Shown one piece after another: positions 1 to 64,000 of a DNA stretch of 64,000 nucleotides. How positions within the stretch are numbered: position 1 is the stretch's first letter; each line of letters starts with the position of its first letter. The notes under the pieces were generated by a model, which saw only the letters and a list, made by a program, of their open reading frames with translations, was not told the DNA's origin and made no database searches. The position numbers and the translations under genes are program-made. Source of the DNA: Thermoprotei archaeon (GTDB lineage: Archaea; Thermoproteota; Thermoprotei; Thermoproteales; B15-G16); assembly GCA_003649205.1 (NCBI GenBank), contig QMRC01000008.1:1-64000 (forward strand), read 5' to 3'.

Positions 1-3000
1 GCACTCATTGAGTTGTATGGATCCATCCACTTAACGTCTAGACCAGTTATCACGTAGGTGTAGGTGTTCGTAGCGTTATTGTACACCTCTCTCACATTAG
101 CTTTCTTCATTGCGTCAACTAGGTACTCTGGTGCAATGAATGGAAGCTCTCTAACTATTGACCTTATTCTAAATGGTAGGTCAACTAGCTCAATCATCTT
201 TATCTTGAACTCTATCGGTGTTGTGTAGTGGAATCTCAGGAATCCGCCCCAGTCCGTTATGATGAATGGGCACTTGATACAGACGTCTGCTTCTAGTGTA
301 CCCTTGACTAAGTACTTATTCGTTAGGTCTGGAGGTGTTATTACTAGTGAGTCAACACCTTCAACAAACCCTATCTCGTACACTACACCACTTGGAGTTA
401 TGCTTCCATTCACTCTATGACCCGAGACTGTGATGTAGGGTAGCGTAGATAGTATTGCCTTTGGATCCTTAATCTCTCCTCCAATGTCCTTGATCTTCTC
501 AGGGGGTAGCAATCCAGCGATTCTGAAGTACATTCCCCTTATGTGCATGTCAAACTCTGAAACTAGGTTGTACGTCCATCCGATCACTGCTGGTTCTCCA
601 GTAACTGCAAATATTAGATACGTCTCAACACCCTTAATCACTGCTTTAGTTACATCACCGTACTTCGCAATGTCCTCTATGATCATCGTCTTAACGTCTA
701 GGTGCGTGACAACTCCCTTCCTAATCGCATGTAGGTACTCCTGCAAGCTCCTACCTACCTTTATCGGTCTATGTATTATGACATTGGGGAACAGCCTCTC
801 TAGTACCTCGACTGCGTACTCACCTCCCTTCGTATCTGGAACTATTGGTACAGCCCACTTAACCTCTCTATCTCCTATCTGTATCCTCACTATGTTTGCT
901 CTGATAAAGCACGGGTAGATCTTAGCGTGAGTTCCGCCATACCACACATCTACTGCACAGACTGAGCAGTAGATTATTGCGAGCGGAATACCAACCATGG
1001 GCTTTGCTACTGCTAAAGCTAGGAGACCAGCTAAACCTCCAAATGTAGTTACCAACTCTGGACTAGCATATGCTTTAGGTTCCTTGACGAAGTGTATGTC
1101 GAAGGCTTGCTCAAGATATAGCTTCTCGTACTCCGTCAATGGTACGTCAATCGGTAATTCCCTTATCTTTACCTTAACACCTCCAAACTGCTCACCAGCG
1201 AGAAATGGAGGATGGAGCACAGTCTTGAAGCTAAGTCTAATTGTTGCATCGTCAACATAGTCAACACTGTAATCAACATCTACACCTCCAGTACGGATGT
1301 ACACCCAGTGCACAACCTTACCAACACTAACATCTCCCCTCTTGTAGAGAAGTCCTAACCTCAACTTGTACAGTGCAACATCCCTTACGTAATCAACCCT
1401 ACTAGTCGGAACATAGAGAGTATTGACAGTTAACTTAACCCTAAAGAAGTAGAACTCATATGTCTTACCTCTTGGCACCAACACATAAGGTAGCTCAAAT
1501 ACCTCACCCTTAGTAGTAACTATACCCCAAATCCTAATACGAGGCTCACCAGTCTCTGGATCAAAGGCAATAGATCTACATATTACTGGATTGTAATCAA
1601 CAACTACAGTATAGTTATTTTCATGATCAACTCTAAGTACAAGATATGCTACTCCATTTAGCCAACCTAGTATTTCCTTGATACCGAATGTACCAAAGTA
1701 AGCAATATTGTCATATGCTACAAAGAATATGGGATCTATCTCACTATATCTCGGAATTATAAATGTTGGTTTTCCTATAATTTCTGTTAAAGTTTTAGAA
1801 GGTATCAAAACAAGATGTCCACTTGGAATTGTAGCAACAAACTTTACTGTGCCGTTGAAGTATAGGTAACCTATGTAGTTTCTGTATTCACTTCCTGTCC
1901 ATACTCGTGCATATACTAACGCCTTATTCTCATCTAACAACCTAATGTCAGTTATTCCAGACACATCAGTCTTGTAAACCTTAGTAGGAAGACTACTTAA
2001 GTCCAGAATGTAGCAGTAGAAACCATAGACATCTGTATCTGGGTGATCCAAAGTTATAAATACCAAGTTCTTGTATGAAAATACCTTTGTTATAATTGGA
2101 GGAGCACCAGCAGTAGTAGTATAAAGAACACCTTCATCTACTAGCTCTGCTTGATAAATATTGTCAACTGTCTGATATAGATGTGCTACTATATAGACTA
2201 TTTCATTGGTATCGTAGTTAGTTGTCACTATGACTAAGTAGCTTTTCTCTGGTAGATATGCCAAATACCAACGAGATTCGTTTACATATTCAAGATACTG
2301 CGATTGTTGAAGTAAGGATGTTATGTTTACTAGAAGTAGATTGCTGGGTTTCTCAAAGAGAGTGCTAATATCTACTAATGTTGATGTGCTGTTTATTATT
2401 GTACTATTACAATACCAAACAGTTGTAAGAGTACCATTTGGATATAGAAATCTCTTGATTTCATAGTGTGTATTGTTGATATACCAATCTCGGACTAGTG
2501 AGTAGAATAGATAGTCGCTTGGTGCTTGCGAATTAATGTATATTGTTGTTGAATTCATGAGATTAAATAACTCTCTTGTAAAGGTCAATAACCAACTCTT
2601 TCTCGGAATATGCCATCGAGAATCAAATAACCCAAATATGTACGTATTGTAGTAGAATAGTGGTTTAGTATATACCCTTGCAACTAAAAACTTACCTTCA
2701 AGACCTATGAAATACATTAGCTTATCTACTCTTAGTGACATATCGGTTTCATTTAGCTTATAAATCACTAGAAAAACTGGTACTGGTGAATCTTCGTGAT
2801 CTGGAACAACTCTGTTAGGTAGTGGATAACCAATACCACCAACAGCTGGAGATTCAAGTAAGTTCACATACAAAATATAGTTATTTTTCTCTATGTCACT
2901 CGTCCACAGATAAATAGTATAACCTCTAGCTTGAACTCCTCCTTGGTTGGACAGCTCCCAACCTTCAAGAGGTGCATATCCTAGATTCTGTATTACGCTT

Positions 3001-3410
3001 ATGTTTGTGTACTCTATTATTCGAAATCTCTTAGCTGGCTCGGTACTTAGATATGAGGAAACTACATCATATACAGATATGCTGAATTCAGCATAGGTTG
3101 TTCTATTAAACATATAATAGCTGAATGAAAAGTCTTTATTGTCTAAGACTTTCCTTCCAGTGATGTTGACCCACTGTGCTACATCGCAAGGAAGACCAAC
3201 TAGTAGTATTTCACTTCGATTAACTTCACCTAACTTGATAAATTCTGAAGCACTAACACCAGTTCCTTCCGAACGTTCTACAGCTATCAAGGTTATGTAC
3301 CTACATTTTTCATCTGTTACAACTACCGAAGCTATGGTTGGATAAACAGATACCATTAGTATAGTTGTAATGAGTAGTGCTATACCTAGAGTTGTCTTTT
3401 CAAACTTCAT
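1..3410 (-). CDS. Giant surface/secreted protein, 3' end truncated by window edge; paralog of the 19834-25749 product
   Basis: Open minus-strand frame from ATG at 3410 (MKFEKTTLGIALLITTILMVSVYPTIAS signal peptide) to position 1; absent from ORF track because it has no stop in the window. Shares IKDPkaIL..P.I.ISG, TxxGVVY, LEADxxIKxP and KWxDPxN blocks with the 1971-aa protein. Confidence 0.85.
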   Translation of the reverse strand, partial: MKFEKTTLGIALLITTILMVSVYPTIASVVVTDEKCRYITLIAVERSEGTGVSASEFIKLGEVNRSEILLVGLPCDVAQWVNITGRKVLDNKDFSFSYYMFNRTTYAEFSISVYDVVSSYLSTEPAKRFRIIEYTNISVIQNLGYAPLEGWELSNQGGVQARGYTIYLWTSDIEKNNYILYVNLLESPAVGGIGYPLPNRVVPDHEDSPVPVFLVIYKLNETDMSLRVDKLMYFIGLEGKFLVARVYTKPLFYYNTYIFGLFDSRWHIPRKSWLLTFTRELFNLMNSTTIYINSQAPSDYLFYSLVRDWYINNTHYEIKRFLYPNGTLTTVWYCNSTIINSTSTLVDISTLFEKPSNLLLVNITSLLQQSQYLEYVNESRWYLAYLPEKSYLVIVTTNYDTNEIVYIVAHLYQTVDNIYQAELVDEGVLYTTTAGAPPIITKVFSYKNLVFITLDHPDTDVYGFYCYILDLSSLPTKVYKTDVSGITDIRLLDENKALVYARVWTGSEYRNYIGYLYFNGTVKFVATIPSGHLVLIPSKTLTEIIGKPTFIIPRYSEIDPIFFVAYDNIAYFGTFGIKEILGWLNGVAYLVLRVDHENNYTVVVDYNPVICRSIAFDPETGEPRIRIWGIVTTKGEVFELPYVLVPRGKTYEFYFFRVKLTVNTLYVPTSRVDYVRDVALYKLRLGLLYKRGDVSVGKVVHWVYIRTGGVDVDYSVDYVDDATIRLSFKTVLHPPFLAGEQFGGVKVKIRELPIDVPLTEYEKLYLEQAFDIHFVKEPKAYASPELVTTFGGLAGLLALAVAKPMVGIPLAIIYCSVCAVDVWYGGTHAKIYPCFIRANIVRIQIGDREVKWAVPIVPDTKGGEYAVEVLERLFPNVIIHRPIKVGRSLQEYLHAIRKGVVTHLDVKTMIIEDIAKYGDVTKAVIKGVETYLIFAVTGEPAVIGWTYNLVSEFDMHIRGMYFRIAGLLPPEKIKDIGGEIKDPKAILSTLPYITVSGHRVNGSITPSGVVYEIGFVEGVDSLVITPPDLTNKYLVKGTLEADVCIKCPFIITDWGGFLRFHYTTPIEFKIKMIELVDLPFRIRSIVRELPFIAPEYLVDAMKKANVREVYNNATNTYTYVITGLDVKWMDPYNSMS

Positions 3411-3587
3411 CAAGATAGAGACTAGTGAAGTAAATTTAATAGTTTCTCTAGCTCTATGAATATCATCATCTCAAAACGATTGTTTTACTATTAGCTGATA
3501 CCACTCTTAGTAGAATCGTGAACACGAAGCAACAATGTACTTCTATTGGCAAACCCTTAAATTATCCTACTGAGCTTTACATTAGGG

Positions 3588-4292
3588 TTGGGCATGAACT
3601 CTAGAAAGATAGTAACTATAGCTCTAGCTATTCTATGCTTCATAGCTGGAATCATCTTAGGAGCAGTGATTAATACAGGAGTCAATAACGTAGCCGAAGA
3701 GAATGGAAACAGTAACTCAGTAGTAATAGGTACATTTCTTGAAGTGAGAGTGTACGATCGAGATGGTCACTTAATCAATACCTTTGTTAAAACCAATGAT
3801 TTACCATTAAAAAACTTTCTATTATTCATAATGCATTCAATGTGGTTTTATGATACATCAATACAGATTGTTAATGGGACTTGGACTACTGAAGATGGTT
3901 CTAGTGGGATGCCTTGTGATGGAAATCCACATGGTGCATACTATACTACTGTTGCGGGAATAGAATATATTTCTGTTAGAATTGAGCTTGGGAATGGAAC
4001 TACACCGCCAACAATAAATGATTACAAACTTGAGAATAAATTAGTTGATGTTCCAGTAACCTACTATTGTTTTGATGCTAACGCAACGCATATGTGGTTA
4101 ATACTTCGTGGTGTATATACTGCTACGGAGGAAATAAACATTACAGAGGTAGGTCTAGCAGTATATAGCAATTATGCCATAGGTACCGCTAGAAAGTGGA
4201 TACTATTATTTAGAGATGTAGTTCCGACAATTACTCTTCAACCAGATCAAACACTTGAGATAAGATACTACATATATGTTAGATATGCTTGA
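3588..4292 (+). CDS. Membrane-anchored extracellular protein, paralog of 15303-16106
   Basis: N-terminal TM; shared 'vvIGtfleVrVyDRdGhLi' / 'LVLGFIDVEVRDRYGKLL' and 'NITEVGL' blocks with the 267-aa protein. Confidence 0.8.
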   Translation: MGMNSRKIVTIALAILCFIAGIILGAVINTGVNNVAEENGNSNSVVIGTFLEVRVYDRDGHLINTFVKTNDLPLKNFLLFIMHSMWFYDTSIQIVNGTWTTEDGSSGMPCDGNPHGAYYTTVAGIEYISVRIELGNGTTPPTINDYKLENKLVDVPVTYYCFDANATHMWLILRGVYTATEEINITEVGLAVYSNYAIGTARKWILLFRDVVPTITLQPDQTLEIRYYIYVRYA

Positions 4293-4302
4293 GGTAGTGT
4301 AG

Positions 4303-6990
4303 ATGAGGCTCAATAAGATTCGTTTTTTCCTACTGCTTTTTCTCGCCTTTATATCTGGATTACTAACATCACTCTGTACAGATATTTCACCTCCATCCTT
4401 TCGAGTTACTCAAGTCAATGCAACTCATTGGTTAGCTGAGGGATTTTACGAAATTGGAAGTGAGGTATATCTCAATGAAACTACTACTCTATCATCTAGC
4501 TATCTCACTACTTACAAAGTAAAGTATGAGACACCTATAAACACTGTTGATACATCGGTACTAAGATGTAAAATAGAGTATGGAGTGCCTACAAGTAGTG
4601 TTGGTACGGTATTGTTAGGTTATAGGCTTGAATTTGTCATCAATTATGGAGGTAACTTCACAGTACTTAACCTCTCTGTATTGGATCCAATTAAGAAGCC
4701 TAATTGGTGTGGTGCAGAGAGGATACACAAGATTAATGTAACTATTTGGGATCCATACGGGTACAACTATGTTTCTTTGGTGCTTCTGGAATTGGCTGAT
4801 GTGAGACTTATGTGGAACAAAACTGGCTTCTATGAGGTTGATGATCCATATGATAGAGTTGATCTTCTTGGAGGTAATGTAACTGGTTCAGGTGCTGTAT
4901 TGACTTTAACATTTTGGATTAAACCACATTGGAGCATTGGAGGACTAGTTGATGTATATGTGTACGCTAATGATACCTCAAATAATTTAGTATGTGAAAC
5001 TGTCTTTAGTGATGCACTGTACTTTGTAAACTGTACTAAGATAGTTAATTTGCAGTTGAAGAAGCAGTACTATGAACCTAATGAGACTGCTTGGATTTCT
5101 GGGTATGTAGTCTACAATGGTACTACAGTGGGTACTTACGACTACTTGACAATAAATGGAACTGCTGTATCTGTTTCTGAGAATGGATTCTTTAACTATA
5201 CCTTCACAGTACCATCACTAGCAGGTAACTACACATATGTTCTTGAGCTTGCTCACGGAGTTGAGAAGTACTTAATCAACATAACTGTTGCCAAGAATAG
5301 GATTGAGGTTAGGGTGCTTACGGAGTACAATGAAACGGTACCTCTCGAAGATGTAGTGGTTGAGATTAGAGATCTTGAAACGGGTGAATTAGTTAAGAGA
5401 GTGCATGGAGGTGCAGAGATAATAACTGAGATCGAGGCTGGGAGCTACACGATTACAGTCTATGTGCATGGAATTAAGTTGTTTAAAGGTAATGTCTCAG
5501 TAACAGGTGCAATTGTTGAAGTAGATGTACCTAAGTTGAAGAGAGTTATTGACTATCTCGGAAGGTTGAGACCATTCATTACAAATGCTACAGTCAAGCT
5601 GGCTCTATACGACAATGAAACGAGAAGAGCAGTATTCCTATTGAGTGGTAGTGGAGTAGTGAGGTTTGTGTACTACTGCAATGTAACGCAGTTACCGTGT
5701 ATACTATGTAATGTGACGTATCACATAGTTGAGCTAAGTAAGAAGAGGGTCATAGTAGATCTGGAGATTGGTAGCACTGCTAATGTCACAGTTATCGATC
5801 CAAGGTACTTGAAGGTAACTGTAATCAATCCATTTGGAAGAGTTTACCCACTTAACATAAAGTTGCTAAACATTACTCAGTACATAGAGATTGAGAACGC
5901 AACGACATACCTACTACCTGCAATGAATATGACAGAGCTGATTGTAGACTACAGAGGTATTGCTAAGAAGCTAGCGTTCTCACTTCTCACTGACAAGAAC
6001 GTAACCGTGATGTACCCGATAGCAGAAGTTATATGCTACAAGAACGTTACTAGGTATCTCTGGAGCAATGCAACATCTATGAAAGTACACGACATCAGCT
6101 ACAGTAAGTTCAATTGGTCTAGAGTAGAGATCCTACTGTCTGGTGAGGGTTGGGTTGCCTTAGCAGTGGATTTAGGACTTCTACCTACGAAGATAGCTGT
6201 AGAAAGCAATGTAACGTGTAATTATAGATTGAATGGTACTGTACTCTACGTATACTGTAAAACCAGCTCAACAGCTAGAATCGTTGTGGAGGATGAGTAC
6301 AAGTTAACTATCGAATTACTTGATAGACTTGGGAACTACCTACCTGTTGAAGTAACTGTGGTGATTAACGGTAGTGAGGTAAGTGGAAGGCAGATTATTG
6401 AGAGCTTTCTACCTCCAGCAATGTACGTAGTTGAGGTTCCAGTTAATGTATCTGGGTTCAACTTATACGGAATAAGTGAGGTCTGTATTGAACTAAGTGA
6501 GGACAAGGTCTTGAGGTTTGAGTATAGGGTACCGTCTAAGTTCAGAGACGTGAAGGTAGTTACAATTCGTGAAACTAACAATACAGTGATTCTGTACTTT
6601 GAGGGTTACCTCATTGACTACTATGGAAACCCAATTGTTAATAGATTGATCAATGTGTTGGTGTACGATGGAGGTAAATTGCTTACAAACTTAACAGGAT
6701 TAACAGATTCAACTGGTTACTTCACTACTGAGACTACAGAACTTGTGAAGGGTAGGAAGTACACACTTGTATTCGAGTACTCTGGAGACGACACATATGT
6801 AGAGAGTAAGTACACAACCACATGTGAGGTACCTAAGAAAGTTTCAGCACCTATACCAGCACCAACAGTTACACCGCTTGAGTACATTATCCTAGTACTC
6901 ATAGGTATAGCACTTGCACTAGCTATAGCAACTGCAGTAATAAAGCTAAGAAGGAAGGTCATTGCTATTAGGAGCTTGAGATACATCTAG
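4303..6990 (+). CDS. Large spike-like surface glycoprotein with signal peptide, Ig-like repeats, C-terminal TM and SLRYI tail
   Basis: 895 aa, ~34 N-x-S/T sequons by hand count, C-terminal TM, clear paralog of 12666-15293. Confidence 0.85.
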   Translation: MRLNKIRFFLLLFLAFISGLLTSLCTDISPPSFRVTQVNATHWLAEGFYEIGSEVYLNETTTLSSSYLTTYKVKYETPINTVDTSVLRCKIEYGVPTSSVGTVLLGYRLEFVINYGGNFTVLNLSVLDPIKKPNWCGAERIHKINVTIWDPYGYNYVSLVLLELADVRLMWNKTGFYEVDDPYDRVDLLGGNVTGSGAVLTLTFWIKPHWSIGGLVDVYVYANDTSNNLVCETVFSDALYFVNCTKIVNLQLKKQYYEPNETAWISGYVVYNGTTVGTYDYLTINGTAVSVSENGFFNYTFTVPSLAGNYTYVLELAHGVEKYLINITVAKNRIEVRVLTEYNETVPLEDVVVEIRDLETGELVKRVHGGAEIITEIEAGSYTITVYVHGIKLFKGNVSVTGAIVEVDVPKLKRVIDYLGRLRPFITNATVKLALYDNETRRAVFLLSGSGVVRFVYYCNVTQLPCILCNVTYHIVELSKKRVIVDLEIGSTANVTVIDPRYLKVTVINPFGRVYPLNIKLLNITQYIEIENATTYLLPAMNMTELIVDYRGIAKKLAFSLLTDKNVTVMYPIAEVICYKNVTRYLWSNATSMKVHDISYSKFNWSRVEILLSGEGWVALAVDLGLLPTKIAVESNVTCNYRLNGTVLYVYCKTSSTARIVVEDEYKLTIELLDRLGNYLPVEVTVVINGSEVSGRQIIESFLPPAMYVVEVPVNVSGFNLYGISEVCIELSEDKVLRFEYRVPSKFRDVKVVTIRETNNTVILYFEGYLIDYYGNPIVNRLINVLVYDGGKLLTNLTGLTDSTGYFTTETTELVKGRKYTLVFEYSGDDTYVESKYTTTCEVPKKVSAPIPAPTVTPLEYIILVLIGIALALAIATAVIKLRRKVIAIRSLRYI

Positions 6991-7004
6991 GTTTTCTGAC
7001 TACT

Positions 7005-7286
7005 TCACAGGTACTTTATCTTTCTCTTGTTTGATGCTGTTTCTTTTATGGATCTGAAGATTATTGTCATTCCGATAGTTGCACCAGTGCTCATTACTAG
7101 TGCTCTAATTATGTCGAAACCTAGGACTAACCACGTAACTAGTATCATTGCACCGAATATGATCAACATGCCGATCACTGAGTTAGCTAGTACGTCTAGG
7201 AACTCACTTATGAAGGCAAGTACTACACCAGCAACAAGACCAATACCAAATAGCAGAGCCATATCGACAATAGTCATACACAACAC
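7005..7286 (-). CDS. Small multi-TM protein, FUN14-like appearance, ends KIKYL
   Basis: Hydrophobic profile, paralogous to 7342-7623. Confidence 0.65.
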   Translation of the reverse strand: MLCMTIVDMALLFGIGLVAGVVLAFISEFLDVLANSVIGMLIIFGAMILVTWLVLGFDIIRALVMSTGATIGMTIIFRSIKETASNKRKIKYL

Positions 7287-7341
7287 CTATCAAACCTAAC
7301 ACTAGTACACACTTAAATAAGGTAGTTCATCTAGATTTCAC

Positions 7342-7623
7342 GTGAGTGATACCATGCTTGAGGTACTTATGTTATTTGGTTTCGGTATACTGCTCGGTAT
7401 CTTCATGGGGCTACTAGCTAAGTTCATAGATGTACTCACGAAGACCGTAATTGGTTTGATTGCACTATTCACGATCTTCTTCATCATCAATTTAGCGTTT
7501 CTGAAGTTCAATGTAGTTCTTGCACTGTGTACGTCACTAGGTGAAGTTCTCGGTATATCAGCAGTAACACGCTATGGATTCAAATCGAAGACAGTAGTTG
7601 AGAGAAAGAGAGCATACTTGTAG
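7342..7623 (+). CDS. Small multi-TM protein, FUN14-like appearance, ends KRAYL
   Basis: Aligns with the divergent neighbour 7005-7286 (LLFGxGxxxGxxxxxxxxFxDVLxxxVIG). Confidence 0.65.
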   Translation: MSDTMLEVLMLFGFGILLGIFMGLLAKFIDVLTKTVIGLIALFTIFFIINLAFLKFNVVLALCTSLGEVLGISAVTRYGFKSKTVVERKRAYL

Positions 7624-7677
7624 TTTAGGTCTTTTCATTAGAAAAATACAAATTACCTCCATAGTTAATCCTTCCTG

Positions 7678-8856
7678 ATGTCTACAGAATATGAAGGATG
7701 CTACCTTGAATGCTTTACTAATATATTCAATATTCTTAAATTATTTGTGAATAGTGATGCCATACTAGATTACGCAATTAAAAATAATGCATGTGAATGT
7801 ACTTGTATAGATGCTGTTATTAAATTCCTCTCATCTTTGATCTTATGTGCTTATGCATCTCCATGTCATACCTATAATTCTGAAGGACTACTCAGCGATG
7901 TCACAACAGCTATGACTACATTACTACACAACACCTTACAGATGCTAGTAGATGTGAAGATACCTGAACCCAAAACTCATAGAGAGGCTGTATTTTTCTT
8001 CGGTACTTTACAAAGTTTAAAAACACCAATACGGTACTACCTACCAAAGTTACTTCGTGAACATTCTACTATAGAGCAGATGTATTATGTCGTGGTTGAG
8101 AAACAAGATGAGAGGTACTGTATAGAGTCACCTGCTGAAGAAGATGGAAATGAGGAGATCCTTAAGGGTTTCATATATAGTTTTGTGGAACTTGCTTGCT
8201 TGACTAAATATCCAGTAGCGTATAGATGTGTAGATTGTTCCCATATCTTTCACTATAGTACGCTCGCTATACCACTTCTAACAGGTTCAGTAGTATACCG
8301 CACAGCATCCTTACGCTGGGAATGTAGTATCTGCCCTAATGTACTTGCTGAGGTCAAAGCAATACTTCCTTCACTCTGCCCCATTTGGGGGCTTATAGTC
8401 GCTAAATTAAGCTGTATACTATGTGAGTTTTGTTCTAAAGAACATGGTTTCGGAGGACATATACCGAGTTCATGTGTTCTCTGTCCTTGTATGCATGTTC
8501 GTGCTACACTACGTACACGAGATACATTTTACTACATGTACATACTGAGCATATTTGGTCGAGAGTACTCGTGCTCGACACCATATTACGAAGTCAAAGA
8601 TTTACTTGGTGAAATAGTTATGTGTAGAGAATGTTTTCAAAGAGCAATACTACCAGTAGATTTTTGGGTGAACTTAGTAGCTAAGATTGAGGAGTACGGT
8701 GTAGATCACGCTCTACAGTATCTAAGAGAAGTATTATCTGAGTACTTATGTGAGGAACATATGCAGTATATGGATAAGATATGTGAGGCAATACGTAAAG
8801 TCTGGTTAAATGGAGATACCTCATCTCTAATATCATCACTAAAGTACATAAGGTAA
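7678..8856 (+). CDS. Cys-rich protein with multiple CxxC metal-binding knuckles, unknown function
   Basis: 392 aa; CVDC, CSIC, CILCEFC, CVLCPC, CREC motifs. Confidence 0.7.
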   Translation: MSTEYEGCYLECFTNIFNILKLFVNSDAILDYAIKNNACECTCIDAVIKFLSSLILCAYASPCHTYNSEGLLSDVTTAMTTLLHNTLQMLVDVKIPEPKTHREAVFFFGTLQSLKTPIRYYLPKLLREHSTIEQMYYVVVEKQDERYCIESPAEEDGNEEILKGFIYSFVELACLTKYPVAYRCVDCSHIFHYSTLAIPLLTGSVVYRTASLRWECSICPNVLAEVKAILPSLCPIWGLIVAKLSCILCEFCSKEHGFGGHIPSSCVLCPCMHVRATLRTRDTFYYMYILSIFGREYSCSTPYYEVKDLLGEIVMCRECFQRAILPVDFWVNLVAKIEEYGVDHALQYLREVLSEYLCEEHMQYMDKICEAIRKVWLNGDTSSLISSLKYIR

Positions 8857-8859
8857 TAG

Positions 8860-9393
8860 CTAGAGGTACCTCCTCTCAAGCTCATCTGCTAACCTCCTCA
8901 ATCTACTGACTAATTCTCTAATTCTCTTTCTCTCTCCTAAGAAGAGTGGTTTCCAGACATCTCTCCTAGCTTTAGCATCCCATCTAAGCGATTTCCAGTT
9001 ACCGTATGGATTAACTACTTTCTCCTCAAGACCTTCAACAAATTCTTCCTTTCCATGTATGTAGTCTAGTGGTGCTACTGGTGATCTACGTACTCTAGAT
9101 GGTGTAGTTACCTTGACCTCACCTGTTCTAGTATTTACAGTAATGTAGTACTCAAGTCTAGGTCTATCATCAGTCCAGAAATCTCTATACCAACTAAACG
9201 TAACCTTACCGTCCTTACAGACCTTAATCACATTGTAGGGAATCCTACTACAGGCTACGTCCTCACCTAGGATACTACACATCTTCTCTCCAAGAATCTT
9301 CTTAGCCTTCTCAAGAAGCTCCCTAGCCCACTCAGGAAGCTCATGCTCACAACCATAGTAGACATATACACACATAGGCATTTCCTTCGGCAT
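8860..9393 (-). CDS. Hypothetical protein ending ERRYL
   Basis: 177-aa ORF with protein-like composition, divergent to 9453. Confidence 0.65.
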   Translation of the reverse strand: MPKEMPMCVYVYYGCEHELPEWARELLEKAKKILGEKMCSILGEDVACSRIPYNVIKVCKDGKVTFSWYRDFWTDDRPRLEYYITVNTRTGEVKVTTPSRVRRSPVAPLDYIHGKEEFVEGLEEKVVNPYGNWKSLRWDAKARRDVWKPLFLGERKRIRELVSRLRRLADELERRYL

Positions 9394-9452
9394 ACAGACA
9401 CCACTATGTAAACCACTTATAAGTTAGTTTCTGCACTATTGTAAGTGGGTGA

Positions 9453-10109
9453 GTGTATAAGGCTGAAAAGTATGAGAGTGTATGTCATAGTATTGGAGGT
9501 AAGTTAACACCAAGTGGATACTGTATTCTAGAGGTTTCATCACATGAAGAAGCTTTAGAGAAGATGAAGAGAGCATTGAGGGAGCTGGGGTATGGTGAGG
9601 AATTTGGTGCAAGGTTCTTCATTCACGATGAGGCATTCTTTGACTTCATTGCAAAGAGATTTAGAGATGGTACATATGAAGTACGTGTAGAGAACTATAA
9701 CCACATAGAGGGATCTGAGGTATTCTCACCAGATTACTTAACGGGTCTCTACGAGTATTCACTACTTGAGAAAGCTCTAGGCTCTGAAAAGGCTAGTGAT
9801 ATTGCTGGTGAAGTAGCTGAGAAGCTAGATCTAGATGATGTAGAGGATTACCTAGATGATGCACTGTATAAGTACTCTGAAACATATCCAACTCTTAGGA
9901 CTTGTGAGGGACATGTAGAGACTGGTACTGAATCAGTCTACGTAGAACTCAACTGTATAAAGAATGTTGGTACATTGAGTGAAGCTGAGAAGTACTTAGA
10001 AGATCTACTGGAAGAACTTCCCGATGCAATAGTTGATGTAGGAGACTATGTAAAGGGGAAGATTCTGGACACAATGAGAGATGAGTTAGCTAAGGTATTT
10101 AAGAAGTAG
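9453..10109 (+). CDS. Hypothetical acidic protein with C-x3-GG N-terminal motif
   Basis: 218 aa; VCHSIGG; cf. 10149, 25760, 26274 products. Confidence 0.7.
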   Translation: MYKAEKYESVCHSIGGKLTPSGYCILEVSSHEEALEKMKRALRELGYGEEFGARFFIHDEAFFDFIAKRFRDGTYEVRVENYNHIEGSEVFSPDYLTGLYEYSLLEKALGSEKASDIAGEVAEKLDLDDVEDYLDDALYKYSETYPTLRTCEGHVETGTESVYVELNCIKNVGTLSEAEKYLEDLLEELPDAIVDVGDYVKGKILDTMRDELAKVFKK

Positions 10110-10148
10110 ATCAATGATTAGTGTCCTAACGTAGCTAGTTTCTCATCT

Positions 10149-10538
10149 CTATTTTTTGAATACCTCTACTGTAAGCTTTTCACCTTCTCTCTTAATTCTG
10201 ATAGCTGTAGCAGTTTCTACATACGCATAGAAACTTGAAGTTTTGTATTCTTCCTCTGTACCGTAAGAAACATGTCCTTCCCCCTCTTTGAAGAAGCGTA
10301 CAAATACTTCAATTATATCATCTGTAAAGAACTCAAAGTCCCCCTCCTGTTGCATTGTACTAATTCTTACCTTCTTCAAGTGTCTTCTCACATCAGGAAC
10401 GTAAACCTCCAATTCCGATATAGATATATCAACAATGACTGTCCTATCATGTAGATAACAAGTTACAGAGTTATCTGTTCTCTCTGGTATACCTCCAATC
10501 CTTTTACAATATCTCTCAAAAGAGTCGAGAGTACTCAT
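10149..10538 (-). CDS. Hypothetical protein with C-x3-GG motif
   Basis: FERYCKRIGGIPERT. Confidence 0.65.
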   Translation of the reverse strand: MSTLDSFERYCKRIGGIPERTDNSVTCYLHDRTVIVDISISELEVYVPDVRRHLKKVRISTMQQEGDFEFFTDDIIEVFVRFFKEGEGHVSYGTEEEYKTSSFYAYVETATAIRIKREGEKLTVEVFKK

Positions 10539-10571
10539 CTACTCACCTCATTAGAAGAAATCCACTGCTGA

Positions 10572-10931
10572 TTAGTATCCTAACATTGCTAGTTTTTCTT
10601 TTAGTTTCTCGATTTCTTCCTTTGATAGTTCTGCAGTTTTACCCTCGACTTCAACTAGGAGTGGTAGTTCTTCTTGTGGTTCCTCGATTTTCTTTCCCAT
10701 GTAGACTCTCTTCGTGCACATACCCTCATCTATGTCACATACCTCCATGACTATGTAAAATGGTTTTGAGCTGAAGCACATCAAGACATCTACGGAGTAA
10801 CTTCCCTTCTCGAAGCTACCTAGTACACGACATGTAACATCTTCAGGAATCTCAACAATCTTCGTCTCTAACTCATTTAATCTCCTCCTAAGTGAAATAA
10901 CTTCAGCATATATCTCACCCATGTTCCTCAC
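10572..10931 (-). CDS. Hypothetical protein with CDxDxGxC hairpin
   Basis: 119 aa, VCDIDEGMC. Confidence 0.65.
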   Translation of the reverse strand: MRNMGEIYAEVISLRRRLNELETKIVEIPEDVTCRVLGSFEKGSYSVDVLMCFSSKPFYIVMEVCDIDEGMCTKRVYMGKKIEEPQEELPLLVEVEGKTAELSKEEIEKLKEKLAMLGY

Positions 10932-11486
10932 CTACTTCCTAACCTTTACAAAGCAGTAACACATGTCTCTACCCTTACACCTAAACTCAAGGACATCTCC
11001 CGTCTTCTCACATACGTACCTACTAGCTTCTCTAAAGGTCTCTGGATTGGTGAAGTCTGGATTTAGAGCTGACTTCACTCTGTAGAAGCCATACAGCACC
11101 ACTCCTCCATCCTTAGTAATTCTCTTGATTTCCTCAATTGCTCTATCTAGGTCTTCCTTCGGTATGAACATCAGTACGTGCCAGCAAAGTACCTTATCGA
11201 AGTAGTTATCAGGTACGTCCCCTAGATCACGTACATCACACTTAAATGCCTTGAATCCAATTAACTTACGTAGCTCCTCAACAAATTCCTCACATATATC
11301 ACACGCATAGACATCTCCCTTCGTAGCAGTACAGAGGAAAACAGTCTTGTGCCCCGTTCCAGCACCTAGGTCGAGAACCATCTCATTCTCTTCAATCATC
11401 TCAGCAAACTTCCTTACCTCACTCGGTACAGGTGCAGTCCTACGTCTTAGTGTAGGAGCAATAACTGGTTTGGCACTCAAGTACAC
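10932..11486 (-). CDS. Class I SAM-dependent methyltransferase
   Basis: VLDLGAGTGHKTVFL motif I, YACDICEEFV, YFDKVLCWHVLMFIP. Confidence 0.85.
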   Translation of the reverse strand: MYLSAKPVIAPTLRRRTAPVPSEVRKFAEMIEENEMVLDLGAGTGHKTVFLCTATKGDVYACDICEEFVEELRKLIGFKAFKCDVRDLGDVPDNYFDKVLCWHVLMFIPKEDLDRAIEEIKRITKDGGVVLYGFYRVKSALNPDFTNPETFREASRYVCEKTGDVLEFRCKGRDMCYCFVKVRK

Positions 11487-11542
11487 TCACCACAGTTAGT
11501 AATGGATTAAGGTACTAAAATTAGTTTGTTGTAGTGTAGCTA

Positions 11543-12028
11543 GTGATGAGTGCTCGACCTGTAGTCTGTACGGTGCTCTTCTATGTTGTAGCTTCGTTAG
11601 TTGATGTTCTAGTTGTTGAGTTCATCATTAGGTCGACCTCAGCGTGGAGCATAATAAGTTACTGGCACTCAGCACTAACACTACTTCTCATAACGACTCC
11701 TGCACTCATCTCACTAGCTACTAACAGCACCAAACCACTCATACTCGGGATACTCTACTACATCACATGTGTTGAAGACCTCATGTACGCACTGTGGTGT
11801 AGCCTACTTAGACTGTGGACGTGGGATTGGGTAGACCCGTTCTTCTCGTGGTACTGGTTAGATAAGTCACCATTTGTTAGGTTGATAGCTACTGTGCTCG
11901 GTCTACCTCACGTAACGACGCTGTGTCTATACATTTCGTGTGGTGTAGCAACTGTACTGACACTACTCATTGCAAGGATTAGAGAAGTGAGTGTAGTTGG
12001 GAGCTGTGCTAAGGTACGTTACCTGTAG
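11543..12028 (+). CDS. Membrane protein ending AKVRYL
   Basis: 161 aa, ~4 TM segments, C-terminal RYL. Confidence 0.65.
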   Translation: MMSARPVVCTVLFYVVASLVDVLVVEFIIRSTSAWSIISYWHSALTLLLITTPALISLATNSTKPLILGILYYITCVEDLMYALWCSLLRLWTWDWVDPFFSWYWLDKSPFVRLIATVLGLPHVTTLCLYISCGVATVLTLLIARIREVSVVGSCAKVRYL

Positions 12029-12319
12029 CTAGACCTTGAGCAGTTCCTCAATTTCCCTCTCAATCATCTCCTCGATCTCTCTCTGTAGCTTTCTAATTCT
12101 CCTAAATGTTTCAAGCATGGATTTCCTCATTGTCCTCATTCTACTCTTCATCTCGTCAATGAGCTTCCTAGCCTCATCACCAGTAATCTCCCTACACTTC
12201 ATCTCCTCAAAATCAATTACAAAACAAATTCCCTTATCCTCTCTGCAGATCGTAAATACCTTACCCTCTACCTTGTAGAGCAATTCATCTGTCCTACCAT
12301 ACGTAACCATAGGAATCAC
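12029..12319 (-). CDS. Small coiled-coil protein with CxxDxGxC motif
   Basis: TICREDKGICFVIDF; charged helical C-terminus. Confidence 0.65.
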   Translation of the reverse strand: MIPMVTYGRTDELLYKVEGKVFTICREDKGICFVIDFEEMKCREITGDEARKLIDEMKSRMRTMRKSMLETFRRIRKLQREIEEMIEREIEELLKV

Positions 12320-12368
12320 CAGTCATATTAAGAGTTAGGGTCACTAAATCTCTTAGCTCAAAACTGGT

Positions 12369-12659
12369 GTGGTGTGGAGCTTGAGCTTTAGGTTATTTCC
12401 ACTTGCAGTGAGTGAGGAGAAGGTTAGTGAGCATGCTGTCAAGTTAATTGAGCAGATGCTCATGCTGAAGTGGGAGAAATGGAGCATAACAGTTGAGAGT
12501 GAAGAGAAGATCGATGACAGAATCATCATAGTAACGATCTCAGTGAGTAGAGAAGTGTCGATACTGGATGAAGAGAAGGTAGCATACCTACAGCTAATGT
12601 ACGAGAAAGAGGGGAAGTTATTCTACTTAAAGAGAATAGAGGTGTTGTGGGTTAGGTGA
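12369..12659 (+). CDS. Hypothetical small protein
   Basis: 96 aa ORF with alpha/beta character in a gene-dense gap. Confidence 0.5.
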   Translation: MVWSLSFRLFPLAVSEEKVSEHAVKLIEQMLMLKWEKWSITVESEEKIDDRIIIVTISVSREVSILDEEKVAYLQLMYEKEGKLFYLKRIEVLWVR

Positions 12660-12665
12660 TAGTTG

Positions 12666-15293
12666 TTAGATGTATCTCAATCTCTTGATTTCTAGTGTCT
12701 TCTTCAGTAGTAGCTTCAGTGATATGACTGTGATCACTACGATAATCAGTACCACAATCACTATGATTAGTAGTGGATACATCTCGACTACTGTCGGTGC
12801 TTTGGGTGGTGGTGATGGTGCTTTACCAACCTTGATCTCTGTACTGTATGAGGAGCTTACGTAGGTATCGTCTCCGCTAAACTCTAGTACTGCTGTTATG
12901 CTGTATCCCTTCAGTACTTCAAATGGATCTGAGGTGAAGTAACCGCTACTATCTGTAGTTGCTGTTAGATTTGCTACAGGTGTTCCATTGACTACAAGTG
13001 CTATTGTCACATTTCTATTCGGTACTGGATTACCGTAGTAGTCAAGTAACTTACCCTCAATTCGCACTAGAGCAGTAGTATTCATCTCCTGAACCACATC
13101 TACCTTAACGTCCTTAAACGCTGTCGGCACTCTGTACCACACCTTGAGCACGATATCAGAGGCATTCACCGTAATGACCCTAGTAGTTTCATTGTATCCA
13201 TCGAAGAAGCTGTAGAAGTCAAATCCATCGACATTCTTCGGCAACTTAATTACGTAGTCCTCTGGGTAGAGGTATGCTCCAATTACATTACCGCTGTACT
13301 CCGTATCATTTATGTAGACAGTAGCTGAGATAGGTACTAAGTTCCCGAGCATATCGTAGAGTTCAATTCTCAGTAAGTAGAGATCCTCTACAATGACCTC
13401 TGCCGTACTACTGAGTCTACCCTCAACTATTAAGCGATTGTCTACTAGGCTCCACGTAGCTGTTACATTCGATAGAACACCTATTCTTGTAGGTAGAGTC
13501 TGAATGTAGAGGACTACCCTAAATCCTCCCTCACCTGAGACAAGTACCTTCACTCTACTGTACGGGAACTTAGGTGACATATTCTCGTAGGTTATGCTCG
13601 CATTAGCAATAAGCTCCCTAGTCCCTCCTCTGTAGTCTATGAACTTCGTGTACGGTAGCACTACCGTTAGGTTCAAGTCCCTCAACAAGTTGATTACCTT
13701 CTTAACCTCTACATCTCTGTAGATGACCCTCACAATGGTTTCTCGCTGTGGAGGTACTGTGTAGAGTGTTGCATTGCTTAGAGTCTCCCACGTAGTTAAG
13801 TTGAGGAACTCTATAGTTGCATTGTACGGTATTCCAAATGGATTAAGTACGAGTACTCTCAGCATTCTTGGATCGAGAACAGTTACATTAGCTGTACCTG
13901 ACATATTGAGATCGAGGATTACTCTCTTACTACTTAGCTCAACAACTCTGTAGCTCACGTTACAGAGTACGTAAGGTAGCTTACTTAGGTTACAGTAGTA
14001 CACTAACCTATATGTACCGCTTCCACTCAGTATGAACTCAGCCCTCCTAGTTACGTTATCGAATACTGCTCTCACTACTGAGGCATTTGTTAGCCACGTC
14101 CTAACTCTACCTAGGTGATCAACTAGCTTCTTCATGATGGGTACTTTGATCTTGATGACTGGTTCTGTAACGCTAATGTTAATTACTCTACACCTAATAC
14201 CGTGTACATAGATGTAGACTGTCCAATTACCTCCCTCTACCTCAGTAACTATGTACTCACCTCCACGTACTCTCTTAACTACCTCTCCCGTAGTTGCATT
14301 CCTAATCTCCACAACGACATCCTCAACACGTGTAGTCTCATTAGCCTCAGTCAGTATGAGCACCTCAATTCTATTCTTGGCAACAGTTATGTTGATTAAG
14401 TACTCTCTAGCTCCGTGAACTGGCTTAATCACGTAGGTGTAGTTCCCTGCTACTGAAGGAGCATTGAAGGTGTAGTTGAAGAAACCGCTAGAGTCTACGT
14501 GCACTAGAGTTCCATTGATGTACACGTCATCTACAGCAGAGACATATGTCCCACTGTACACTACGTATCCACTAATCCACATAGTCTCATTTGGCTGTAC
14601 ATAGGTACTGCTCACAGCTAGGTTAATCACCTCAGTAGTATTTATGAAGCCTATAGCACCTACGTAGGTAGTCTCATTGACTAAGTTGTGGTACGTATCG
14701 TTGATGTACACGTAGACATCGTAGACACCAGAGATATTCCAATGCGGTACAATCTCAAACACCACAACTCCTCTACCGTACTTACCCTCAGCAGAACCCC
14801 CAACAAGACTTACCTGATTAAGTGGATCAGAAACCTCGTAGAAAGCAGTACCATTCCAAGCAATTGTAACATTCCCAAACCTCAACTCAACTAAGGTAGT
14901 GTAGTTCCAACCATGAGGATTCCAAAACGTCACATTCAACCTATGTACCTTCCCAGCACCTAAGTACACACCAGTTATAGGGTTTAAACACGTGAAGTTG
15001 AGTACCGTGAAGTTACCTCCATAAGATACATTGTATGAGAGAGAAACAGATACTAAGTAATTCGCTAGTGAAGTATCTGTAGTTACTTGAGCAGTACCCT
15101 GCACAGTACATATGCTTGTGTCAGTTGTCGTGTTTGCAGTTGCTACGTAGGTTGCATTGACACCCCATGCAGTAGCATTTATCTGATACACAACTAACTT
15201 AGCTGAAGAAGTAGTTACCTGAGCAATAGCAATAGAGGTTAGTAAACCAAGTAGAAAAAACAGTAGGGTTAAGAGAACACTTGTCTTTCTCAT
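12666..15293 (-). CDS. Large spike-like surface glycoprotein, paralog of 4303-6990, ends KRLRYI
   Basis: 875 aa, signal peptide, sequon-rich, C-terminal TM; VDHLGRVRTWLTNASVVRAVFDNVTRRAEFILSGSG aligns with VDYLGRLRPFITNATVKLALYDNETRRAVFLLSGSG. Confidence 0.85.
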   Translation of the reverse strand: MRKTSVLLTLLFFLLGLLTSIAIAQVTTSSAKLVVYQINATAWGVNATYVATANTTTDTSICTVQGTAQVTTDTSLANYLVSVSLSYNVSYGGNFTVLNFTCLNPITGVYLGAGKVHRLNVTFWNPHGWNYTTLVELRFGNVTIAWNGTAFYEVSDPLNQVSLVGGSAEGKYGRGVVVFEIVPHWNISGVYDVYVYINDTYHNLVNETTYVGAIGFINTTEVINLAVSSTYVQPNETMWISGYVVYSGTYVSAVDDVYINGTLVHVDSSGFFNYTFNAPSVAGNYTYVIKPVHGAREYLINITVAKNRIEVLILTEANETTRVEDVVVEIRNATTGEVVKRVRGGEYIVTEVEGGNWTVYIYVHGIRCRVINISVTEPVIKIKVPIMKKLVDHLGRVRTWLTNASVVRAVFDNVTRRAEFILSGSGTYRLVYYCNLSKLPYVLCNVSYRVVELSSKRVILDLNMSGTANVTVLDPRMLRVLVLNPFGIPYNATIEFLNLTTWETLSNATLYTVPPQRETIVRVIYRDVEVKKVINLLRDLNLTVVLPYTKFIDYRGGTRELIANASITYENMSPKFPYSRVKVLVSGEGGFRVVLYIQTLPTRIGVLSNVTATWSLVDNRLIVEGRLSSTAEVIVEDLYLLRIELYDMLGNLVPISATVYINDTEYSGNVIGAYLYPEDYVIKLPKNVDGFDFYSFFDGYNETTRVITVNASDIVLKVWYRVPTAFKDVKVDVVQEMNTTALVRIEGKLLDYYGNPVPNRNVTIALVVNGTPVANLTATTDSSGYFTSDPFEVLKGYSITAVLEFSGDDTYVSSSYSTEIKVGKAPSPPPKAPTVVEMYPLLIIVIVVLIIVVITVISLKLLLKKTLEIKRLRYI

Positions 15294-15302
15294 GTTCTCA
15301 CA

Positions 15303-16106
15303 CTACGGAAACACTATCCTATACGTTACAGTTATACTACCCCCAGCAGGAACACTAACAGGTTCAGGAAGAACATCATAGAACATAAGTGCCTTAGCAT
15401 AATTATTGTTATCGGCGTCGTATGGATCAAATTGTAGTATTAAGCCAACTTCAGTTATATTTACGTCACTACTCGGTGAGTACGAAGCAGAGAAGACTAA
15501 AGTTATGTTACTCTCCGTCACACTCACCGTAGGAGTTGAGATCACTATCTCGACAAGTTCATTAGCTAACTTATATGCAGATCTGCTAAATGTAGCTGTA
15601 CCATTACCAAAAGCAATAAACCATCTATCTGACCGTACACAACACCATGTATCTTCATATGAGTAACTATCATCACTATATCCTATTTTTTTACTAGTAC
15701 CCCCTAGATCAACTACACTAGTAGAAAGATCACCACCACGTGGATCGAATATTAAAAGCAGTAATTTTGCGAAGTTTTCTACTGGTGAGTGCATTGAGTA
15801 TGTTCGTTTCAGTAGTAGCTTCCCGTATCTATCTCGTACCTCGACATCTATGAAGCCGAGAACCAGTGCATTACTCTTACTTGTCTTCTTCTCTCCCAAC
15901 TTCACAACTCCTTGAGTCTGCGTCATTAGGTGTGGTGTCACTAGGTACATACCCAGCACTAGACCTAGCACAAACGCAATAGACAGTATCACAACATCTC
16001 TCCTATTCACAGTCCTCACCACACTATCTTTATCAGAATAGATATTTATAATATGTTTCTTGATCTTGACAAGATAGGGATGATAGAGTAACTGCTTGCT
16101 TTTCAA
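15303..16106 (-). CDS. Membrane-anchored extracellular protein, paralog of 3588-4292
   Basis: N-terminal TM and shared domain; real start may be internal (VNRRDVVILSIAF). Confidence 0.75.
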   Translation of the reverse strand: MKSKQLLYHPYLVKIKKHIINIYSDKDSVVRTVNRRDVVILSIAFVLGLVLGMYLVTPHLMTQTQGVVKLGEKKTSKSNALVLGFIDVEVRDRYGKLLLKRTYSMHSPVENFAKLLLLIFDPRGGDLSTSVVDLGGTSKKIGYSDDSYSYEDTWCCVRSDRWFIAFGNGTATFSRSAYKLANELVEIVISTPTVSVTESNITLVFSASYSPSSDVNITEVGLILQFDPYDADNNNYAKALMFYDVLPEPVSVPAGGSITVTYRIVFP

Positions 16107-16183
16107 TTAACTTCCTAACTACTGTGAAGTCTGAGTAAACCTTGAACAACCTAATGAAGCTTCGATTCATCACCTTCTCTTCA

Positions 16184-17005
16184 CTAAATGTATTTAGTAG
16201 TTCTTACTTCTACTATCTTCTTTCGTAGCTTTGTTAGGTATATTACAACTAGCACTACTAGTGCTATGATGACTGTGATTACTATTGCTATTGTTGTAGT
16301 TGGTACTGTCTTGATCTCTATGTAGTCTCCACTTGCTGTTGCTTCACCTTCAACAATAATTGCCTCACTTGGATCTACCGTTACTTTCGTTCCAAATGGT
16401 GTAGTTAAGGTCATGTTTGCTACGTAGTAGCTAAATACTGTGTGAGTACCATTGTACGTCCTTCTCCACTTCTCTAGCGGTACACTGAATGGTTTTAGGT
16501 ATATGAAGAAGCACTTAGCTGGGTTCAGCGGTATGTTATTGTAGATGAACTCAGTTGAGTTGATGTTAGGTGACATAGCTCTAAACCTAACGCAAATCGA
16601 CTTACCGAGCATTGTTGAGTTAGCCCTAACACCTATCTTAATTGTCATGGAGACATCGATCTTGAGCGTTCCCGCTGTTGGCTCTGTAACTGAGTACGAG
16701 AAGTCTAGTACCTCTACACTAGCATTCCTATACCCTAAATCTCTTGATAAGTGTCTACTCAGTACCTCACCTAGAATCCTCCTTACACTGTACTTAACAC
16801 TGAGTACTGCTGTCTTAAATCCAAACCAGTAATTCTTCTCAGTAGCCGAGACATTACTTATCGTTACAGTACAACTGTACTTCACAATAGCGTAGTCATC
16901 ACGTACCTCAATACTACACGACAATGCATATATTCTCACACTTGAGAGCAGTAGCACAATCAAGAGCACCGTCACTAACGCAACTCTACAATTCATACAC
17001 GACAC
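16184..17005 (-). CDS. Secreted/type I membrane protein ending RTTKYI
   Basis: Signal peptide, ectodomain, C-terminal TM, basic tail. Confidence 0.75.
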   Translation of the reverse strand: MSCMNCRVALVTVLLIVLLLSSVRIYALSCSIEVRDDYAIVKYSCTVTISNVSATEKNYWFGFKTAVLSVKYSVRRILGEVLSRHLSRDLGYRNASVEVLDFSYSVTEPTAGTLKIDVSMTIKIGVRANSTMLGKSICVRFRAMSPNINSTEFIYNNIPLNPAKCFFIYLKPFSVPLEKWRRTYNGTHTVFSYYVANMTLTTPFGTKVTVDPSEAIIVEGEATASGDYIEIKTVPTTTIAIVITVIIALVVLVVIYLTKLRKKIVEVRTTKYI

Positions 17006-17070
17006 CGAGAGATCTACATTGAGGGAGCAAATAAAGATTTAGCAAAGAACATAAAATCTACTGTGAGAAG

Positions 17071-17490
17071 ATGAGAAACATGCTATCGAGGTTGTTTAGG
17101 TACTTTGTGTACTTTAGGAGGGCTCATGCAACGTACTTTGCGTTTCTCCTAGGTTTACTGAATTTCGTTGTGATTCAGTATAGGTTGCTTATTGAGTATG
17201 TTCCACTTCTTAAGAGTCTCTTCCCAAGTATGCTCTACTTCACTCTAACCTTCATAGCACTGTACGTACCGATAGCTCTTGCTCTTGGTTGGTTTGACTA
17301 TAGGAGAGGTGTAGCTAGGAAGGAGCTACACATAGCTACTACTAGTAATCCTATTACTCGTGAGTACCATCTCGTGCTGAATGCTGAGTTAATTGAGTCT
17401 ATTGCTAGGTTGCTTGAGCTTCATGGTGAACATGAGCAGGCTAGGAAGCTACGTGAAGCGTATAATCAATTTAGGAGGTTGTTTAAGTGA
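17071..17490 (+). CDS. Membrane protein, 2 TM
   Basis: 139 aa, hydrophobic segments, precedes GT gene in same direction. Confidence 0.65.
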   Translation: MRNMLSRLFRYFVYFRRAHATYFAFLLGLLNFVVIQYRLLIEYVPLLKSLFPSMLYFTLTFIALYVPIALALGWFDYRRGVARKELHIATTSNPITREYHLVLNAELIESIARLLELHGEHEQARKLREAYNQFRRLFK

Positions 17491-18617
17491 TGAGAGCACT
17501 AGTAATACACTACTCACTAAATGCATGTGGTGGAGGAGAACGAGTTTGCCTATACACGATACGGGTACTCAATGAGTTAGGGCTAGAGGTAGATCTGGTT
17601 ACAGGAGAGAGAACTTCATGGGGTAAAGTACTTGCACTAACTGATGTACCTGTTAAGGTACGTAGAGAGTTCGTAATTGTGAGGAATCCAGTTAGGAAGT
17701 TGAGTCTATACGGTAAGCTCCTCACTAACTTCAGGATACTGAACCTACGTAAGAGGTATGACATAACTGTGAACACTAACTTCGAAGCTCTACTAGTTCC
17801 AGCAGATCTAATCTACGTACACTTCCCACATGCCATATACGTGAAGGGTGAGTACGAGTACTGGAGAGCATTTGGAAAGTACTACAGATCACCACTGTGG
17901 AGACTGTACTTCGAACCGTATAAGGTAGGTATGGAGTTTCTCAGTAGTGAAGTTAAGCGATGTCTCATGGTTACGAACTCAAGCTTTACAGCAGAGCAGA
18001 TACGTAAGTACCTAGGGGTTAACCCAATTGTTGTTCACCCTCCTGTTGCTGTAGGTAAATTCCTCAAGCTAGCAGATCGTGAGGATCGTGAGGACACTGT
18101 TGTTACGGTTGCTAGGTACTCTAGGGTTAAGAGGCTTGAGCTAGTACCACTCGTAGCATCTAGGTGTAGAGATGTAACCTTCGTAATTATTGGTTCTGCG
18201 TACTCAGATGAGAGTTATCAAGTACTTAACACATTGATGAGGTTGAGGAGGAAGCTCAATTTAAGGAACTTGAAGCTTCTCGTGAATGTTCCTGAGAAGC
18301 TGAAGCTAGGTATCTTGTCTAGAGCTAAGGTGTACCTACACACTATGGTTCGAGAACACTTCGGTATATCTGTGGTTGAGGCTATGGCATCTGGACTAGT
18401 ACCTGTAGTACATAGGTCTGGAGGTACGTGGACAGATGTACTTGACTGCGGTAGGTATGGTTTTGGTTACGAAACTATTGATGAGTGTGTTGAGGCTGTG
18501 TACAGAGCACTTGACAACTACAGCAAGCTTAGGGGTATCTGCGTAGCTAGATCACTTGAGTTTAGTGAGAGGAGATTTAAGCAGAGAATGAAGGTTATTA
18601 TAGGGAAGCTCCTATGA
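17487..18617 (+). CDS. GT4-family glycosyltransferase
   Basis: N-terminal GGGERV and C-terminal REHFGISVVEAMASGLVPVVHRSGG. Confidence 0.88.
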   Translation: MMRALVIHYSLNACGGGERVCLYTIRVLNELGLEVDLVTGERTSWGKVLALTDVPVKVRREFVIVRNPVRKLSLYGKLLTNFRILNLRKRYDITVNTNFEALLVPADLIYVHFPHAIYVKGEYEYWRAFGKYYRSPLWRLYFEPYKVGMEFLSSEVKRCLMVTNSSFTAEQIRKYLGVNPIVVHPPVAVGKFLKLADREDREDTVVTVARYSRVKRLELVPLVASRCRDVTFVIIGSAYSDESYQVLNTLMRLRRKLNLRNLKLLVNVPEKLKLGILSRAKVYLHTMVREHFGISVVEAMASGLVPVVHRSGGTWTDVLDCGRYGFGYETIDECVEAVYRALDNYSKLRGICVARSLEFSERRFKQRMKVIIGKLL

Positions 18618-19429
18618 TATCTGTGTTCATACTCGGATTCCCTAGAACAGCAACAACGTACCTATACAGGAAACTCCTTGAGAGGTTGAAGATACCATCC
18701 ATATATGAGCCATTTAATGCAGATGCAGTCTACCAAGCTGTTTGGACAGATTGTGTACTACATGATCAAGAAGGGTATGTCCCAAGTAATCTCCGACAGT
18801 TTCTACCATCTGACGTAGTTAATCTAATGATTGAGAACTCACTGTGGTTCTATGAGTGGAGTCTAGTCGATACACCACTATCCCCAATATGTGGTTTTCA
18901 CATGTGGGAACTACTGGAGAAGATAGATGCACTTGAGACACCATTCCTGATAAAGGACGTTATTGCTTGGGTTTACGCAGATAAGATAGTTGATAGGTTT
19001 CCACGAACTAAGTTCATCTTCACAGTTAAGGACTTAGATAGTGTGAAGAATGCATTTCTTGAGTGGTATAGGTACTGGTCATTCACGTCTAGATTTAGGA
19101 GATGGCTTAAGACCTTGACCTTGAGGAAAGTAGTAACGAAAGCACATAGAGTAGGACAAGCAATTACGAGACTAATTACCCCACTACCACAGACACATCC
19201 TCGAAACTTCTTCCTAGTAGGATTCTTCTACAGACACTTCAACAACTTCAACTACCCAAGGGAGAGAAGCAAGAAGACACTACTACTTATGTTGGAGACA
19301 GTGTACAGGAAGTACTGTGAAATAGTTAGTAGTGCTGAGGGTAGATCAAATGTCTATGTACTACACTTTGAAAAGAGGCTAAGTGATGAGTTAATTGAGA
19401 AAGTTATTAAGTGGATTGAGGAGTCCTAG
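18614..19429 (+). CDS. Sulfotransferase-like protein
   Basis: VFILGFPRTATTYLYRKLLE (PAPS 5'-phosphosulfate loop type motif); overlaps GT stop by 4 nt. Confidence 0.75.
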   Translation: MISVFILGFPRTATTYLYRKLLERLKIPSIYEPFNADAVYQAVWTDCVLHDQEGYVPSNLRQFLPSDVVNLMIENSLWFYEWSLVDTPLSPICGFHMWELLEKIDALETPFLIKDVIAWVYADKIVDRFPRTKFIFTVKDLDSVKNAFLEWYRYWSFTSRFRRWLKTLTLRKVVTKAHRVGQAITRLITPLPQTHPRNFFLVGFFYRHFNNFNYPRERSKKTLLLMLETVYRKYCEIVSSAEGRSNVYVLHFEKRLSDELIEKVIKWIEES

Positions 19430-19832
19430 CTATCGGTCTTCCTAGGAATCCTCTAAATACTCCTACACCTTTAACACCAATGCCGAATTCAAATGCTGAA
19501 GCTATTATCTCCATTATGACAAGTCTCTGAATTGCTGGATCTTCCTTATTCAACCTCAAGCAAATACCCTTCTCCACATCACACATGTAGACATCGAAAA
19601 ATGGTCTACCACGCTTATACGTCCCCCAGCTACGGTGAAGAGCCTCGAAGTAAATTCTCCTTGCTTCTTGCCACAGTGGTGAATCTCTTCCTTCTTCACT
19701 AGCTCTCTTCATAAGCTCTGCTACATCCCAACAGTACGGTGCTGGGTAGTGAAGCTCTTCAGCACTTGAATTCAAGGGTAGATCCTCCCTACATATCACA
19801 AGCCTATACCTCGGTAACTCCCTTCCTTCCAT
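19407..19832 (-). CDS. Hypothetical protein with CDxxxGxC motif
   Basis: 141 aa, YMCDVEKGICLRL. Confidence 0.6.
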   Translation of the reverse strand: MEGRELPRYRLVICREDLPLNSSAEELHYPAPYCWDVAELMKRASEEGRDSPLWQEARRIYFEALHRSWGTYKRGRPFFDVYMCDVEKGICLRLNKEDPAIQRLVIMEIIASAFEFGIGVKGVGVFRGFLGRPIARTPQST

Positions 19833-19833
19833 G

Positions 19834-22800
19834 TCACAAATACCTCACTCTCCTAATTGTTGCTTGTTTCTTCGACAGTGCCACAATTATGCCAATTATG
19901 AGCAGTATAACTACTATGGCTAGTAGCCCTATGAATGCCATTGCTAGTGCAAATCCAGTAGATACCACAGTTACTATGTACCTCTTACTGTCATTTCTCG
20001 GGTCGAGATCTGTCACACCTATACCTACCTCAACTACTCTATCTTGTCTAGCTCTCTCAATTGGTGGGAACTTAATCCATAGATCGTTTGGAGGTACCTT
20101 AGCTGTTACTGTAACTGTGTAGTACTCTGATGTACCTAGCTTGAAGTCTGTCTTGGAAAGTGTTGCATTTATGAACGATACGTAGAGATTTGCTAAGCCG
20201 TGTATCTCATTTGTTCTGACAATAGCCTTAACCGTGATGTAGCTATTAGACGTGACTACTCTTGGAGGAGGCTTAATCACTTTAACAAGCTCGAAGTCTC
20301 TATCTATGTACAGTGTATAATTTACAACTTCATTACCAGCAACTAAGTCTAGTGGATTACTTGCATTGACAAACACATAGAGGTACGGAGTCCAAGGCAC
20401 CTTAATCGTGTAGTTCAACCAGTAGATACCTCTCTTCGTTATGTTTAGATCAAGCATCTTCTTGAATATACCGATCTTCCTCGGCTTAGGAGCAATACCG
20501 TACTTGCTAACCACAATGTCTATCTTGGTTAGGGTTTCTAGCACTCTCGTAGGTGATACAATACCTACACATACCTTTATTGCGTCTTCTGGTAGTATAG
20601 CTCCCTTAACTCTCTGTGATACTGGTTCAATAACTACGAAAACTCTAATGTCTACGAATCCCCTAATCTTCTCAACTTCACTCCACAGCTCATTATTTCT
20701 AGGATCTGTATCGTTCATGTACTTAACTATCTTGACGTGTGCTCTAACGTAGCCTCCCTCCGTCATGTTTATGCTGAACCACTTCCAGATTGGGTTCATA
20801 CCTCTCCACAAGTATATTGTCTCTGTTATGTTTCCTAGTAGGTTGAGTGGTTTGCCCTCTGCAGTGCAGTTCCACAGCTCTAGTACGTACGTTATGTTCT
20901 GTGGTGTATTTGTCCAGAAGAGTACTGTAACTAGGTGACTGATGTTGCCGAAGTAGTAGCCTAGACCCATGTGTCTCCAGATGTGGCACTCTAGAACAGC
21001 TACCTCTGGTGTGTAGAGTGGCGAGTTCTTAGGTACTACAAATACTAACCAGTAGCACTTATCCATGTGTAGTGTCCTAGTCCAGTTATACTCTCCAGCC
21101 TGTACAAATACTTTGACTGTACTGCAGTTCCTAATGTAGAAGTATGCAAAGCCTGTTCCATTTGTCCTAGTTACAGTTGATACACCTCTTGTTAGGTCAG
21201 TAACGTTAACTAGTGCTCCTTCGTAGGGTGCTGTATCGTTGTATATTACCTGTACTGCTAGTACCCACATGTATGTACAGTTTGCGAAGTGTATTGGGTA
21301 TGGCGGGTGTGTCCAGTTGCTTCCTGCTGGAGGAGGTACAAACGTTATTGACTGATTGGCAACTACCTTGGGAACTAGATATATTCTCAAGGTCATTGTC
21401 TTGTTGAAGAGGTATATCTGCCAATCAGTTACATTGTAGAATCCTTGCTTGTACACAGATACATTGTACCAGTAACCACTCCACAGACCAAATGTAGCTA
21501 CACCACTTGCATCAGTATAGTTCGATACCTTGTATCCTCCACGAGTCTTCTCAACTATTACGAGAGCACTTGGTACTGGTGAGTAATTCAGTGCATTCAC
21601 TACTTGTACGATTAACTTTGCTGGCATTACGTAGCTGTACCAAGGTAGATAGAACTCAAGCCAAATACACCTATCTAGGTATACAGTCCTATTCTCATCA
21701 AAGACCTGTGTCGTATTGTGTGGATTAACTGCATGTACATTGACTACATATGTTCTATTTGCTTGCAACCAGAATACTACGAATCCAGTACCGTTAGTAA
21801 TTCCTTGTCTAATCAATGTATTGTCGTGATAGACCTTTACCTCAGCTCCGTGAAATGGCTTACCATCCTTCCACACAACCTGTATAGCCAATGCGTAGAG
21901 TACAGTACCGTTCGGTAGCACTATGGTTGGATATGTTGCATTGCTCCCTTCTGGAGGAGGTTGTACAGTTACGTTCTCAGGTACTAGGTATACGTAGAGC
22001 CAATCAACTGTCTCATTCATGAATATAGCACCGTAGCCTGTTCTGTAACCACTCTTACTAGCCTCAACATACCAAGTCCTCATGGTCACTACCTGTATTG
22101 GAGGTGTCCAACCAGTTTCATTTGTTGTGAACGTCCTTAAGTCAGCCCTATCAGGTCTAGACCACACCTTAACGGTAGCACCTTCAATACCTGTATTAGT
22201 CACAGCATCAACTACTCTCACGTAGAGAGTAGCATTCTCACCTACTGGAGGTACTACTGTGAGTAGGAGCGGGAAGGACTTCTTATCGTAGTCATCAGAC
22301 TTCAAGTAGTTACCGACAGAAGCATCAACTACCCAAGCTTCACACAGTAACTCTACAGGTCTCTGAACTACTTGATACATCTGCTGTGCCTCAGCTATGT
22401 AGTTACCCATGTCAACTATCACAAAGGTGCTATTCACGACATGTACCTTCGTTATGTTACTCCACGACTTCACATCAATCCAATCCATCTTCGTCTCATT
22501 GAAGTACCTCAAGCTAACTCTCCACTCCACAGTGACATCCTGCTCTACATTACTGTAGACGTATATGCTGAAGTGTCTTGGAGCTGTTGCAGTAACTGAG
22601 GTACCATTGAAGTATATCTTCAACCCAGCATTGGGAGGTAGTACTGTGTAGATGATGAATGTGTAGTTCTTACAGTACTGTAGAGTACCGCCGTTAACTG
22701 GATCGAGCCACTTAGTCCTAGTTCTGGATATATAGACATAGTATGCGGTTTCATTTATTGTGTAACTACCATTGAATTCAAACATGTTACCATATCTTCT

Positions 22801-25749
22801 CCACAACTCGTAACCTAGTATGTCCTTGAATAACTTCTCATAACCTTCAGCAATGTAGACGAGATGTCTAAATGTACCTTCTTCAAAGCTGTACACTCTC
22901 TCTATCCATATAGCTGGCTTCTCTACGTCTAAGATCTTTACACTTCTTATTCTCATTACAGTATTCTTAAGTGGGAAGTGGAGAGAGCATCTATATCCAT
23001 AGTCGAATTCCTTGAGTGGTACCTTGATGACAGTATCTGCCTCCAGCATTATATCTGCTAGGAAACCAGTCATGTTGCCAAATGATATTTCAACATCTTT
23101 TAGAAATGGTAAATCAACATCGTAGACAACACCTGTACTTGTTGCTCTACCAACTACAGTTACTTCATAAGGTATGTTCACTTGCTCAATGACTCCACTA
23201 ATCTTAATACGTGGAATTATATTAAGTATCTTTACTGGATCCTTAATTACTTGCTTTTTCATGGTACCTACAGCGTCAATGCTAACGACATTTATTTGTA
23301 GTCCTGTCTTGAATGGTACGCCTCCTCCAAACCACTGTAGTAACGTTATCTTTCCTTGAACTATGTGTAGTACAGTTATGTAGACTGAAGTTATCTTCAA
23401 TCTCTCAGCAGGTATACCACGCTCAGCTACTAGATACTCCATTACATCCGTCACTATGTTGTATGGAGGTAGTTTACCAGTTTTCAGAACCTTATAGTAT
23501 TCAGTCCATGTCTTACACTTTGGAGGGTAGTAGTAGATTACGTTCTCGATACCTAGTGTCTTAGCTGTCTCCACAACACACTTCTCAAGCATTTCATAGT
23601 CCTTAAACTCTTCAGGTACGTAGATCCTCACTACGGTGTACTTGTCTCCAGTAGCACTATCAACTATGACAGGTATGTACATGATAAATATGTAGTCCTT
23701 AAGACCAACTCTGTACGGTTCTGGAATGACCTTTAACTCTGATAACACTAGGTAGGATACATCGAATGTAAATACTGCTCCAAGGATTTTCCAGTAGGCT
23801 ACGGATAGTGTTTTTACGGGTAAGGTCATCATTTGTTCTGCTAGAACCTCTCCAGCCATTCCAAATACAGTAGCTGAGAAGCTTACGAAATGTGTTTTAG
23901 CTAGATTAACAATACCGAGAAGAGCATGGTACGGTATTCCTGTACCAAAGGTGAGCATTACTGCTCCCTTTAGTTCTGAAGTCCAAGGATCGTAGGTTAG
24001 TAGTAATTCACTTACTGCAACTTTAGGAATCACCGTTATGTTGTTGTATAGTGCAACTACTGGTGTTCTCAGAGGTACATTGATTACACATGCATACGAT
24101 GTGAATCCAGTTCCGAAGAAAGGTGTAGTATCGATTCTACCCCATGCAGATAGAAGTAAGGTGTTCTTAGTTGGGTACACATACTTAAACTTCTCAATAG
24201 CACCTCCTTCACTGTGTACAGCAAACCAACCCTTGTGAATCTTCTTAACATCTCCCTCAATATAGTACTTACGTAAGTACTCAGGAATTAAGCTAGTTCT
24301 CACCTCATGAGTGAATAGCTTTGAAATAGTTAACTTGAACCTAGTAAAGTAGTAGTAGTTCAAGGGTAGCTTTATGAGAAGTGAGTGTCCTAAATTGACT
24401 CCAGAGTAGGAAATGTATAGTGTACCCTCAAATGCTACTCTCGGTATCTTTGTCTCTGGCTCTGCTTTGATGAACTCTAGCTTGTAAATCTTATAGTCAG
24501 TATAGAGAACATTGCTTTCCCAATCATAGTATCGGTACAGTGGCTTACCTCCGAGTGAAAACTTTACCATAGTAAGATTTTGTGGATCTACTATACCTAC
24601 CTCACTCTTATTGAATGCTAGAATTAGATTATCATCGTAATCTAGACATGTTGCTAGGTGAAGTCCCCATACACTACCTCCATACGCAGGTTCTGGTGTT
24701 GGATCTACTCTTACACTCAATTCTTTAATGTCTACTGGAGGATAGTAGAGCCATAATGTTCCATTTACATCATCGACAAAAACTATACCTCTCTTACACA
24801 GTGTTACGTAGTTAAGAGGAAGTCCAAGTATGACATCGTTACCTATATCCAGTAGTGCATTTATTTCCTTTGTTGTATATAATTTACCTGTCTCTCTATC
24901 GTACATGAATACTATTGATTTCTTCGTATAGGTTGACGCTATGAACCCTATGACGTGAACACCATCGAAGTAAACTATTTCACACCAACGGAAAGGACTT
25001 GCTGGAAACGGTATATAACTTGGCACTGTCTCATTAACTCCAATCCAAGTTCCTACCTTTACCTTGTCTAATAAAGTACCTGCTGTGTTGTAAATCTTGA
25101 GGTAAACATCGTAGTAGTAAACCTCTACTCCTTTCTGAGTATCAATTTCAGTTTTTATATGTGTAAGGTTTAGAAGTGCTATTTTACCATCTATAATTTG
25201 ACAATAGATATTATATGCTGAACCCTTAGCAATCTCTGGGAGTTTATGCAGAAGAACTAGTGAACCATTGAAAACTGCTATATAGATATTATACTCTCCT
25301 CCAGTACTAGGTGAAATTAGATTTCGTACAAGAAGATGTACAGGAAGAGATGTCTTCTTTTCGATGGCTAATATGGACGATAAAGCTATTCCCTTGTATG
25401 CAATTACTTTATATTCCTTAGTCTTTATATTAATAACATAGAGGTAATCAGCTACATCCTCTCCAAAGATTAGATCTCCTATAGCATAGGCTCCGCTCCA
25501 ACCCGAAATTACTAGGTTGACTTTCTTTTTCTCGATATCGACATGAACTATTCCCTTTCCCTCTGGAAGATTGTATAAGTATTTGGTGTTGTGTATGATA
25601 CCTGCGAACTGAAGATCTCGAGATAGTCCTATTGCTTGAGAGAGAACTGCTATTGGTTTTTTAAACTGTAACTCTAGGCATGATGTTGGTAATATTAGAG
25701 CTATCAGTATAAGGCAGAGTACTGTTAGAATGCTTTTTCCATACTTCAT
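19834..25749 (-). CDS. Giant surface protein with tandem carboxypeptidase-regulatory/Ig-like modules, C-terminal TM, ends RRVRYL
   Basis: 1971 aa; signal peptide; internal repeats around 'PPP.GSN.T.P..........LAIQVV...' and CARDB-like C-terminal region; TM then KKQATIRRVRYL. Confidence 0.85.
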   Translation of the reverse strand: MKYGKSILTVLCLILIALILPTSCLELQFKKPIAVLSQAIGLSRDLQFAGIIHNTKYLYNLPEGKGIVHVDIEKKKVNLVISGWSGAYAIGDLIFGEDVADYLYVINIKTKEYKVIAYKGIALSSILAIEKKTSLPVHLLVRNLISPSTGGEYNIYIAVFNGSLVLLHKLPEIAKGSAYNIYCQIIDGKIALLNLTHIKTEIDTQKGVEVYYYDVYLKIYNTAGTLLDKVKVGTWIGVNETVPSYIPFPASPFRWCEIVYFDGVHVIGFIASTYTKKSIVFMYDRETGKLYTTKEINALLDIGNDVILGLPLNYVTLCKRGIVFVDDVNGTLWLYYPPVDIKELSVRVDPTPEPAYGGSVWGLHLATCLDYDDNLILAFNKSEVGIVDPQNLTMVKFSLGGKPLYRYYDWESNVLYTDYKIYKLEFIKAEPETKIPRVAFEGTLYISYSGVNLGHSLLIKLPLNYYYFTRFKLTISKLFTHEVRTSLIPEYLRKYYIEGDVKKIHKGWFAVHSEGGAIEKFKYVYPTKNTLLLSAWGRIDTTPFFGTGFTSYACVINVPLRTPVVALYNNITVIPKVAVSELLLTYDPWTSELKGAVMLTFGTGIPYHALLGIVNLAKTHFVSFSATVFGMAGEVLAEQMMTLPVKTLSVAYWKILGAVFTFDVSYLVLSELKVIPEPYRVGLKDYIFIMYIPVIVDSATGDKYTVVRIYVPEEFKDYEMLEKCVVETAKTLGIENVIYYYPPKCKTWTEYYKVLKTGKLPPYNIVTDVMEYLVAERGIPAERLKITSVYITVLHIVQGKITLLQWFGGGVPFKTGLQINVVSIDAVGTMKKQVIKDPVKILNIIPRIKISGVIEQVNIPYEVTVVGRATSTGVVYDVDLPFLKDVEISFGNMTGFLADIMLEADTVIKVPLKEFDYGYRCSLHFPLKNTVMRIRSVKILDVEKPAIWIERVYSFEEGTFRHLVYIAEGYEKLFKDILGYELWRRYGNMFEFNGSYTINETAYYVYISRTRTKWLDPVNGGTLQYCKNYTFIIYTVLPPNAGLKIYFNGTSVTATAPRHFSIYVYSNVEQDVTVEWRVSLRYFNETKMDWIDVKSWSNITKVHVVNSTFVIVDMGNYIAEAQQMYQVVQRPVELLCEAWVVDASVGNYLKSDDYDKKSFPLLLTVVPPVGENATLYVRVVDAVTNTGIEGATVKVWSRPDRADLRTFTTNETGWTPPIQVVTMRTWYVEASKSGYRTGYGAIFMNETVDWLYVYLVPENVTVQPPPEGSNATYPTIVLPNGTVLYALAIQVVWKDGKPFHGAEVKVYHDNTLIRQGITNGTGFVVFWLQANRTYVVNVHAVNPHNTTQVFDENRTVYLDRCIWLEFYLPWYSYVMPAKLIVQVVNALNYSPVPSALVIVEKTRGGYKVSNYTDASGVATFGLWSGYWYNVSVYKQGFYNVTDWQIYLFNKTMTLRIYLVPKVVANQSITFVPPPAGSNWTHPPYPIHFANCTYMWVLAVQVIYNDTAPYEGALVNVTDLTRGVSTVTRTNGTGFAYFYIRNCSTVKVFVQAGEYNWTRTLHMDKCYWLVFVVPKNSPLYTPEVAVLECHIWRHMGLGYYFGNISHLVTVLFWTNTPQNITYVLELWNCTAEGKPLNLLGNITETIYLWRGMNPIWKWFSINMTEGGYVRAHVKIVKYMNDTDPRNNELWSEVEKIRGFVDIRVFVVIEPVSQRVKGAILPEDAIKVCVGIVSPTRVLETLTKIDIVVSKYGIAPKPRKIGIFKKMLDLNITKRGIYWLNYTIKVPWTPYLYVFVNASNPLDLVAGNEVVNYTLYIDRDFELVKVIKPPPRVVTSNSYITVKAIVRTNEIHGLANLYVSFINATLSKTDFKLGTSEYYTVTVTAKVPPNDLWIKFPPIERARQDRVVEVGIGVTDLDPRNDSKRYIVTVVSTGFALAMAFIGLLAIVVILLIIGIIVALSKKQATIRRVRYL

Positions 25750-25759
25750 TTCTACACCT

Positions 25760-26164
25760 CTATGGTTTGGGTATTAGTGGCATTTTGACTAGTTTTTCTC
25801 TTAGTTCTCGTGGTAGTAGCTTCTCTAGTTCTTTCTCTACCTCTTCATCGCTTACTAGGTGACCGTACTTCATGAGTAGTATCCTGTAGTCTCCTACGTA
25901 CTTCTCGAACTCACTTGCAAGCTCCATCCACTCCTTGTCCTCAACAGGTGCGAAGATGAATTCATCTGGTAGGTACTCAGCTCTACCGTAGCAAAGTATC
26001 ATCAAACCCCTGTACTTCCTCCCCTTCTCCTCTATGGTAAAGGATATGTTCCCGTACTTCGTCCTTATCATCGGTAACCCGCCAATTGCTAGACACATCT
26101 TAGCAAACTTCACAAGCTCCTTAATCGCTTCTCTAGAATTCTCAATAACCAACCTAATACCCAT
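25760..26164 (-). CDS. Hypothetical protein, C-x3-GG...IRT family
   Basis: FAKMCLAIGGLPMIRTKYG...LMILCYG; aligns with 26274 product. Confidence 0.65.
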   Translation of the reverse strand: MGIRLVIENSREAIKELVKFAKMCLAIGGLPMIRTKYGNISFTIEEKGRKYRGLMILCYGRAEYLPDEFIFAPVEDKEWMELASEFEKYVGDYRILLMKYGHLVSDEEVEKELEKLLPRELREKLVKMPLIPKP

Positions 26165-26273
26165 AGCTGAAACACCTGAGAAATAGAACCTAAACTATAT
26201 TTTATGTGTTTAGAATGAGATTGAAGCTGTAAAAAGAAGGGTTTATGAAGTAGATTATAGAGGTGCCCTAGCT

Positions 26274-26582
26274 TTACCTAATACCTGCCTTGTGTAGTGC
26301 TTCAATTAGGTCAGCTACTCTAATACCCTTCATCTTTATTAATCCTGCTAGTGACTTAGCTAGATCTGGTGTCACTGGAATGTAGACGTTCTTTACCTTT
26401 CCACTAGCTCCCCAACACACTAGCTGAATTACGTTTCTACCAAAGCCCTCAATACCGTACATCGATGTCCTTATCTGTGTTACACCTCCTGCCTCTCTGC
26501 ACGTTCTGTCGAACTCAACAATTCTCCTAGCTACTTCATCTGGGATCTCTACTGTGAAGCCCTTTACTGTGACTCTGACCAT
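26274..26582 (-). CDS. Hypothetical protein, C-x3-GG...IRT family
   Basis: FDRTCREAGGVTQIRTSMYG...IQLVCWG. Confidence 0.65.
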   Translation of the reverse strand: MVRVTVKGFTVEIPDEVARRIVEFDRTCREAGGVTQIRTSMYGIEGFGRNVIQLVCWGASGKVKNVYIPVTPDLAKSLAGLIKMKGIRVADLIEALHKAGIR

Positions 26583-26668
26583 ATTTACTCACCTAGGTGT
26601 ACCTTATGTCTGGATATTTATTAAACTTTCATTCGTGTATACACTGACGTAGTAGTCTATACACGTCA

Positions 26669-27313
26669 CTACACCTTCTCCCTCATCTCGCTGGTAACTG
26701 CTAGGTACATCTTCAGTATCTTGTTTATCGCTTCGTTAAATGATGAGAATACTCCCTTACCCACGAGTATGCTCAGCTTCTCAAATGTATCACTGTCTAA
26801 CCTAACAGGTATGACCTTCTCACCACTGCTGTAGAACATTCTCCTAATCTTCTCATCAAGTCCCTTCGGCTCAATGTACACAACAAAGAGTAACCCTAGT
26901 TCAGGTGCTGATAGACCTAGGAAGTTGTACTTACTACCGTCCTCTGTAGCAAATACACCAACTGCTTGCTTCACTACCTTCTCACTAAATAGCTTGTTCT
27001 CATCTAGGTTGAACTCCTTAATGAGTTCATGCAGTATCTGTGCCTTATAGCTCAGGTAATCACTATAGCTCCAACCAAGTTCCTGAAGCACCTTATCCCT
27101 TACAGGACATCTCTTCTCTGGGCTACAGCAATACGCTAGGGATCCCCAACACAGATCAGCACTATGCTTACTGAATCTCTCCTTAATCTCCTCGTACTGC
27201 TTCGGATCGATACCTAGCTTCTTCAGTGCATAGTCTCTAACTGGGCATGGTTTCTTTATTGAACAGCAGAAAACTACTGATGCTAAGCAACCTCCAGCAC
27301 ATAGATTGGGCAC
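26669..27313 (-). CDS. Tandem Cys-rich (methanogenesis-marker-9-like) domains fused to ribbon-helix-helix-like C-terminus
   Basis: Two copies of C-x-G-x-L/A...CC-x4-x-CPVRD-x2-L-x2-LG....Y; C-terminal VIPVRLDSDTFEKLSILVGKGVFSSFNEAINKILKMYL. Confidence 0.7.
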   Translation of the reverse strand: MPNLCAGGCLASVVFCCSIKKPCPVRDYALKKLGIDPKQYEEIKERFSKHSADLCWGSLAYCCSPEKRCPVRDKVLQELGWSYSDYLSYKAQILHELIKEFNLDENKLFSEKVVKQAVGVFATEDGSKYNFLGLSAPELGLLFVVYIEPKGLDEKIRRMFYSSGEKVIPVRLDSDTFEKLSILVGKGVFSSFNEAINKILKMYLAVTSEMREKV

Positions 27314-27355
27314 ACCAACAAGCTTCTCAGTTAGCTTACGTATGTTTATCTGGCT

Positions 27356-27727
27356 TCACCTCCTTACACGGAGAATTGTCTGGAGTAAAAGTTCAAAATT
27401 TCTAAAGGCTTGTTCCTCAAGTCTAAAGCCCATGACTACAAACTTCATGGTTGACCCATCTGGTCTATACAGCTTGATTAGTACAATTGGTGTAGGTTGT
27501 AGCCTCCTCATTAACCTATCAACACCTTTAAAGGGCTCTGGTGATATCGTTCTCTTCTCTAGGTCAACTACGTAGAACTCACCTAGTTCACTGTACGGAT
27601 CTACGTATCTAGTTATGTAGCGTCTAATGTACGGTACACCTAATCTAGCACATATCCTCCTCAAGTGCTTATCAACACCCTTACACACTGGGCACCTACC
27701 TAGGTACCACAGCTCAACCTCTAGCAC
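27356..27727 (-). CDS. Thioredoxin/glutaredoxin-like protein
   Basis: VELWYLGRCPVCKGVDKHLRRICARLGVPY, cis-Pro-like TPIVLI. Confidence 0.7.
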   Translation of the reverse strand: MLEVELWYLGRCPVCKGVDKHLRRICARLGVPYIRRYITRYVDPYSELGEFYVVDLEKRTISPEPFKGVDRLMRRLQPTPIVLIKLYRPDGSTMKFVVMGFRLEEQAFRNFELLLQTILRVRR

Positions 27728-28136
27728 GTCTACCTCTCTCCTCAGTTATTGCTCTCAGGACAGATACTAGGTGTCTAGCGAATTCAGGAGTTGATACAGC
27801 AAATTCAGAACCCAACATGACGACTCTACTCCTATAGTTCTCAACTCTCTTGAACCTAAATCCCCTAGGTAGCTCCACTGTATTAGGTACTTCAAGAACT
27901 ATACCATATGCGTGGATGCCCCTAAATCCACTCTTTGTCTCGAATAGCGTGTACTCGTCATCTGATAGAGATTCCTCAGCTTCCCTACCTCTCCTCTCCA
28001 TCTCCTCAGCTCTAGCAATGTACCCACGTTCCCTCATTCTCTTCAACCTAGCTAAGATACTGTACTTCCTCTCTAGGTAATCTGCCTCAGCCTTCTTATT
28101 AATTAAGTTCACTAAGGCAGGAATAACAAATGACAT
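27714..28136 (-). CDS. Hypothetical protein
   Basis: 140 aa, operon context. Confidence 0.6.
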   Translation of the reverse strand: MSFVIPALVNLINKKAEADYLERKYSILARLKRMRERGYIARAEEMERRGREAEESLSDDEYTLFETKSGFRGIHAYGIVLEVPNTVELPRGFRFKRVENYRSRVVMLGSEFAVSTPEFARHLVSVLRAITEERGRRARG

Positions 28137-28140
28137 GTCC

Positions 28141-28815
28141 TCACCTCTTCAATCTCAACCTATGTTCTAGAGTTATAGGGTCTGTGTAGTCCTCTGCTAG
28201 CTCATGTGCTTTCAACTCTGCAATTACGTCACTAGCTCTCTCACCAAACATTATGTAGACATCTCTTATCGGTATATCTACTCTATTCAGTAGTATGGCG
28301 TATAGCTTCCTAGCACTTGGAGATAGCTCAGGTACGACAACCTCCTCAGTGTAGAACATACCTTTTGTCGGTATGACAATTCTCTCCTTTGTTACGAAAG
28401 CTGTCGTCACCTTGAGAATCAGATCCCTTATCTTAGCCTCGAACTTTGGAAGGAGGTTAATCAACTTGAACTTGTCTCTATGGTATATAGCAGACCTAAC
28501 CTCTGATAGCAGTGTGTTGTACTCCTTGAAGTCCTCAGTAAGGATCTCGAATATCGTGGATGTCGATTTAACACTGGTCGTTCTACACACGTACATGACA
28601 ATTGTCTCCATGCAGTTAATCACGCTAGTTAGGTAGTCATCAATCCTAATCCAGTCTTGCCCACTCATTAGTGACTTTCTAAGTATCTTCTTTATTGCTG
28701 TGAACCTATTGTTCAACTCATCTCTAAGCCTCATTATCTCCTTGCTAATACCCTCCACAACAACTACTTCCCTACTACGTTCACGTCCTCTCCTCTCCTC
28801 TACGTCCGAACTCAT
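28141..28815 (-). CDS. Helical protein, possibly wHTH at C-terminus
   Basis: 224 aa; SARKLYAILLNRVDIPIRDVYIMFGERASDVIAELKAHELAEDY. Confidence 0.65.
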   Translation of the reverse strand: MSSDVEERRGRERSREVVVVEGISKEIMRLRDELNNRFTAIKKILRKSLMSGQDWIRIDDYLTSVINCMETIVMYVCRTTSVKSTSTIFEILTEDFKEYNTLLSEVRSAIYHRDKFKLINLLPKFEAKIRDLILKVTTAFVTKERIVIPTKGMFYTEEVVVPELSPSARKLYAILLNRVDIPIRDVYIMFGERASDVIAELKAHELAEDYTDPITLEHRLRLKR

Positions 28816-29804
28816 ACATACCTCACCTCTGCAGGTTTTTCAGCTGGTTTCTCAACAGGTTTAGCTAGAGGTTTCATACGTTCCTCAATGGTCTTCAGAG
28901 CCTCTGTGAACTCTATACCCATGTACTTCGTAACTACTTCTCTAAGTGCTCTCACCTGATCAACTAGATCAGATACCAACTTCCTAGTTTCCTGAAGGTT
29001 ATTTATCACTGATGTGATGATATCTTCTAGAGTTACTGTTGACTTCTCGTAGTACTCAATTACCTTCATCTGCCTCTCGATTTCGTGCTGTAGCCTCAGT
29101 ACAGTACCCTCTAGATTGACTAACCTCCTAGAGAGTTCATCTGCTAAGGTCTTGTACTTCTCTGCTTCATACGTCTTAATCGTTAAGTATGTCCTCAGTC
29201 TATTGACTTCGAGATCTAGTGAGTGCACTATCTGTGCATACACCTGTGCTGTTCTAGTCATCTCGTGGAGCTTAGTAGCTAGGTCATAGGTACCTCTGTG
29301 ATCTAGCACACCAGATGGGTCTGCCACTATGAGTGGAAACCTCCCCTCATACACCTCATCTAGGAACAGTATGTTGTCCTTCGGTACGAGAATTCTCTCA
29401 ATGTTCTCGATACCTATCGGGACGACAACTGCACTAGCTCTAAGCTCCTCCATTCTCCTTCTAGCAATGAAGGTACCTATCGTAGGGAGTCCATTGATGA
29501 AGTATGGGTACCACTCAACTACTCTCCTACCCTCAACACTGTACTCAAGCCTAATCCAGTACTCTAGATAGCCAACCTGAATCTCCCAGTACTCCCTACC
29601 ATCTATGAACACTGGCTTATGAGCTACGTAGTGACCTCTAAACGCTGGTTTCTCACCAATGACAATTACTGGTCTTCCTCTCAGTGCCTCAACTACCTCA
29701 AATGCTCTACCGTAGATAGGTGTTGGTCTAGGTACCTCAGCTACATACCTCGTAGGTGTGAGCAACTGTGTTAGTGCATCGTATATCCTATCAGCTAGAC
29801 TCAA
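28812..29804 (-). CDS. Coiled-coil protein ending AEVRYV
   Basis: 330 aa; long heptad-rich C-terminal half, PEKPAEKPAE linker. Confidence 0.7.
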   Translation of the reverse strand: MSLADRIYDALTQLLTPTRYVAEVPRPTPIYGRAFEVVEALRGRPVIVIGEKPAFRGHYVAHKPVFIDGREYWEIQVGYLEYWIRLEYSVEGRRVVEWYPYFINGLPTIGTFIARRRMEELRASAVVVPIGIENIERILVPKDNILFLDEVYEGRFPLIVADPSGVLDHRGTYDLATKLHEMTRTAQVYAQIVHSLDLEVNRLRTYLTIKTYEAEKYKTLADELSRRLVNLEGTVLRLQHEIERQMKVIEYYEKSTVTLEDIITSVINNLQETRKLVSDLVDQVRALREVVTKYMGIEFTEALKTIEERMKPLAKPVEKPAEKPAEVRYV

Positions 29805-30450
29805 AGCTCACACCTCCAGAAGCAAGCCTCTCAACTTGCTCCCTCAACCTATCGACTTCACTTCCCAACCTAGTTATCTGAGTCGTCATCTCTCGTAGTG
29901 TACCGCTTATAGAGTCCATCCTCTCCTGTAACCTACTCAGCATAGACTCTAGCCTCGATACGCTTGCATCAACCTTCTCGACAATATCTGATAGGCTAGA
30001 CACTATTCTAGGGATGTTGCTCATAGCTGTATCACGGGTTAGTGTGGTGACTAGGTTCTTCATCTCGTTCACATCATTGCTCAGAACTGCAAGTGTCTCA
30101 AGTACCTTTCTGAACTCTGCAAAGCTCTCAATACGTTCTCGTACCTCCTCAACAACCCTCTCGGCTACCATAGACGACAACCTCTCACCTGCAGTGCTAA
30201 CTGCCTTCTCCACAGCTACTAACGATACGGACTGTACCGATGACGCTACTGCCTTAGCAACTATATCAGATGTACTCGACTCAACTAGGTGAATCCTCCT
30301 CTCTAACTCACTTACCTTAGCTCTAAGCTCACTAACCTCACTCCTTATCTTCTGTATCTCAGGCTCAATAGCTCTAGCAACAGCCTCAGCAATCACCCTA
30401 ATCGTCTCCTGCACCCTTCTCTGCTCCTCGGGAGTAGGTACCTGACTCAT
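29791..30450 (-). CDS. Coiled-coil protein
   Basis: 219 aa, almost entirely heptad-patterned helix. Confidence 0.7.
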   Translation of the reverse strand: MSQVPTPEEQRRVQETIRVIAEAVARAIEPEIQKIRSEVSELRAKVSELERRIHLVESSTSDIVAKAVASSVQSVSLVAVEKAVSTAGERLSSMVAERVVEEVRERIESFAEFRKVLETLAVLSNDVNEMKNLVTTLTRDTAMSNIPRIVSSLSDIVEKVDASVSRLESMLSRLQERMDSISGTLREMTTQITRLGSEVDRLREQVERLASGGVSFESS

Positions 30451-30452
30451 AC

Positions 30453-30818
30453 CTACTCACGCTCCTTCACACTTGGGTAGAAGTACCTAATGACTTCAGA
30501 TGGTACTGAAGATACGACAACCCTATCAAGTGCATCAACTGGTATGTAGCCAAGTGCATAGGACTTCAGTAACTCACTACCAACCTTCTCCTTCTCTAGG
30601 TGATTTCTCAGCTTTGCAATCATCTGATCTACAATTCTGTGCTCTATACCTACACCAATGAGGAACCCTGACACTAGACCGAATATCACTGCTACGAAAG
30701 GTGTTGTCAGTATTGCTAGCTCTGGTGCTGATGTGTACAGCACTGTGATTAAGACGAAGTAGATAAGTAGTACTGCAATACCTAGCAGTATGAAGATAGG
30801 TACCCTACCAAACTTCAT
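30453..30818 (-). CDS. Membrane protein, 2 TM
   Basis: 121 aa, two hydrophobic segments. Confidence 0.65.
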   Translation of the reverse strand: MKFGRVPIFILLGIAVLLIYFVLITVLYTSAPELAILTTPFVAVIFGLVSGFLIGVGIEHRIVDQMIAKLRNHLEKEKVGSELLKSYALGYIPVDALDRVVVSSVPSEVIRYFYPSVKERE

Positions 30819-30897
30819 GTATACACCAAAGGTGTTGTCTATACATGAATATTTAAATTCTCTGGTCTATCTCCGTTAAGTACTGGGGTTGAGGAGT

Positions 30898-31008
30898 ATG
30901 TCCTCGTGGTTTGAGGAGGTTAAGAAGAAGCTCAAGCAGAAGGAGAGGGAGAGCGAGCTAGAGGTCATGTTTGGTAGTGAGGAGGGTAAGAAGCTGGATG
31001 CGTGTTGA
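30898..31008 (+). CDS. Short charged peptide, 36 aa (MSSWFEEVKKKLKQKERESELEVMFGSEEGKKLDAC)
   Basis: ATG-to-stop frame overlapping the start of the radical SAM gene; AT-rich TATA-like element upstream (atatttaaa). Below track length cutoff. Confidence 0.4.
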   Translation: MSSWFEEVKKKLKQKERESELEVMFGSEEGKKLDAC

Positions 31009-31741
31009 GAAGCTAACTGTAGTATTTGAGGTAACGTACAGGTGTCCCTTCTCATGCCCACACTGTTTTCAACCTAAGAACCTGTCGAGAGAGGTATCAC
31101 CTAACGAGTTTCACTTCGTGCTCAATCTCATTAAGAAGGTTACAGACTTCAAACACGCAACAGTGATACTGTCTGGAGGAGAGCCGTGTACTGCACGACA
31201 CCTATCCACGTACATAGATATAGCGAAGCACCTAGGGTATGACGTAGTTCTCGAAACTAGATGGCTACCCCCAATGACAGTACTAGAGCATCTAAAACAT
31301 GTTGTTGTCTCTATAGATTCGTGGAATCTTGAGCTAGGTAAAGCTATTGTCAACTACGTACACAAGCTAGGAGGTAGAGTTGCCGTAAGGACAACACTTG
31401 TTAGGAATGGTCTAAGTACACTGAGTGAAATACTCAACTTCTGCATGAGTAAGAACATCCCACTAGCTGTCGCACCCTACATAGGTACTAACACCGATCT
31501 AAGACCTACAAAGTTCGAGGTACAGAAGGCTCTAGACATGCTGTCAATGTATAGAGAGGTCTACTACATGTCGAACTGCATGGTAGGGAAGTCCATTGTG
31601 GTAGACCCGTACCTAAACGCTAGGTCATGTGTCTTCCTCTTCGATGATGTCATCTCGATAGTTCACTATAGGGAGAAAGCTATTGAGAAGGTACTTCAGG
31701 GTAAAAAGTATAGGTGTATTGAGTATGGATTAGTACCGTAG
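30998..31741 (+). CDS. Radical SAM enzyme (candidate NrdG-like activase or other maturase)
   Basis: CPFSCPHC (CxxxCxxC), ILSGGEPCT; additional C-terminal cysteines. Track start 30971 is TTG; ATG at 30998 preferred. Confidence 0.82.
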   Translation: MRVEKLTVVFEVTYRCPFSCPHCFQPKNLSREVSPNEFHFVLNLIKKVTDFKHATVILSGGEPCTARHLSTYIDIAKHLGYDVVLETRWLPPMTVLEHLKHVVVSIDSWNLELGKAIVNYVHKLGGRVAVRTTLVRNGLSTLSEILNFCMSKNIPLAVAPYIGTNTDLRPTKFEVQKALDMLSMYREVYYMSNCMVGKSIVVDPYLNARSCVFLFDDVISIVHYREKAIEKVLQGKKYRCIEYGLVP

Positions 31742-32269
31742 GAATGTTGGTACTGCAATTACCTCGACTAGGTACAGCATTACGTAGCCGAAGAGACCTA
31801 GAGCAACACCTAGTACTGCTGAGAGCAGTAGGATGTACCTCGGTTTGTCGAGTGGTAGAAATGTTAGGTGTTTCAGTACTTCCCTCATTATGTACTTAAC
31901 AGATATGCCGTACATGAAGCCCCATAGGAAGATCACTGGATTCGTTACACCTGCAAATACGTATGCCATGATGTACCCTGTAACTAGTGCACACACTATT
32001 GCAGATACCTCATCTACTGCAGTACCTACCATACTTCTACTCTCGACTTGATGTACGTACTTCGGTACTCTAATGGCTACGAGTGACTTACCTAGTGCCT
32101 TGGATATCATGTACATGACTACGTAGTTGTAGCTAACGAACATAGACGCTATGAACTGATTAACCAAGTCATCCCCAGCACAGAGCAACCTTATCGTAAG
32201 TATTGCAAATGCAGTAGCTACAGAGTGATAGAGCCCCAGCACCTTCTCAACAATGTCCTTACTCGACAT
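31730..32269 (-). CDS. Multi-TM membrane protein ending FLRY
   Basis: 179 aa hydrophobic. Confidence 0.65.
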   Translation of the reverse strand: MSSKDIVEKVLGLYHSVATAFAILTIRLLCAGDDLVNQFIASMFVSYNYVVMYMISKALGKSLVAIRVPKYVHQVESRSMVGTAVDEVSAIVCALVTGYIMAYVFAGVTNPVIFLWGFMYGISVKYIMREVLKHLTFLPLDKPRYILLLSAVLGVALGLFGYVMLYLVEVIAVPTFLRY

Positions 32270-32290
32270 TACTGTCCCCTACCTCAGTCC

Positions 32291-32587
32291 CTACTTCTTC
32301 TCACTACTTACCCCTGCTCTTTCTCGGACTAGAGACTTTAACTCTCTAAGCGATATGTCGAGACCTTTCGTTATTGTAGCTATTACATCTTGCATGCAGA
32401 GGCTGTAGTGGTGCCAGAACTCATCTTCGTTCTTAGCTAGCTTCGAAGCTACCTTGATGCAGTACATGAACGCTGGTTTCAAGTACTCAACTGGGTGACC
32501 TATACCGAACTTGTCTGAGTAGTTCTTTGTTAGGTACTCCTCAAGTGCTTTCTCAAGTTCAGAAGCTACCTTCTCTACTGTTGACAT
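32291..32587 (-). CDS. Hypothetical protein
   Basis: 98 aa, helical, operon context. Confidence 0.55.
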   Translation of the reverse strand: MSTVEKVASELEKALEEYLTKNYSDKFGIGHPVEYLKPAFMYCIKVASKLAKNEDEFWHHYSLCMQDVIATITKGLDISLRELKSLVRERAGVSSEKK

Positions 32588-32623
32588 ACATGAGAAAAAG
32601 GAGGAGTGGAGAAATTAAATGTT

Positions 32624-33340
32624 TTAGACGTACTTCACTCTTCTAGTTGATGCTACTGACTTAGCTCCAGCCCTCATCAATATTGCTAGTGCAACTATGA
32701 ATATTATCGCAATGCCGATAGCTACAAACCAGAAGTACGTCACTGGTATGACGTAGACTAGCTGGTAGTAGCCCATGACATCGTAGTCTCTATCTACTGT
32801 GATTGTGAGTGATGGTTCTGTTAGCTCACTTGTGTCGTATGTTAGCTTCTTGAAGACTGCCTTCCTCAGTAGCTCTACCTTGTGCTCCTTCGGATATATA
32901 ATTGTCACCGTCTCAGCCATGTAGATGGTTGCATTGGTGTTTACTGTGTAGTTTAGCTTAGTTGCATTGATGCTCACTATCACGGGTATGGAGTACGTTA
33001 GGTTTGCTAGAAGCCTCACCTTGTGTAGTGTCGTTAGGTTGTACTCAACAGTACCGTTAACTATGTCACTTGGTTTGAAGGTCTTCAGTGCGTACTCACC
33101 AGTTGCTAGCGTTATAATCACTGTGAAGTCCTTGCTGGTGTCGATATCTACAACTGCCCAACCTGTTGAGTTTGTTGTTGCTTCAGCAACCTTCTTACCG
33201 TCCTGATAGACGGCGAGTGGCACACCTGCGACTGCCTCGGTCTTATTCACTACGTGGATGTACACCTTATCTGGTTCTGCAAGTGCAATTGGTACTGCGA
33301 GCACTAGTGCTATTGCTAGCAGTAGCAGTAGGTACCTCAT
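32624..33340 (-). CDS. Type I membrane protein ending RRVKYV
   Basis: Signal peptide, carboxypeptidase-regulatory-like ectodomain, C-terminal TM. Confidence 0.75.
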   Translation of the reverse strand: MRYLLLLLAIALVLAVPIALAEPDKVYIHVVNKTEAVAGVPLAVYQDGKKVAEATTNSTGWAVVDIDTSKDFTVIITLATGEYALKTFKPSDIVNGTVEYNLTTLHKVRLLANLTYSIPVIVSINATKLNYTVNTNATIYMAETVTIIYPKEHKVELLRKAVFKKLTYDTSELTEPSLTITVDRDYDVMGYYQLVYVIPVTYFWFVAIGIAIIFIVALAILMRAGAKSVASTRRVKYV

Positions 33341-33395
33341 ACCTCTTCACCACTCCTGATAGGAGTACTAAACCTACTTTTTAATAAGTTTCTTA

Positions 33396-34901
33396 TCAAC
33401 TCCTTATCTTCTCCCTAGGTACTCCGTAACCCATCCAGATGTCCTTCATCTTCAGCTCGATAGCACCGAAGAGAGCGTACTTCTCACACCAGCTCATCAA
33501 GGTCTTCCTCACATCCTCTGGAGTTGGCTCCCTCCCAATAACCTCCCTATACAGCTGAACTACCTTAGCACACATCCCAGCTACACACGGAGTAGCCATC
33601 GAGGTACCCGACATCATGACGTAGTACTCACCTATCTTGAGGGGTAGGTTGTACTCATCGATTAACTGCTCGTAAAGTGAGTACACCGTAACTGGTAGGC
33701 AGGAGACAACCCACACACCTGCACCACAGCAATCAGGCTTAATCCTACCATCTATTGTCGGACCTGCAGAGCTGAAGCTAGCTACTTGATCTAGGTATGG
33801 ATCCATTGCTCCTACGCTAATTACCTTGTGTGCACATGCAGGTATGTTTATCGTGTATGGGAAGATGTAGTTGTTACCCATCGCAACACACACCACGATA
33901 CCTTTCTCAACCAACTTATCGCATGCTAGCGATATTGGGTCACTACCATCACTAGCCTTCGGTATACCCCACGAGAACGAGCACACCTTTATCTTGAACC
34001 TCTCAGCATTTCTGTAGATCCACTCAAGTGCATCAAGTATGATGTCACTAGATGAGTAACCCTCCCTACTAAATGCCTTAACCACAACAAGCTCACTAGC
34101 AGGAGCAAGACCCATGTACCTACCATTACTAGCAACACCCCTAGATGCTACAATACCAGCACAGTGCGTACCATGTCCGTTGCAGTCTATCCAAGGGTAC
34201 TCGGTTAGGTTGTAGGTCTCTACTAGTTGTCTCTCGAATTCCCATGCCTCTTCAAGAGTTCCGTTAACACCCTTAATCCATGTGAGTGGTGTTCCTTCTT
34301 TAGTTCTTACAAGCATTGAGACGAGTACTTTAACTGCATCTCTCAGATCTGGATGTAGGTAATCTACACCGCTATCAACTATACACACTACTACACCTCT
34401 ACCAGTTAGGTACCTCGATCTGTGGTAATCTCGCTTTATGTCACCACTGTATGCTATCGCTATGGGTAGTGTCTCCGTTAGCTCTGACCTAGTCATTATC
34501 ATACCAATCCACTTACTGATAGGTTCTGGGAATGTTGGCTTCATCGAGCCGAAGACCGATATTGAGAATTGAGCTATTGACTTAACCTCATCTAGACTTC
34601 TCGCACAGTACTTCACAATTACTAAATCACCGAACCTCCAAGTCTTCACTATTCGACTTCTATCGAGTTTACTGAGGTTCTCAGCATTTAGGGATATGTA
34701 GACTGTGCATGGGTATGCTGTTGAGTTCATCAGCTCTGGATCAATGTGTGTCAGTAGGTAGCTTATAGATGCTGAGTACCAGAACGCACTTGAGAAACCT
34801 AGGAGTGTACCCACTACAGTAAGCACTGTCACTACTGCTATGTAGAGCCTTCTCCTAGCTCTTACACGTACCTTCCTGTACTCAGCACCTAGGTAGCTCA
34901 T
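33396..34901 (-). CDS. Subtilisin-like serine protease (S8), membrane-anchored
   Basis: Asp VVCIVDSGVDYLHPDL, His NGHGTHCAGIVAS, Ser SGTSMATPCVAGMCA; N-terminal TM. Confidence 0.93.
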   Translation of the reverse strand: MSYLGAEYRKVRVRARRRLYIAVVTVLTVVGTLLGFSSAFWYSASISYLLTHIDPELMNSTAYPCTVYISLNAENLSKLDRSRIVKTWRFGDLVIVKYCARSLDEVKSIAQFSISVFGSMKPTFPEPISKWIGMIMTRSELTETLPIAIAYSGDIKRDYHRSRYLTGRGVVVCIVDSGVDYLHPDLRDAVKVLVSMLVRTKEGTPLTWIKGVNGTLEEAWEFERQLVETYNLTEYPWIDCNGHGTHCAGIVASRGVASNGRYMGLAPASELVVVKAFSREGYSSSDIILDALEWIYRNAERFKIKVCSFSWGIPKASDGSDPISLACDKLVEKGIVVCVAMGNNYIFPYTINIPACAHKVISVGAMDPYLDQVASFSSAGPTIDGRIKPDCCGAGVWVVSCLPVTVYSLYEQLIDEYNLPLKIGEYYVMMSGTSMATPCVAGMCAKVVQLYREVIGREPTPEDVRKTLMSWCEKYALFGAIELKMKDIWMGYGVPREKIRS

Positions 34902-35326
34902 AGGTACTTCACCGCTCTAACACTCACTACCTTCCTACCGTATCTGAGCTTGAACATGTCGTAGATTGCCGTTACTACCATCATAGTACCTGCTAGTATT
35001 ACACCGAACCAGAACGGTATTGTGAAGTAGTGTATGTAGAGCATTCCGTAGAGTACCATTGCCATACCTACAATACCTGAAATAGACTCAAATACGTAGT
35101 TAGCTAGTCTGTAGATGCTCTTCTCCACTGGTATAAGTGATCTACCTGTTACTGATCTAGCGACATCATCTAGAGCATCTACACTAGACAGTAGCACTAA
35201 CACAGCAAGTAGTGGTGCTTCAGGACTTGTCATGGTTGCGAAGAACATCGCAACTATGAGAAGGAACACAAAGGTGAAACCATTCAGAGCAGTAACGAGT
35301 ACCCTAGTTAGCAAGTTGATCACCAT
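34898..35326 (-). CDS. Multi-TM protein ending RAVKYL
   Basis: 142 aa, TM segments, basic C-terminal tail. Confidence 0.7.
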   Translation of the reverse strand: MVINLLTRVLVTALNGFTFVFLLIVAMFFATMTSPEAPLLAVLVLLSSVDALDDVARSVTGRSLIPVEKSIYRLANYVFESISGIVGMAMVLYGMLYIHYFTIPFWFGVILAGTMMVVTAIYDMFKLRYGRKVVSVRAVKYL

Positions 35327-35359
35327 AAATAAAAAGGGAAGAGAGAAGGATTTAGGTGT

Positions 35360-35821
35360 TTACTCCTTGGTACCGAGCTTAGGTTTTGGTAGCTTTCCGA
35401 GGAAGAACAGTACTGCTAGTACTACGGCACCAGCTATGATTCCAGCTATGATGAGCGACTGCACGAATGTCATTAGGAGGAACTCTGTGTAGCTAGGTGT
35501 TGCATAGTGTAGTGCTAGTGGGAGGTAGCCCTTAACTGATGCACCCCACAGTATCAGTGCTAGACCGAGACCGAGCATGTAGTAGAACGGCTTAATCCTC
35601 TCGTACTTTGCTGGTAGGAACTCACCTATCATGAACCACACTGCAACTGCAAACACTGTCAACCCTGCTAGCAGTGGAGAGACCTTGAGCATTGTAACGA
35701 CTGTCAGTATGATCACTAGTACAACCATGAAGGCAATGAAGCTTAAGTACCTCCTCACTTCCGCTCTTCCTCTCCCTGCCTGCTTCGGCACTACGTAGAC
35801 TAGCTTAGCCATACTCCACAC
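35360..35821 (-). CDS. Multi-TM protein (possible virion membrane protein)
   Basis: 153 aa, ~4 TM. Confidence 0.65.
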   Translation of the reverse strand: MWSMAKLVYVVPKQAGRGRAEVRRYLSFIAFMVVLVIILTVVTMLKVSPLLAGLTVFAVAVWFMIGEFLPAKYERIKPFYYMLGLGLALILWGASVKGYLPLALHYATPSYTEFLLMTFVQSLIIAGIIAGAVVLAVLFFLGKLPKPKLGTKE

Positions 35822-35865
35822 CTAAGTTAAACAGCGACTACAAACATTTAAAGGTTCCACTTCCC

Positions 35866-36441
35866 TTAGAGGTACCTCTCTAAGTAACCGCAGAAACGTC
35901 TTAATCTAGCTCTCTTCACCTTCTTCTCAGTACGTATCTCGTTAATTGTTGCAACTAAGTTGTTGATGATGTGACCAAGCACTGATGCGAGTCCGTAACC
36001 TCTACTCCACATGTACCACGATACTAGAGCAAGGCTTCCGAAGTGAATTAAACCAACGAGAACTACCTTAAGTACTTCCCTTCTCCTACCTCTACTGCTC
36101 GGTACTAGCTCAAGTACACTATCTACCCAACCCCCAATGTGTAGAATAGCCCACAGCACTGCAGTTAACAAGCTGAGCCAAGGGCTCACGAGTAGTGGTA
36201 GTGCAAAGAAGACAATCTCCTCCAGTATAGGTATTGTGAATCCTGACTGAAGTGTAGTTAGTACAGGTGACTCAATTGGTACGTACCACATGTAGGTGAA
36301 CCAGTGCCTAACATCTGACCTCCTAGGTACGTACCCTATCCTCACGAATTTAATTGGGATTTGAGTCAGTACGTTAACTAACCAGTACACTATGAACCAC
36401 TTACACAGCTCAACAGCATTGAGAGAGAACACTAGAGTCAT
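35866..36441 (-). CDS. CPBP/CAAX-protease-like membrane protein, divergent, ends LERYL
   Basis: PILEEIVFFALPLL and WAILHIGG motifs in TM context. Confidence 0.6.
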   Translation of the reverse strand: MTLVFSLNAVELCKWFIVYWLVNVLTQIPIKFVRIGYVPRRSDVRHWFTYMWYVPIESPVLTTLQSGFTIPILEEIVFFALPLLVSPWLSLLTAVLWAILHIGGWVDSVLELVPSSRGRRREVLKVVLVGLIHFGSLALVSWYMWSRGYGLASVLGHIINNLVATINEIRTEKKVKRARLRRFCGYLERYL

Positions 36442-36995
36442 GCTTCAAGTCCCTCACTTCTTGCGAATTCCTTTAGGTCTCGAATCTTTGTCTCGTAGTG
36501 TGGTATGAATACTACACGTAATATCAGCTGTATAAATGCTAAGATCATGAAGGCTAGGTACGTGTAAATACCTGTGTAGGTTAGAGCAACTGTACCACAG
36601 AATAGGTGAATTAGGAAGTCTACAAAGTAGAGAGGTAATGGAATTCTGATCTCAACCTCTTCACTCGGTATTCTAACTCCGTAGATTGCAAATATTATTA
36701 TAAATGTGATGAGTATGTAGCAGTCGTAGAAGATCTTGATGTATGGTGTGATGGCACGTATGTATGCTGGTAATCTAACAAATACACCTCTAAGTGCCTC
36801 GAAGACAATCACTGGTGGGATACCTAGTACAGTGAATGTATGGGTTACTACGAGTAGAAAGTACGCCACAAATGAGAGATTCGCAATTCTCCTGAACCTT
36901 CTCTCAAAGGCTTCAGCTTCTATAGGTGTGAACGTTAATCTAGCTAGTTCCTCAAGCTCTCTCGAAACGTCACCTCTCTCACGTTCTTCAGCCAC
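36438..36995 (-). CDS. Multi-TM membrane protein
   Basis: 185 aa, ~4 TM. Confidence 0.65.
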   Translation of the reverse strand: MAEERERGDVSRELEELARLTFTPIEAEAFERRFRRIANLSFVAYFLLVVTHTFTVLGIPPVIVFEALRGVFVRLPAYIRAITPYIKIFYDCYILITFIIIFAIYGVRIPSEEVEIRIPLPLYFVDFLIHLFCGTVALTYTGIYTYLAFMILAFIQLILRVVFIPHYETKIRDLKEFARSEGLEA

Positions 36996-37381
36996 TAGAT
37001 GCTCACCTCCTCACAGCCTGTAGGTAGTGTAACTGGATCTAGTACGAGATCTCCATTTTCATCAGCGTCGGTGACGTCTATGTACCTCCAACCGCTCGAT
37101 CCCTTGAAGTAGCAAGCTACTACACACCTAGTTCTCAAACCTACCTTTCTGAGAACTCTAGCAAATTCGTGCAGTTGCTTAAGCTGGTGTAGAGGTAACC
37201 TAACTACACTTCCTCTACTCGTCTTAACCTCAACTAGGTACACCGTACCTTGCTTAAACACTATGAAGTCAGGTGTACCAAAGCGACACAGCGGTACATA
37301 CGGTAGTCCCCTACTCCTCAATTTCATCTCAAATTTCTTCTCACCCTCTCTACCAATGATCCTCCTAAGTACTCTCTGCAT
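36995..37381 (-). CDS. Holliday-junction-resolvase-like PD-(D/E)XK nuclease
   Basis: GREGEKKFEMKLRSRG...FGTPDFIVFKQGTVYLVEVKTSRG. Confidence 0.8.
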   Translation of the reverse strand: MQRVLRRIIGREGEKKFEMKLRSRGLPYVPLCRFGTPDFIVFKQGTVYLVEVKTSRGSVVRLPLHQLKQLHEFARVLRKVGLRTRCVVACYFKGSSGWRYIDVTDADENGDLVLDPVTLPTGCEEVSI

Positions 37382-37432
37382 CTAGTACCTATACCTCATA
37401 CTTTAATATATGTTCTATGTGATGTACTCAAT

Positions 37433-37693
37433 ATGGGCTATCGAGCAGTTCTGAGAATTGTCTCTGCGGGAATGTCATTACTTGCAGATACTCTAGACCT
37501 AATCCCTGCTCTGTGGATTCCAGTTCTCGGTGATGTACTCGACCTAGTTACTGTAGTACTGAATCTACTAGCTATAGGCAATTGGGGATTACTCGGCTTA
37601 CTTGAGCTAATCCCAGTACCACTCTTCGATGTTGCACCATTCCACACCCTAGCACACATACTTAGGTCTTTCTTCTCTTCGAAAGAACGTTAG
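37433..37693 (+). CDS. Small membrane protein
   Basis: 86 aa hydrophobic. Confidence 0.55.
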   Translation: MGYRAVLRIVSAGMSLLADTLDLIPALWIPVLGDVLDLVTVVLNLLAIGNWGLLGLLELIPVPLFDVAPFHTLAHILRSFFSSKER

Positions 37694-38258
37694 TCCAAGG
37701 ATTGTCACGGATGAAGTCAGGTAGATCGCTTAGGTCAGTGCTCTTGCTCTCCTCAGCTAGCTTACCGATATCTCTCCTAATCTCTTCACTAGATAGCTTA
37801 TGTACTCTAGGCTCTACTGAGTAGAGCATTGTCTTCTCTATGAACGATAGCTTACTACGTAACTCATACAGAATCTTCTTAGCCTCAGCCACATCGTAAC
37901 CCATTGACAGCAACTTATCTAACTTCATATTTATCTCATCTAACCTAGCCTTAATCTCCTCCAAATCAAAACCTAGGTAATCCCTCATAGCCTCAATAAG
38001 GACAACAGTCTTGAACTTACCCTCATCATACATCCTCCTCAACCTATACCAATCATTGAGTATTCTATGCATGAGTTCATAGAGTATATCTGTTCTAAAC
38101 ACTTGAGTTGCATATCTCAAGATCCTCATATTTGCTGGATTAGAAACAAAGGTGAAGTAGTATATTGGTCTTTGCCTCAATGATGCAACAGTTCTCTCAG
38201 TTGGCATACTGTGAATTAATACGCAGATTCTCTTTTTAACTAAAACGCTCCATAACAA
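37662..38258 (-). CDS. Helical hypothetical protein
   Basis: 198 aa; start may be internal. Confidence 0.55.
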   Translation of the reverse strand: MLWSVLVKKRICVLIHSMPTERTVASLRQRPIYYFTFVSNPANMRILRYATQVFRTDILYELMHRILNDWYRLRRMYDEGKFKTVVLIEAMRDYLGFDLEEIKARLDEINMKLDKLLSMGYDVAEAKKILYELRSKLSFIEKTMLYSVEPRVHKLSSEEIRRDIGKLAEESKSTDLSDLPDFIRDNPWTNVLSKRRKT

Positions 38259-38313
38259 ACTAAAATGCTGTAATGCAGGTAAAGACTTTTAAGCTTGACT
38301 CTACTACGTATCT

Positions 38314-38652
38314 ATGGGAACTACCATGTCTTTCGATGTTGTTATCTACTCGGTTGCTGGGAGTTTAGTTGCTGGTATCTGTACTGGTATGTTCTTGAGG
38401 TACCTCACAAAGTTCATTCTACTGCTAGCTGGTTTCGTATCCTTTGTCCTTGCTGTACTTGCTTCACTAGGAATTGTTGTCGTTAGATGGGAAGCACTCT
38501 CAACACTAATCGAGAAGATTATCACAGCTCTAGGAGGTTACGCACCAGCCGTACTAACTCTAGGTGTACCATTTGCAGTTGGGTGTATTCTAGGGTACTT
38601 CATCAAGCTACCACTAACTGTAGAAAAAAGAAGGAGAATTAGATACCTTTAA
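38314..38652 (+). CDS. FUN14-like small membrane protein ending RRRIRYL
   Basis: AGSLVAGICTGMFLRYLTKFILLLAGF pattern. Confidence 0.65.
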   Translation: MGTTMSFDVVIYSVAGSLVAGICTGMFLRYLTKFILLLAGFVSFVLAVLASLGIVVVRWEALSTLIEKIITALGGYAPAVLTLGVPFAVGCILGYFIKLPLTVEKRRRIRYL

Positions 38653-38681
38653 GGAATTGAGCACGTACCTCCTCTAATCAC

Positions 38682-39089
38682 TTAATCAATGACTACTAGG
38701 TACGATGCCTTGAACCCTGTCTCAGTAACTACTTCAACAATGTAGCTTCCCTCTGGTAGGTGCTTACATATCTTCACTAGAGCTACTTCATTCGGTTTCA
38801 CTACTACGTCAATATCCTTGATGAACTGTACTTCCTTGCCTTCTTTATACACGATGACTTGTACTAGGTGTGCACTTACCTTTCCTATGTTTCTCACGTA
38901 GATGTACAGTGTTGAGTCCTTGTAGCACACTGCCTCAATTCTCACGAATTGATTGAATACCTTTGGTATTGCTGATAGCTGTGTCTGTACGAAGCTGGAG
39001 ACAAATGCGAACACCGTCAGCACTAGTATCACTGCTACTAGGCAGTACAGCACCACGCTTAGTGTGTATGAAACTCCTTTAGACCTCAT
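38682..39089 (-). CDS. Archaeal type IV pilin/flagellin-like protein
   Basis: Short basic leader MRSKG then VSYTLSVVLYCLVAVILVLTVFAF TM, beta-rich C-terminus. Confidence 0.6.
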   Translation of the reverse strand: MRSKGVSYTLSVVLYCLVAVILVLTVFAFVSSFVQTQLSAIPKVFNQFVRIEAVCYKDSTLYIYVRNIGKVSAHLVQVIVYKEGKEVQFIKDIDVVVKPNEVALVKICKHLPEGSYIVEVVTETGFKASYLVVID

Positions 39090-39157
39090 ACTACATTCCC
39101 TACACCTCTAGTATCTTACAGAATTTTTAAGTAGTTACACATACTGAGAAGTTATGT

Positions 39158-39559
39158 ATGAAGATTAGGAATATCTTACTAACTGTAGTAGCTATACTAG
39201 TTGCTATAGACTACACACTAACCTACATCATAGTTAAGTCTGGTCTAGGTGTTGAGGCTAATCCCTTCACTGCTAGGTTCTTCACACGTGATGTAGACAT
39301 CAGTACTGTCGTCACTCTCTACGTAATGTCTATATCTACTGCCTACACCATGTTGAAGGTACTTGAGCTAGTGTACACGTACCTCGTGAGGCTCCTCAAG
39401 GTTAAGTCGAGCAAGTTCATCGAGTACGTTAGGTTGTTCATGTACATTCAGTTCCTAGGCACAATATCAGTTCTAGAAGCCATCACAGTAGTGAACAACC
39501 TCATGGTGTACCTAGGACTAGGACAACTACACTTTTTAATACATTTGATTAGTGGTTAG
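39158..39559 (+). CDS. Multi-TM protein, DUF5658-like appearance
   Basis: IDYTLTYIIVKSGLGVEANPF motif. Confidence 0.6.
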   Translation: MKIRNILLTVVAILVAIDYTLTYIIVKSGLGVEANPFTARFFTRDVDISTVVTLYVMSISTAYTMLKVLELVYTYLVRLLKVKSSKFIEYVRLFMYIQFLGTISVLEAITVVNNLMVYLGLGQLHFLIHLISG

Positions 39560-39574
39560 TGTCGGTGAGTATGT

Positions 39575-39844
39575 ATGAGGCATAGGGAACTACTGACTTC
39601 TCTACTTGCTGTAGGGAATGAGCTTAAGGTAGAGATACCTAGAGCTTGGTTGGAGGAGTACGTGGAGTCGTATGGACTTGGGAGAGACTTCGTAGAGAAG
39701 GTGCTTAAGTGTAGACCAAGTGAGACACCTGACTACTACGTATGTACGCTAGCTGAGAAAAAGGGAGAGAGTATTGTTCTAAACGTGGTGATGTTGAAGG
39801 TACTTGATGAGTTTCTGAGAGATCTACAGAAGATGCTTGGTTAG
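39575..39844 (+). CDS. Hypothetical small protein
   Basis: 89 aa ORF. Confidence 0.55.
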   Translation: MRHRELLTSLLAVGNELKVEIPRAWLEEYVESYGLGRDFVEKVLKCRPSETPDYYVCTLAEKKGESIVLNVVMLKVLDEFLRDLQKMLG

Positions 39845-40125
39845 TGCTCAACATCTACGTCAGGTATTTTTGTATCTACAATCGCTACTCTAATACCTAG
39901 ATCATCATCGAGGTAGACCTGTAACCTAATTCTCTTTCTATCTGCACGGAAGTAATCTAGTGCTCTAATCACCTTCACTAGCTGTCTAGAAAGAATGTAG
40001 AGAGGGCAGAAGTTACATTTCCGCTGTTTGCAGTACTGCAAGACATCTTCAGCTAACTCATCCTCCATGTAGTACTCTATGCCTTCCCTAGTACAGACGA
40101 ACTGCCTCAAGGCTTGCTTGCTCAA
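39841..40125 (-). CDS. Hypothetical Cys-containing protein (YCKQRKCNFCPLY)
   Basis: 94 aa; overlapping stop/start with neighbour. Confidence 0.6.
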   Translation of the reverse strand: MSKQALRQFVCTREGIEYYMEDELAEDVLQYCKQRKCNFCPLYILSRQLVKVIRALDYFRADRKRIRLQVYLDDDLGIRVAIVDTKIPDVDVEH

Positions 40126-40568
40126 GGTCTAGCGAACCTCACGTGAACTTTCCTAACCTCGATGTACGGCTTTCTCCTCTTCAACCTACTGATGAAGAAC
40201 CCTAGCTTATCTAGGAACTCCCTTATCTCACCAGCTTTCAAGCTCTTCGTTATTATTAGCTCGTCGTCGTGGTATAGGAGTGGGATATCTATTTCCTCCA
40301 TTCCGTAGAATCTCCTAATTACGTTCAGTAACTTGCTGTACTCCTCACTAGATAGCTCTGCAACCCATCTAGTACCTCTCGGTACTGAGACATTGATGTT
40401 AACTCCAGTTGGTGACTTCACTAACTCAATCTCTATATTACCAAGTCTTCTATCGGGAACAATGCACAGTGCTAGATCTCCTCTGACATCGCACCCAACC
40501 TCTATGCCGTACTTCGAGAATATTTCCTTAAGCTCAGACGCTACCTTAGATATCTCAACCTCAGCCAT
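40122..40568 (-). CDS. Hypothetical protein
   Basis: 148 aa, operon context. Confidence 0.65.
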   Translation of the reverse strand: MAEVEISKVASELKEIFSKYGIEVGCDVRGDLALCIVPDRRLGNIEIELVKSPTGVNINVSVPRGTRWVAELSSEEYSKLLNVIRRFYGMEEIDIPLLYHDDELIITKSLKAGEIREFLDKLGFFISRLKRRKPYIEVRKVHVRFARP

Positions 40569-40570
40569 AC

Positions 40571-41356
40571 CTACTCACCACAACTCACACTCACTCCATC
40601 TAACCTATAAGTAGTTACATATATTGGTTTTCTACGCTCAACTACCTTGGAGTAGTACATCTTTACCGCTACTAGACTTACAGCAACCACAAGTGCAATA
40701 CCTATAATCGCTAGAACTAGCACGGGTAGTTCAAACTTCTTCTCCTCCGTAGCTTTGGTAACTTTCTCAGCCTTAGGATATGTAGTCAGCAAGATATCTC
40801 CTATTGCTTTCGTTCTTCCAAGTACTGATACAACAATGTTACCGTGTACGAATCTAGTGATATTACCGTAGTATGTGTAGAACTTCTCTAGTGATGGAGT
40901 GTTATCGAATACGTCTAGTCCGTAGTAGGTGTAGTTTGTAACTCTCGTGAAGTCTAGTTTAGAGAGTGGAAGTAATGTGATGTAGATACCTTCTAGTGTC
41001 TTCGGTACAAGCATTATCTCGGTACTGATAGTCACTGCATATGTTGTATTTGTTGCAAATCCATGCTCTATACTAGTTACTGCATTGACCTCAACTCCAT
41101 AGTACCTATAGGCATCTACAAAGCACCTAGTAATGTTCTCGACTAAGCTACTGTAGATACTTGTGTCATTCAGCCACCTCTCAATCTTTGTACCTGTCTC
41201 CTCATCGAGACTTGCAGATACCAGTACTGAGATAACTCCATTCTGTGGATTGACTGTGATCACAGCATATCTCTCATACACTACACCTAGTGTAGGTACT
41301 GTCGAGCATAGTAGGAATAGTGCTAGGAGAATGCTAACTATACACAACCTCGACAT
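40571..41356 (-). CDS. Secreted/type I membrane protein
   Basis: Signal peptide, ectodomain, C-terminal TM. Confidence 0.7.
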   Translation of the reverse strand: MSRLCIVSILLALFLLCSTVPTLGVVYERYAVITVNPQNGVISVLVSASLDEETGTKIERWLNDTSIYSSLVENITRCFVDAYRYYGVEVNAVTSIEHGFATNTTYAVTISTEIMLVPKTLEGIYITLLPLSKLDFTRVTNYTYYGLDVFDNTPSLEKFYTYYGNITRFVHGNIVVSVLGRTKAIGDILLTTYPKAEKVTKATEEKKFELPVLVLAIIGIALVVAVSLVAVKMYYSKVVERRKPIYVTTYRLDGVSVSCGE

Positions 41357-43358
41357 GAATTGAGTTCACCTCCTCTATATCTATGCTAGATAGAGCTTCT
41401 AATAGGTCTAGAGTAGGTTTCCTAACAGTTAACGTCTTCTCACCGTGTGATGTAAATACGTGTACTATGAACTTCATGAATTCGAGCTTGTGATTAGTTA
41501 CTATGACTGGCGTGTACGCTGTAACCACAGGTACAACACATGGTAACCACGTAGAGTTGATGACTTCTCCTCTGTACCTAAGTATCTCCCTAACGTAGAA
41601 TACTGTTGCTTCTCCATTAGTAGTAATTACCTTACTTCCACTTGGTAGAGCTACATCAATTCTCGGACTTATCAGAAACCTCATCTCGACATCACCTAGC
41701 TCAATCTCAACATACTCCTCCCTAATTGCACTCGCTAGCTCTAGTCTCCTACTGAAGTTCATGAATAGAGCAACTGCTGTATCCTCTGGCAAGATATTTA
41801 CATAGGCAACTACTGTGAATTTGAGCCCCTCTTCCTTTGGTAGCTTCTCTTCTAGTACTGAGACATTGCACTCTCTCACGTGTGGTGTTATGTAGATAAC
41901 GCAGTTGTGGTATCTAGGTCTTGAGATTGAATCGAAATAGCACTCAGGAGCACCAGATGTCAAGAGCAACCTTGCGTAAACTGGGTACTCAGTCTCATTA
42001 CTGTACAGTAGCTCTGAAGGAAGTTCACCTCTTGAGTGATATTGCTCCAATCTCGCTATCGTTCCCTCAATAGTGATCTTCCTAATGACAACATTACTGA
42101 AGTTATACTCCAGCTCGTGATATACAGCTAGGTACTCAGGCTTCATTATTGTCGAGTCAACTAGCCTATACTGAATATAACAGGTATCCGTCTTAAGCAA
42201 CCAGAAGCTCATAGCGTTACCGTGCCCAAATACAAACATTGGCTTTAGCACCACTTCCCTACTGAAGTCTATAGAGGTGGATACTGGTGAAATGCGTAGT
42301 GGTATTGCCTTAATTTCGTAATCTACCTCAACATCCTCAATACCGTGCCACTCATCAGGATCCTTCAAGAACACTATCTCTACTGATAGATCCTCGTAAT
42401 CTGGTACCCTCTTCCAGAACTCATACCACTCCTTGCTGTACTCATAGATTATCCTTATGACAATTCTACGAAGTGCATACTCAGGGTGTTTTGACAGTAC
42501 TTCATTGATTTTACGCACTTCCTCAGATGTTGGAGGTCTGTAGTTGAGCCCTATACTCCTCAGTAATCTCAGTGCAAGTGTTATGTGATGCCACGTGAGT
42601 TTAGTACCTAGTACCTTTCTCGATAGAAAGACACCTCCGTAAGGTGCTCCCAAAACAGTTAGTTCCTTAATTGTTAAACCTGAACCAGCAGTGATTTCCC
42701 AGCTCCAGTACATCATTCCAGCTTGCCTCATGATTGCATATGCCGTAGCGACACCTGTGCCAACAGTCATTGTCGCTAGTGTACCTAGTACGCCCCCCGC
42801 TAGTCCTGATGCCATACAGAGTGCAATTAGCGACACAATCAACCTATCGTATGGTTGCATCAGCTTATGCACTAAGTAGCTGTAGAGTATAGGGGGTAGA
42901 CTCTCGATCTCTATTCTCCACGATCCATAGCACGGTGCTGAACTCGCTAAGATAGCTACTGGTAGAGCATTGTCGAAGATACCTCCAGTTATGTTGATTT
43001 CCGTAACAACTCTGACCTTAACTGACGAGAATGCCCTAAGGTACCAAGGAATCATACACCTCCACTTGACGTACTTCACAAAAGCCCACAGCGGATACTG
43101 AATCTTCTTCCCACGGAATTCCGTAAGTTCCTTAATCTCGAAGATCTTGGCTGTAGCATAGCTAACGTGCTCAACTCTAGCATTCACAACATCTATCTTC
43201 TTAGTTCGTGCATGAGAAAGTAGGTCTGAGGCAGTTGCTCTATCCATACTCACCCAAATACCCTTCTCAGCACTGAGCACAGGTCTCACACCTATAGCTA
43301 CGGTAAGTATTGACGATAGTACGAGCAGTATTAGGACTGTAGCCCTAATCCACATCAA
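41334..43358 (-). CDS. Large membrane/secreted protein, unknown
   Basis: 674 aa; N-terminal signal, internal hydrophobic hairpin. Confidence 0.75.
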   Translation of the reverse strand: MMWIRATVLILLVLSSILTVAIGVRPVLSAEKGIWVSMDRATASDLLSHARTKKIDVVNARVEHVSYATAKIFEIKELTEFRGKKIQYPLWAFVKYVKWRCMIPWYLRAFSSVKVRVVTEINITGGIFDNALPVAILASSAPCYGSWRIEIESLPPILYSYLVHKLMQPYDRLIVSLIALCMASGLAGGVLGTLATMTVGTGVATAYAIMRQAGMMYWSWEITAGSGLTIKELTVLGAPYGGVFLSRKVLGTKLTWHHITLALRLLRSIGLNYRPPTSEEVRKINEVLSKHPEYALRRIVIRIIYEYSKEWYEFWKRVPDYEDLSVEIVFLKDPDEWHGIEDVEVDYEIKAIPLRISPVSTSIDFSREVVLKPMFVFGHGNAMSFWLLKTDTCYIQYRLVDSTIMKPEYLAVYHELEYNFSNVVIRKITIEGTIARLEQYHSRGELPSELLYSNETEYPVYARLLLTSGAPECYFDSISRPRYHNCVIYITPHVRECNVSVLEEKLPKEEGLKFTVVAYVNILPEDTAVALFMNFSRRLELASAIREEYVEIELGDVEMRFLISPRIDVALPSGSKVITTNGEATVFYVREILRYRGEVINSTWLPCVVPVVTAYTPVIVTNHKLEFMKFIVHVFTSHGEKTLTVRKPTLDLLEALSSIDIEEVNSIHVEVVYS

Positions 43359-43505
43359 GTAAGTAGATGTGTAAAAAAGGAAAAATAAGTTTCAGTCACA
43401 GCTAGAGTACAAGTACCTTGATCACAGTCTTACCGTTAATCTTCTCGACATCGTAGCAGAGAAATGTCCAAGTAATTGGTGTATGTACCTTTCCTCGTTT
43501 CTCCA

Positions 43506-45965
43506 TCATAAGATACCTATCTCCCTGAGCTTTATCTTTGTGTACTCGTGTACGCAGTTTCTAAGTATGTCTTCATCGATTCTCAGCTTATCTACCTTCA
43601 TCTTAGACTCAACAGCGAATACAACTAGGCTCTCTCCGTATATCCTACCTGTCTCCGATGGTCTTACCTTGAGCACTCTACCTTCTCTCGTCGATAGGTA
43701 GTACAGTATGTCTTCTAGCGTAATTGCGTAGATATTTCCATCATCTCCATACATCAACATGTCTGCTCTAGTGAGTTTGTTGAGTGGTCTAGCTCTCTTA
43801 CAGGGTAGGCACCTAGCTTCGAGCACTACATAGCCCTCGTAGTCTGCTAGGTTTATTCTCGGTACCTTAGGTGCCTTACGCAGAAGCTCTATCAGTGGTG
43901 CGTGCTGTGGTGTAGCGAATTGATGTACATTAGCCTTCTTCAGGTAGATAGATCTAGGTTCCTCCCATGGTGTGAAGACTCTCAGGTAGTACTTACCACG
44001 TACCTTAATCTCCCTCTTAACTGACTGCAAGTCCTTACCTATCAACCTATAGAGCTGATTTGCAGGGTACGTGAACAAGTCCTCAATATCTGCACTATCG
44101 ATGAGTTCTCTAATGAGCTTAATCCTCTCCTCGTAGCTACTCGACACTATCTTCACGAAGTTATCTGTGATTACCTTCGGCAACCTAAATCGCAGGAGGC
44201 TCTTGATGGGGCTTCCCTTGAGCACTACCTTCTTGCCCTGTAGTATGTATGACTTCCTGCTGTAGATGTACATTACGTTCCACACATCCTCTAGATCTGC
44301 CTCTAGTCCAAATCTCGACAGGTAGTCCGCTATGTCCTTTGCTAGCTTCTGAATATCTTCTCCGCTGTTCACTACCACGAATATGCTATCTGTATCGCTG
44401 TAAATTACCTTCCAACCTCTAGACCTCAAGTACTGAATCCATCCCATCTGTATCTTGTACGTGCCGTAGAAGATCTTGGTTGGGCAAGCTAGGTTCCCTA
44501 GTGGTGCAGGTGATGCTTGCTTACCTTGTACACCGTATGCTAGTGCATTCAGTACTGCCTTAATAGAGTGGTCAACTGGTTCGTACATTGGTGACTTCTT
44601 CTTGAGCTTCTTAGTTAGCTCACGTATCTTCTTCAGCTTGAGAACAGTTGCGTACAGTATACCTAGACCACTTCTCCTATCGAACTCAATTCTCTCAACC
44701 ATATCCTCAACAACACTACCGATATCTTGCATCGTTGCTTCAGGTTCCTTTACGAGCAGTGTAGGGTCTACGAAGTTTGCTAGTACGAAGCTTGGGTACA
44801 TCATCTTTATGTCGAACTGAGCTACGTTCGTGTACAGTACCTTCTCACGCTCTAGCCAAACCCTAGACGCACTTGCTCTCCACTTAACAGCTCTGTACTC
44901 AGGTACGAATCCCCTCACCTCGCACTCATGTGTGAAGAAGTACTCTGCAACCATTCCAGCAGGTAGATTCTGCAGTATCGACATCGGTATCTGTGTTAGT
45001 GCAGATAGTACTGCGATTAGCGAGAACGGAACTATCATTATCTTAGCAGTTATGACTACATCATTTATGTTGTACTTAGCTAGCTCATCTAGATTCATGG
45101 AGTTTAGTCTCTTCTTACCCTCCTTCTTGATCTTCAACTCCTCATCAGTTATACCTACCTTATCCTTCAGAACCTCAGCAACATCGTGTAGTGCCCTTGC
45201 TGAACCTATTGCAAGTGACTGACCCCACGTAGCGAGCGTCTGCGATGTATCGAATATAGCTATCTGCTCTACAGGAATTACGACACCACTTCTACGTAGT
45301 ATAGGTATGTCGAAGCCAACTATGTTATGTCCCGCAAGTAACCTATACCTATTGATCTCCTTCTCAAGTTCATCAAATTGCTTAGGTAGTTCATAGCACT
45401 GAACATCATCAGGTCTAATCTCCTCAAATGGAGTCCACACGTAAGTTGACGCTAGAATAGGCTTCTCCTCTCTAGCCTCGACATCTAGGATAAGTACCTT
45501 GAGCTTTCTGAGGTTCTGTATCGTAGATACATCAAGTACGTAGTAAAGTGGCTTAGTGTCGAAGAACTGTAGACCTAGATCCCACGAGCACCTAGCTAGG
45601 TACCTCACATTGAACATAGATGCCCTAACATCTACACCAGCTCTCTGCAGTGCGAGGACATCCCTAGCGACATCTGGTACCTGAGTTGGTAGCTGACACT
45701 TGACCTTAGCTACACCGTAATCGCTCTTAACCTCGTACCTAGAACCATGAACCTTAATTATAGGCTTCATGTCAACTTCTTCAACCTCAACAACACCACT
45801 GAACTTCTCAATCTCCTTCAGTATCTTCTTGTTCTTGTATATGACGTAGAAGTACGGTCTTATTGCTCGTACTGACGTGACATCACTATCCCTTATCAGT
45901 ATCAGTTGCTCTATCTCCTTCCTACCCTTCAATCTAGGTAGCTTGAGGTCGATATACACTCTCAA
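43506..45965 (-). CDS. polB: Family B DNA polymerase
   Basis: Motif A QFDIKMMYPSFVLANF, motif B KAVLNALAYGVQGK, motif C YSDTDSIF; ExoI VLILDVEAREEK, ExoII AGHNIVGFDIPIL, ExoIII YNINDVVITAKI. Confidence 0.96.
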   Translation of the reverse strand: MRVYIDLKLPRLKGRKEIEQLILIRDSDVTSVRAIRPYFYVIYKNKKILKEIEKFSGVVEVEEVDMKPIIKVHGSRYEVKSDYGVAKVKCQLPTQVPDVARDVLALQRAGVDVRASMFNVRYLARCSWDLGLQFFDTKPLYYVLDVSTIQNLRKLKVLILDVEAREEKPILASTYVWTPFEEIRPDDVQCYELPKQFDELEKEINRYRLLAGHNIVGFDIPILRRSGVVIPVEQIAIFDTSQTLATWGQSLAIGSARALHDVAEVLKDKVGITDEELKIKKEGKKRLNSMNLDELAKYNINDVVITAKIMIVPFSLIAVLSALTQIPMSILQNLPAGMVAEYFFTHECEVRGFVPEYRAVKWRASASRVWLEREKVLYTNVAQFDIKMMYPSFVLANFVDPTLLVKEPEATMQDIGSVVEDMVERIEFDRRSGLGILYATVLKLKKIRELTKKLKKKSPMYEPVDHSIKAVLNALAYGVQGKQASPAPLGNLACPTKIFYGTYKIQMGWIQYLRSRGWKVIYSDTDSIFVVVNSGEDIQKLAKDIADYLSRFGLEADLEDVWNVMYIYSRKSYILQGKKVVLKGSPIKSLLRFRLPKVITDNFVKIVSSSYEERIKLIRELIDSADIEDLFTYPANQLYRLIGKDLQSVKREIKVRGKYYLRVFTPWEEPRSIYLKKANVHQFATPQHAPLIELLRKAPKVPRINLADYEGYVVLEARCLPCKRARPLNKLTRADMLMYGDDGNIYAITLEDILYYLSTREGRVLKVRPSETGRIYGESLVVFAVESKMKVDKLRIDEDILRNCVHEYTKIKLREIGIL

Positions 45966-47340
45966 TCACCTCAGCAACAATCTTGAAAAGTGGCTTACCT
46001 GCCTCAATACCTCTCACATAGAGATTGTACATGTAGCATACGTCACGGTACATGCACTCCTCATCACACCTCACGTACTGTCTAACCATCTCAAAGACGT
46101 CCTTAGGCACTTTAACTGCTGATAGAGATCTAACTCCAAGTTCCTTATCCTCAGCAGTGAAGTACTTCCAGTAATAGTCCCTAGGTTTTCTAAAGCCATA
46201 CCTCTCAGCAAAGTCCACAATCATCTTCTCAAGATTCTGCTCATCTAGGTACACAAGTGCAGGTGCTACTACGCACGCTAGCCTACACATTGCGTATCTG
46301 TAACCCTCCTCAACCTCACCTAGAAAGCACTTCACAATGCATGGAGGTAGCACGTGCTTAGCCTTTGAGAGAAGCTCCTTGAACTCATCATATGTGAGAG
46401 TACCTACGAAACCTAGATTAACCTCATCTTCTCTAGGCTTAACATCACTAAGTGCTATTCCCTGTATCTTCTCGTACTCTTCATCACTCTCCACTCTCCT
46501 AATAGATAGTGTTGTTTTGATTTGTTTTGCAACACCTTCATCTCCTATTACCCTAGCTATATTGCAGAGAAATTCATGAATGTAGTCTACGTCCTTAACC
46601 GCAATCTCTGTTAAGTCACCCACATCCACTACGTGCTGAAACTCCTTCGATAGAACTCTATAGCACTTGACACTAACGGTATTATTGCTGAAGACTAGGT
46701 ACCTAGACTGTGGAGGGTATGAACCTAAGTACCTATACCCTGACATTACCTCGATCTTGATTCCTAGCAAATTCCTGTAATCTAGTACCTTCTTTGTTGT
46801 CCAGCTCTCTCCCTTAGGTGTTCTCTGTCCTACAGCTATGCTCACTGCATCAGGTAGGTAGAAGTACTTGTGGAATCCACGTCTAGTCTCAACATCGAAG
46901 AGTCCACTTGCTCTGAGCTTACTACGAACATTCTCATCATAGCACTCAACATCTATCAACACGAAGTTCCTAAGTACGAAACCTACATTGATTAAGCAAC
47001 CTAGTTTAGAGCATCTGTACTTCACATCAACTACTTCAGAATCTGTAACCGACTTCCTCTGTAGATTCCTCCACTCAATCATTGGTACCTTCGTGAATAT
47101 GTACCTAGGAACAACAACAAGCTCAATAGGGTACACTACATCTCTTCTTCTTGAGAGGAGTCTCCTAGCTATGATGTAGAGAGCTTGCTCTGGTATGTCG
47201 GGAATATCCTTCTCTCTTTCTCTCAAGATTTCAAGACTCTTCTTCAGATATTCTACGTAGGAAGATACACTTTGTATCTTCTCTAACATGCTCTGGAACA
47301 TAGAGTTTCCTCCCACACCTCGGGCACGTACCATCCTCAT
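45934..47340 (-). CDS. AEP-type primase/polymerase (PrimPol) with C-terminal Cys cluster
   Basis: FVLIDVECYDE (DxE/D), TRRGFHKYFYLP, IEVMSGYRYLGSYPPQS; C-terminal CDEECMYRDVCYMYNLYVRG. Real start may be Met at 47301 or 47289. Confidence 0.82.
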   Translation of the reverse strand: MRMVRARGVGGNSMFQSMLEKIQSVSSYVEYLKKSLEILREREKDIPDIPEQALYIIARRLLSRRRDVVYPIELVVVPRYIFTKVPMIEWRNLQRKSVTDSEVVDVKYRCSKLGCLINVGFVLRNFVLIDVECYDENVRSKLRASGLFDVETRRGFHKYFYLPDAVSIAVGQRTPKGESWTTKKVLDYRNLLGIKIEVMSGYRYLGSYPPQSRYLVFSNNTVSVKCYRVLSKEFQHVVDVGDLTEIAVKDVDYIHEFLCNIARVIGDEGVAKQIKTTLSIRRVESDEEYEKIQGIALSDVKPREDEVNLGFVGTLTYDEFKELLSKAKHVLPPCIVKCFLGEVEEGYRYAMCRLACVVAPALVYLDEQNLEKMIVDFAERYGFRKPRDYYWKYFTAEDKELGVRSLSAVKVPKDVFEMVRQYVRCDEECMYRDVCYMYNLYVRGIEAGKPLFKIVAEVIESVYRPQAT

Positions 47341-47737
47341 ACACTGTAGTTAAGCAAAATGGACACTGAACGTCATAAAGTGTTGCACAGGTGTATCCTC
47401 CTCCAATACCTTCAGGAAATATCACGACATCTACAATCCTAGGTATCACCCTATTTCGTCTCCTATACTCTTCAAGAAGTGCATCACTCTCTCTCAGATA
47501 TATGTGGAATTCAGGGTAGTCAACAACTATTTTCTCGACTCTATTCACAAACTCTCTATAACTCATGCTGTGTCTGTAGAAGAACCAGTGTGCTAGCTTC
47601 AGTGCTACGACTATGTTTTTCCTAACAGAACTCAGTGTCCTAAATACGTATGCTCTACAAATAATGGGGATTGGAGTTCTTCGACGAGGTACCCTTACTT
47701 GAACTACTCTCAGTGTGTCCTCTGTGTTACTCGACAT
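47231..47737 (-). CDS. Zinc-ribbon protein
   Basis: CPFCLTTVYEDGTCPRCGRKLY. Confidence 0.7.
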   Translation of the reverse strand: MSSNTEDTLRVVQVRVPRRRTPIPIICRAYVFRTLSSVRKNIVVALKLAHWFFYRHSMSYREFVNRVEKIVVDYPEFHIYLRESDALLEEYRRRNRVIPRIVDVVIFPEGIGGGYTCATLYDVQCPFCLTTVYEDGTCPRCGRKLYVPEHVREDTKCIFLRRISEEES

Positions 47738-48470
47738 CGCCTACCTTAATCCCTCCAGTCTCTTCTCCTGTCTTCTCCTCCTCTACCTTCTCTCTTGTTG
47801 TTGTCTCTTCCTTCTCTGCTGTCTCTCCTCTCTCTAGCTCTAGTGTTTCTAGGTCTAGTCTCGATAGTAAGAGTGTGTCGTAGATGCTTCTTAGGTCTGT
47901 CTGTAGTGCGAATAGGTCTGCTATGTTTTCTCTTCTTGGTTCGTAGTGGTTTACTCTATCGCATACGAGGAGTATCTGCCTTCCTAGGAGTGCTATCTCT
48001 CTTAGGTTGATGATCTTGTGTGTGTAGAGAACTCTCGTGAGTGTTTCGATGTTCTCAGCGTACACTAGCCACTGATCTGGTTTCGATATGATTGCTCTCT
48101 CTACTCCTGCTCTCAGTACTCTCTTGACGATTTCTCTCACTAGTGTTTTGTAGTCTTCTTTTCTGTACGTTACTGGATTGTCTAACCTATGCACTGTCTC
48201 TCTCATGTCTATGACGTTCCTTATGGGGTATCTGGTTGGTTTTCCTAGTGGTTCTACTGCTGTCTTAACTGGTCTTCCCTCTACGTCCATGCTTATTGTC
48301 TTCGTTACGTACTTCTCCCATGCTAGTGTTGTCTTCTCGATCTTGTACGTTGCCATTCCGCACCCTGTCAGTATTCTCTCCTCTCTCTCATCTGTATCGA
48401 AGCACATCGGTATTCTCTTTGTCAGTATTCTCGCCTCTATCTTTAGGTTTGCTGGGAAGAGGAGGATCAT
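47727..48470 (-). CDS. Hypothetical replication-module protein with acidic C-terminal tail
   Basis: 247 aa, first gene of PrimPol-PolB operon; EEKTGEETGGIKVGDVE tail. Confidence 0.65.
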   Translation of the reverse strand: MILLFPANLKIEARILTKRIPMCFDTDEREERILTGCGMATYKIEKTTLAWEKYVTKTISMDVEGRPVKTAVEPLGKPTRYPIRNVIDMRETVHRLDNPVTYRKEDYKTLVREIVKRVLRAGVERAIISKPDQWLVYAENIETLTRVLYTHKIINLREIALLGRQILLVCDRVNHYEPRRENIADLFALQTDLRSIYDTLLLSRLDLETLELERGETAEKEETTTREKVEEEKTGEETGGIKVGDVE

Positions 48471-48502
48471 ACCTCACACCTACTGTATCTCTATCTCGTA
48501 TG

Positions 48503-48518
48503 TTTTATTAGGGGTTAG
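48503..48518 (-). promoter_or_regulatory. Shared replication-module promoter, copy 1: CTAACCCCTAATAAAA
   Basis: 33 nt upstream of ATG at 48470 on minus strand; near identical to three other copies. Confidence 0.75.
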
Positions 48519-48522
48519 TTAA

Positions 48523-49036
48523 TCACCTTCTGGTCTCTCTGTGCTTCGTGTCTTTGGTGTTCTTTGCGTCGTCTCCTCTACGTTGCATTGCTCAGTTGCT
48601 CTCGGCTCTGTACGTAGCTCTGCTCACCCCTTCTCTTGCTGTCGTAATTCCTGTCATTGATGGTTTGCTACCTTAAATAGGGGTTTATAAGTTTTCTCAT
48701 GTGTCTCACTTCAGGTGTTTTAGGGTCGCAGAAACAGGAAATATAGGGATTAGTTAGTAGTTTTTGCGTAAGTAAGACGGAGGTTGGTTTGTTGATTGAT
48801 TGAGCTTCAGTTTTATGGAGGTGACTCTACTCATGGCTTCATTTCGGTAGAGTTTGCTACCATCCCACACCTGCTCCATGTCACGTCAGCACGTAATATA
48901 TAATAATTTTTACACAGTCGATTCTTGTACCCCTGATGTAGCATTCATGAGCAATTTTTATTAACCCCTATTTAAGCTCGTTTGCTGATGAATATCACAT
49001 GGACAGTTCGCTCGACGGTAATGATGTGCTCTCTTT
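48523..49036. other. Candidate replication origin / divergent control region
   Basis: No ORF in the track lies in this interval; between divergent polB/primpol and helicase operons; inverted and direct short repeats. Confidence 0.45.
48672..48976. repeat. Inverted repeat CTTAAATAGGGGTT (48672-48685) / AACCCCTATTTAAG (48963-48976)
   Basis: Perfect 14-bp arms read directly. Confidence 0.8.
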
Positions 49037-49052
49037 CTAACTCCTAATAAAT
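49037..49052 (+). promoter_or_regulatory. Shared replication-module promoter, copy 2: CTAACTCCTAATAAAT
   Basis: ~23-26 nt upstream of GTG 49075/ATG 49078. Confidence 0.75.
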
Positions 49053-49074
49053 TACGTAGGATTTAGCTACTTAG

Positions 49075-49593
49075 GTGATGAGGGTGTGGGTCATAGCCTT
49101 TCTGAGGGTTGAGAACTTTCCAGTTAAGACACTGGTCTACAGTGTATCGCACCTCGTATCTGTGCTCTCTAGGTGTGGTGTTAGGTGTAGTAACTACGTG
49201 TCCTTCAACGACGATGAGATCTACCTTGCGAGAAATGTAGCTTATAGAAACGGTATTTACTACGCTCAACGTGGCACTAAGTACGTGAAGTTTCCTGCAA
49301 AGTTCCTTAGAGATTACCTTGTTGATTTGCTGAACTTTGTAACTAAATTCGATAGGGTTAAGACAATTCCTGAAGCAATGTCTGATCAACTGTGTGGTCG
49401 TGGTGCTGTACCTATCTACGTTGATGTTGATTACATAACATCAAATATGTACGATGTCAAGAATAGGAAAGTTGCTGGCTTTCTCCACTTTTCAATATCT
49501 CTACCCTTTCGTGGATGTAAGGATCTGGTAATGCTATTCTCTTGGAGGTTCCTAAAATATGGTAGAGAAGTACATAAGAATAAAAACAGATGA
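49075..49593 (+). CDS. Hypothetical protein upstream of helicase
   Basis: 172 aa; overlaps helicase start. Confidence 0.65.
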   Translation: MMRVWVIAFLRVENFPVKTLVYSVSHLVSVLSRCGVRCSNYVSFNDDEIYLARNVAYRNGIYYAQRGTKYVKFPAKFLRDYLVDLLNFVTKFDRVKTIPEAMSDQLCGRGAVPIYVDVDYITSNMYDVKNRKVAGFLHFSISLPFRGCKDLVMLFSWRFLKYGREVHKNKNR

Positions 49594-51466
49594 TATTCTC
49601 CTAAATGACTTGCTGGTACTCACTGCACCAAATGGCTTCGGGAAGACTTATGCTGTTGCTGGTGCTGTAGCTAAGTTATCCAGTATGAAGATCTTCGATA
49701 GAATATACTTCCTAGCTAATTCACAAGATGCTTGTGGATCTATTGTACAGAAGTTGAGACATCACAATGCTAAGTTAGTTATCTGGTATGAAGGTATTGA
49801 ACGTAGCTGTATGAATAAGGAACTTCTTGAAGTGGTAGAGCATTTAACTGGAGACCCATCTCTTGCATGTCTAGTATGTCCATACAGTATACTGCAACAG
49901 AGTAAGAATAGAGAAATAACTCCAGAGACCTTGGTTCGAAGGGTGTTGAAGTTCTTTGAGGAGCGTGATGTAGCTGTTATTAGGGCTAGAGATGTGAAGA
50001 TGTACTTACTACCAAATCAAGAAATCTGTGGTCACAGTGTAATTAGAGCACTTACACTAAGACCTTCTCTAGACTTTAAGATTTATCTAGAGCGACTGAA
50101 TGTAACACCGATTTTTGTGGCACCTTTCCAGCTCTTTCTAACGTACAGTACAGCACAAGTCTTCATGAAGAGTGCTGAGAGATTGAGAAAAGAGCGTAGG
50201 TACCTATTCGTATTTGATGAGGCTGATAACTTACTTCTAATGGGTAAGGTCTACACGATAGAGAAGCCAGATTTTACAGACTTTGACTACGAGATCTTGA
50301 ATAAGCTATCTCCGTCTACCTATCGTCTTAGTGCTTTCATAGATATCTATACTAAGTTATTTAACATAATTGCGGAGGGTAGGAAGGAGCTTTCTAGGTA
50401 CGATTCTAGGATTGGTGTTAGTGATATTAAGAGGCAAGTACATGAGTTACTTAGCTCAAGGACTGTTGAGCGTGTTGTTGCTGGTGTCTGTAAGCGTCTA
50501 CGTACGATACTTCTTGAGGCTTTGAAGCAGATGAAGAGGACATTTCTCTTTAGGGCTGTTGAGTCTCTAAATCCCTTCACGCTAAGATTACTTAAGAGCT
50601 ATGGTGTTCAAGAGTTTGTTAAGTACATTGACTGTGATGTTGTTCGTAGGAGAAAGGGTAGTCAGGTTGAGGAGGAGGTTACTGCTATTCGTCTTCAGAA
50701 CTTCTCAATAGTTTCCGACATGGTGTTCAGCAATGAGAAACCTATTCGTAAGAGTCAGAAGGTAGTTGTAACTGCTACGTGGTGTGATGACTTAATGCGT
50801 AGATTATTCAAGGTAGGTGCAGAGTGTGTGAGGGTTGTCCGTGCTGTACCTGATAACGTGTACTTTGGTAGATTTGTAATCTATGAAACTGGTAGTAGGG
50901 CTCTAGAATCTACAGTATATGGTAAGGGTCAGTTCACATATCGAGTACTTTACCTAATTAAGAAGGTAATAGATGTCTATGCTGAGAAGTTCGGTATGAA
51001 GCCTAGTGGTGTTCTCGTGTGGTTTATGTCTAAGAGGCAATTTAGAGCATTTCTATCAGTACTTCGAGAGAAGAGGGCTAAGATCTCGATTGAGAGCGAT
51101 GATTTAGCGAGCATTACAGTTGCTAAGGTTAAGGTGTTACTCACATACCTTGGTTCTAGGATTACCAGAGGTGTTGACCTACCTGACTACGATATCTCCA
51201 TAGTGTTAGCACCGTTTCTAAGACCTCCTAGATCCTTCGGTGCTAGATGGCTTGACTGCGACTATGCTAGAGCAATATTCGAGAGCATACAAGCAGTCAT
51301 GAGAATTGTCAGATCACCATCACCTTCTAGACCAAAGGTTGTAATGCTTGAGGATTCACTATTTAAGAGCCCATACAAGGACTATGCACCAGCATGGTTC
51401 GTAGACTTCATCAAGAGTGGAAGGAAGTTTATTGAGCTAGATCTCGTAACTGCTGTATCAATCTAG
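49559..51466 (+). CDS. SF2 helicase (XPD/DinG-like organisation)
   Basis: Walker A LTAPNGFGKTYAV, Walker B FVFDEAD, VVVTATW, SRITRGVDLPDYDISIVLAPF, QAVMRIVRSP. Confidence 0.85.
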   Translation: MVEKYIRIKTDDILLNDLLVLTAPNGFGKTYAVAGAVAKLSSMKIFDRIYFLANSQDACGSIVQKLRHHNAKLVIWYEGIERSCMNKELLEVVEHLTGDPSLACLVCPYSILQQSKNREITPETLVRRVLKFFEERDVAVIRARDVKMYLLPNQEICGHSVIRALTLRPSLDFKIYLERLNVTPIFVAPFQLFLTYSTAQVFMKSAERLRKERRYLFVFDEADNLLLMGKVYTIEKPDFTDFDYEILNKLSPSTYRLSAFIDIYTKLFNIIAEGRKELSRYDSRIGVSDIKRQVHELLSSRTVERVVAGVCKRLRTILLEALKQMKRTFLFRAVESLNPFTLRLLKSYGVQEFVKYIDCDVVRRRKGSQVEEEVTAIRLQNFSIVSDMVFSNEKPIRKSQKVVVTATWCDDLMRRLFKVGAECVRVVRAVPDNVYFGRFVIYETGSRALESTVYGKGQFTYRVLYLIKKVIDVYAEKFGMKPSGVLVWFMSKRQFRAFLSVLREKRAKISIESDDLASITVAKVKVLLTYLGSRITRGVDLPDYDISIVLAPFLRPPRSFGARWLDCDYARAIFESIQAVMRIVRSPSPSRPKVVMLEDSLFKSPYKDYAPAWFVDFIKSGRKFIELDLVTAVSI

Positions 51467-51807
51467 ACGTACTTCATTACCTCTAGCTTTGCTGATGTAC
51501 TACCTATCTTCGATCCAAGCATCATCAAACCTCCAGTAATGAAGCCGAAGCTACATACCTCCGCTATATATCTTACTTCGTACATTAGTCCTATTGCTAG
51601 TATGATCAACGTGAAGCCTGTTAGTACGTACCCTAGGACGAGAATCTTCTTCATTTCCTCTCTAACTACTTTTCTCGCTCCTGTAAGTGCTGACACTATG
51701 ATCCCTAGCCCGAGGCATGCTAGGAATGGTATAACTGTGTGGAGTAGTACTGCAAGACCTATACCAAGTACTAGAAATCCTATGAATATGTCTCTATCGA
51801 ACTTCAC
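51463..51807 (-). CDS. Multi-TM protein ending LEVMKYV
   Basis: 114 aa, TM segments. Confidence 0.65.
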   Translation of the reverse strand: MKFDRDIFIGFLVLGIGLAVLLHTVIPFLACLGLGIIVSALTGARKVVREEMKKILVLGYVLTGFTLIILAIGLMYEVRYIAEVCSFGFITGGLMMLGSKIGSTSAKLEVMKYV

Positions 51808-51851
51808 GTAATCACCGTACTTAGCTAGGTGAAGGAACTATTTCTGTATTT

Positions 51852-52304
51852 CTACGCTGTGAGCATCCTAGCAAATAACTGTGCCCTATCAAGATCGAGG
51901 ACAATCTCCCTAGCTAGGACAATACATGTGTTATGTTCTAGATCTACAACACCCTCAATGTCCCTGACCTCTCTGACAACTGTTGAGCATGCTAGCTCTC
52001 TATCTGTTAGGTAGAAGATGAACTTTGCACCTATGTGTTTTCTCTCGATGAATCTCTGTAGATAGCTCTTTATCTTGGGAGGGCTTGTGAATGCTAGACT
52101 CCTTGTCTTAACCTTAACGGAGTTCGCTCTTACGAATCTATATTCCTTGAAGATGGGTACTTCGGTGAATACTGGTGTCTTAGGTATCTTCTTCTTGCAG
52201 TACGATGTAGTAAATAGCCTAACTAACCTAGGTTTCTCATTCTCGTGCAGGAGCACTGCGTAGTACCCTTGCCACTCAAATGTTCTTGGGAGTACGACTA
52301 TCAT
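51852..52304 (-). CDS. Hypothetical protein
   Basis: 150 aa, protein-like composition. Confidence 0.6.
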   Translation of the reverse strand: MIVVLPRTFEWQGYYAVLLHENEKPRLVRLFTTSYCKKKIPKTPVFTEVPIFKEYRFVRANSVKVKTRSLAFTSPPKIKSYLQRFIERKHIGAKFIFYLTDRELACSTVVREVRDIEGVVDLEHNTCIVLAREIVLDLDRAQLFARMLTA

Positions 52305-52385
52305 TTCTATCTCCTACATTTGCTATCGTTCTTCTAAACTATAAACTTCGCTAGATACTGTATATGGAGGTGCTTAGCAACCGAT

Positions 52386-52401
52386 CTAAGTCCTAATAAA
52401 T
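52386..52401 (+). promoter_or_regulatory. Shared replication-module promoter, copy 3: CTAAGTCCTAATAAAT
   Basis: 25 nt upstream of 52426 start. Confidence 0.75.
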
Positions 52402-52425
52402 ACTTCTGCAAGTAATCTACTTGAG

Positions 52426-53388
52426 GTGAGTGTGTTGAGTGCGAGGGGTATTCGTGAGAGGTTGAGGGAGAAGGCTAGGGAGATTGAGGCTGAGGAGATG
52501 GAGGAGGAGAGGAGACCAGAGCTAGATCTCTACACCTTAGTCAGCATGGTGGCACCACACGAGGCATTGATGCTGTTTGGGGGTACGAGGACAGGTAAGA
52601 CTACGTTCTGTTACGTGGTCGTTAGGGAGGCAGTTGAGAAGTATGGTCTAGATGCAGTGTACATAGATACTGAGGGTAATCTACACTGGAAGCTACCTCC
52701 AAAGGCACTGTACTACCGTGTATCAGGGCTAGATGACCTAAATGCAGTGATCAATGAGGTACATAGGAAGTTGATTAGGGAGGAGATTGGGCAGAATGGT
52801 CTCGTAGTAGTAGTTGACTCTCTTGAGGCGCCTGTACTGAGGTCAGCGGGCTCTAGTAGGAGCTTCTATTACAGAGCACAGGCATTTATGACACGTACAG
52901 TGCTTGGTGATAGGTTGATCGCTATTGCTAATGAGTACTCTAAGAAGTACGATAAGCCATTTACAATACTGATAACTGAGCACGCTAGATCTGAGATCGG
53001 TCTATCTAGGTTAATTGAGCAGGCAGTGAGCAGTGCTAGGGGTGAGGAAGGTGAGGGGAGGAGGAGTAGGTTCATTCGTCCTGAGGAGGTACCTCCTGAG
53101 ATCAGGTTGCTGTACACGAGACCTAAGGGAGGTTCACTGCTGTACCTAATAAAGGACATCTGGGTTACTGAGCAACTTGAGGCATATGCTGATGAGAGTG
53201 GTTACAAGAGGACGACATGTGGTGTCTATGCATGGGGTTCGAGAGCGTATGCTAGGATGGAGAGGGTTGCAACATTGAACATAGAGACTATACCTGAGCG
53301 AGGTAGGAGGAGAGTTAGGATTACCTACAAGATACATGCAACACCAATACCCTTATTTGGTGTTGAGCCAGAGATAGCTCCTGAGTAA
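52426..53388 (+). CDS. RecA/RadA/RadB-like ATPase
   Basis: LFGGTRTGKTTF Walker A; VYIDTEGN; LVVVVDSLEAP Walker B. Confidence 0.85.
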   Translation: MSVLSARGIRERLREKAREIEAEEMEEERRPELDLYTLVSMVAPHEALMLFGGTRTGKTTFCYVVVREAVEKYGLDAVYIDTEGNLHWKLPPKALYYRVSGLDDLNAVINEVHRKLIREEIGQNGLVVVVDSLEAPVLRSAGSSRSFYYRAQAFMTRTVLGDRLIAIANEYSKKYDKPFTILITEHARSEIGLSRLIEQAVSSARGEEGEGRRSRFIRPEEVPPEIRLLYTRPKGGSLLYLIKDIWVTEQLEAYADESGYKRTTCGVYAWGSRAYARMERVATLNIETIPERGRRRVRITYKIHATPIPLFGVEPEIAPE

Positions 53389-53389
53389 C

Positions 53390-54262
53390 ATGCTCAGTAA
53401 GGAGCAACCAAGCCCAATACCCTACAGATTTTTCTTCCCCTTCATCCAGTCCGTACTCTATGCAAGTAAGTTGACTCTATCTGAGCTACTTCTCCTATGT
53501 AGGAGAGAGCTTAAGATTCGTGAGGTTAGGGGAACAAACCTATATGTTGTTAGGTCTAGACTACACAAGCTAGGTTTCATAAACGTCAGCGACATATCAA
53601 GCTACGTCTACTGTCCAAGACGGTTCTGGTACATGTACAGGTTGTTAGGTGATGAGGTTAAGGGAGTGATAATATGTGATAGGTATCAGCTACGTAGACT
53701 ACTAGTCGGTACATATGCACACCTGTGCTTCAGAAACTTCGTGAACTACCTAACCTCAAAGCTCCGTTCACTAGGTGCAGATCCACATCTCTACACAGAA
53801 GACGAGCTTTACGACTACGAGTACGGTCTAGCAGGGCACGTAGATCTAGTCTACGTAGATCCACACGAGGACTACGCTGTCGTCTACGAGCTTAAGTCGA
53901 GCTACAGACGTAGAGTACACGATACCTACATTGCTCAAGTACTTAGCTACTGCTACCTAGTTGAGAAGGCTAAGGACGTAGTAGTTGATAGAGGTTACAT
54001 AGTTAACTGCTCTGGAATGTGGAGAATACCCTATGCAGGAGATGAGAGGTCACTCATAAGAGACCTACTTAAGGAAGTACGTAGATGCATCATCAAGGAT
54101 GAACCCCCTAGTGAGGAGGAATCTGCTAGAGTGGAGAACATAAATAAGTGTAGAGTCTGCGGATTCAGATGCATCTGTCTTCAAGATCTCGAAACCGAGA
54201 AGAAGCTAAGGTCTAGACTTGTCGAGGAGTTTCCTGAAATACGTAGAGTGCTGAGAAGATAG
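53390..54262 (+). CDS. Cas4-like RecB-family (PD-(D/E)XK) nuclease
   Basis: ISSYVYCPRRFWYMYRL, GTYAHLCFR, GHVDLVY...YELKSSYRR, C-terminal CRVCGFRCIC. Confidence 0.85.
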   Translation: MLSKEQPSPIPYRFFFPFIQSVLYASKLTLSELLLLCRRELKIREVRGTNLYVVRSRLHKLGFINVSDISSYVYCPRRFWYMYRLLGDEVKGVIICDRYQLRRLLVGTYAHLCFRNFVNYLTSKLRSLGADPHLYTEDELYDYEYGLAGHVDLVYVDPHEDYAVVYELKSSYRRRVHDTYIAQVLSYCYLVEKAKDVVVDRGYIVNCSGMWRIPYAGDERSLIRDLLKEVRRCIIKDEPPSEEESARVENINKCRVCGFRCICLQDLETEKKLRSRLVEEFPEIRRVLRR

Positions 54263-54433
54263 GTGATCTAGAAACTGCTTCTTAGTCACAAACAACCTAC
54301 CACAGACTGGACACTTGAAGCAGTAACCATACCTAAACTCATAGACCTTAATCGTCCTCTCAGCCAACTTCCTCCTACTAGTCACGAATATACGTAGTAC
54401 AGTTCTAGATTTAAGGACATCTAGCACAAGCAC
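54206..54433 (-). CDS. C2H2 zinc-finger protein
   Basis: FKCPVCGRLFVTKKQFLDHLSSQH; 3' end overlaps cas4-like gene antisense. Confidence 0.7.
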   Translation of the reverse strand: MLVLDVLKSRTVLRIFVTSRRKLAERTIKVYEFRYGYCFKCPVCGRLFVTKKQFLDHLSSQHSTYFRKLLDKSRP

Positions 54434-54519
54434 TCATGCAACTCAAGAGAGGTACAACTGTACTTCACTAGCAGAAATCTAAATATTTCACCTACAAATA
54501 TATTTGTTGGTGATTTCGT

Positions 54520-54891
54520 ATGAGTGGTGTAGGTACTAATGGAAAGGTATTGGAGGTTGATGTAGAGGTAGTGACGTACTTCAGGGCGAAGTTCAGGAGG
54601 AGTAGTAAGGGGTTACAGCACTATAGGTGCTTTGTTGAGTACCTTGAGAATAGACTCTTCGGTGAGCGTGGTAGGGTAGTAACCTTGAGGGCTAGGCAGT
54701 TGACGGAGTATGCTAGTCAGAGATTGAGGACGAGTGACTCCAGAGCTGGTTTCTATGCGTACCACTTCATTAAGCTGATTGGTAAGCTGTTGAAGAGAGA
54801 TGTTGAGTGCAATGGAAGAGGTACCTTTATTCAAGTGAGTAGAAGTGAACTTGAGGAGCTGGTACCAGTCTTGAGAAGTCTCGTGAGGTGA
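54520..54891 (+). CDS. Small basic helical protein, partner of downstream RAMP gene
   Basis: 123 aa; ATGA-type overlap with 54888 ORF. Confidence 0.65.
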   Translation: MSGVGTNGKVLEVDVEVVTYFRAKFRRSSKGLQHYRCFVEYLENRLFGERGRVVTLRARQLTEYASQRLRTSDSRAGFYAYHFIKLIGKLLKRDVECNGRGTFIQVSRSELEELVPVLRSLVR

Positions 54892-55514
54892 AGTACATGA
54901 GTAGGAGTAGTGTAGGTACCACACCTAAACCACAAATTCCACACTTGATACAAGGTCAGGAGGGTGAGCTAGCTCTCCTCGTTATCTGGATGAGGACTAT
55001 TACGCCAGTCATAGCACCAGCAATGTGTAAGTCAGCTATACAGCTCTATGCTAGGATTAGGGGGCTAGAGAAGAAGTACGGTAGAGAACTCCTAGATCAC
55101 GTAGATAGGTTGTTCAAGGGATTTAAGTGCCCAATTCACGGTACAGTTGAGCCTTGTCTAGATGGTTCGACGCTGAAGTCCGTGATAAATAACTACCTGA
55201 GGTTATTCGGTAGAAAGTACATCACATACGGCATATTCTTCAGCGAGGACTCGTGCTCATGTGAAACTAGGATCATAACGACTATGAAGAAGGTTAAGAG
55301 AGGTAATAAGGAGGAGACTGTCTTAGTTAAGAACCCACTAACCTACGAATTCATCGCACCTGAGCAAGAACTTCACGGAGTCTTAGCGACAAACGACAGA
55401 GAGGTAATCAATAAACTATCGACACTTGTCAACAAGGTAGTCATCATTGGAGGAAGAGTATCGAGAGGCTTCGGTAGAGTCCTAGTTGAAAGAGTGGAAG
55501 CAGTACAAATATAA
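54888..55514 (+). CDS. Stand-alone RAMP-superfamily (Cas7-like) protein
   Basis: CLDGSTLKSVINNYLR (cf. PGSSLKGxxR) and C-terminal IGGRVSRGFGRVLVERVE glycine-rich loop; internal CPIHGTVEPC. Confidence 0.75.
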   Translation: MKYMSRSSVGTTPKPQIPHLIQGQEGELALLVIWMRTITPVIAPAMCKSAIQLYARIRGLEKKYGRELLDHVDRLFKGFKCPIHGTVEPCLDGSTLKSVINNYLRLFGRKYITYGIFFSEDSCSCETRIITTMKKVKRGNKEETVLVKNPLTYEFIAPEQELHGVLATNDREVINKLSTLVNKVVIIGGRVSRGFGRVLVERVEAVQI

Positions 55515-55549
55515 AATCACACCTCTCTTTTCCTTTTTAAGAATAGAAT

Positions 55550-55870
55550 GAGGGGTGCTTACCTCGATGAAGTATCTGGAGTTGGTGATAACTAGCTATT
55601 AGTACATGCTTTACGCTATGTAGTCCTTAACTACTCATTTACCATTCTTCCTTGAATATTCATTCTATACAGTACCTTATGTAGCATAATTATATTAGAA
55701 GTTGTGTAGTGGGAATTACCTCAGTTGGAGGGGAGGTACTTGCTCCCTGATGATAAGTAGTATGCGGAGAATCCTTCGTATCAAGTAATGTATAGCGAAT
55801 CCTTCATATTGGGTATGATGTCTTTGGTACACTGTATAGTGCTCACACTTTCAAGTACCTTGCAAAATGA
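55550..55870 (+). repeat. Noncoding diverged repeat region 1 (GAGGGGTGCTTACCTCGATGAAG ... TTACGCTAT ... CAGTACCTTATG ... GAGGGGAGG..CCCTGATGA)
   Basis: Colinear short blocks with 58292-58640. Confidence 0.5.
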
Positions 55871-55988
55871 AGTACATTCACCATGCATACTAACATGTTG
55901 TAATTCATAAATTAGGCATTCCTAATTCATGCTAGGTTGTCATCCGTAACACATTGCTACTGTTTACCTAGTGTCCAGTGTATGTGAG

Positions 55989-56330
55989 CTATATTGTGTA
56001 TGTTGGTTTCTCTAGTTCTGGTGTTGTGTTTGTGATTGGTTCAATGACTGTATCTCCAAGTATTGCATTCACTATGTTTGACGCTATGACGCATAGGTGT
56101 GCAGTTGCTGTATTTAGGTACTTAGCGAGGTCTATCAACACATTTGGGTCACTATACCTTATCTCAATAGTTGATCCACGTAGGTTCACTACAGCTCTAC
56201 CACTACACACCTTCGCAAATGTACTTAGTACCTCACGAATTATGTGCTGAATCTCAGGTTCAAGTCTGTGCATTTCGATAATTAACGAGTTCCTATCTAC
56301 CTCAACTCTAAAACCAACCTTCCTCTTCAT
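55989..56330 (-). CDS. Hypothetical small protein divergent to nrdD
   Basis: 113 aa, protein-like composition. Confidence 0.6.
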   Translation of the reverse strand: MKRKVGFRVEVDRNSLIIEMHRLEPEIQHIIREVLSTFAKVCSGRAVVNLRGSTIEIRYSDPNVLIDLAKYLNTATAHLCVIASNIVNAILGDTVIEPITNTTPELEKPTYTI

Positions 56331-56390
56331 GGTACCCTGTGCACAAAGTCGTGTTAACTAATTTATATTCTCTTACCTCTAGCTAACGTA

Positions 56391-56406
56391 CTAACCCCTA
56401 ATAAAT
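56391..56406 (+). promoter_or_regulatory. Shared replication-module promoter, copy 4: CTAACCCCTAATAAAT
   Basis: 30 nt upstream of ATG 56436. Confidence 0.75.
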
Positions 56407-56420
56407 TCTTTAGGAAATAT

Positions 56421-58259
56421 ATGTTCGGTGATTCGATGAGCTTAGTAGAGCAGTACATTAAGGATCTTGACTGGGAAGTGCGGGAGAATGCTAACATGAG
56501 GAGAAGCTTCACACACCTAATAACGTACCTAGGTACCAAAGTTCTGAAGGACTACACACCAAAGGTCTTCGGTGAGAAAGCTTGGAAGTTACATTGTGAT
56601 GGCTGGATTCACATACATAAGCTTCCGTTCAGCCTATTGATACCGTACTGCTTTGGCATAAACACTGCTAAGTTACTGCTTCTAGGTCTACCTACGGAGA
56701 CAGTTGCCTCTAACCCTGCTAAGCACTTGATATCTGCTTGTGACCACATAAAATCACTGACGGTTATCATAAGCCAAGAGTTTAGTGGTGCAACTGCTCT
56801 CTCAGCAATTGACCTATACCTAGCACCGTTACTCGCAGAAGACATGAAGTTCATTGGAGATGGTAGAGTACTTGAGTGGTACGTAAAGCAAGCACTTGAG
56901 GAACTTACATGGGACATAAACTACCCGTATCGCTACGGTTATCAATCACCATTCGTGAACCTATTCATCAACTACACGTCGAGCAAGAAGATACTGGATG
57001 AACCAGCAATTGTAGGAGGTAAAGTACTTGAGAACACTAGGCTAGGTGACTACCTCGACTACGCAGAGAAGCTAATCAAGGTTTACTGCAGGTTACTTCT
57101 ACACGGTGATGCATGGGGTAGACCATTCACATTCCCAATACTGTCAATCTTCCCAACGAAGGAAATAATGGAGAGCCCCATATGGGAGGACATAGCTCTG
57201 TTAACAGCTAAGCGAGGAACATTCTATTTCCTAAATCCAAATGTCGTAAATCCAGATGACATGTTCTCAATGTGTTGTAGGCTGACTATTAACCACGCTA
57301 AGGTTGCTGTTAGGTGTAGGGGTATGTGGACTATACCTGATGAGACGGGTAGCATTGGTGTAGTCACGATTAACATGGCTAGGATCGGTATGGAGGCTGT
57401 TAAGAGAGGTGATGAGAAGTACATCTATGACCTATTGCTTGAGCTATTGGGTGAGTGTAGGAAGATTCTAACCATCATGAGGAATAGGTACTATGTGACG
57501 ATGAACGAGCTAGATATGATGCCTCTAGCTAAGAAGCTAGGTGTTAGGCTAGAGAACTTCTACAGCACTGTAGGTCTAGTAGCACTACCTGAGTTCGTTA
57601 GCGTTGTACTGCAGAGACCGAGGCTATGGTATATAGAGGATAGAGGTGTTGCTAAGGAAGTCGTGAAGATTTACAGAGACGTACTAACGTTTGTGAACAA
57701 GGTGCTTGATGAGTGGGAGAGAGAGGACAATGTGCTGTATAATGTCGAGCAGGTACCAGCAGAGTCTGCATCGTATAGGCTAGCTGTTCTAGACTATGAG
57801 AAGTATCCAGAGTTCAGGAGCTATATACCAGTTGAGGTACCTATGTACGGTAGTGAGAAGGTACCCTTCTACAGCAGTCAGAATACACCAAGCTACAGTA
57901 CGTGGGATCTGAGGCTACAGCTAGAGATTGAGTCTGAGGTACAACCGCTCTTCACAGGAGGTGTCATGAAGCACATATTCTTAGGTAGAGAGCTAAGTGT
58001 AGATGAGGTCACGAAGTTCGTTAGGCACATCACTGAGAACACGAAGATAGTGTACTTCAGCTTAACACCAGTACAGACAACATGCAATGACTGTGGCTTC
58101 TGGACAACAGGCATGTATACTAGATGTCCAAAGTGTGGAAGTGCTAAGGTAGATATCTGGAGTAGAATAGTGGGATACTACAGACCAGTGAGAATGTGGA
58201 ACATAGGTAGGAGAGCAGAATTCAGAACCAGACAACACTACATGAACATACCAATTTAA
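56421..58259 (+). CDS. nrdD: Anaerobic (class III) ribonucleoside-triphosphate reductase
   Basis: WKLHCDGWIHIHKLP, ATALSAIDLYLAP, CNDCG...CPKCG zinc site, glycyl-radical region SRIVGYYRPVRMWNIGRRAEFRTR. Likely start ATG 56436. Confidence 0.93.
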   Translation: MFGDSMSLVEQYIKDLDWEVRENANMRRSFTHLITYLGTKVLKDYTPKVFGEKAWKLHCDGWIHIHKLPFSLLIPYCFGINTAKLLLLGLPTETVASNPAKHLISACDHIKSLTVIISQEFSGATALSAIDLYLAPLLAEDMKFIGDGRVLEWYVKQALEELTWDINYPYRYGYQSPFVNLFINYTSSKKILDEPAIVGGKVLENTRLGDYLDYAEKLIKVYCRLLLHGDAWGRPFTFPILSIFPTKEIMESPIWEDIALLTAKRGTFYFLNPNVVNPDDMFSMCCRLTINHAKVAVRCRGMWTIPDETGSIGVVTINMARIGMEAVKRGDEKYIYDLLLELLGECRKILTIMRNRYYVTMNELDMMPLAKKLGVRLENFYSTVGLVALPEFVSVVLQRPRLWYIEDRGVAKEVVKIYRDVLTFVNKVLDEWEREDNVLYNVEQVPAESASYRLAVLDYEKYPEFRSYIPVEVPMYGSEKVPFYSSQNTPSYSTWDLRLQLEIESEVQPLFTGGVMKHIFLGRELSVDEVTKFVRHITENTKIVYFSLTPVQTTCNDCGFWTTGMYTRCPKCGSAKVDIWSRIVGYYRPVRMWNIGRRAEFRTRQHYMNIPI

Positions 58260-58291
58260 CCACCCTCGACACCTATTCTTCAAACAATCAG

Positions 58292-58640
58292 AGGGGTACA
58301 TACCTGATGAAGGACAGAGAATTCCTCTTACGCTATCATCATTTGTTCAGTTTAGTTTCATAATACTCCGTATCAGTATCCTATGGGTTATAACTCATTA
58401 TCAGTACCTTGTGCATAATACTCATTTAGTAGTTGAACACCTTTGAAAACTGCAGTAATCTCCAGCATTGTCTCCTAAGCAACCTGAGGGAGTGTATTCC
58501 TGATGAGGGATGTATTTTGCACCTTACACCTTGCGAAGTATAAAGTCCAGTATTTGAGGTATCAGGTACTCACTAGATATTTTATCCTACATTACTCATG
58601 CTATAGTGTCTGAAGTTTCCGATGAGGAATGTCCACTGAT
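58292..58640 (+). repeat. Noncoding diverged repeat region 2 (GAGGGGTACATACCTGATGAAG ... TTACGCTAT ... CAGTACCTTGTG ... GAGGGAGTGTATTCCTGATGAGG)
   Basis: Colinear with 55550-55870. Confidence 0.5.
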
Positions 58641-58747
58641 CTATACGTTGTGAACTCTAGTAGTTGATTTCGTTCTGTGTAGTACAGCTGTTTGTCTGCT
58701 CTCGGTGTGAGTCCTTATAGTTTCGGTAACTTGTATTGCTGTTAGCT

Positions 58748-59053
58748 ATGAGGTGTAGTGGTGAGAGTGCGTATGAGTTGGCTAGGAGGTTGCTGTTGAG
58801 ATCTCTCCTAGTGTTGAAGCAAGGTACGAGGAGTTCAGGGTTCTGGATAACACCGCATAAGGTAGCGAAGATCAATAAGGTGAGTGGTAGAGCAATCGGT
58901 AGATTCATACACATGTTACTGAGTGAACTTGAGAAGGAAGGACTAGTTCAAGGAATGAACACTGGTAGTAGAAGGTACTCAAAGAAGTACTACGTCAAGC
59001 TAGATAACGTAGATAAGTGCATTGAGTACTTGAGAAGAACTAAGTACCTCTAA
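58748..59053 (+). CDS. Winged-helix DNA-binding protein ending RRTKYL
   Basis: ITPHKVAKINKVSGRAIGRFIHMLLSELEKEGLVQGMNTGSRRYSKKYYV; ATG 58748 preferred over TTG 58736. Confidence 0.7.
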   Translation: MRCSGESAYELARRLLLRSLLVLKQGTRSSGFWITPHKVAKINKVSGRAIGRFIHMLLSELEKEGLVQGMNTGSRRYSKKYYVKLDNVDKCIEYLRRTKYL

Positions 59054-59123
59054 TCCTCTTTTTCCTTGCTACCTACCTTACTTTACAATACTTATTTAGT
59101 TGTTTCTGTGTTGTTTAGTATTG

Positions 59124-59729
59124 ATGTCGGTCTGCATAATTCTCGACACATCTACTCTCACTTACATGCATGAGAGTTGGTTACACGGTGTTAGGTCTGC
59201 GGTACACCATGCTAGGGAGTCTGTAACTCATCCGAGAACTCAAGAGGCTCTTGCTAGGAGGAGGGTTGCTGAGTACTTGAGTAGGGTTCTCGGTGACTAC
59301 TGTCTCTACGGTGCTACTTGCTACGTGACGAAGTCTATCAAGGATGAGGTTGAGGCACTTGCTGGTGAGTACAGAGATCTCTACGAGGCAATTAAGGACT
59401 TCCTAGATAAGGCTAGGGTAGGTGAGGTGAGTGCTGTTGCTACTAGAGAATTCGAGTTCGTTAAGTCTGTTGCAGAGAGGAGAGGGTACAGAGTTGTTGA
59501 GTCTCCTGAACTTGAGTGGAGGTTGAAGAGGAGAGGTATACGTGCTCTAACGTACGGTGATATCGAGGCTATTGCAACAGCACTATCACGTGGTTGTACA
59601 CTCGTAACTGGTGACAAGGATGTGTACCAGCTAGCTAGGGAAGTAGGTGCTAAGGTACTGTACCTATACGAGGACTACGTACAGGAACCAATCAAGAGAG
59701 TAGCTAAGAGAGTACTACCTCGGAGGTAG
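59124..59729 (+). CDS. PIN-domain nuclease-like protein
   Basis: CIILDTSTLTYM...ALTYGDIEAIATALSRGCTLVTGDKDVYQLAREVGAKVLYL; ATG 59124 preferred over TTG 59100. Confidence 0.75.
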   Translation: MSVCIILDTSTLTYMHESWLHGVRSAVHHARESVTHPRTQEALARRRVAEYLSRVLGDYCLYGATCYVTKSIKDEVEALAGEYRDLYEAIKDFLDKARVGEVSAVATREFEFVKSVAERRGYRVVESPELEWRLKRRGIRALTYGDIEAIATALSRGCTLVTGDKDVYQLAREVGAKVLYLYEDYVQEPIKRVAKRVLPRR

Positions 59730-59738
59730 CACCTAGAA

Positions 59739-61103
59739 ATGAGTGAAGCAAAGCAAGTCTCTAAGATACTTAGTGAGGAACAGCTAGCAGAACTGAGGTC
59801 TCTAGTTGAGAAGCTATTTGAGATTGAGGCTAGAGGTAGAGACATAGCATCTAGATCAGACGTACTCGATACAGTGAAGGAAGCGGAGGAGTACTTCGAT
59901 AGAGCTAATACAGATCTAACAGATCTCTTCTACCTACTATCACTCATTAGAGCTAGGTTACCTCCTGATATCAGTGAGAAGATTAAGCTAACTATAGTGC
60001 TATCTGAGATTGCTAGAAATAGTGAGGAAGCACTAGAGGATCTTGAGAGAGCTAAAGAAACAATCGCTACTACACTGGCTGAAATTCATAGAGCTAGCTG
60101 GAATAAATTTGTTGAGGGGAAGCACGAAGCATCTAAGGTACTTGACGAGCTGTACAATAGGCTTAGGGAGATTGCAGATAAGTACATACTGAAGCACAGA
60201 GCTAGGGAAGTCACTGAAGAGAGTATTAGGAAGGGTATTGAGGAGTTGAGTAAGTTATTTAGTGAGTACTGTGAATCAAAGGAGTTCGAGAAATTAGTTG
60301 GTTCATCCACTGCTATGAGCATATGTGGTAACTTGTCAATAGCTCAGCTAGGGTTGTCGTACTCTGTTGAGAGCTTCGATATGGTGAGTAAAGGTCTCGA
60401 TGTACTGGATGACCTCTGTAAGGAGGTATTCGGTAGTAGATGTACGTGGTTGCGAGGTGTGAAGACTCCATACACATTGTCGGCTCTAGTCAATGACTTC
60501 TCAGCTAGTGTACACAGATTAGCAGAGTCTCTTCGTGAGGACTTAATGAAGTTAGGTGAAGTTCGTGGAATGTGGGTAGGTAGAATCTTCGTGATGGAGA
60601 ACACAGACGAGAGATTAATCGAGTTCGCTAAGGTGTTGTCTAAGGCTTGGGAGTACGGTGATAAGTCACTGATCTACGCTCCTGAAGATGCTGAAGCTCT
60701 TGGAGGTATATGCTACGACAATAAGTGTGAACTCCGTGTTGGCTCTGCTGAGGGGCATAGAACACATGTAACTCTTCGAGATTCCGAGGTTAAGGTAGAG
60801 TACTACGATACTGATGACGATGTGAATCAGGTGATGAAGAAGCTACTTGAGGAATTTGGTGCGTGTAGTTGCAGTATAGAGTTTGAAACTGGTGTATTCT
60901 GTACATGCCCAGCAGATAGGTTGAGAGATGTAGCACCTGTACTATCGCTAGCAACATCGATGGACTACAGAATCTTCGATAAAGCGAAGTGGGGAACATA
61001 CCTCAACCTTGTGGAGGAGTGTAGAGAGAAGGTGAGGAACGATATCGAGTGGGAAGTCTGCATCTCAGAGAAGTACATTGAGGAGCTTAGGAAACACATC
61101 TAG
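59739..61103 (+). CDS. Large helical/coiled-coil protein, unknown function
   Basis: 454 aa. Confidence 0.75.
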   Translation: MSEAKQVSKILSEEQLAELRSLVEKLFEIEARGRDIASRSDVLDTVKEAEEYFDRANTDLTDLFYLLSLIRARLPPDISEKIKLTIVLSEIARNSEEALEDLERAKETIATTLAEIHRASWNKFVEGKHEASKVLDELYNRLREIADKYILKHRAREVTEESIRKGIEELSKLFSEYCESKEFEKLVGSSTAMSICGNLSIAQLGLSYSVESFDMVSKGLDVLDDLCKEVFGSRCTWLRGVKTPYTLSALVNDFSASVHRLAESLREDLMKLGEVRGMWVGRIFVMENTDERLIEFAKVLSKAWEYGDKSLIYAPEDAEALGGICYDNKCELRVGSAEGHRTHVTLRDSEVKVEYYDTDDDVNQVMKKLLEEFGACSCSIEFETGVFCTCPADRLRDVAPVLSLATSMDYRIFDKAKWGTYLNLVEECREKVRNDIEWEVCISEKYIEELRKHI

Positions 61104-61924
61104 CTAATTACCTTGTTTATGTTGTCTATTATCCTATGTATGCTCTTCGGTGCCTTTGGGAACTTCATGTAGAATCCCTCACGTTCTAAGTACTCTCGAA
61201 GCAACTTAGCTATCTGTTTCTTCGGGACATTGACTTCTAGGTATGGCTTCACAAATTTCTTCAACCACTCTCTAGCCTTCTCGATATCCTCCTTGGTTAA
61301 CTGCTTAAAGTCTAGCTTACCACTTAGGTGTAGTGCTAGGTAGTCGATTAGTGATGGTCTGTGATAGAGCTTACCCTCGCCCCTCAATCTGTCGAGAGCT
61401 AGCTTCGTTCTGTACACAACCTCCTCCCTATATGCCTCAGCCTGAGCACCAGCTAGGCTAAATGCTATTTCTCCTACAACATCTAGGAGTGAGCAGAATA
61501 TGTCTACTAGTGCCTTGGTCAGTGACTTAGCTACGGGATTGTCTTCAGGTATCTTAATCTGTTCAAGTAGCTTAGACTTCAGCTCTGCTATGCTGGGTAT
61601 GGGATTGTTCACAAACACTACATCAAAGCCTTCACGAAGAAGCCACTTGTAGACTTCCTTCAAGTGCTCATACCTTCTAGAAAGTCTAGCTACATCGAGC
61701 ATCACTATCTTCCTTATCTTGTTCATTCTACAGAACTCAATCATTTGCTTGAAGACAGGTCTCTCGAGAGGATTCTCAGCACCAGTTATGGTCTCAGTGA
61801 AGAAGAGTGGCATGAATCCTCTCTCCCTACACCACTTCTCCAGAACAATTCTCTGATTTTCTGGATTTTCATCTGGTTGAGATATCCTTATGTAGCACGC
61901 TACGATTTCACTCATGTAGCTCAC
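61100..61924 (-). CDS. Serine recombinase (resolvase/invertase family)
   Basis: ACYIRISQPDENPENQRIVLEKWCRERG...KIVMLDVARLSRRYEHL...AEAYREEVVYRTKLALDRLRGEGK. Confidence 0.9.
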   Translation of the reverse strand: MSYMSEIVACYIRISQPDENPENQRIVLEKWCRERGFMPLFFTETITGAENPLERPVFKQMIEFCRMNKIRKIVMLDVARLSRRYEHLKEVYKWLLREGFDVVFVNNPIPSIAELKSKLLEQIKIPEDNPVAKSLTKALVDIFCSLLDVVGEIAFSLAGAQAEAYREEVVYRTKLALDRLRGEGKLYHRPSLIDYLALHLSGKLDFKQLTKEDIEKAREWLKKFVKPYLEVNVPKKQIAKLLREYLEREGFYMKFPKAPKSIHRIIDNINKVIS

Positions 61925-61944
61925 CTCTACATGAATGAAAACTA

Positions 61945-62052
61945 GCGAAAGGGGGAGTAAAACGTTACCCCTCTACCACGTTTCACGAAAGGGGTTACGG
62001 AACGAAAAACAGCCACGAATCACGACACCATTCCGAAAGCCCCCCCTTTCGC
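61945..62052. repeat. GC-rich CGAAAGGGG repeat cluster (inverted repeat GCGAAAGGGGG / CCCCCTTTCGC plus internal direct copies)
   Basis: 61945-61955 and 62042-62052 perfect 11-bp inverted arms; ACGAAAGGGG at 61985-61994. Confidence 0.8.
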
Positions 62053-62150
62053 AACATGTGTGGGGGTGTTTTGTGAGAATACGGTTGTACTAGGTAAGTG
62101 CTTATAAATCCTAGCAGTATAAATAACTAATCCGTAGGGGTGATCACTTA

Positions 62151-62354
62151 ATGAGTAAGTCTGAGGAAATCGACATTAACAAAATCAGAACATTAATGCT
62201 TAAAGCGGGCTTTATCTTTGCTGGTAGGATGACAGTTATTAGAGGTTCTGGAGGTAGATACTTCGTTTACCTACCTAGAAAGCTTGAACCTATACTAGAG
62301 CTTCTAGTGGGGAGAAAAGTTGAGGTATGGATTAGACCAATCGAGAAGAGCTAG
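62151..62354 (+). CDS. AbrB-like/small DNA-binding protein
   Basis: AGRMTVIRGSGGRYFVYLPRKLEPILELLVGRKVEVWIRPI. Confidence 0.55.
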   Translation: MSKSEEIDINKIRTLMLKAGFIFAGRMTVIRGSGGRYFVYLPRKLEPILELLVGRKVEVWIRPIEKS

Positions 62355-62568
62355 TTAACTCTCAATACTATTTCATGAAGTAGGGGGCGGAGCGAGGTGG
62401 GGGGTAGGAGGTGAGAGTAGGTGTCTATAGAAGATGATTACTACAGAGTTTATAAGGAGTTACATCATACCTGTCAAAGTAGGGCTTTCTGAAGGTATTA
62501 AAAACAAAGGTTTTTCTAATATCTAATGAAGAGTAGTATATGAGGACATGTAATTATGTGGTGTCTAC

Positions 62569-62769
62569 ATGAGTGAGGTACCTATTCCAAAGAAGAGGTT
62601 TTACTGTACTAACTGTGGTAGAGTAATTGAGGTGCCATTTGGTGCACCTAAACCACATCAATGTCCTTACTGCGGTGCTCACCACACAATGATACATAGA
62701 TTAGATAGAGGAGGATTTGGAAGAGGCTGGAGAGGAGGTAGAAACATTAACTTACAAAAAACAACGTAG
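62569..62769 (+). CDS. Zinc-ribbon protein with Gly/Arg-rich tail
   Basis: FYCTNCGRVIEVPFGAPKPHQCPYCGAHHTMIHRLDRGGFGRGWRGGR. Confidence 0.75.
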   Translation: MSEVPIPKKRFYCTNCGRVIEVPFGAPKPHQCPYCGAHHTMIHRLDRGGFGRGWRGGRNINLQKTT

Positions 62770-62778
62770 ATTAGAAGG

Positions 62779-63048
62779 TTATACTCTCCTGAGCTTAATT
62801 ATGTAGTCTACTCCTAGTTCTTTTCCTGATGCAATATCTTCAATAATTAAGTTTTTGAATTCTTTCTCAAGTTCCTTAAGTAGTTTATTCATATCTATAT
62901 CTTTCGTAGCTACAAGTATAACTATGTCATACCTCTTGAACATTTTCTTTAATTCCGTGTAGCATGCGTCAGTATTCTCACTACAGTACACCAGATTAAA
63001 CCACGATTCAGCCATTCGATCACCAAGTGCTATAGTGTGGGGATTCAT
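62779..63048 (-). CDS. Hypothetical small protein
   Basis: 89 aa. Confidence 0.55.
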   Translation of the reverse strand: MNPHTIALGDRMAESWFNLVYCSENTDACYTELKKMFKRYDIVILVATKDIDMNKLLKELEKEFKNLIIEDIASGKELGVDYIIKLRRV

Positions 63049-63141
63049 TTATACGAGTTCTCTAATTATATGAGACACTACTTAACATGGAGATAATGTA
63101 ACTACTTATAAACTTGTTCTTCACTTACATTAATGTAGGTG

Positions 63142-64000
63142 ATGTGTATGGGCACTAGAGTATATGTGGAATGTATTGAAGGAGAAGAAGGAAGAGAACT
63201 AGAACTCAAGTACATACCAGTGAGGTATCTGTGTAAAGCTAGGAAGTACTATCTAAAACTACCGTTTGAAGAAGTAAAAGAGGTTTTGAAGGTAGATGAG
63301 TCGTTAGCTGTGTTAAATAAGTCATTAGGTGGATTAAGTGAGGAGCAATATGATGTGCTAAATGTGATAAAGTACAGAAGCTATGTAGAGCCTGTTTTTC
63401 TAGGGATTAGAGCTAGTAAGTTAAGTGAGAAAGAAAACTATGTTGAAGTTGAAGAGCCATTGAAGATTGTATATAAGGGTCAAGTACGTAAAGCACCTAC
63501 AGGATGGTATGGTTTACTTCATGTAGCCGAAGACTTCTATGTAGTAACTACATTACCTGTTGATATAGCTTTAAAACATGCATGTATATCAATTCTAGAA
63601 GCAACAGGATTTTGGAGTAGGGAAAGAGAAGAGATGATACTTGAAGCAGTTTCACCAATACCTCTCATTCTAGAGCTTTTAGATCTAGGTATTAGTAGAA
63701 TTACTATTAAAAGATATGTAGAATGGTATCCTCTCAACGTTATGTTTCTTAAGTACAAGAAAACATATAGGAGGTATGTTGTAACGAATGATTCTGACTG
63801 TAAAGTAGCTACGGAATTGAGACGGAATATAGTTGATTTCTTTGATGAGGCAGTCGTAGTAAAGAGAAGACATGACGTAGCTTCAGCTCATGTAGTTGAT
63901 ATGTACCTTGAACAACCTTGTACATTGTTGAGAACAGCAGACAGCGTTAAGGTAGAGATTCTTGAAGGTATTGATCTTGGAACTTCAATCCTCATTGAGG
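63142..64000 (+). CDS. Hypothetical protein truncated by window edge
   Basis: Open frame MCMGTRVYVECIEGEEGRELELKYIPVRYLCKARKYYLKLPFEEV... continues to 64000 with no stop; absent from track. Confidence 0.75.
   Translation, partial: MCMGTRVYVECIEGEEGRELELKYIPVRYLCKARKYYLKLPFEEVKEVLKVDESLAVLNKSLGGLSEEQYDVLNVIKYRSYVEPVFLGIRASKLSEKENYVEVEEPLKIVYKGQVRKAPTGWYGLLHVAEDFYVVTTLPVDIALKHACISILEATGFWSREREEMILEAVSPIPLILELLDLGISRITIKRYVEWYPLNVMFLKYKKTYRRYVVTNDSDCKVATELRRNIVDFFDEAVVVKRRHDVASAHVVDMYLEQPCTLLRTADSVKVEILEGIDLGTSILIE

What the first reader, a model, noticed from the sequence alone, without database searches (positions are those of the whole stretch)
4303..51807. Recurrent C-terminal tail code '[RK]-Y-[LIV]-stop' on many mostly unrelated membrane proteins
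Directly seen: C-termini of membrane proteins at 4303-6990 (IAIRSLRYI), 7005-7286 (NKRKIKYL), 11543-12028 (CAKVRYL), 12666-15293 (LEIKRLRYI), 16184-17005 (VEVRTTKYI), 19834-25749 (ATIRRVRYL), 32624-33340 (ASTRRVKYV), 34898-35326 (VSVRAVKYL), 38314-38652 (EKRRRIRYL), 51463-51807 (LEVMKYV), with variants KRAYL (7342-7623) and LERYL (35866-36441). Several of these families are unrelated, so shared ancestry does not explain it. In most the tail follows a last TM helix plus basic residues, i.e. a probable cytoplasmic/virion-interior tail. Inference: a short linear motif read by one assembly, sorting, matrix or protease factor. The coiled-coil protein 28812-29804 (AEVRYV), 8860-9393 (ERRYL) and the wHTH protein (RRTKYL) also carry it. 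The penultimate Tyr recalls, but does not match, the HbYX proteasome-docking motif.
Basis: partly seen in the sequence, partly recalled or inferred. Interest (0 to 1): 0.87.

Follow-up and report, generated by a model that had tools for sequence, protein, structure and literature searches.

The report
Shared tail tag on viral membrane proteins
A large, previously unsampled virus-like element of archaea ends at least a dozen mostly unrelated proteins, mainly membrane proteins, with the same three-letter tail, and two related elements replace it with their own different shared tags, which points to a sorting or assembly label that each virus lineage rewrites as a set.

Summary
14 of 74 window ORFs end in [RK]Y[LIV]-stop (15 counting KRAYL), and 10 of the 18 that have a transmembrane helix near the C-terminus. 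Elsewhere in the same genome it is 1 of 792, and 0 of 147 such membrane proteins. Shuffles predict about 0.2. Codons, stop codons and downstream DNA differ, so the signal is in the protein. Two syntenic relatives were found. Orthologous membrane proteins there lack the RYL tail but carry other recurrent tags on predicted cytosolic segments: RRxLR in one (G078:C8: C-tails, a loop, an N-tail), and two tags, R-x-MFK and R-YW, in the other (G021:C189), sorted by protein class. The giant surface protein, its 875-aa neighbour family and a CPBP/Rce1-like protease each carry all three versions. Shared ancestry, positive-inside charge and DNA elements do not explain this. The best reading is a membrane-adjacent docking motif on the cytosolic/virion-interior face, read by a virus-encoded assembly partner that co-evolves with it. 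The main rival is processing by the conserved CPBP protease. HbYX docking and CTERM sortase membership were tested and fail on defining features.

The parts
4303..6990 (+). 895-aa surface protein, signal + C-terminal TM, tail KLRRKVIAIRSLRYI*
   Evidence: paralogue of 12666
7005..7286 (-). 93-aa 3-TM protein, tail ...NKRKIKYL*
   Evidence: paralogue of 7342 at 30% identity keeps the tail
7342..7623 (+). 93-aa 3-TM protein, variant tail ...VERKRAYL*
8860..9393 (-). 177-aa soluble protein ending ELERRYL*
11543..12028 (+). 161-aa 3-TM protein, tail ...GSCAKVRYL*
12666..15293 (-). 875-aa surface protein, tail KLLLKKTLEIKRLRYI*; relatives carry RRVLRP (L087:1898-5161) and RKMFKQT* (G021:C189 21851-24496)
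16184..17005 (-). 273-aa type-I protein, tail TKLRKKIVEVRTTKYI*
19834..25749 (-). 1971-aa giant surface protein, tail SKKQATIRRVRYL*; orthologues carry 2x RRVLRK in a cytosolic loop and RRRRKQMFKLE*
28812..29804 (-). 330-aa coiled-coil protein (soluble), tail KPAEVRYV*; family present in all four elements
32624..33340 (-). 238-aa type-I protein, tail ASTRRVKYV*; relatives RRILRD/RRLLRRAD*, KRVLRELN* and (weaker homology) SRKMFNFS*
33396..34901 (-). S8 subtilase with N-terminal signal anchor; no RYL tail (C-terminus outside), but relatives carry RRVLRD and ERRRMFK in the N-in tail
34898..35326 (-). 142-aa 4-TM protein, tail RKVVSVRAVKYL* predicted disordered; V2 orthologue ends RRILRRA*
35360..35821 (-). 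153-aa 3-TM protein without the tail; conserved in V2; RRYL directly before the first TM
35866..36441 (-). CPBP/Rce1-like protease homologue, tail GYLERYL*; relatives RRVLRYV + RRALRRV*, NRYWTLRL*, KFVKRKW*
38314..38652 (+). 112-aa FUN14-like 3-TM protein, tail EKRRRIRYL*
51463..51807 (-). 114-aa membrane protein, tail AKLEVMKYV*
58736..59053 (+). 105-aa wHTH-like soluble protein ending RRTKYL* (outside the given range; could be chance)

Best explanation
The RYL tail is a short docking tag on the cytosolic (virion-interior) face of the element's membrane proteins. A virus-encoded inner-layer or assembly protein binds the exposed basic-Tyr-aliphatic C-terminus a fixed short distance from the membrane, and so gathers otherwise unrelated envelope proteins, including the element's own membrane proteases, into one assembly site or particle. 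Because one partner reads many clients, a change in its binding site forces the whole set to change, which gives each lineage its own code (RYL*, RRxLR, or the pair R-x-MFK and R-YW). Shown: the tag, its absence from host proteins, its varied family background, its position after the last TM, and the different tags on orthologues. Inferred: topology (hydropathy and charge only), binding to a partner, that the partner is viral, and that the outcome is incorporation into virions.
For: Enrichment over host and shuffles. 13 unrelated families among 15 tagged proteins, paralogues keeping the tag. Constant distance of 13-21 aa from the last TM in most, and the tail of 34898 modelled as disordered. 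In relative V2, RRxLR occurs 14 times in 10 of 14 TM proteins, 0 of 14 non-TM proteins, 2 of 118 TM proteins of its MAG background; copies lie in C-tails, in the loop between two TMs of the giant protein, and in the N-in tail of the subtilase. In relative V3, MFK and YW tags sit on 11 TM and 2 soluble proteins with no homology to each other, against 0 of 209 background ORFs in the last 25 aa. A motif-agnostic similarity test of tails gives z = 4.9 (V1), 2.8 (V2), 8.7 (V3), hosts -1.6 to 1.8. Orthology of clients across elements. Known parallels: alphavirus E2 Tyr-X-Leu motif proposed to bind a capsid pocket (PMC3522669, PMC12428335) and the last ten residues of NDV NP, enough to bring foreign proteins into virions through the matrix protein (PMC13316752).
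Against: No reader found; the inner coiled-coil proteins are only candidates and the fold of 28812 was not predictable. No recognised capsid protein and no demonstrated virion. Some conserved membrane proteins lack the tag in the window (35360, 36438), as do others (30453, 31730). Three soluble proteins carry it. The V2 and V3 motifs were defined after seeing the sequences, and a strict exact-pattern shuffle is not significant for V2 (58/400) and only borderline for V3 (21/400), though a gapped-pattern test gives P = 0.005 for V2. At least one published model orients the alphavirus E2 tyrosine away from the pocket, so that parallel is debated.
Confidence: 0.6

Rival explanations
1. The tag is a substrate signal for the element's CPBP/Rce1-like intramembrane protease (or another protease), which trims cytosolic tails during maturation, as CPBP enzymes process CAAX proteins and MYXO-CTERM proteins.
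For: A CPBP homologue is present in V1, V2, V3 and the V4 fragment, with E-E, H and H..N invariant in five sequences. Myxosortase, a CPBP protease, reads a C-terminal TM plus basic tail (PMC11980579).
Against: In the window the tag ends at the stop codon, leaving nothing to remove. In V2 it also lies in a loop and an N-tail. The protease carries the tag itself. The EExxxR arginine is replaced by Phe in the window copy. No shared signature precedes the TM.
Confidence: 0.15
2. The tag directs proteins to a host factor or membrane domain (budding site, insertion or quality-control machinery) rather than to a viral structural partner.
For: Three soluble proteins also carry it; the three elements come from different hosts, so code differences could track host factors.
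Against: Host membrane proteins do not use the tag (0/147); nor do those of the V2 and V3 backgrounds use theirs. V3 carries two codes in one host.
Confidence: 0.14
3. Topogenic by-product: basic residues after the last helix (positive-inside rule) plus drift or biased composition.
For: All tags sit in basic tails.
Against: Shuffling the same tail letters destroys the signal (14 against 0.24); host tails of the same kind give no shared end; Tyr and the terminal aliphatic are not charge signals.
Confidence: 0.04
4. HbYX-like docking to the archaeal 20S proteasome, to regulate or inhibit degradation.
For: Penultimate Tyr at a free C-terminus; HbYX is hydrophobic-Tyr-any (PMC12352868).
Against: Position -3 is Arg/Lys in 14 of 15 tails; most carriers are membrane proteins; relatives use motifs with no penultimate Tyr.
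Confidence: 0.03
5. A DNA or RNA element overlapping gene ends, or copying of gene ends by recombination.
For: None beyond the recurrence; TAC is favoured for Tyr (13/15).
Against: Arg/Lys, Leu/Ile/Val and stop codons vary, flanks are unrelated, genes lie on both strands.
Confidence: 0.02

Closest known systems
Alphavirus E2 cytoplasmic Tyr-X-Leu / capsid hydrophobic pocket
   Same: Short aromatic-aliphatic motif on the cytoplasmic tail of an envelope protein, proposed to dock to the inner capsid and drive budding
   Different: One spike protein in an RNA virus, motif not at the C-terminus; here a dozen unrelated proteins share it and relatives swap it as a set; no reader known here
Paramyxovirus NP C-terminal motif read by matrix protein (NDV NC30, DXD/DLD)
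   Same: A short, transferable C-terminal sequence admits unrelated proteins into particles through one inner-layer protein
   Different: Carrier is a soluble nucleoprotein; motif sequence unrelated; transfer shown by engineering, whereas here many clients carry it naturally
CTERM sorting signals (PGF-, PEP-, GlyGly-, MYXO-CTERM with archaeosortase, exosortase, rhombosortase, myxosortase)
   Same: Many unrelated surface proteins share a C-terminal region with TM and basic cytosolic tail; a CPBP protease is present here as in myxosortase
   Different: Signature lies before the TM in CTERM signals and none is shared here; here the signature is after the TM and, in relatives, also in loops and N-tails
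HbYX motif of proteasome activators
   Same: Penultimate Tyr at a free C-terminus
   Different: Hydrophobic residue at -3 required; here it is Arg/Lys
PTS1 peroxisomal C-terminal tripeptide (from general knowledge, not looked up here)
   Same: Free C-terminal tripeptide acts as an address on unrelated proteins
   Different: Eukaryotic, soluble cargo, different letters and receptor

Membership tests
HbYX proteasome-docking motif | Penultimate Tyr with free C-terminus | tested here: met
   15 of 15 tails
HbYX proteasome-docking motif | Hydrophobic residue at position -3 | tested here: not met
   Arg/Lys in 14 of 15, Ala in KRAYL
CTERM sorting signals (sortase/archaeosortase/myxosortase substrates) | Short shared signature motif before the TM (LPXTG, PGF, PEP, invariant Cys) | tested here: not met
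   No common pre-TM motif in 13 type-I proteins of three elements; no CTERM model hit in NCBIfam for four window type-I proteins
CTERM sorting signals (sortase/archaeosortase/myxosortase substrates) | C-terminal TM followed by a basic cytosolic cluster | tested here: met
   Five window type-I proteins, tails of 13-17 aa
CTERM sorting signals (sortase/archaeosortase/myxosortase substrates) | Dedicated membrane protease that cleaves the signal | not testable with these tools
   CPBP homologue present, activity unknown
CPBP / Rce1-like glutamic protease (35866-36441) | Profile match to PF02517 | tested here: inconclusive
   Window copy 21.4 bits, just under cut-off 22.4; V2 orthologue 25.1 bits, above it
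CPBP / Rce1-like glutamic protease (35866-36441) | Catalytic E, H, H and N | tested here: met
   Invariant in five aligned sequences; EExxxR Arg is Phe in the window copy
Viral cytoplasmic-tail/matrix docking signals | Motif on the interior face of membrane proteins | tested here: inconclusive
   Consistent with hydropathy and charge but topology not measured
Viral cytoplasmic-tail/matrix docking signals | Direct binding to an inner virion protein and need for incorporation | not testable with these tools
   Needs pull-down and virion proteomics
Known archaeal virus families (Bicaudaviridae, Fuselloviridae, Globuloviridae) | Sequence similarity of core or structural proteins, or the same tails | tested here: not met
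   No match of PolB, giant or 12666 proteins in 50,697 phage records; no RYL tails in the parts of ATV, PSV, STSV1, SSV1 read

The most novel reading that the evidence does not exclude
A lineage-specific address code of viruses: one or two viral reader proteins define a short cytosolic peptide that all envelope proteins and membrane enzymes of that virus must carry, and related viruses have swapped the code as a set, so that it keeps assemblies of co-infecting relatives apart. V3 would use two addresses, one for spike-like proteins and one for small polytopic proteins.
Probability: 0.35. Interest if true: 0.92.

Novelty: new variant of a known kind. Interest (0 to 1): 0.84.

Why it matters
Single tail motifs that bind a matrix or capsid are known for a few envelope proteins. 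I know of no prokaryotic virus in which a dozen unrelated membrane proteins share one terminal tag, nor of related viruses exchanging the whole tag set. If right, it names the envelope proteome of an uncultured virus from sequence alone, offers a handle to find the inner assembly protein, and makes the question of how archaeal enveloped viruses choose their membrane proteins directly testable. It also suggests a search rule, recurrent lineage-specific tails, for other viral dark matter.

Tried and rejected
DNA-level element: rejected by varied codons and flanks. Chance and composition: rejected. Common ancestry: rejected for most carriers. CTERM sorting and HbYX: defining features not met. More relatives: PolB, subtilase, ATPase, A1, A3, A6, A13 and the V2 giant in IMG/VR gave no syntenic relative; I judged the few subtilase loci returned unrelated by match strength, without reading them. 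The genome-contig scan with the subtilase gave generic cellular subtilases. PolB hits in relatives led to loci without the tail. Structure of 28812 failed (pLDDT 49); the 34898 model (pLDDT 75) has no significant fold match. V3 60179 could not be tied to 34898, nor V3 64793 to 35360, by profile comparison. The G122:C196 fragment (V4) is syntenic but has too few membrane proteins to read a code. Other archaeal viruses gave too few tails for the agnostic test, except SSV1 (4 tails, z = 2.2).

Full report
What was checked. The window is bases 1-64000 of contig C8 (84,244 bases) of an unnamed archaeal-looking genome of 2.07 Mb. All quoted tails exist. With greedy ORF calling, 14 of 74 ORFs end in [RK]Y[LIV]-stop; of those with a transmembrane (TM) helix in the last 60 residues, 10 of 18. 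In 35 stretches (about 0.7 Mb) of other contigs of the same genome the numbers are 1 of 792 and 0 of 147 (Fisher p about 5e-15 and 1e-11). Shuffling the last 15 residues of each ORF gives 0.24 on average and at most 3. Among TM ORFs the class pattern basic-Tyr-aliphatic as the exact C-terminus is seen 11 times against 0.16 expected, beyond all 400 shuffles.

It is a protein signal. The last codons differ (AGG, AGA, AAG, AAA, CGT; many Leu/Ile/Val codons; all three stops), the DNA downstream is unrelated, and genes lie on both strands. The 15 carriers, counting KRAYL, fall into 13 families by blastp with tails removed; the two paralogue pairs keep the tail at 46-50% and 30% identity. In most membrane carriers the tail ends 13-21 residues after the last TM core. 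In the AlphaFold model of 34898 the tail is disordered.

Surroundings. The contig encodes a PolB, an NrdD, a serine resolvase, an Hjc-like nuclease, a Cas4-like nuclease, a subtilase and very large Ig/CarboxypepD-like surface proteins. None of the searched proteins has relatives among 50,697 phage records apart from generic subtilase hits, and searches of IMG/VR gave no syntenic relative. I treat it as a virus-like element; no capsid protein is recognised and no virion is shown.

Relatives. V2 is G078:C8 (27.8 kb; with G074:C85 as a close fragment), found through 34898 and confirmed by the subtilase (35%, E 4e-72), the giant protein (E 1e-36), the 12666 family (E 3e-25) and local gene order. 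V3 is G021:C189 (90.6 kb), found through the subtilase and confirmed by NrdD (E 5e-93), an ATPase at C8:75843 (E 1e-67, so the last 20 kb of C8 are also part of the element), the giant protein (E 2e-22), 19407 (47% identity) and others. V4 is a 6 kb fragment, G122:C196.

V2 code. None of the V2 membrane proteins ends in RYL. Instead RRxLR recurs: 14 hits in 10 of 14 TM proteins, none in 14 non-TM proteins, against 5 hits in 440 background ORFs of that MAG. It lies near C-termini (RRRALRRV*, RRILRRA*, RRRALRTC*, RRLLRRAD*), twice in the loop between two TMs of the giant protein, and in the N-in tail of the subtilase. So it follows the predicted cytosolic face and not the terminus.

V3 codes. 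Two tags appear. R-x-MFK (RRRRMFKLD*, RRRRKQMFKLE*, QKRRKMFKQT*, SRKSRKMFNFS*, and ERRRMFK in the subtilase N-tail) is on surface proteins mainly; R-YW (RRRRRYWDLRE*, TYKYWDSRE*, SNRYWTLRL*, YRKYWSYRE, YMRYWRFED) is on small polytopic proteins. In the last 25 residues they occur in 6 and 5 of 114 V3 ORFs and in 0 of 209 background ORFs. The 13 tagged V3 proteins show no homology to each other.

Same proteins, different tags. Giant: RVRYL* / RRVLRK x2 / KQMFKLE*. 12666 family: LRYI* / RRVLRP / RKMFKQT*. CPBP protease: LERYL* / RRALRRV* / NRYWTLRL*. Subtilase N-tail: none / RRVLRD / RRRMFK. Orthology rests. This set-wise replacement is the strongest argument that something reads the tags.

Strength of the statistics. 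V1 is beyond doubt. V2 and V3 motifs were defined after reading the sequences. A motif-agnostic tail-similarity test gives z = 4.9, 2.8 and 8.7 for V1, V2, V3 against -1.6 to 1.8 for host samples. A gapped-pattern test supports V2 (P = 0.005) but not V1 or V3 by exact letters; a stricter exact/class test is null for V2 (58/400) and borderline for V3 (21/400). Against background TM proteins, p is 2e-10 (V2) and 8e-9 (V3), post hoc.

Mechanism. The best reading is a docking tag on the inner face of membrane proteins, read by a viral assembly partner. Parallels are the alphavirus E2 Tyr-X-Leu motif (PMC3522669, PMC12428335; [quoted passage not shown]). Candidates are the soluble proteins encoded beside the tagged cluster (28141, 28812, 29791, 27714); of these the 28812 family is detected in all four elements, at low identity, but its own tail in the window carries RYV, so it may be a client.

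Rivals. A CPBP/Rce1-like protease is present in all four elements with catalytic E, H, H and N invariant, and a CPBP protease sorts MYXO-CTERM proteins (PMC11980579). But there is nothing after the window tag to cut, no pre-TM signature, and V2 tags lie in loops and N-tails. HbYX fails at position -3. A host reader is possible, but host proteins do not use the tag.

Limits. ORFs were called greedily, TMs by hydropathy, and host identity is not given. V2 and V3 come from metagenome bins. V2 is incomplete. Some membrane proteins conserved with V2 (35360, 36438) lack the tag in the window. Three soluble proteins have it, one of which (58736) may be chance.

Noticed in passing
window 35866-36441; L086:3748-4530; L213:15031-15603; L249:4662-5387: A CPBP/Rce1-like membrane protease homologue is present in all four related elements, with E, H, H, N conserved; the window copy has lost the EExxxR arginine.
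   Followed up: partly
window 53390-54262 and 54888-55514: Cas4/PD-DEXK-like nuclease (PF01930 E 3e-10) and a RAMP-superfamily protein (PF03787 E 1e-5) lie close together on the virus-like contig, near an NrdD gene.
   Followed up: no
window 3-3470 (-): A 1156-aa surface-protein-like frame runs off the contig start, so its C-terminus and any tail are unknown.
   Followed up: no
window 17487-19429: A glycosyltransferase and a sulfotransferase-like gene sit near the giant surface protein, possibly for glycan modification.
   Followed up: no
G000:C8:64001-84244 (L024): The rest of the contig has homologues in G021:C189 (ATPase 75843, 72703, 79956), so the element is at least 84 kb.
   Followed up: partly
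window 7678-8856, 31730-32269: Near-miss tails SLKYIR* and FLRY*.
   Followed up: no
L213:10345-11406: The V3 homologue of the 28812 coiled-coil protein ends with SGRYFNIDARREEEEGGK, resembling the V3 RYWDLRE tag.
   Followed up: no
window 27356-27727; L086:5092-5538; L213:12420-12914; L249:2322-2756: A glutaredoxin-like protein next to the assembly cluster appears in all four elements by position and CxxC motif; homology was aligned only for the window and V2 copies.
   Followed up: partly
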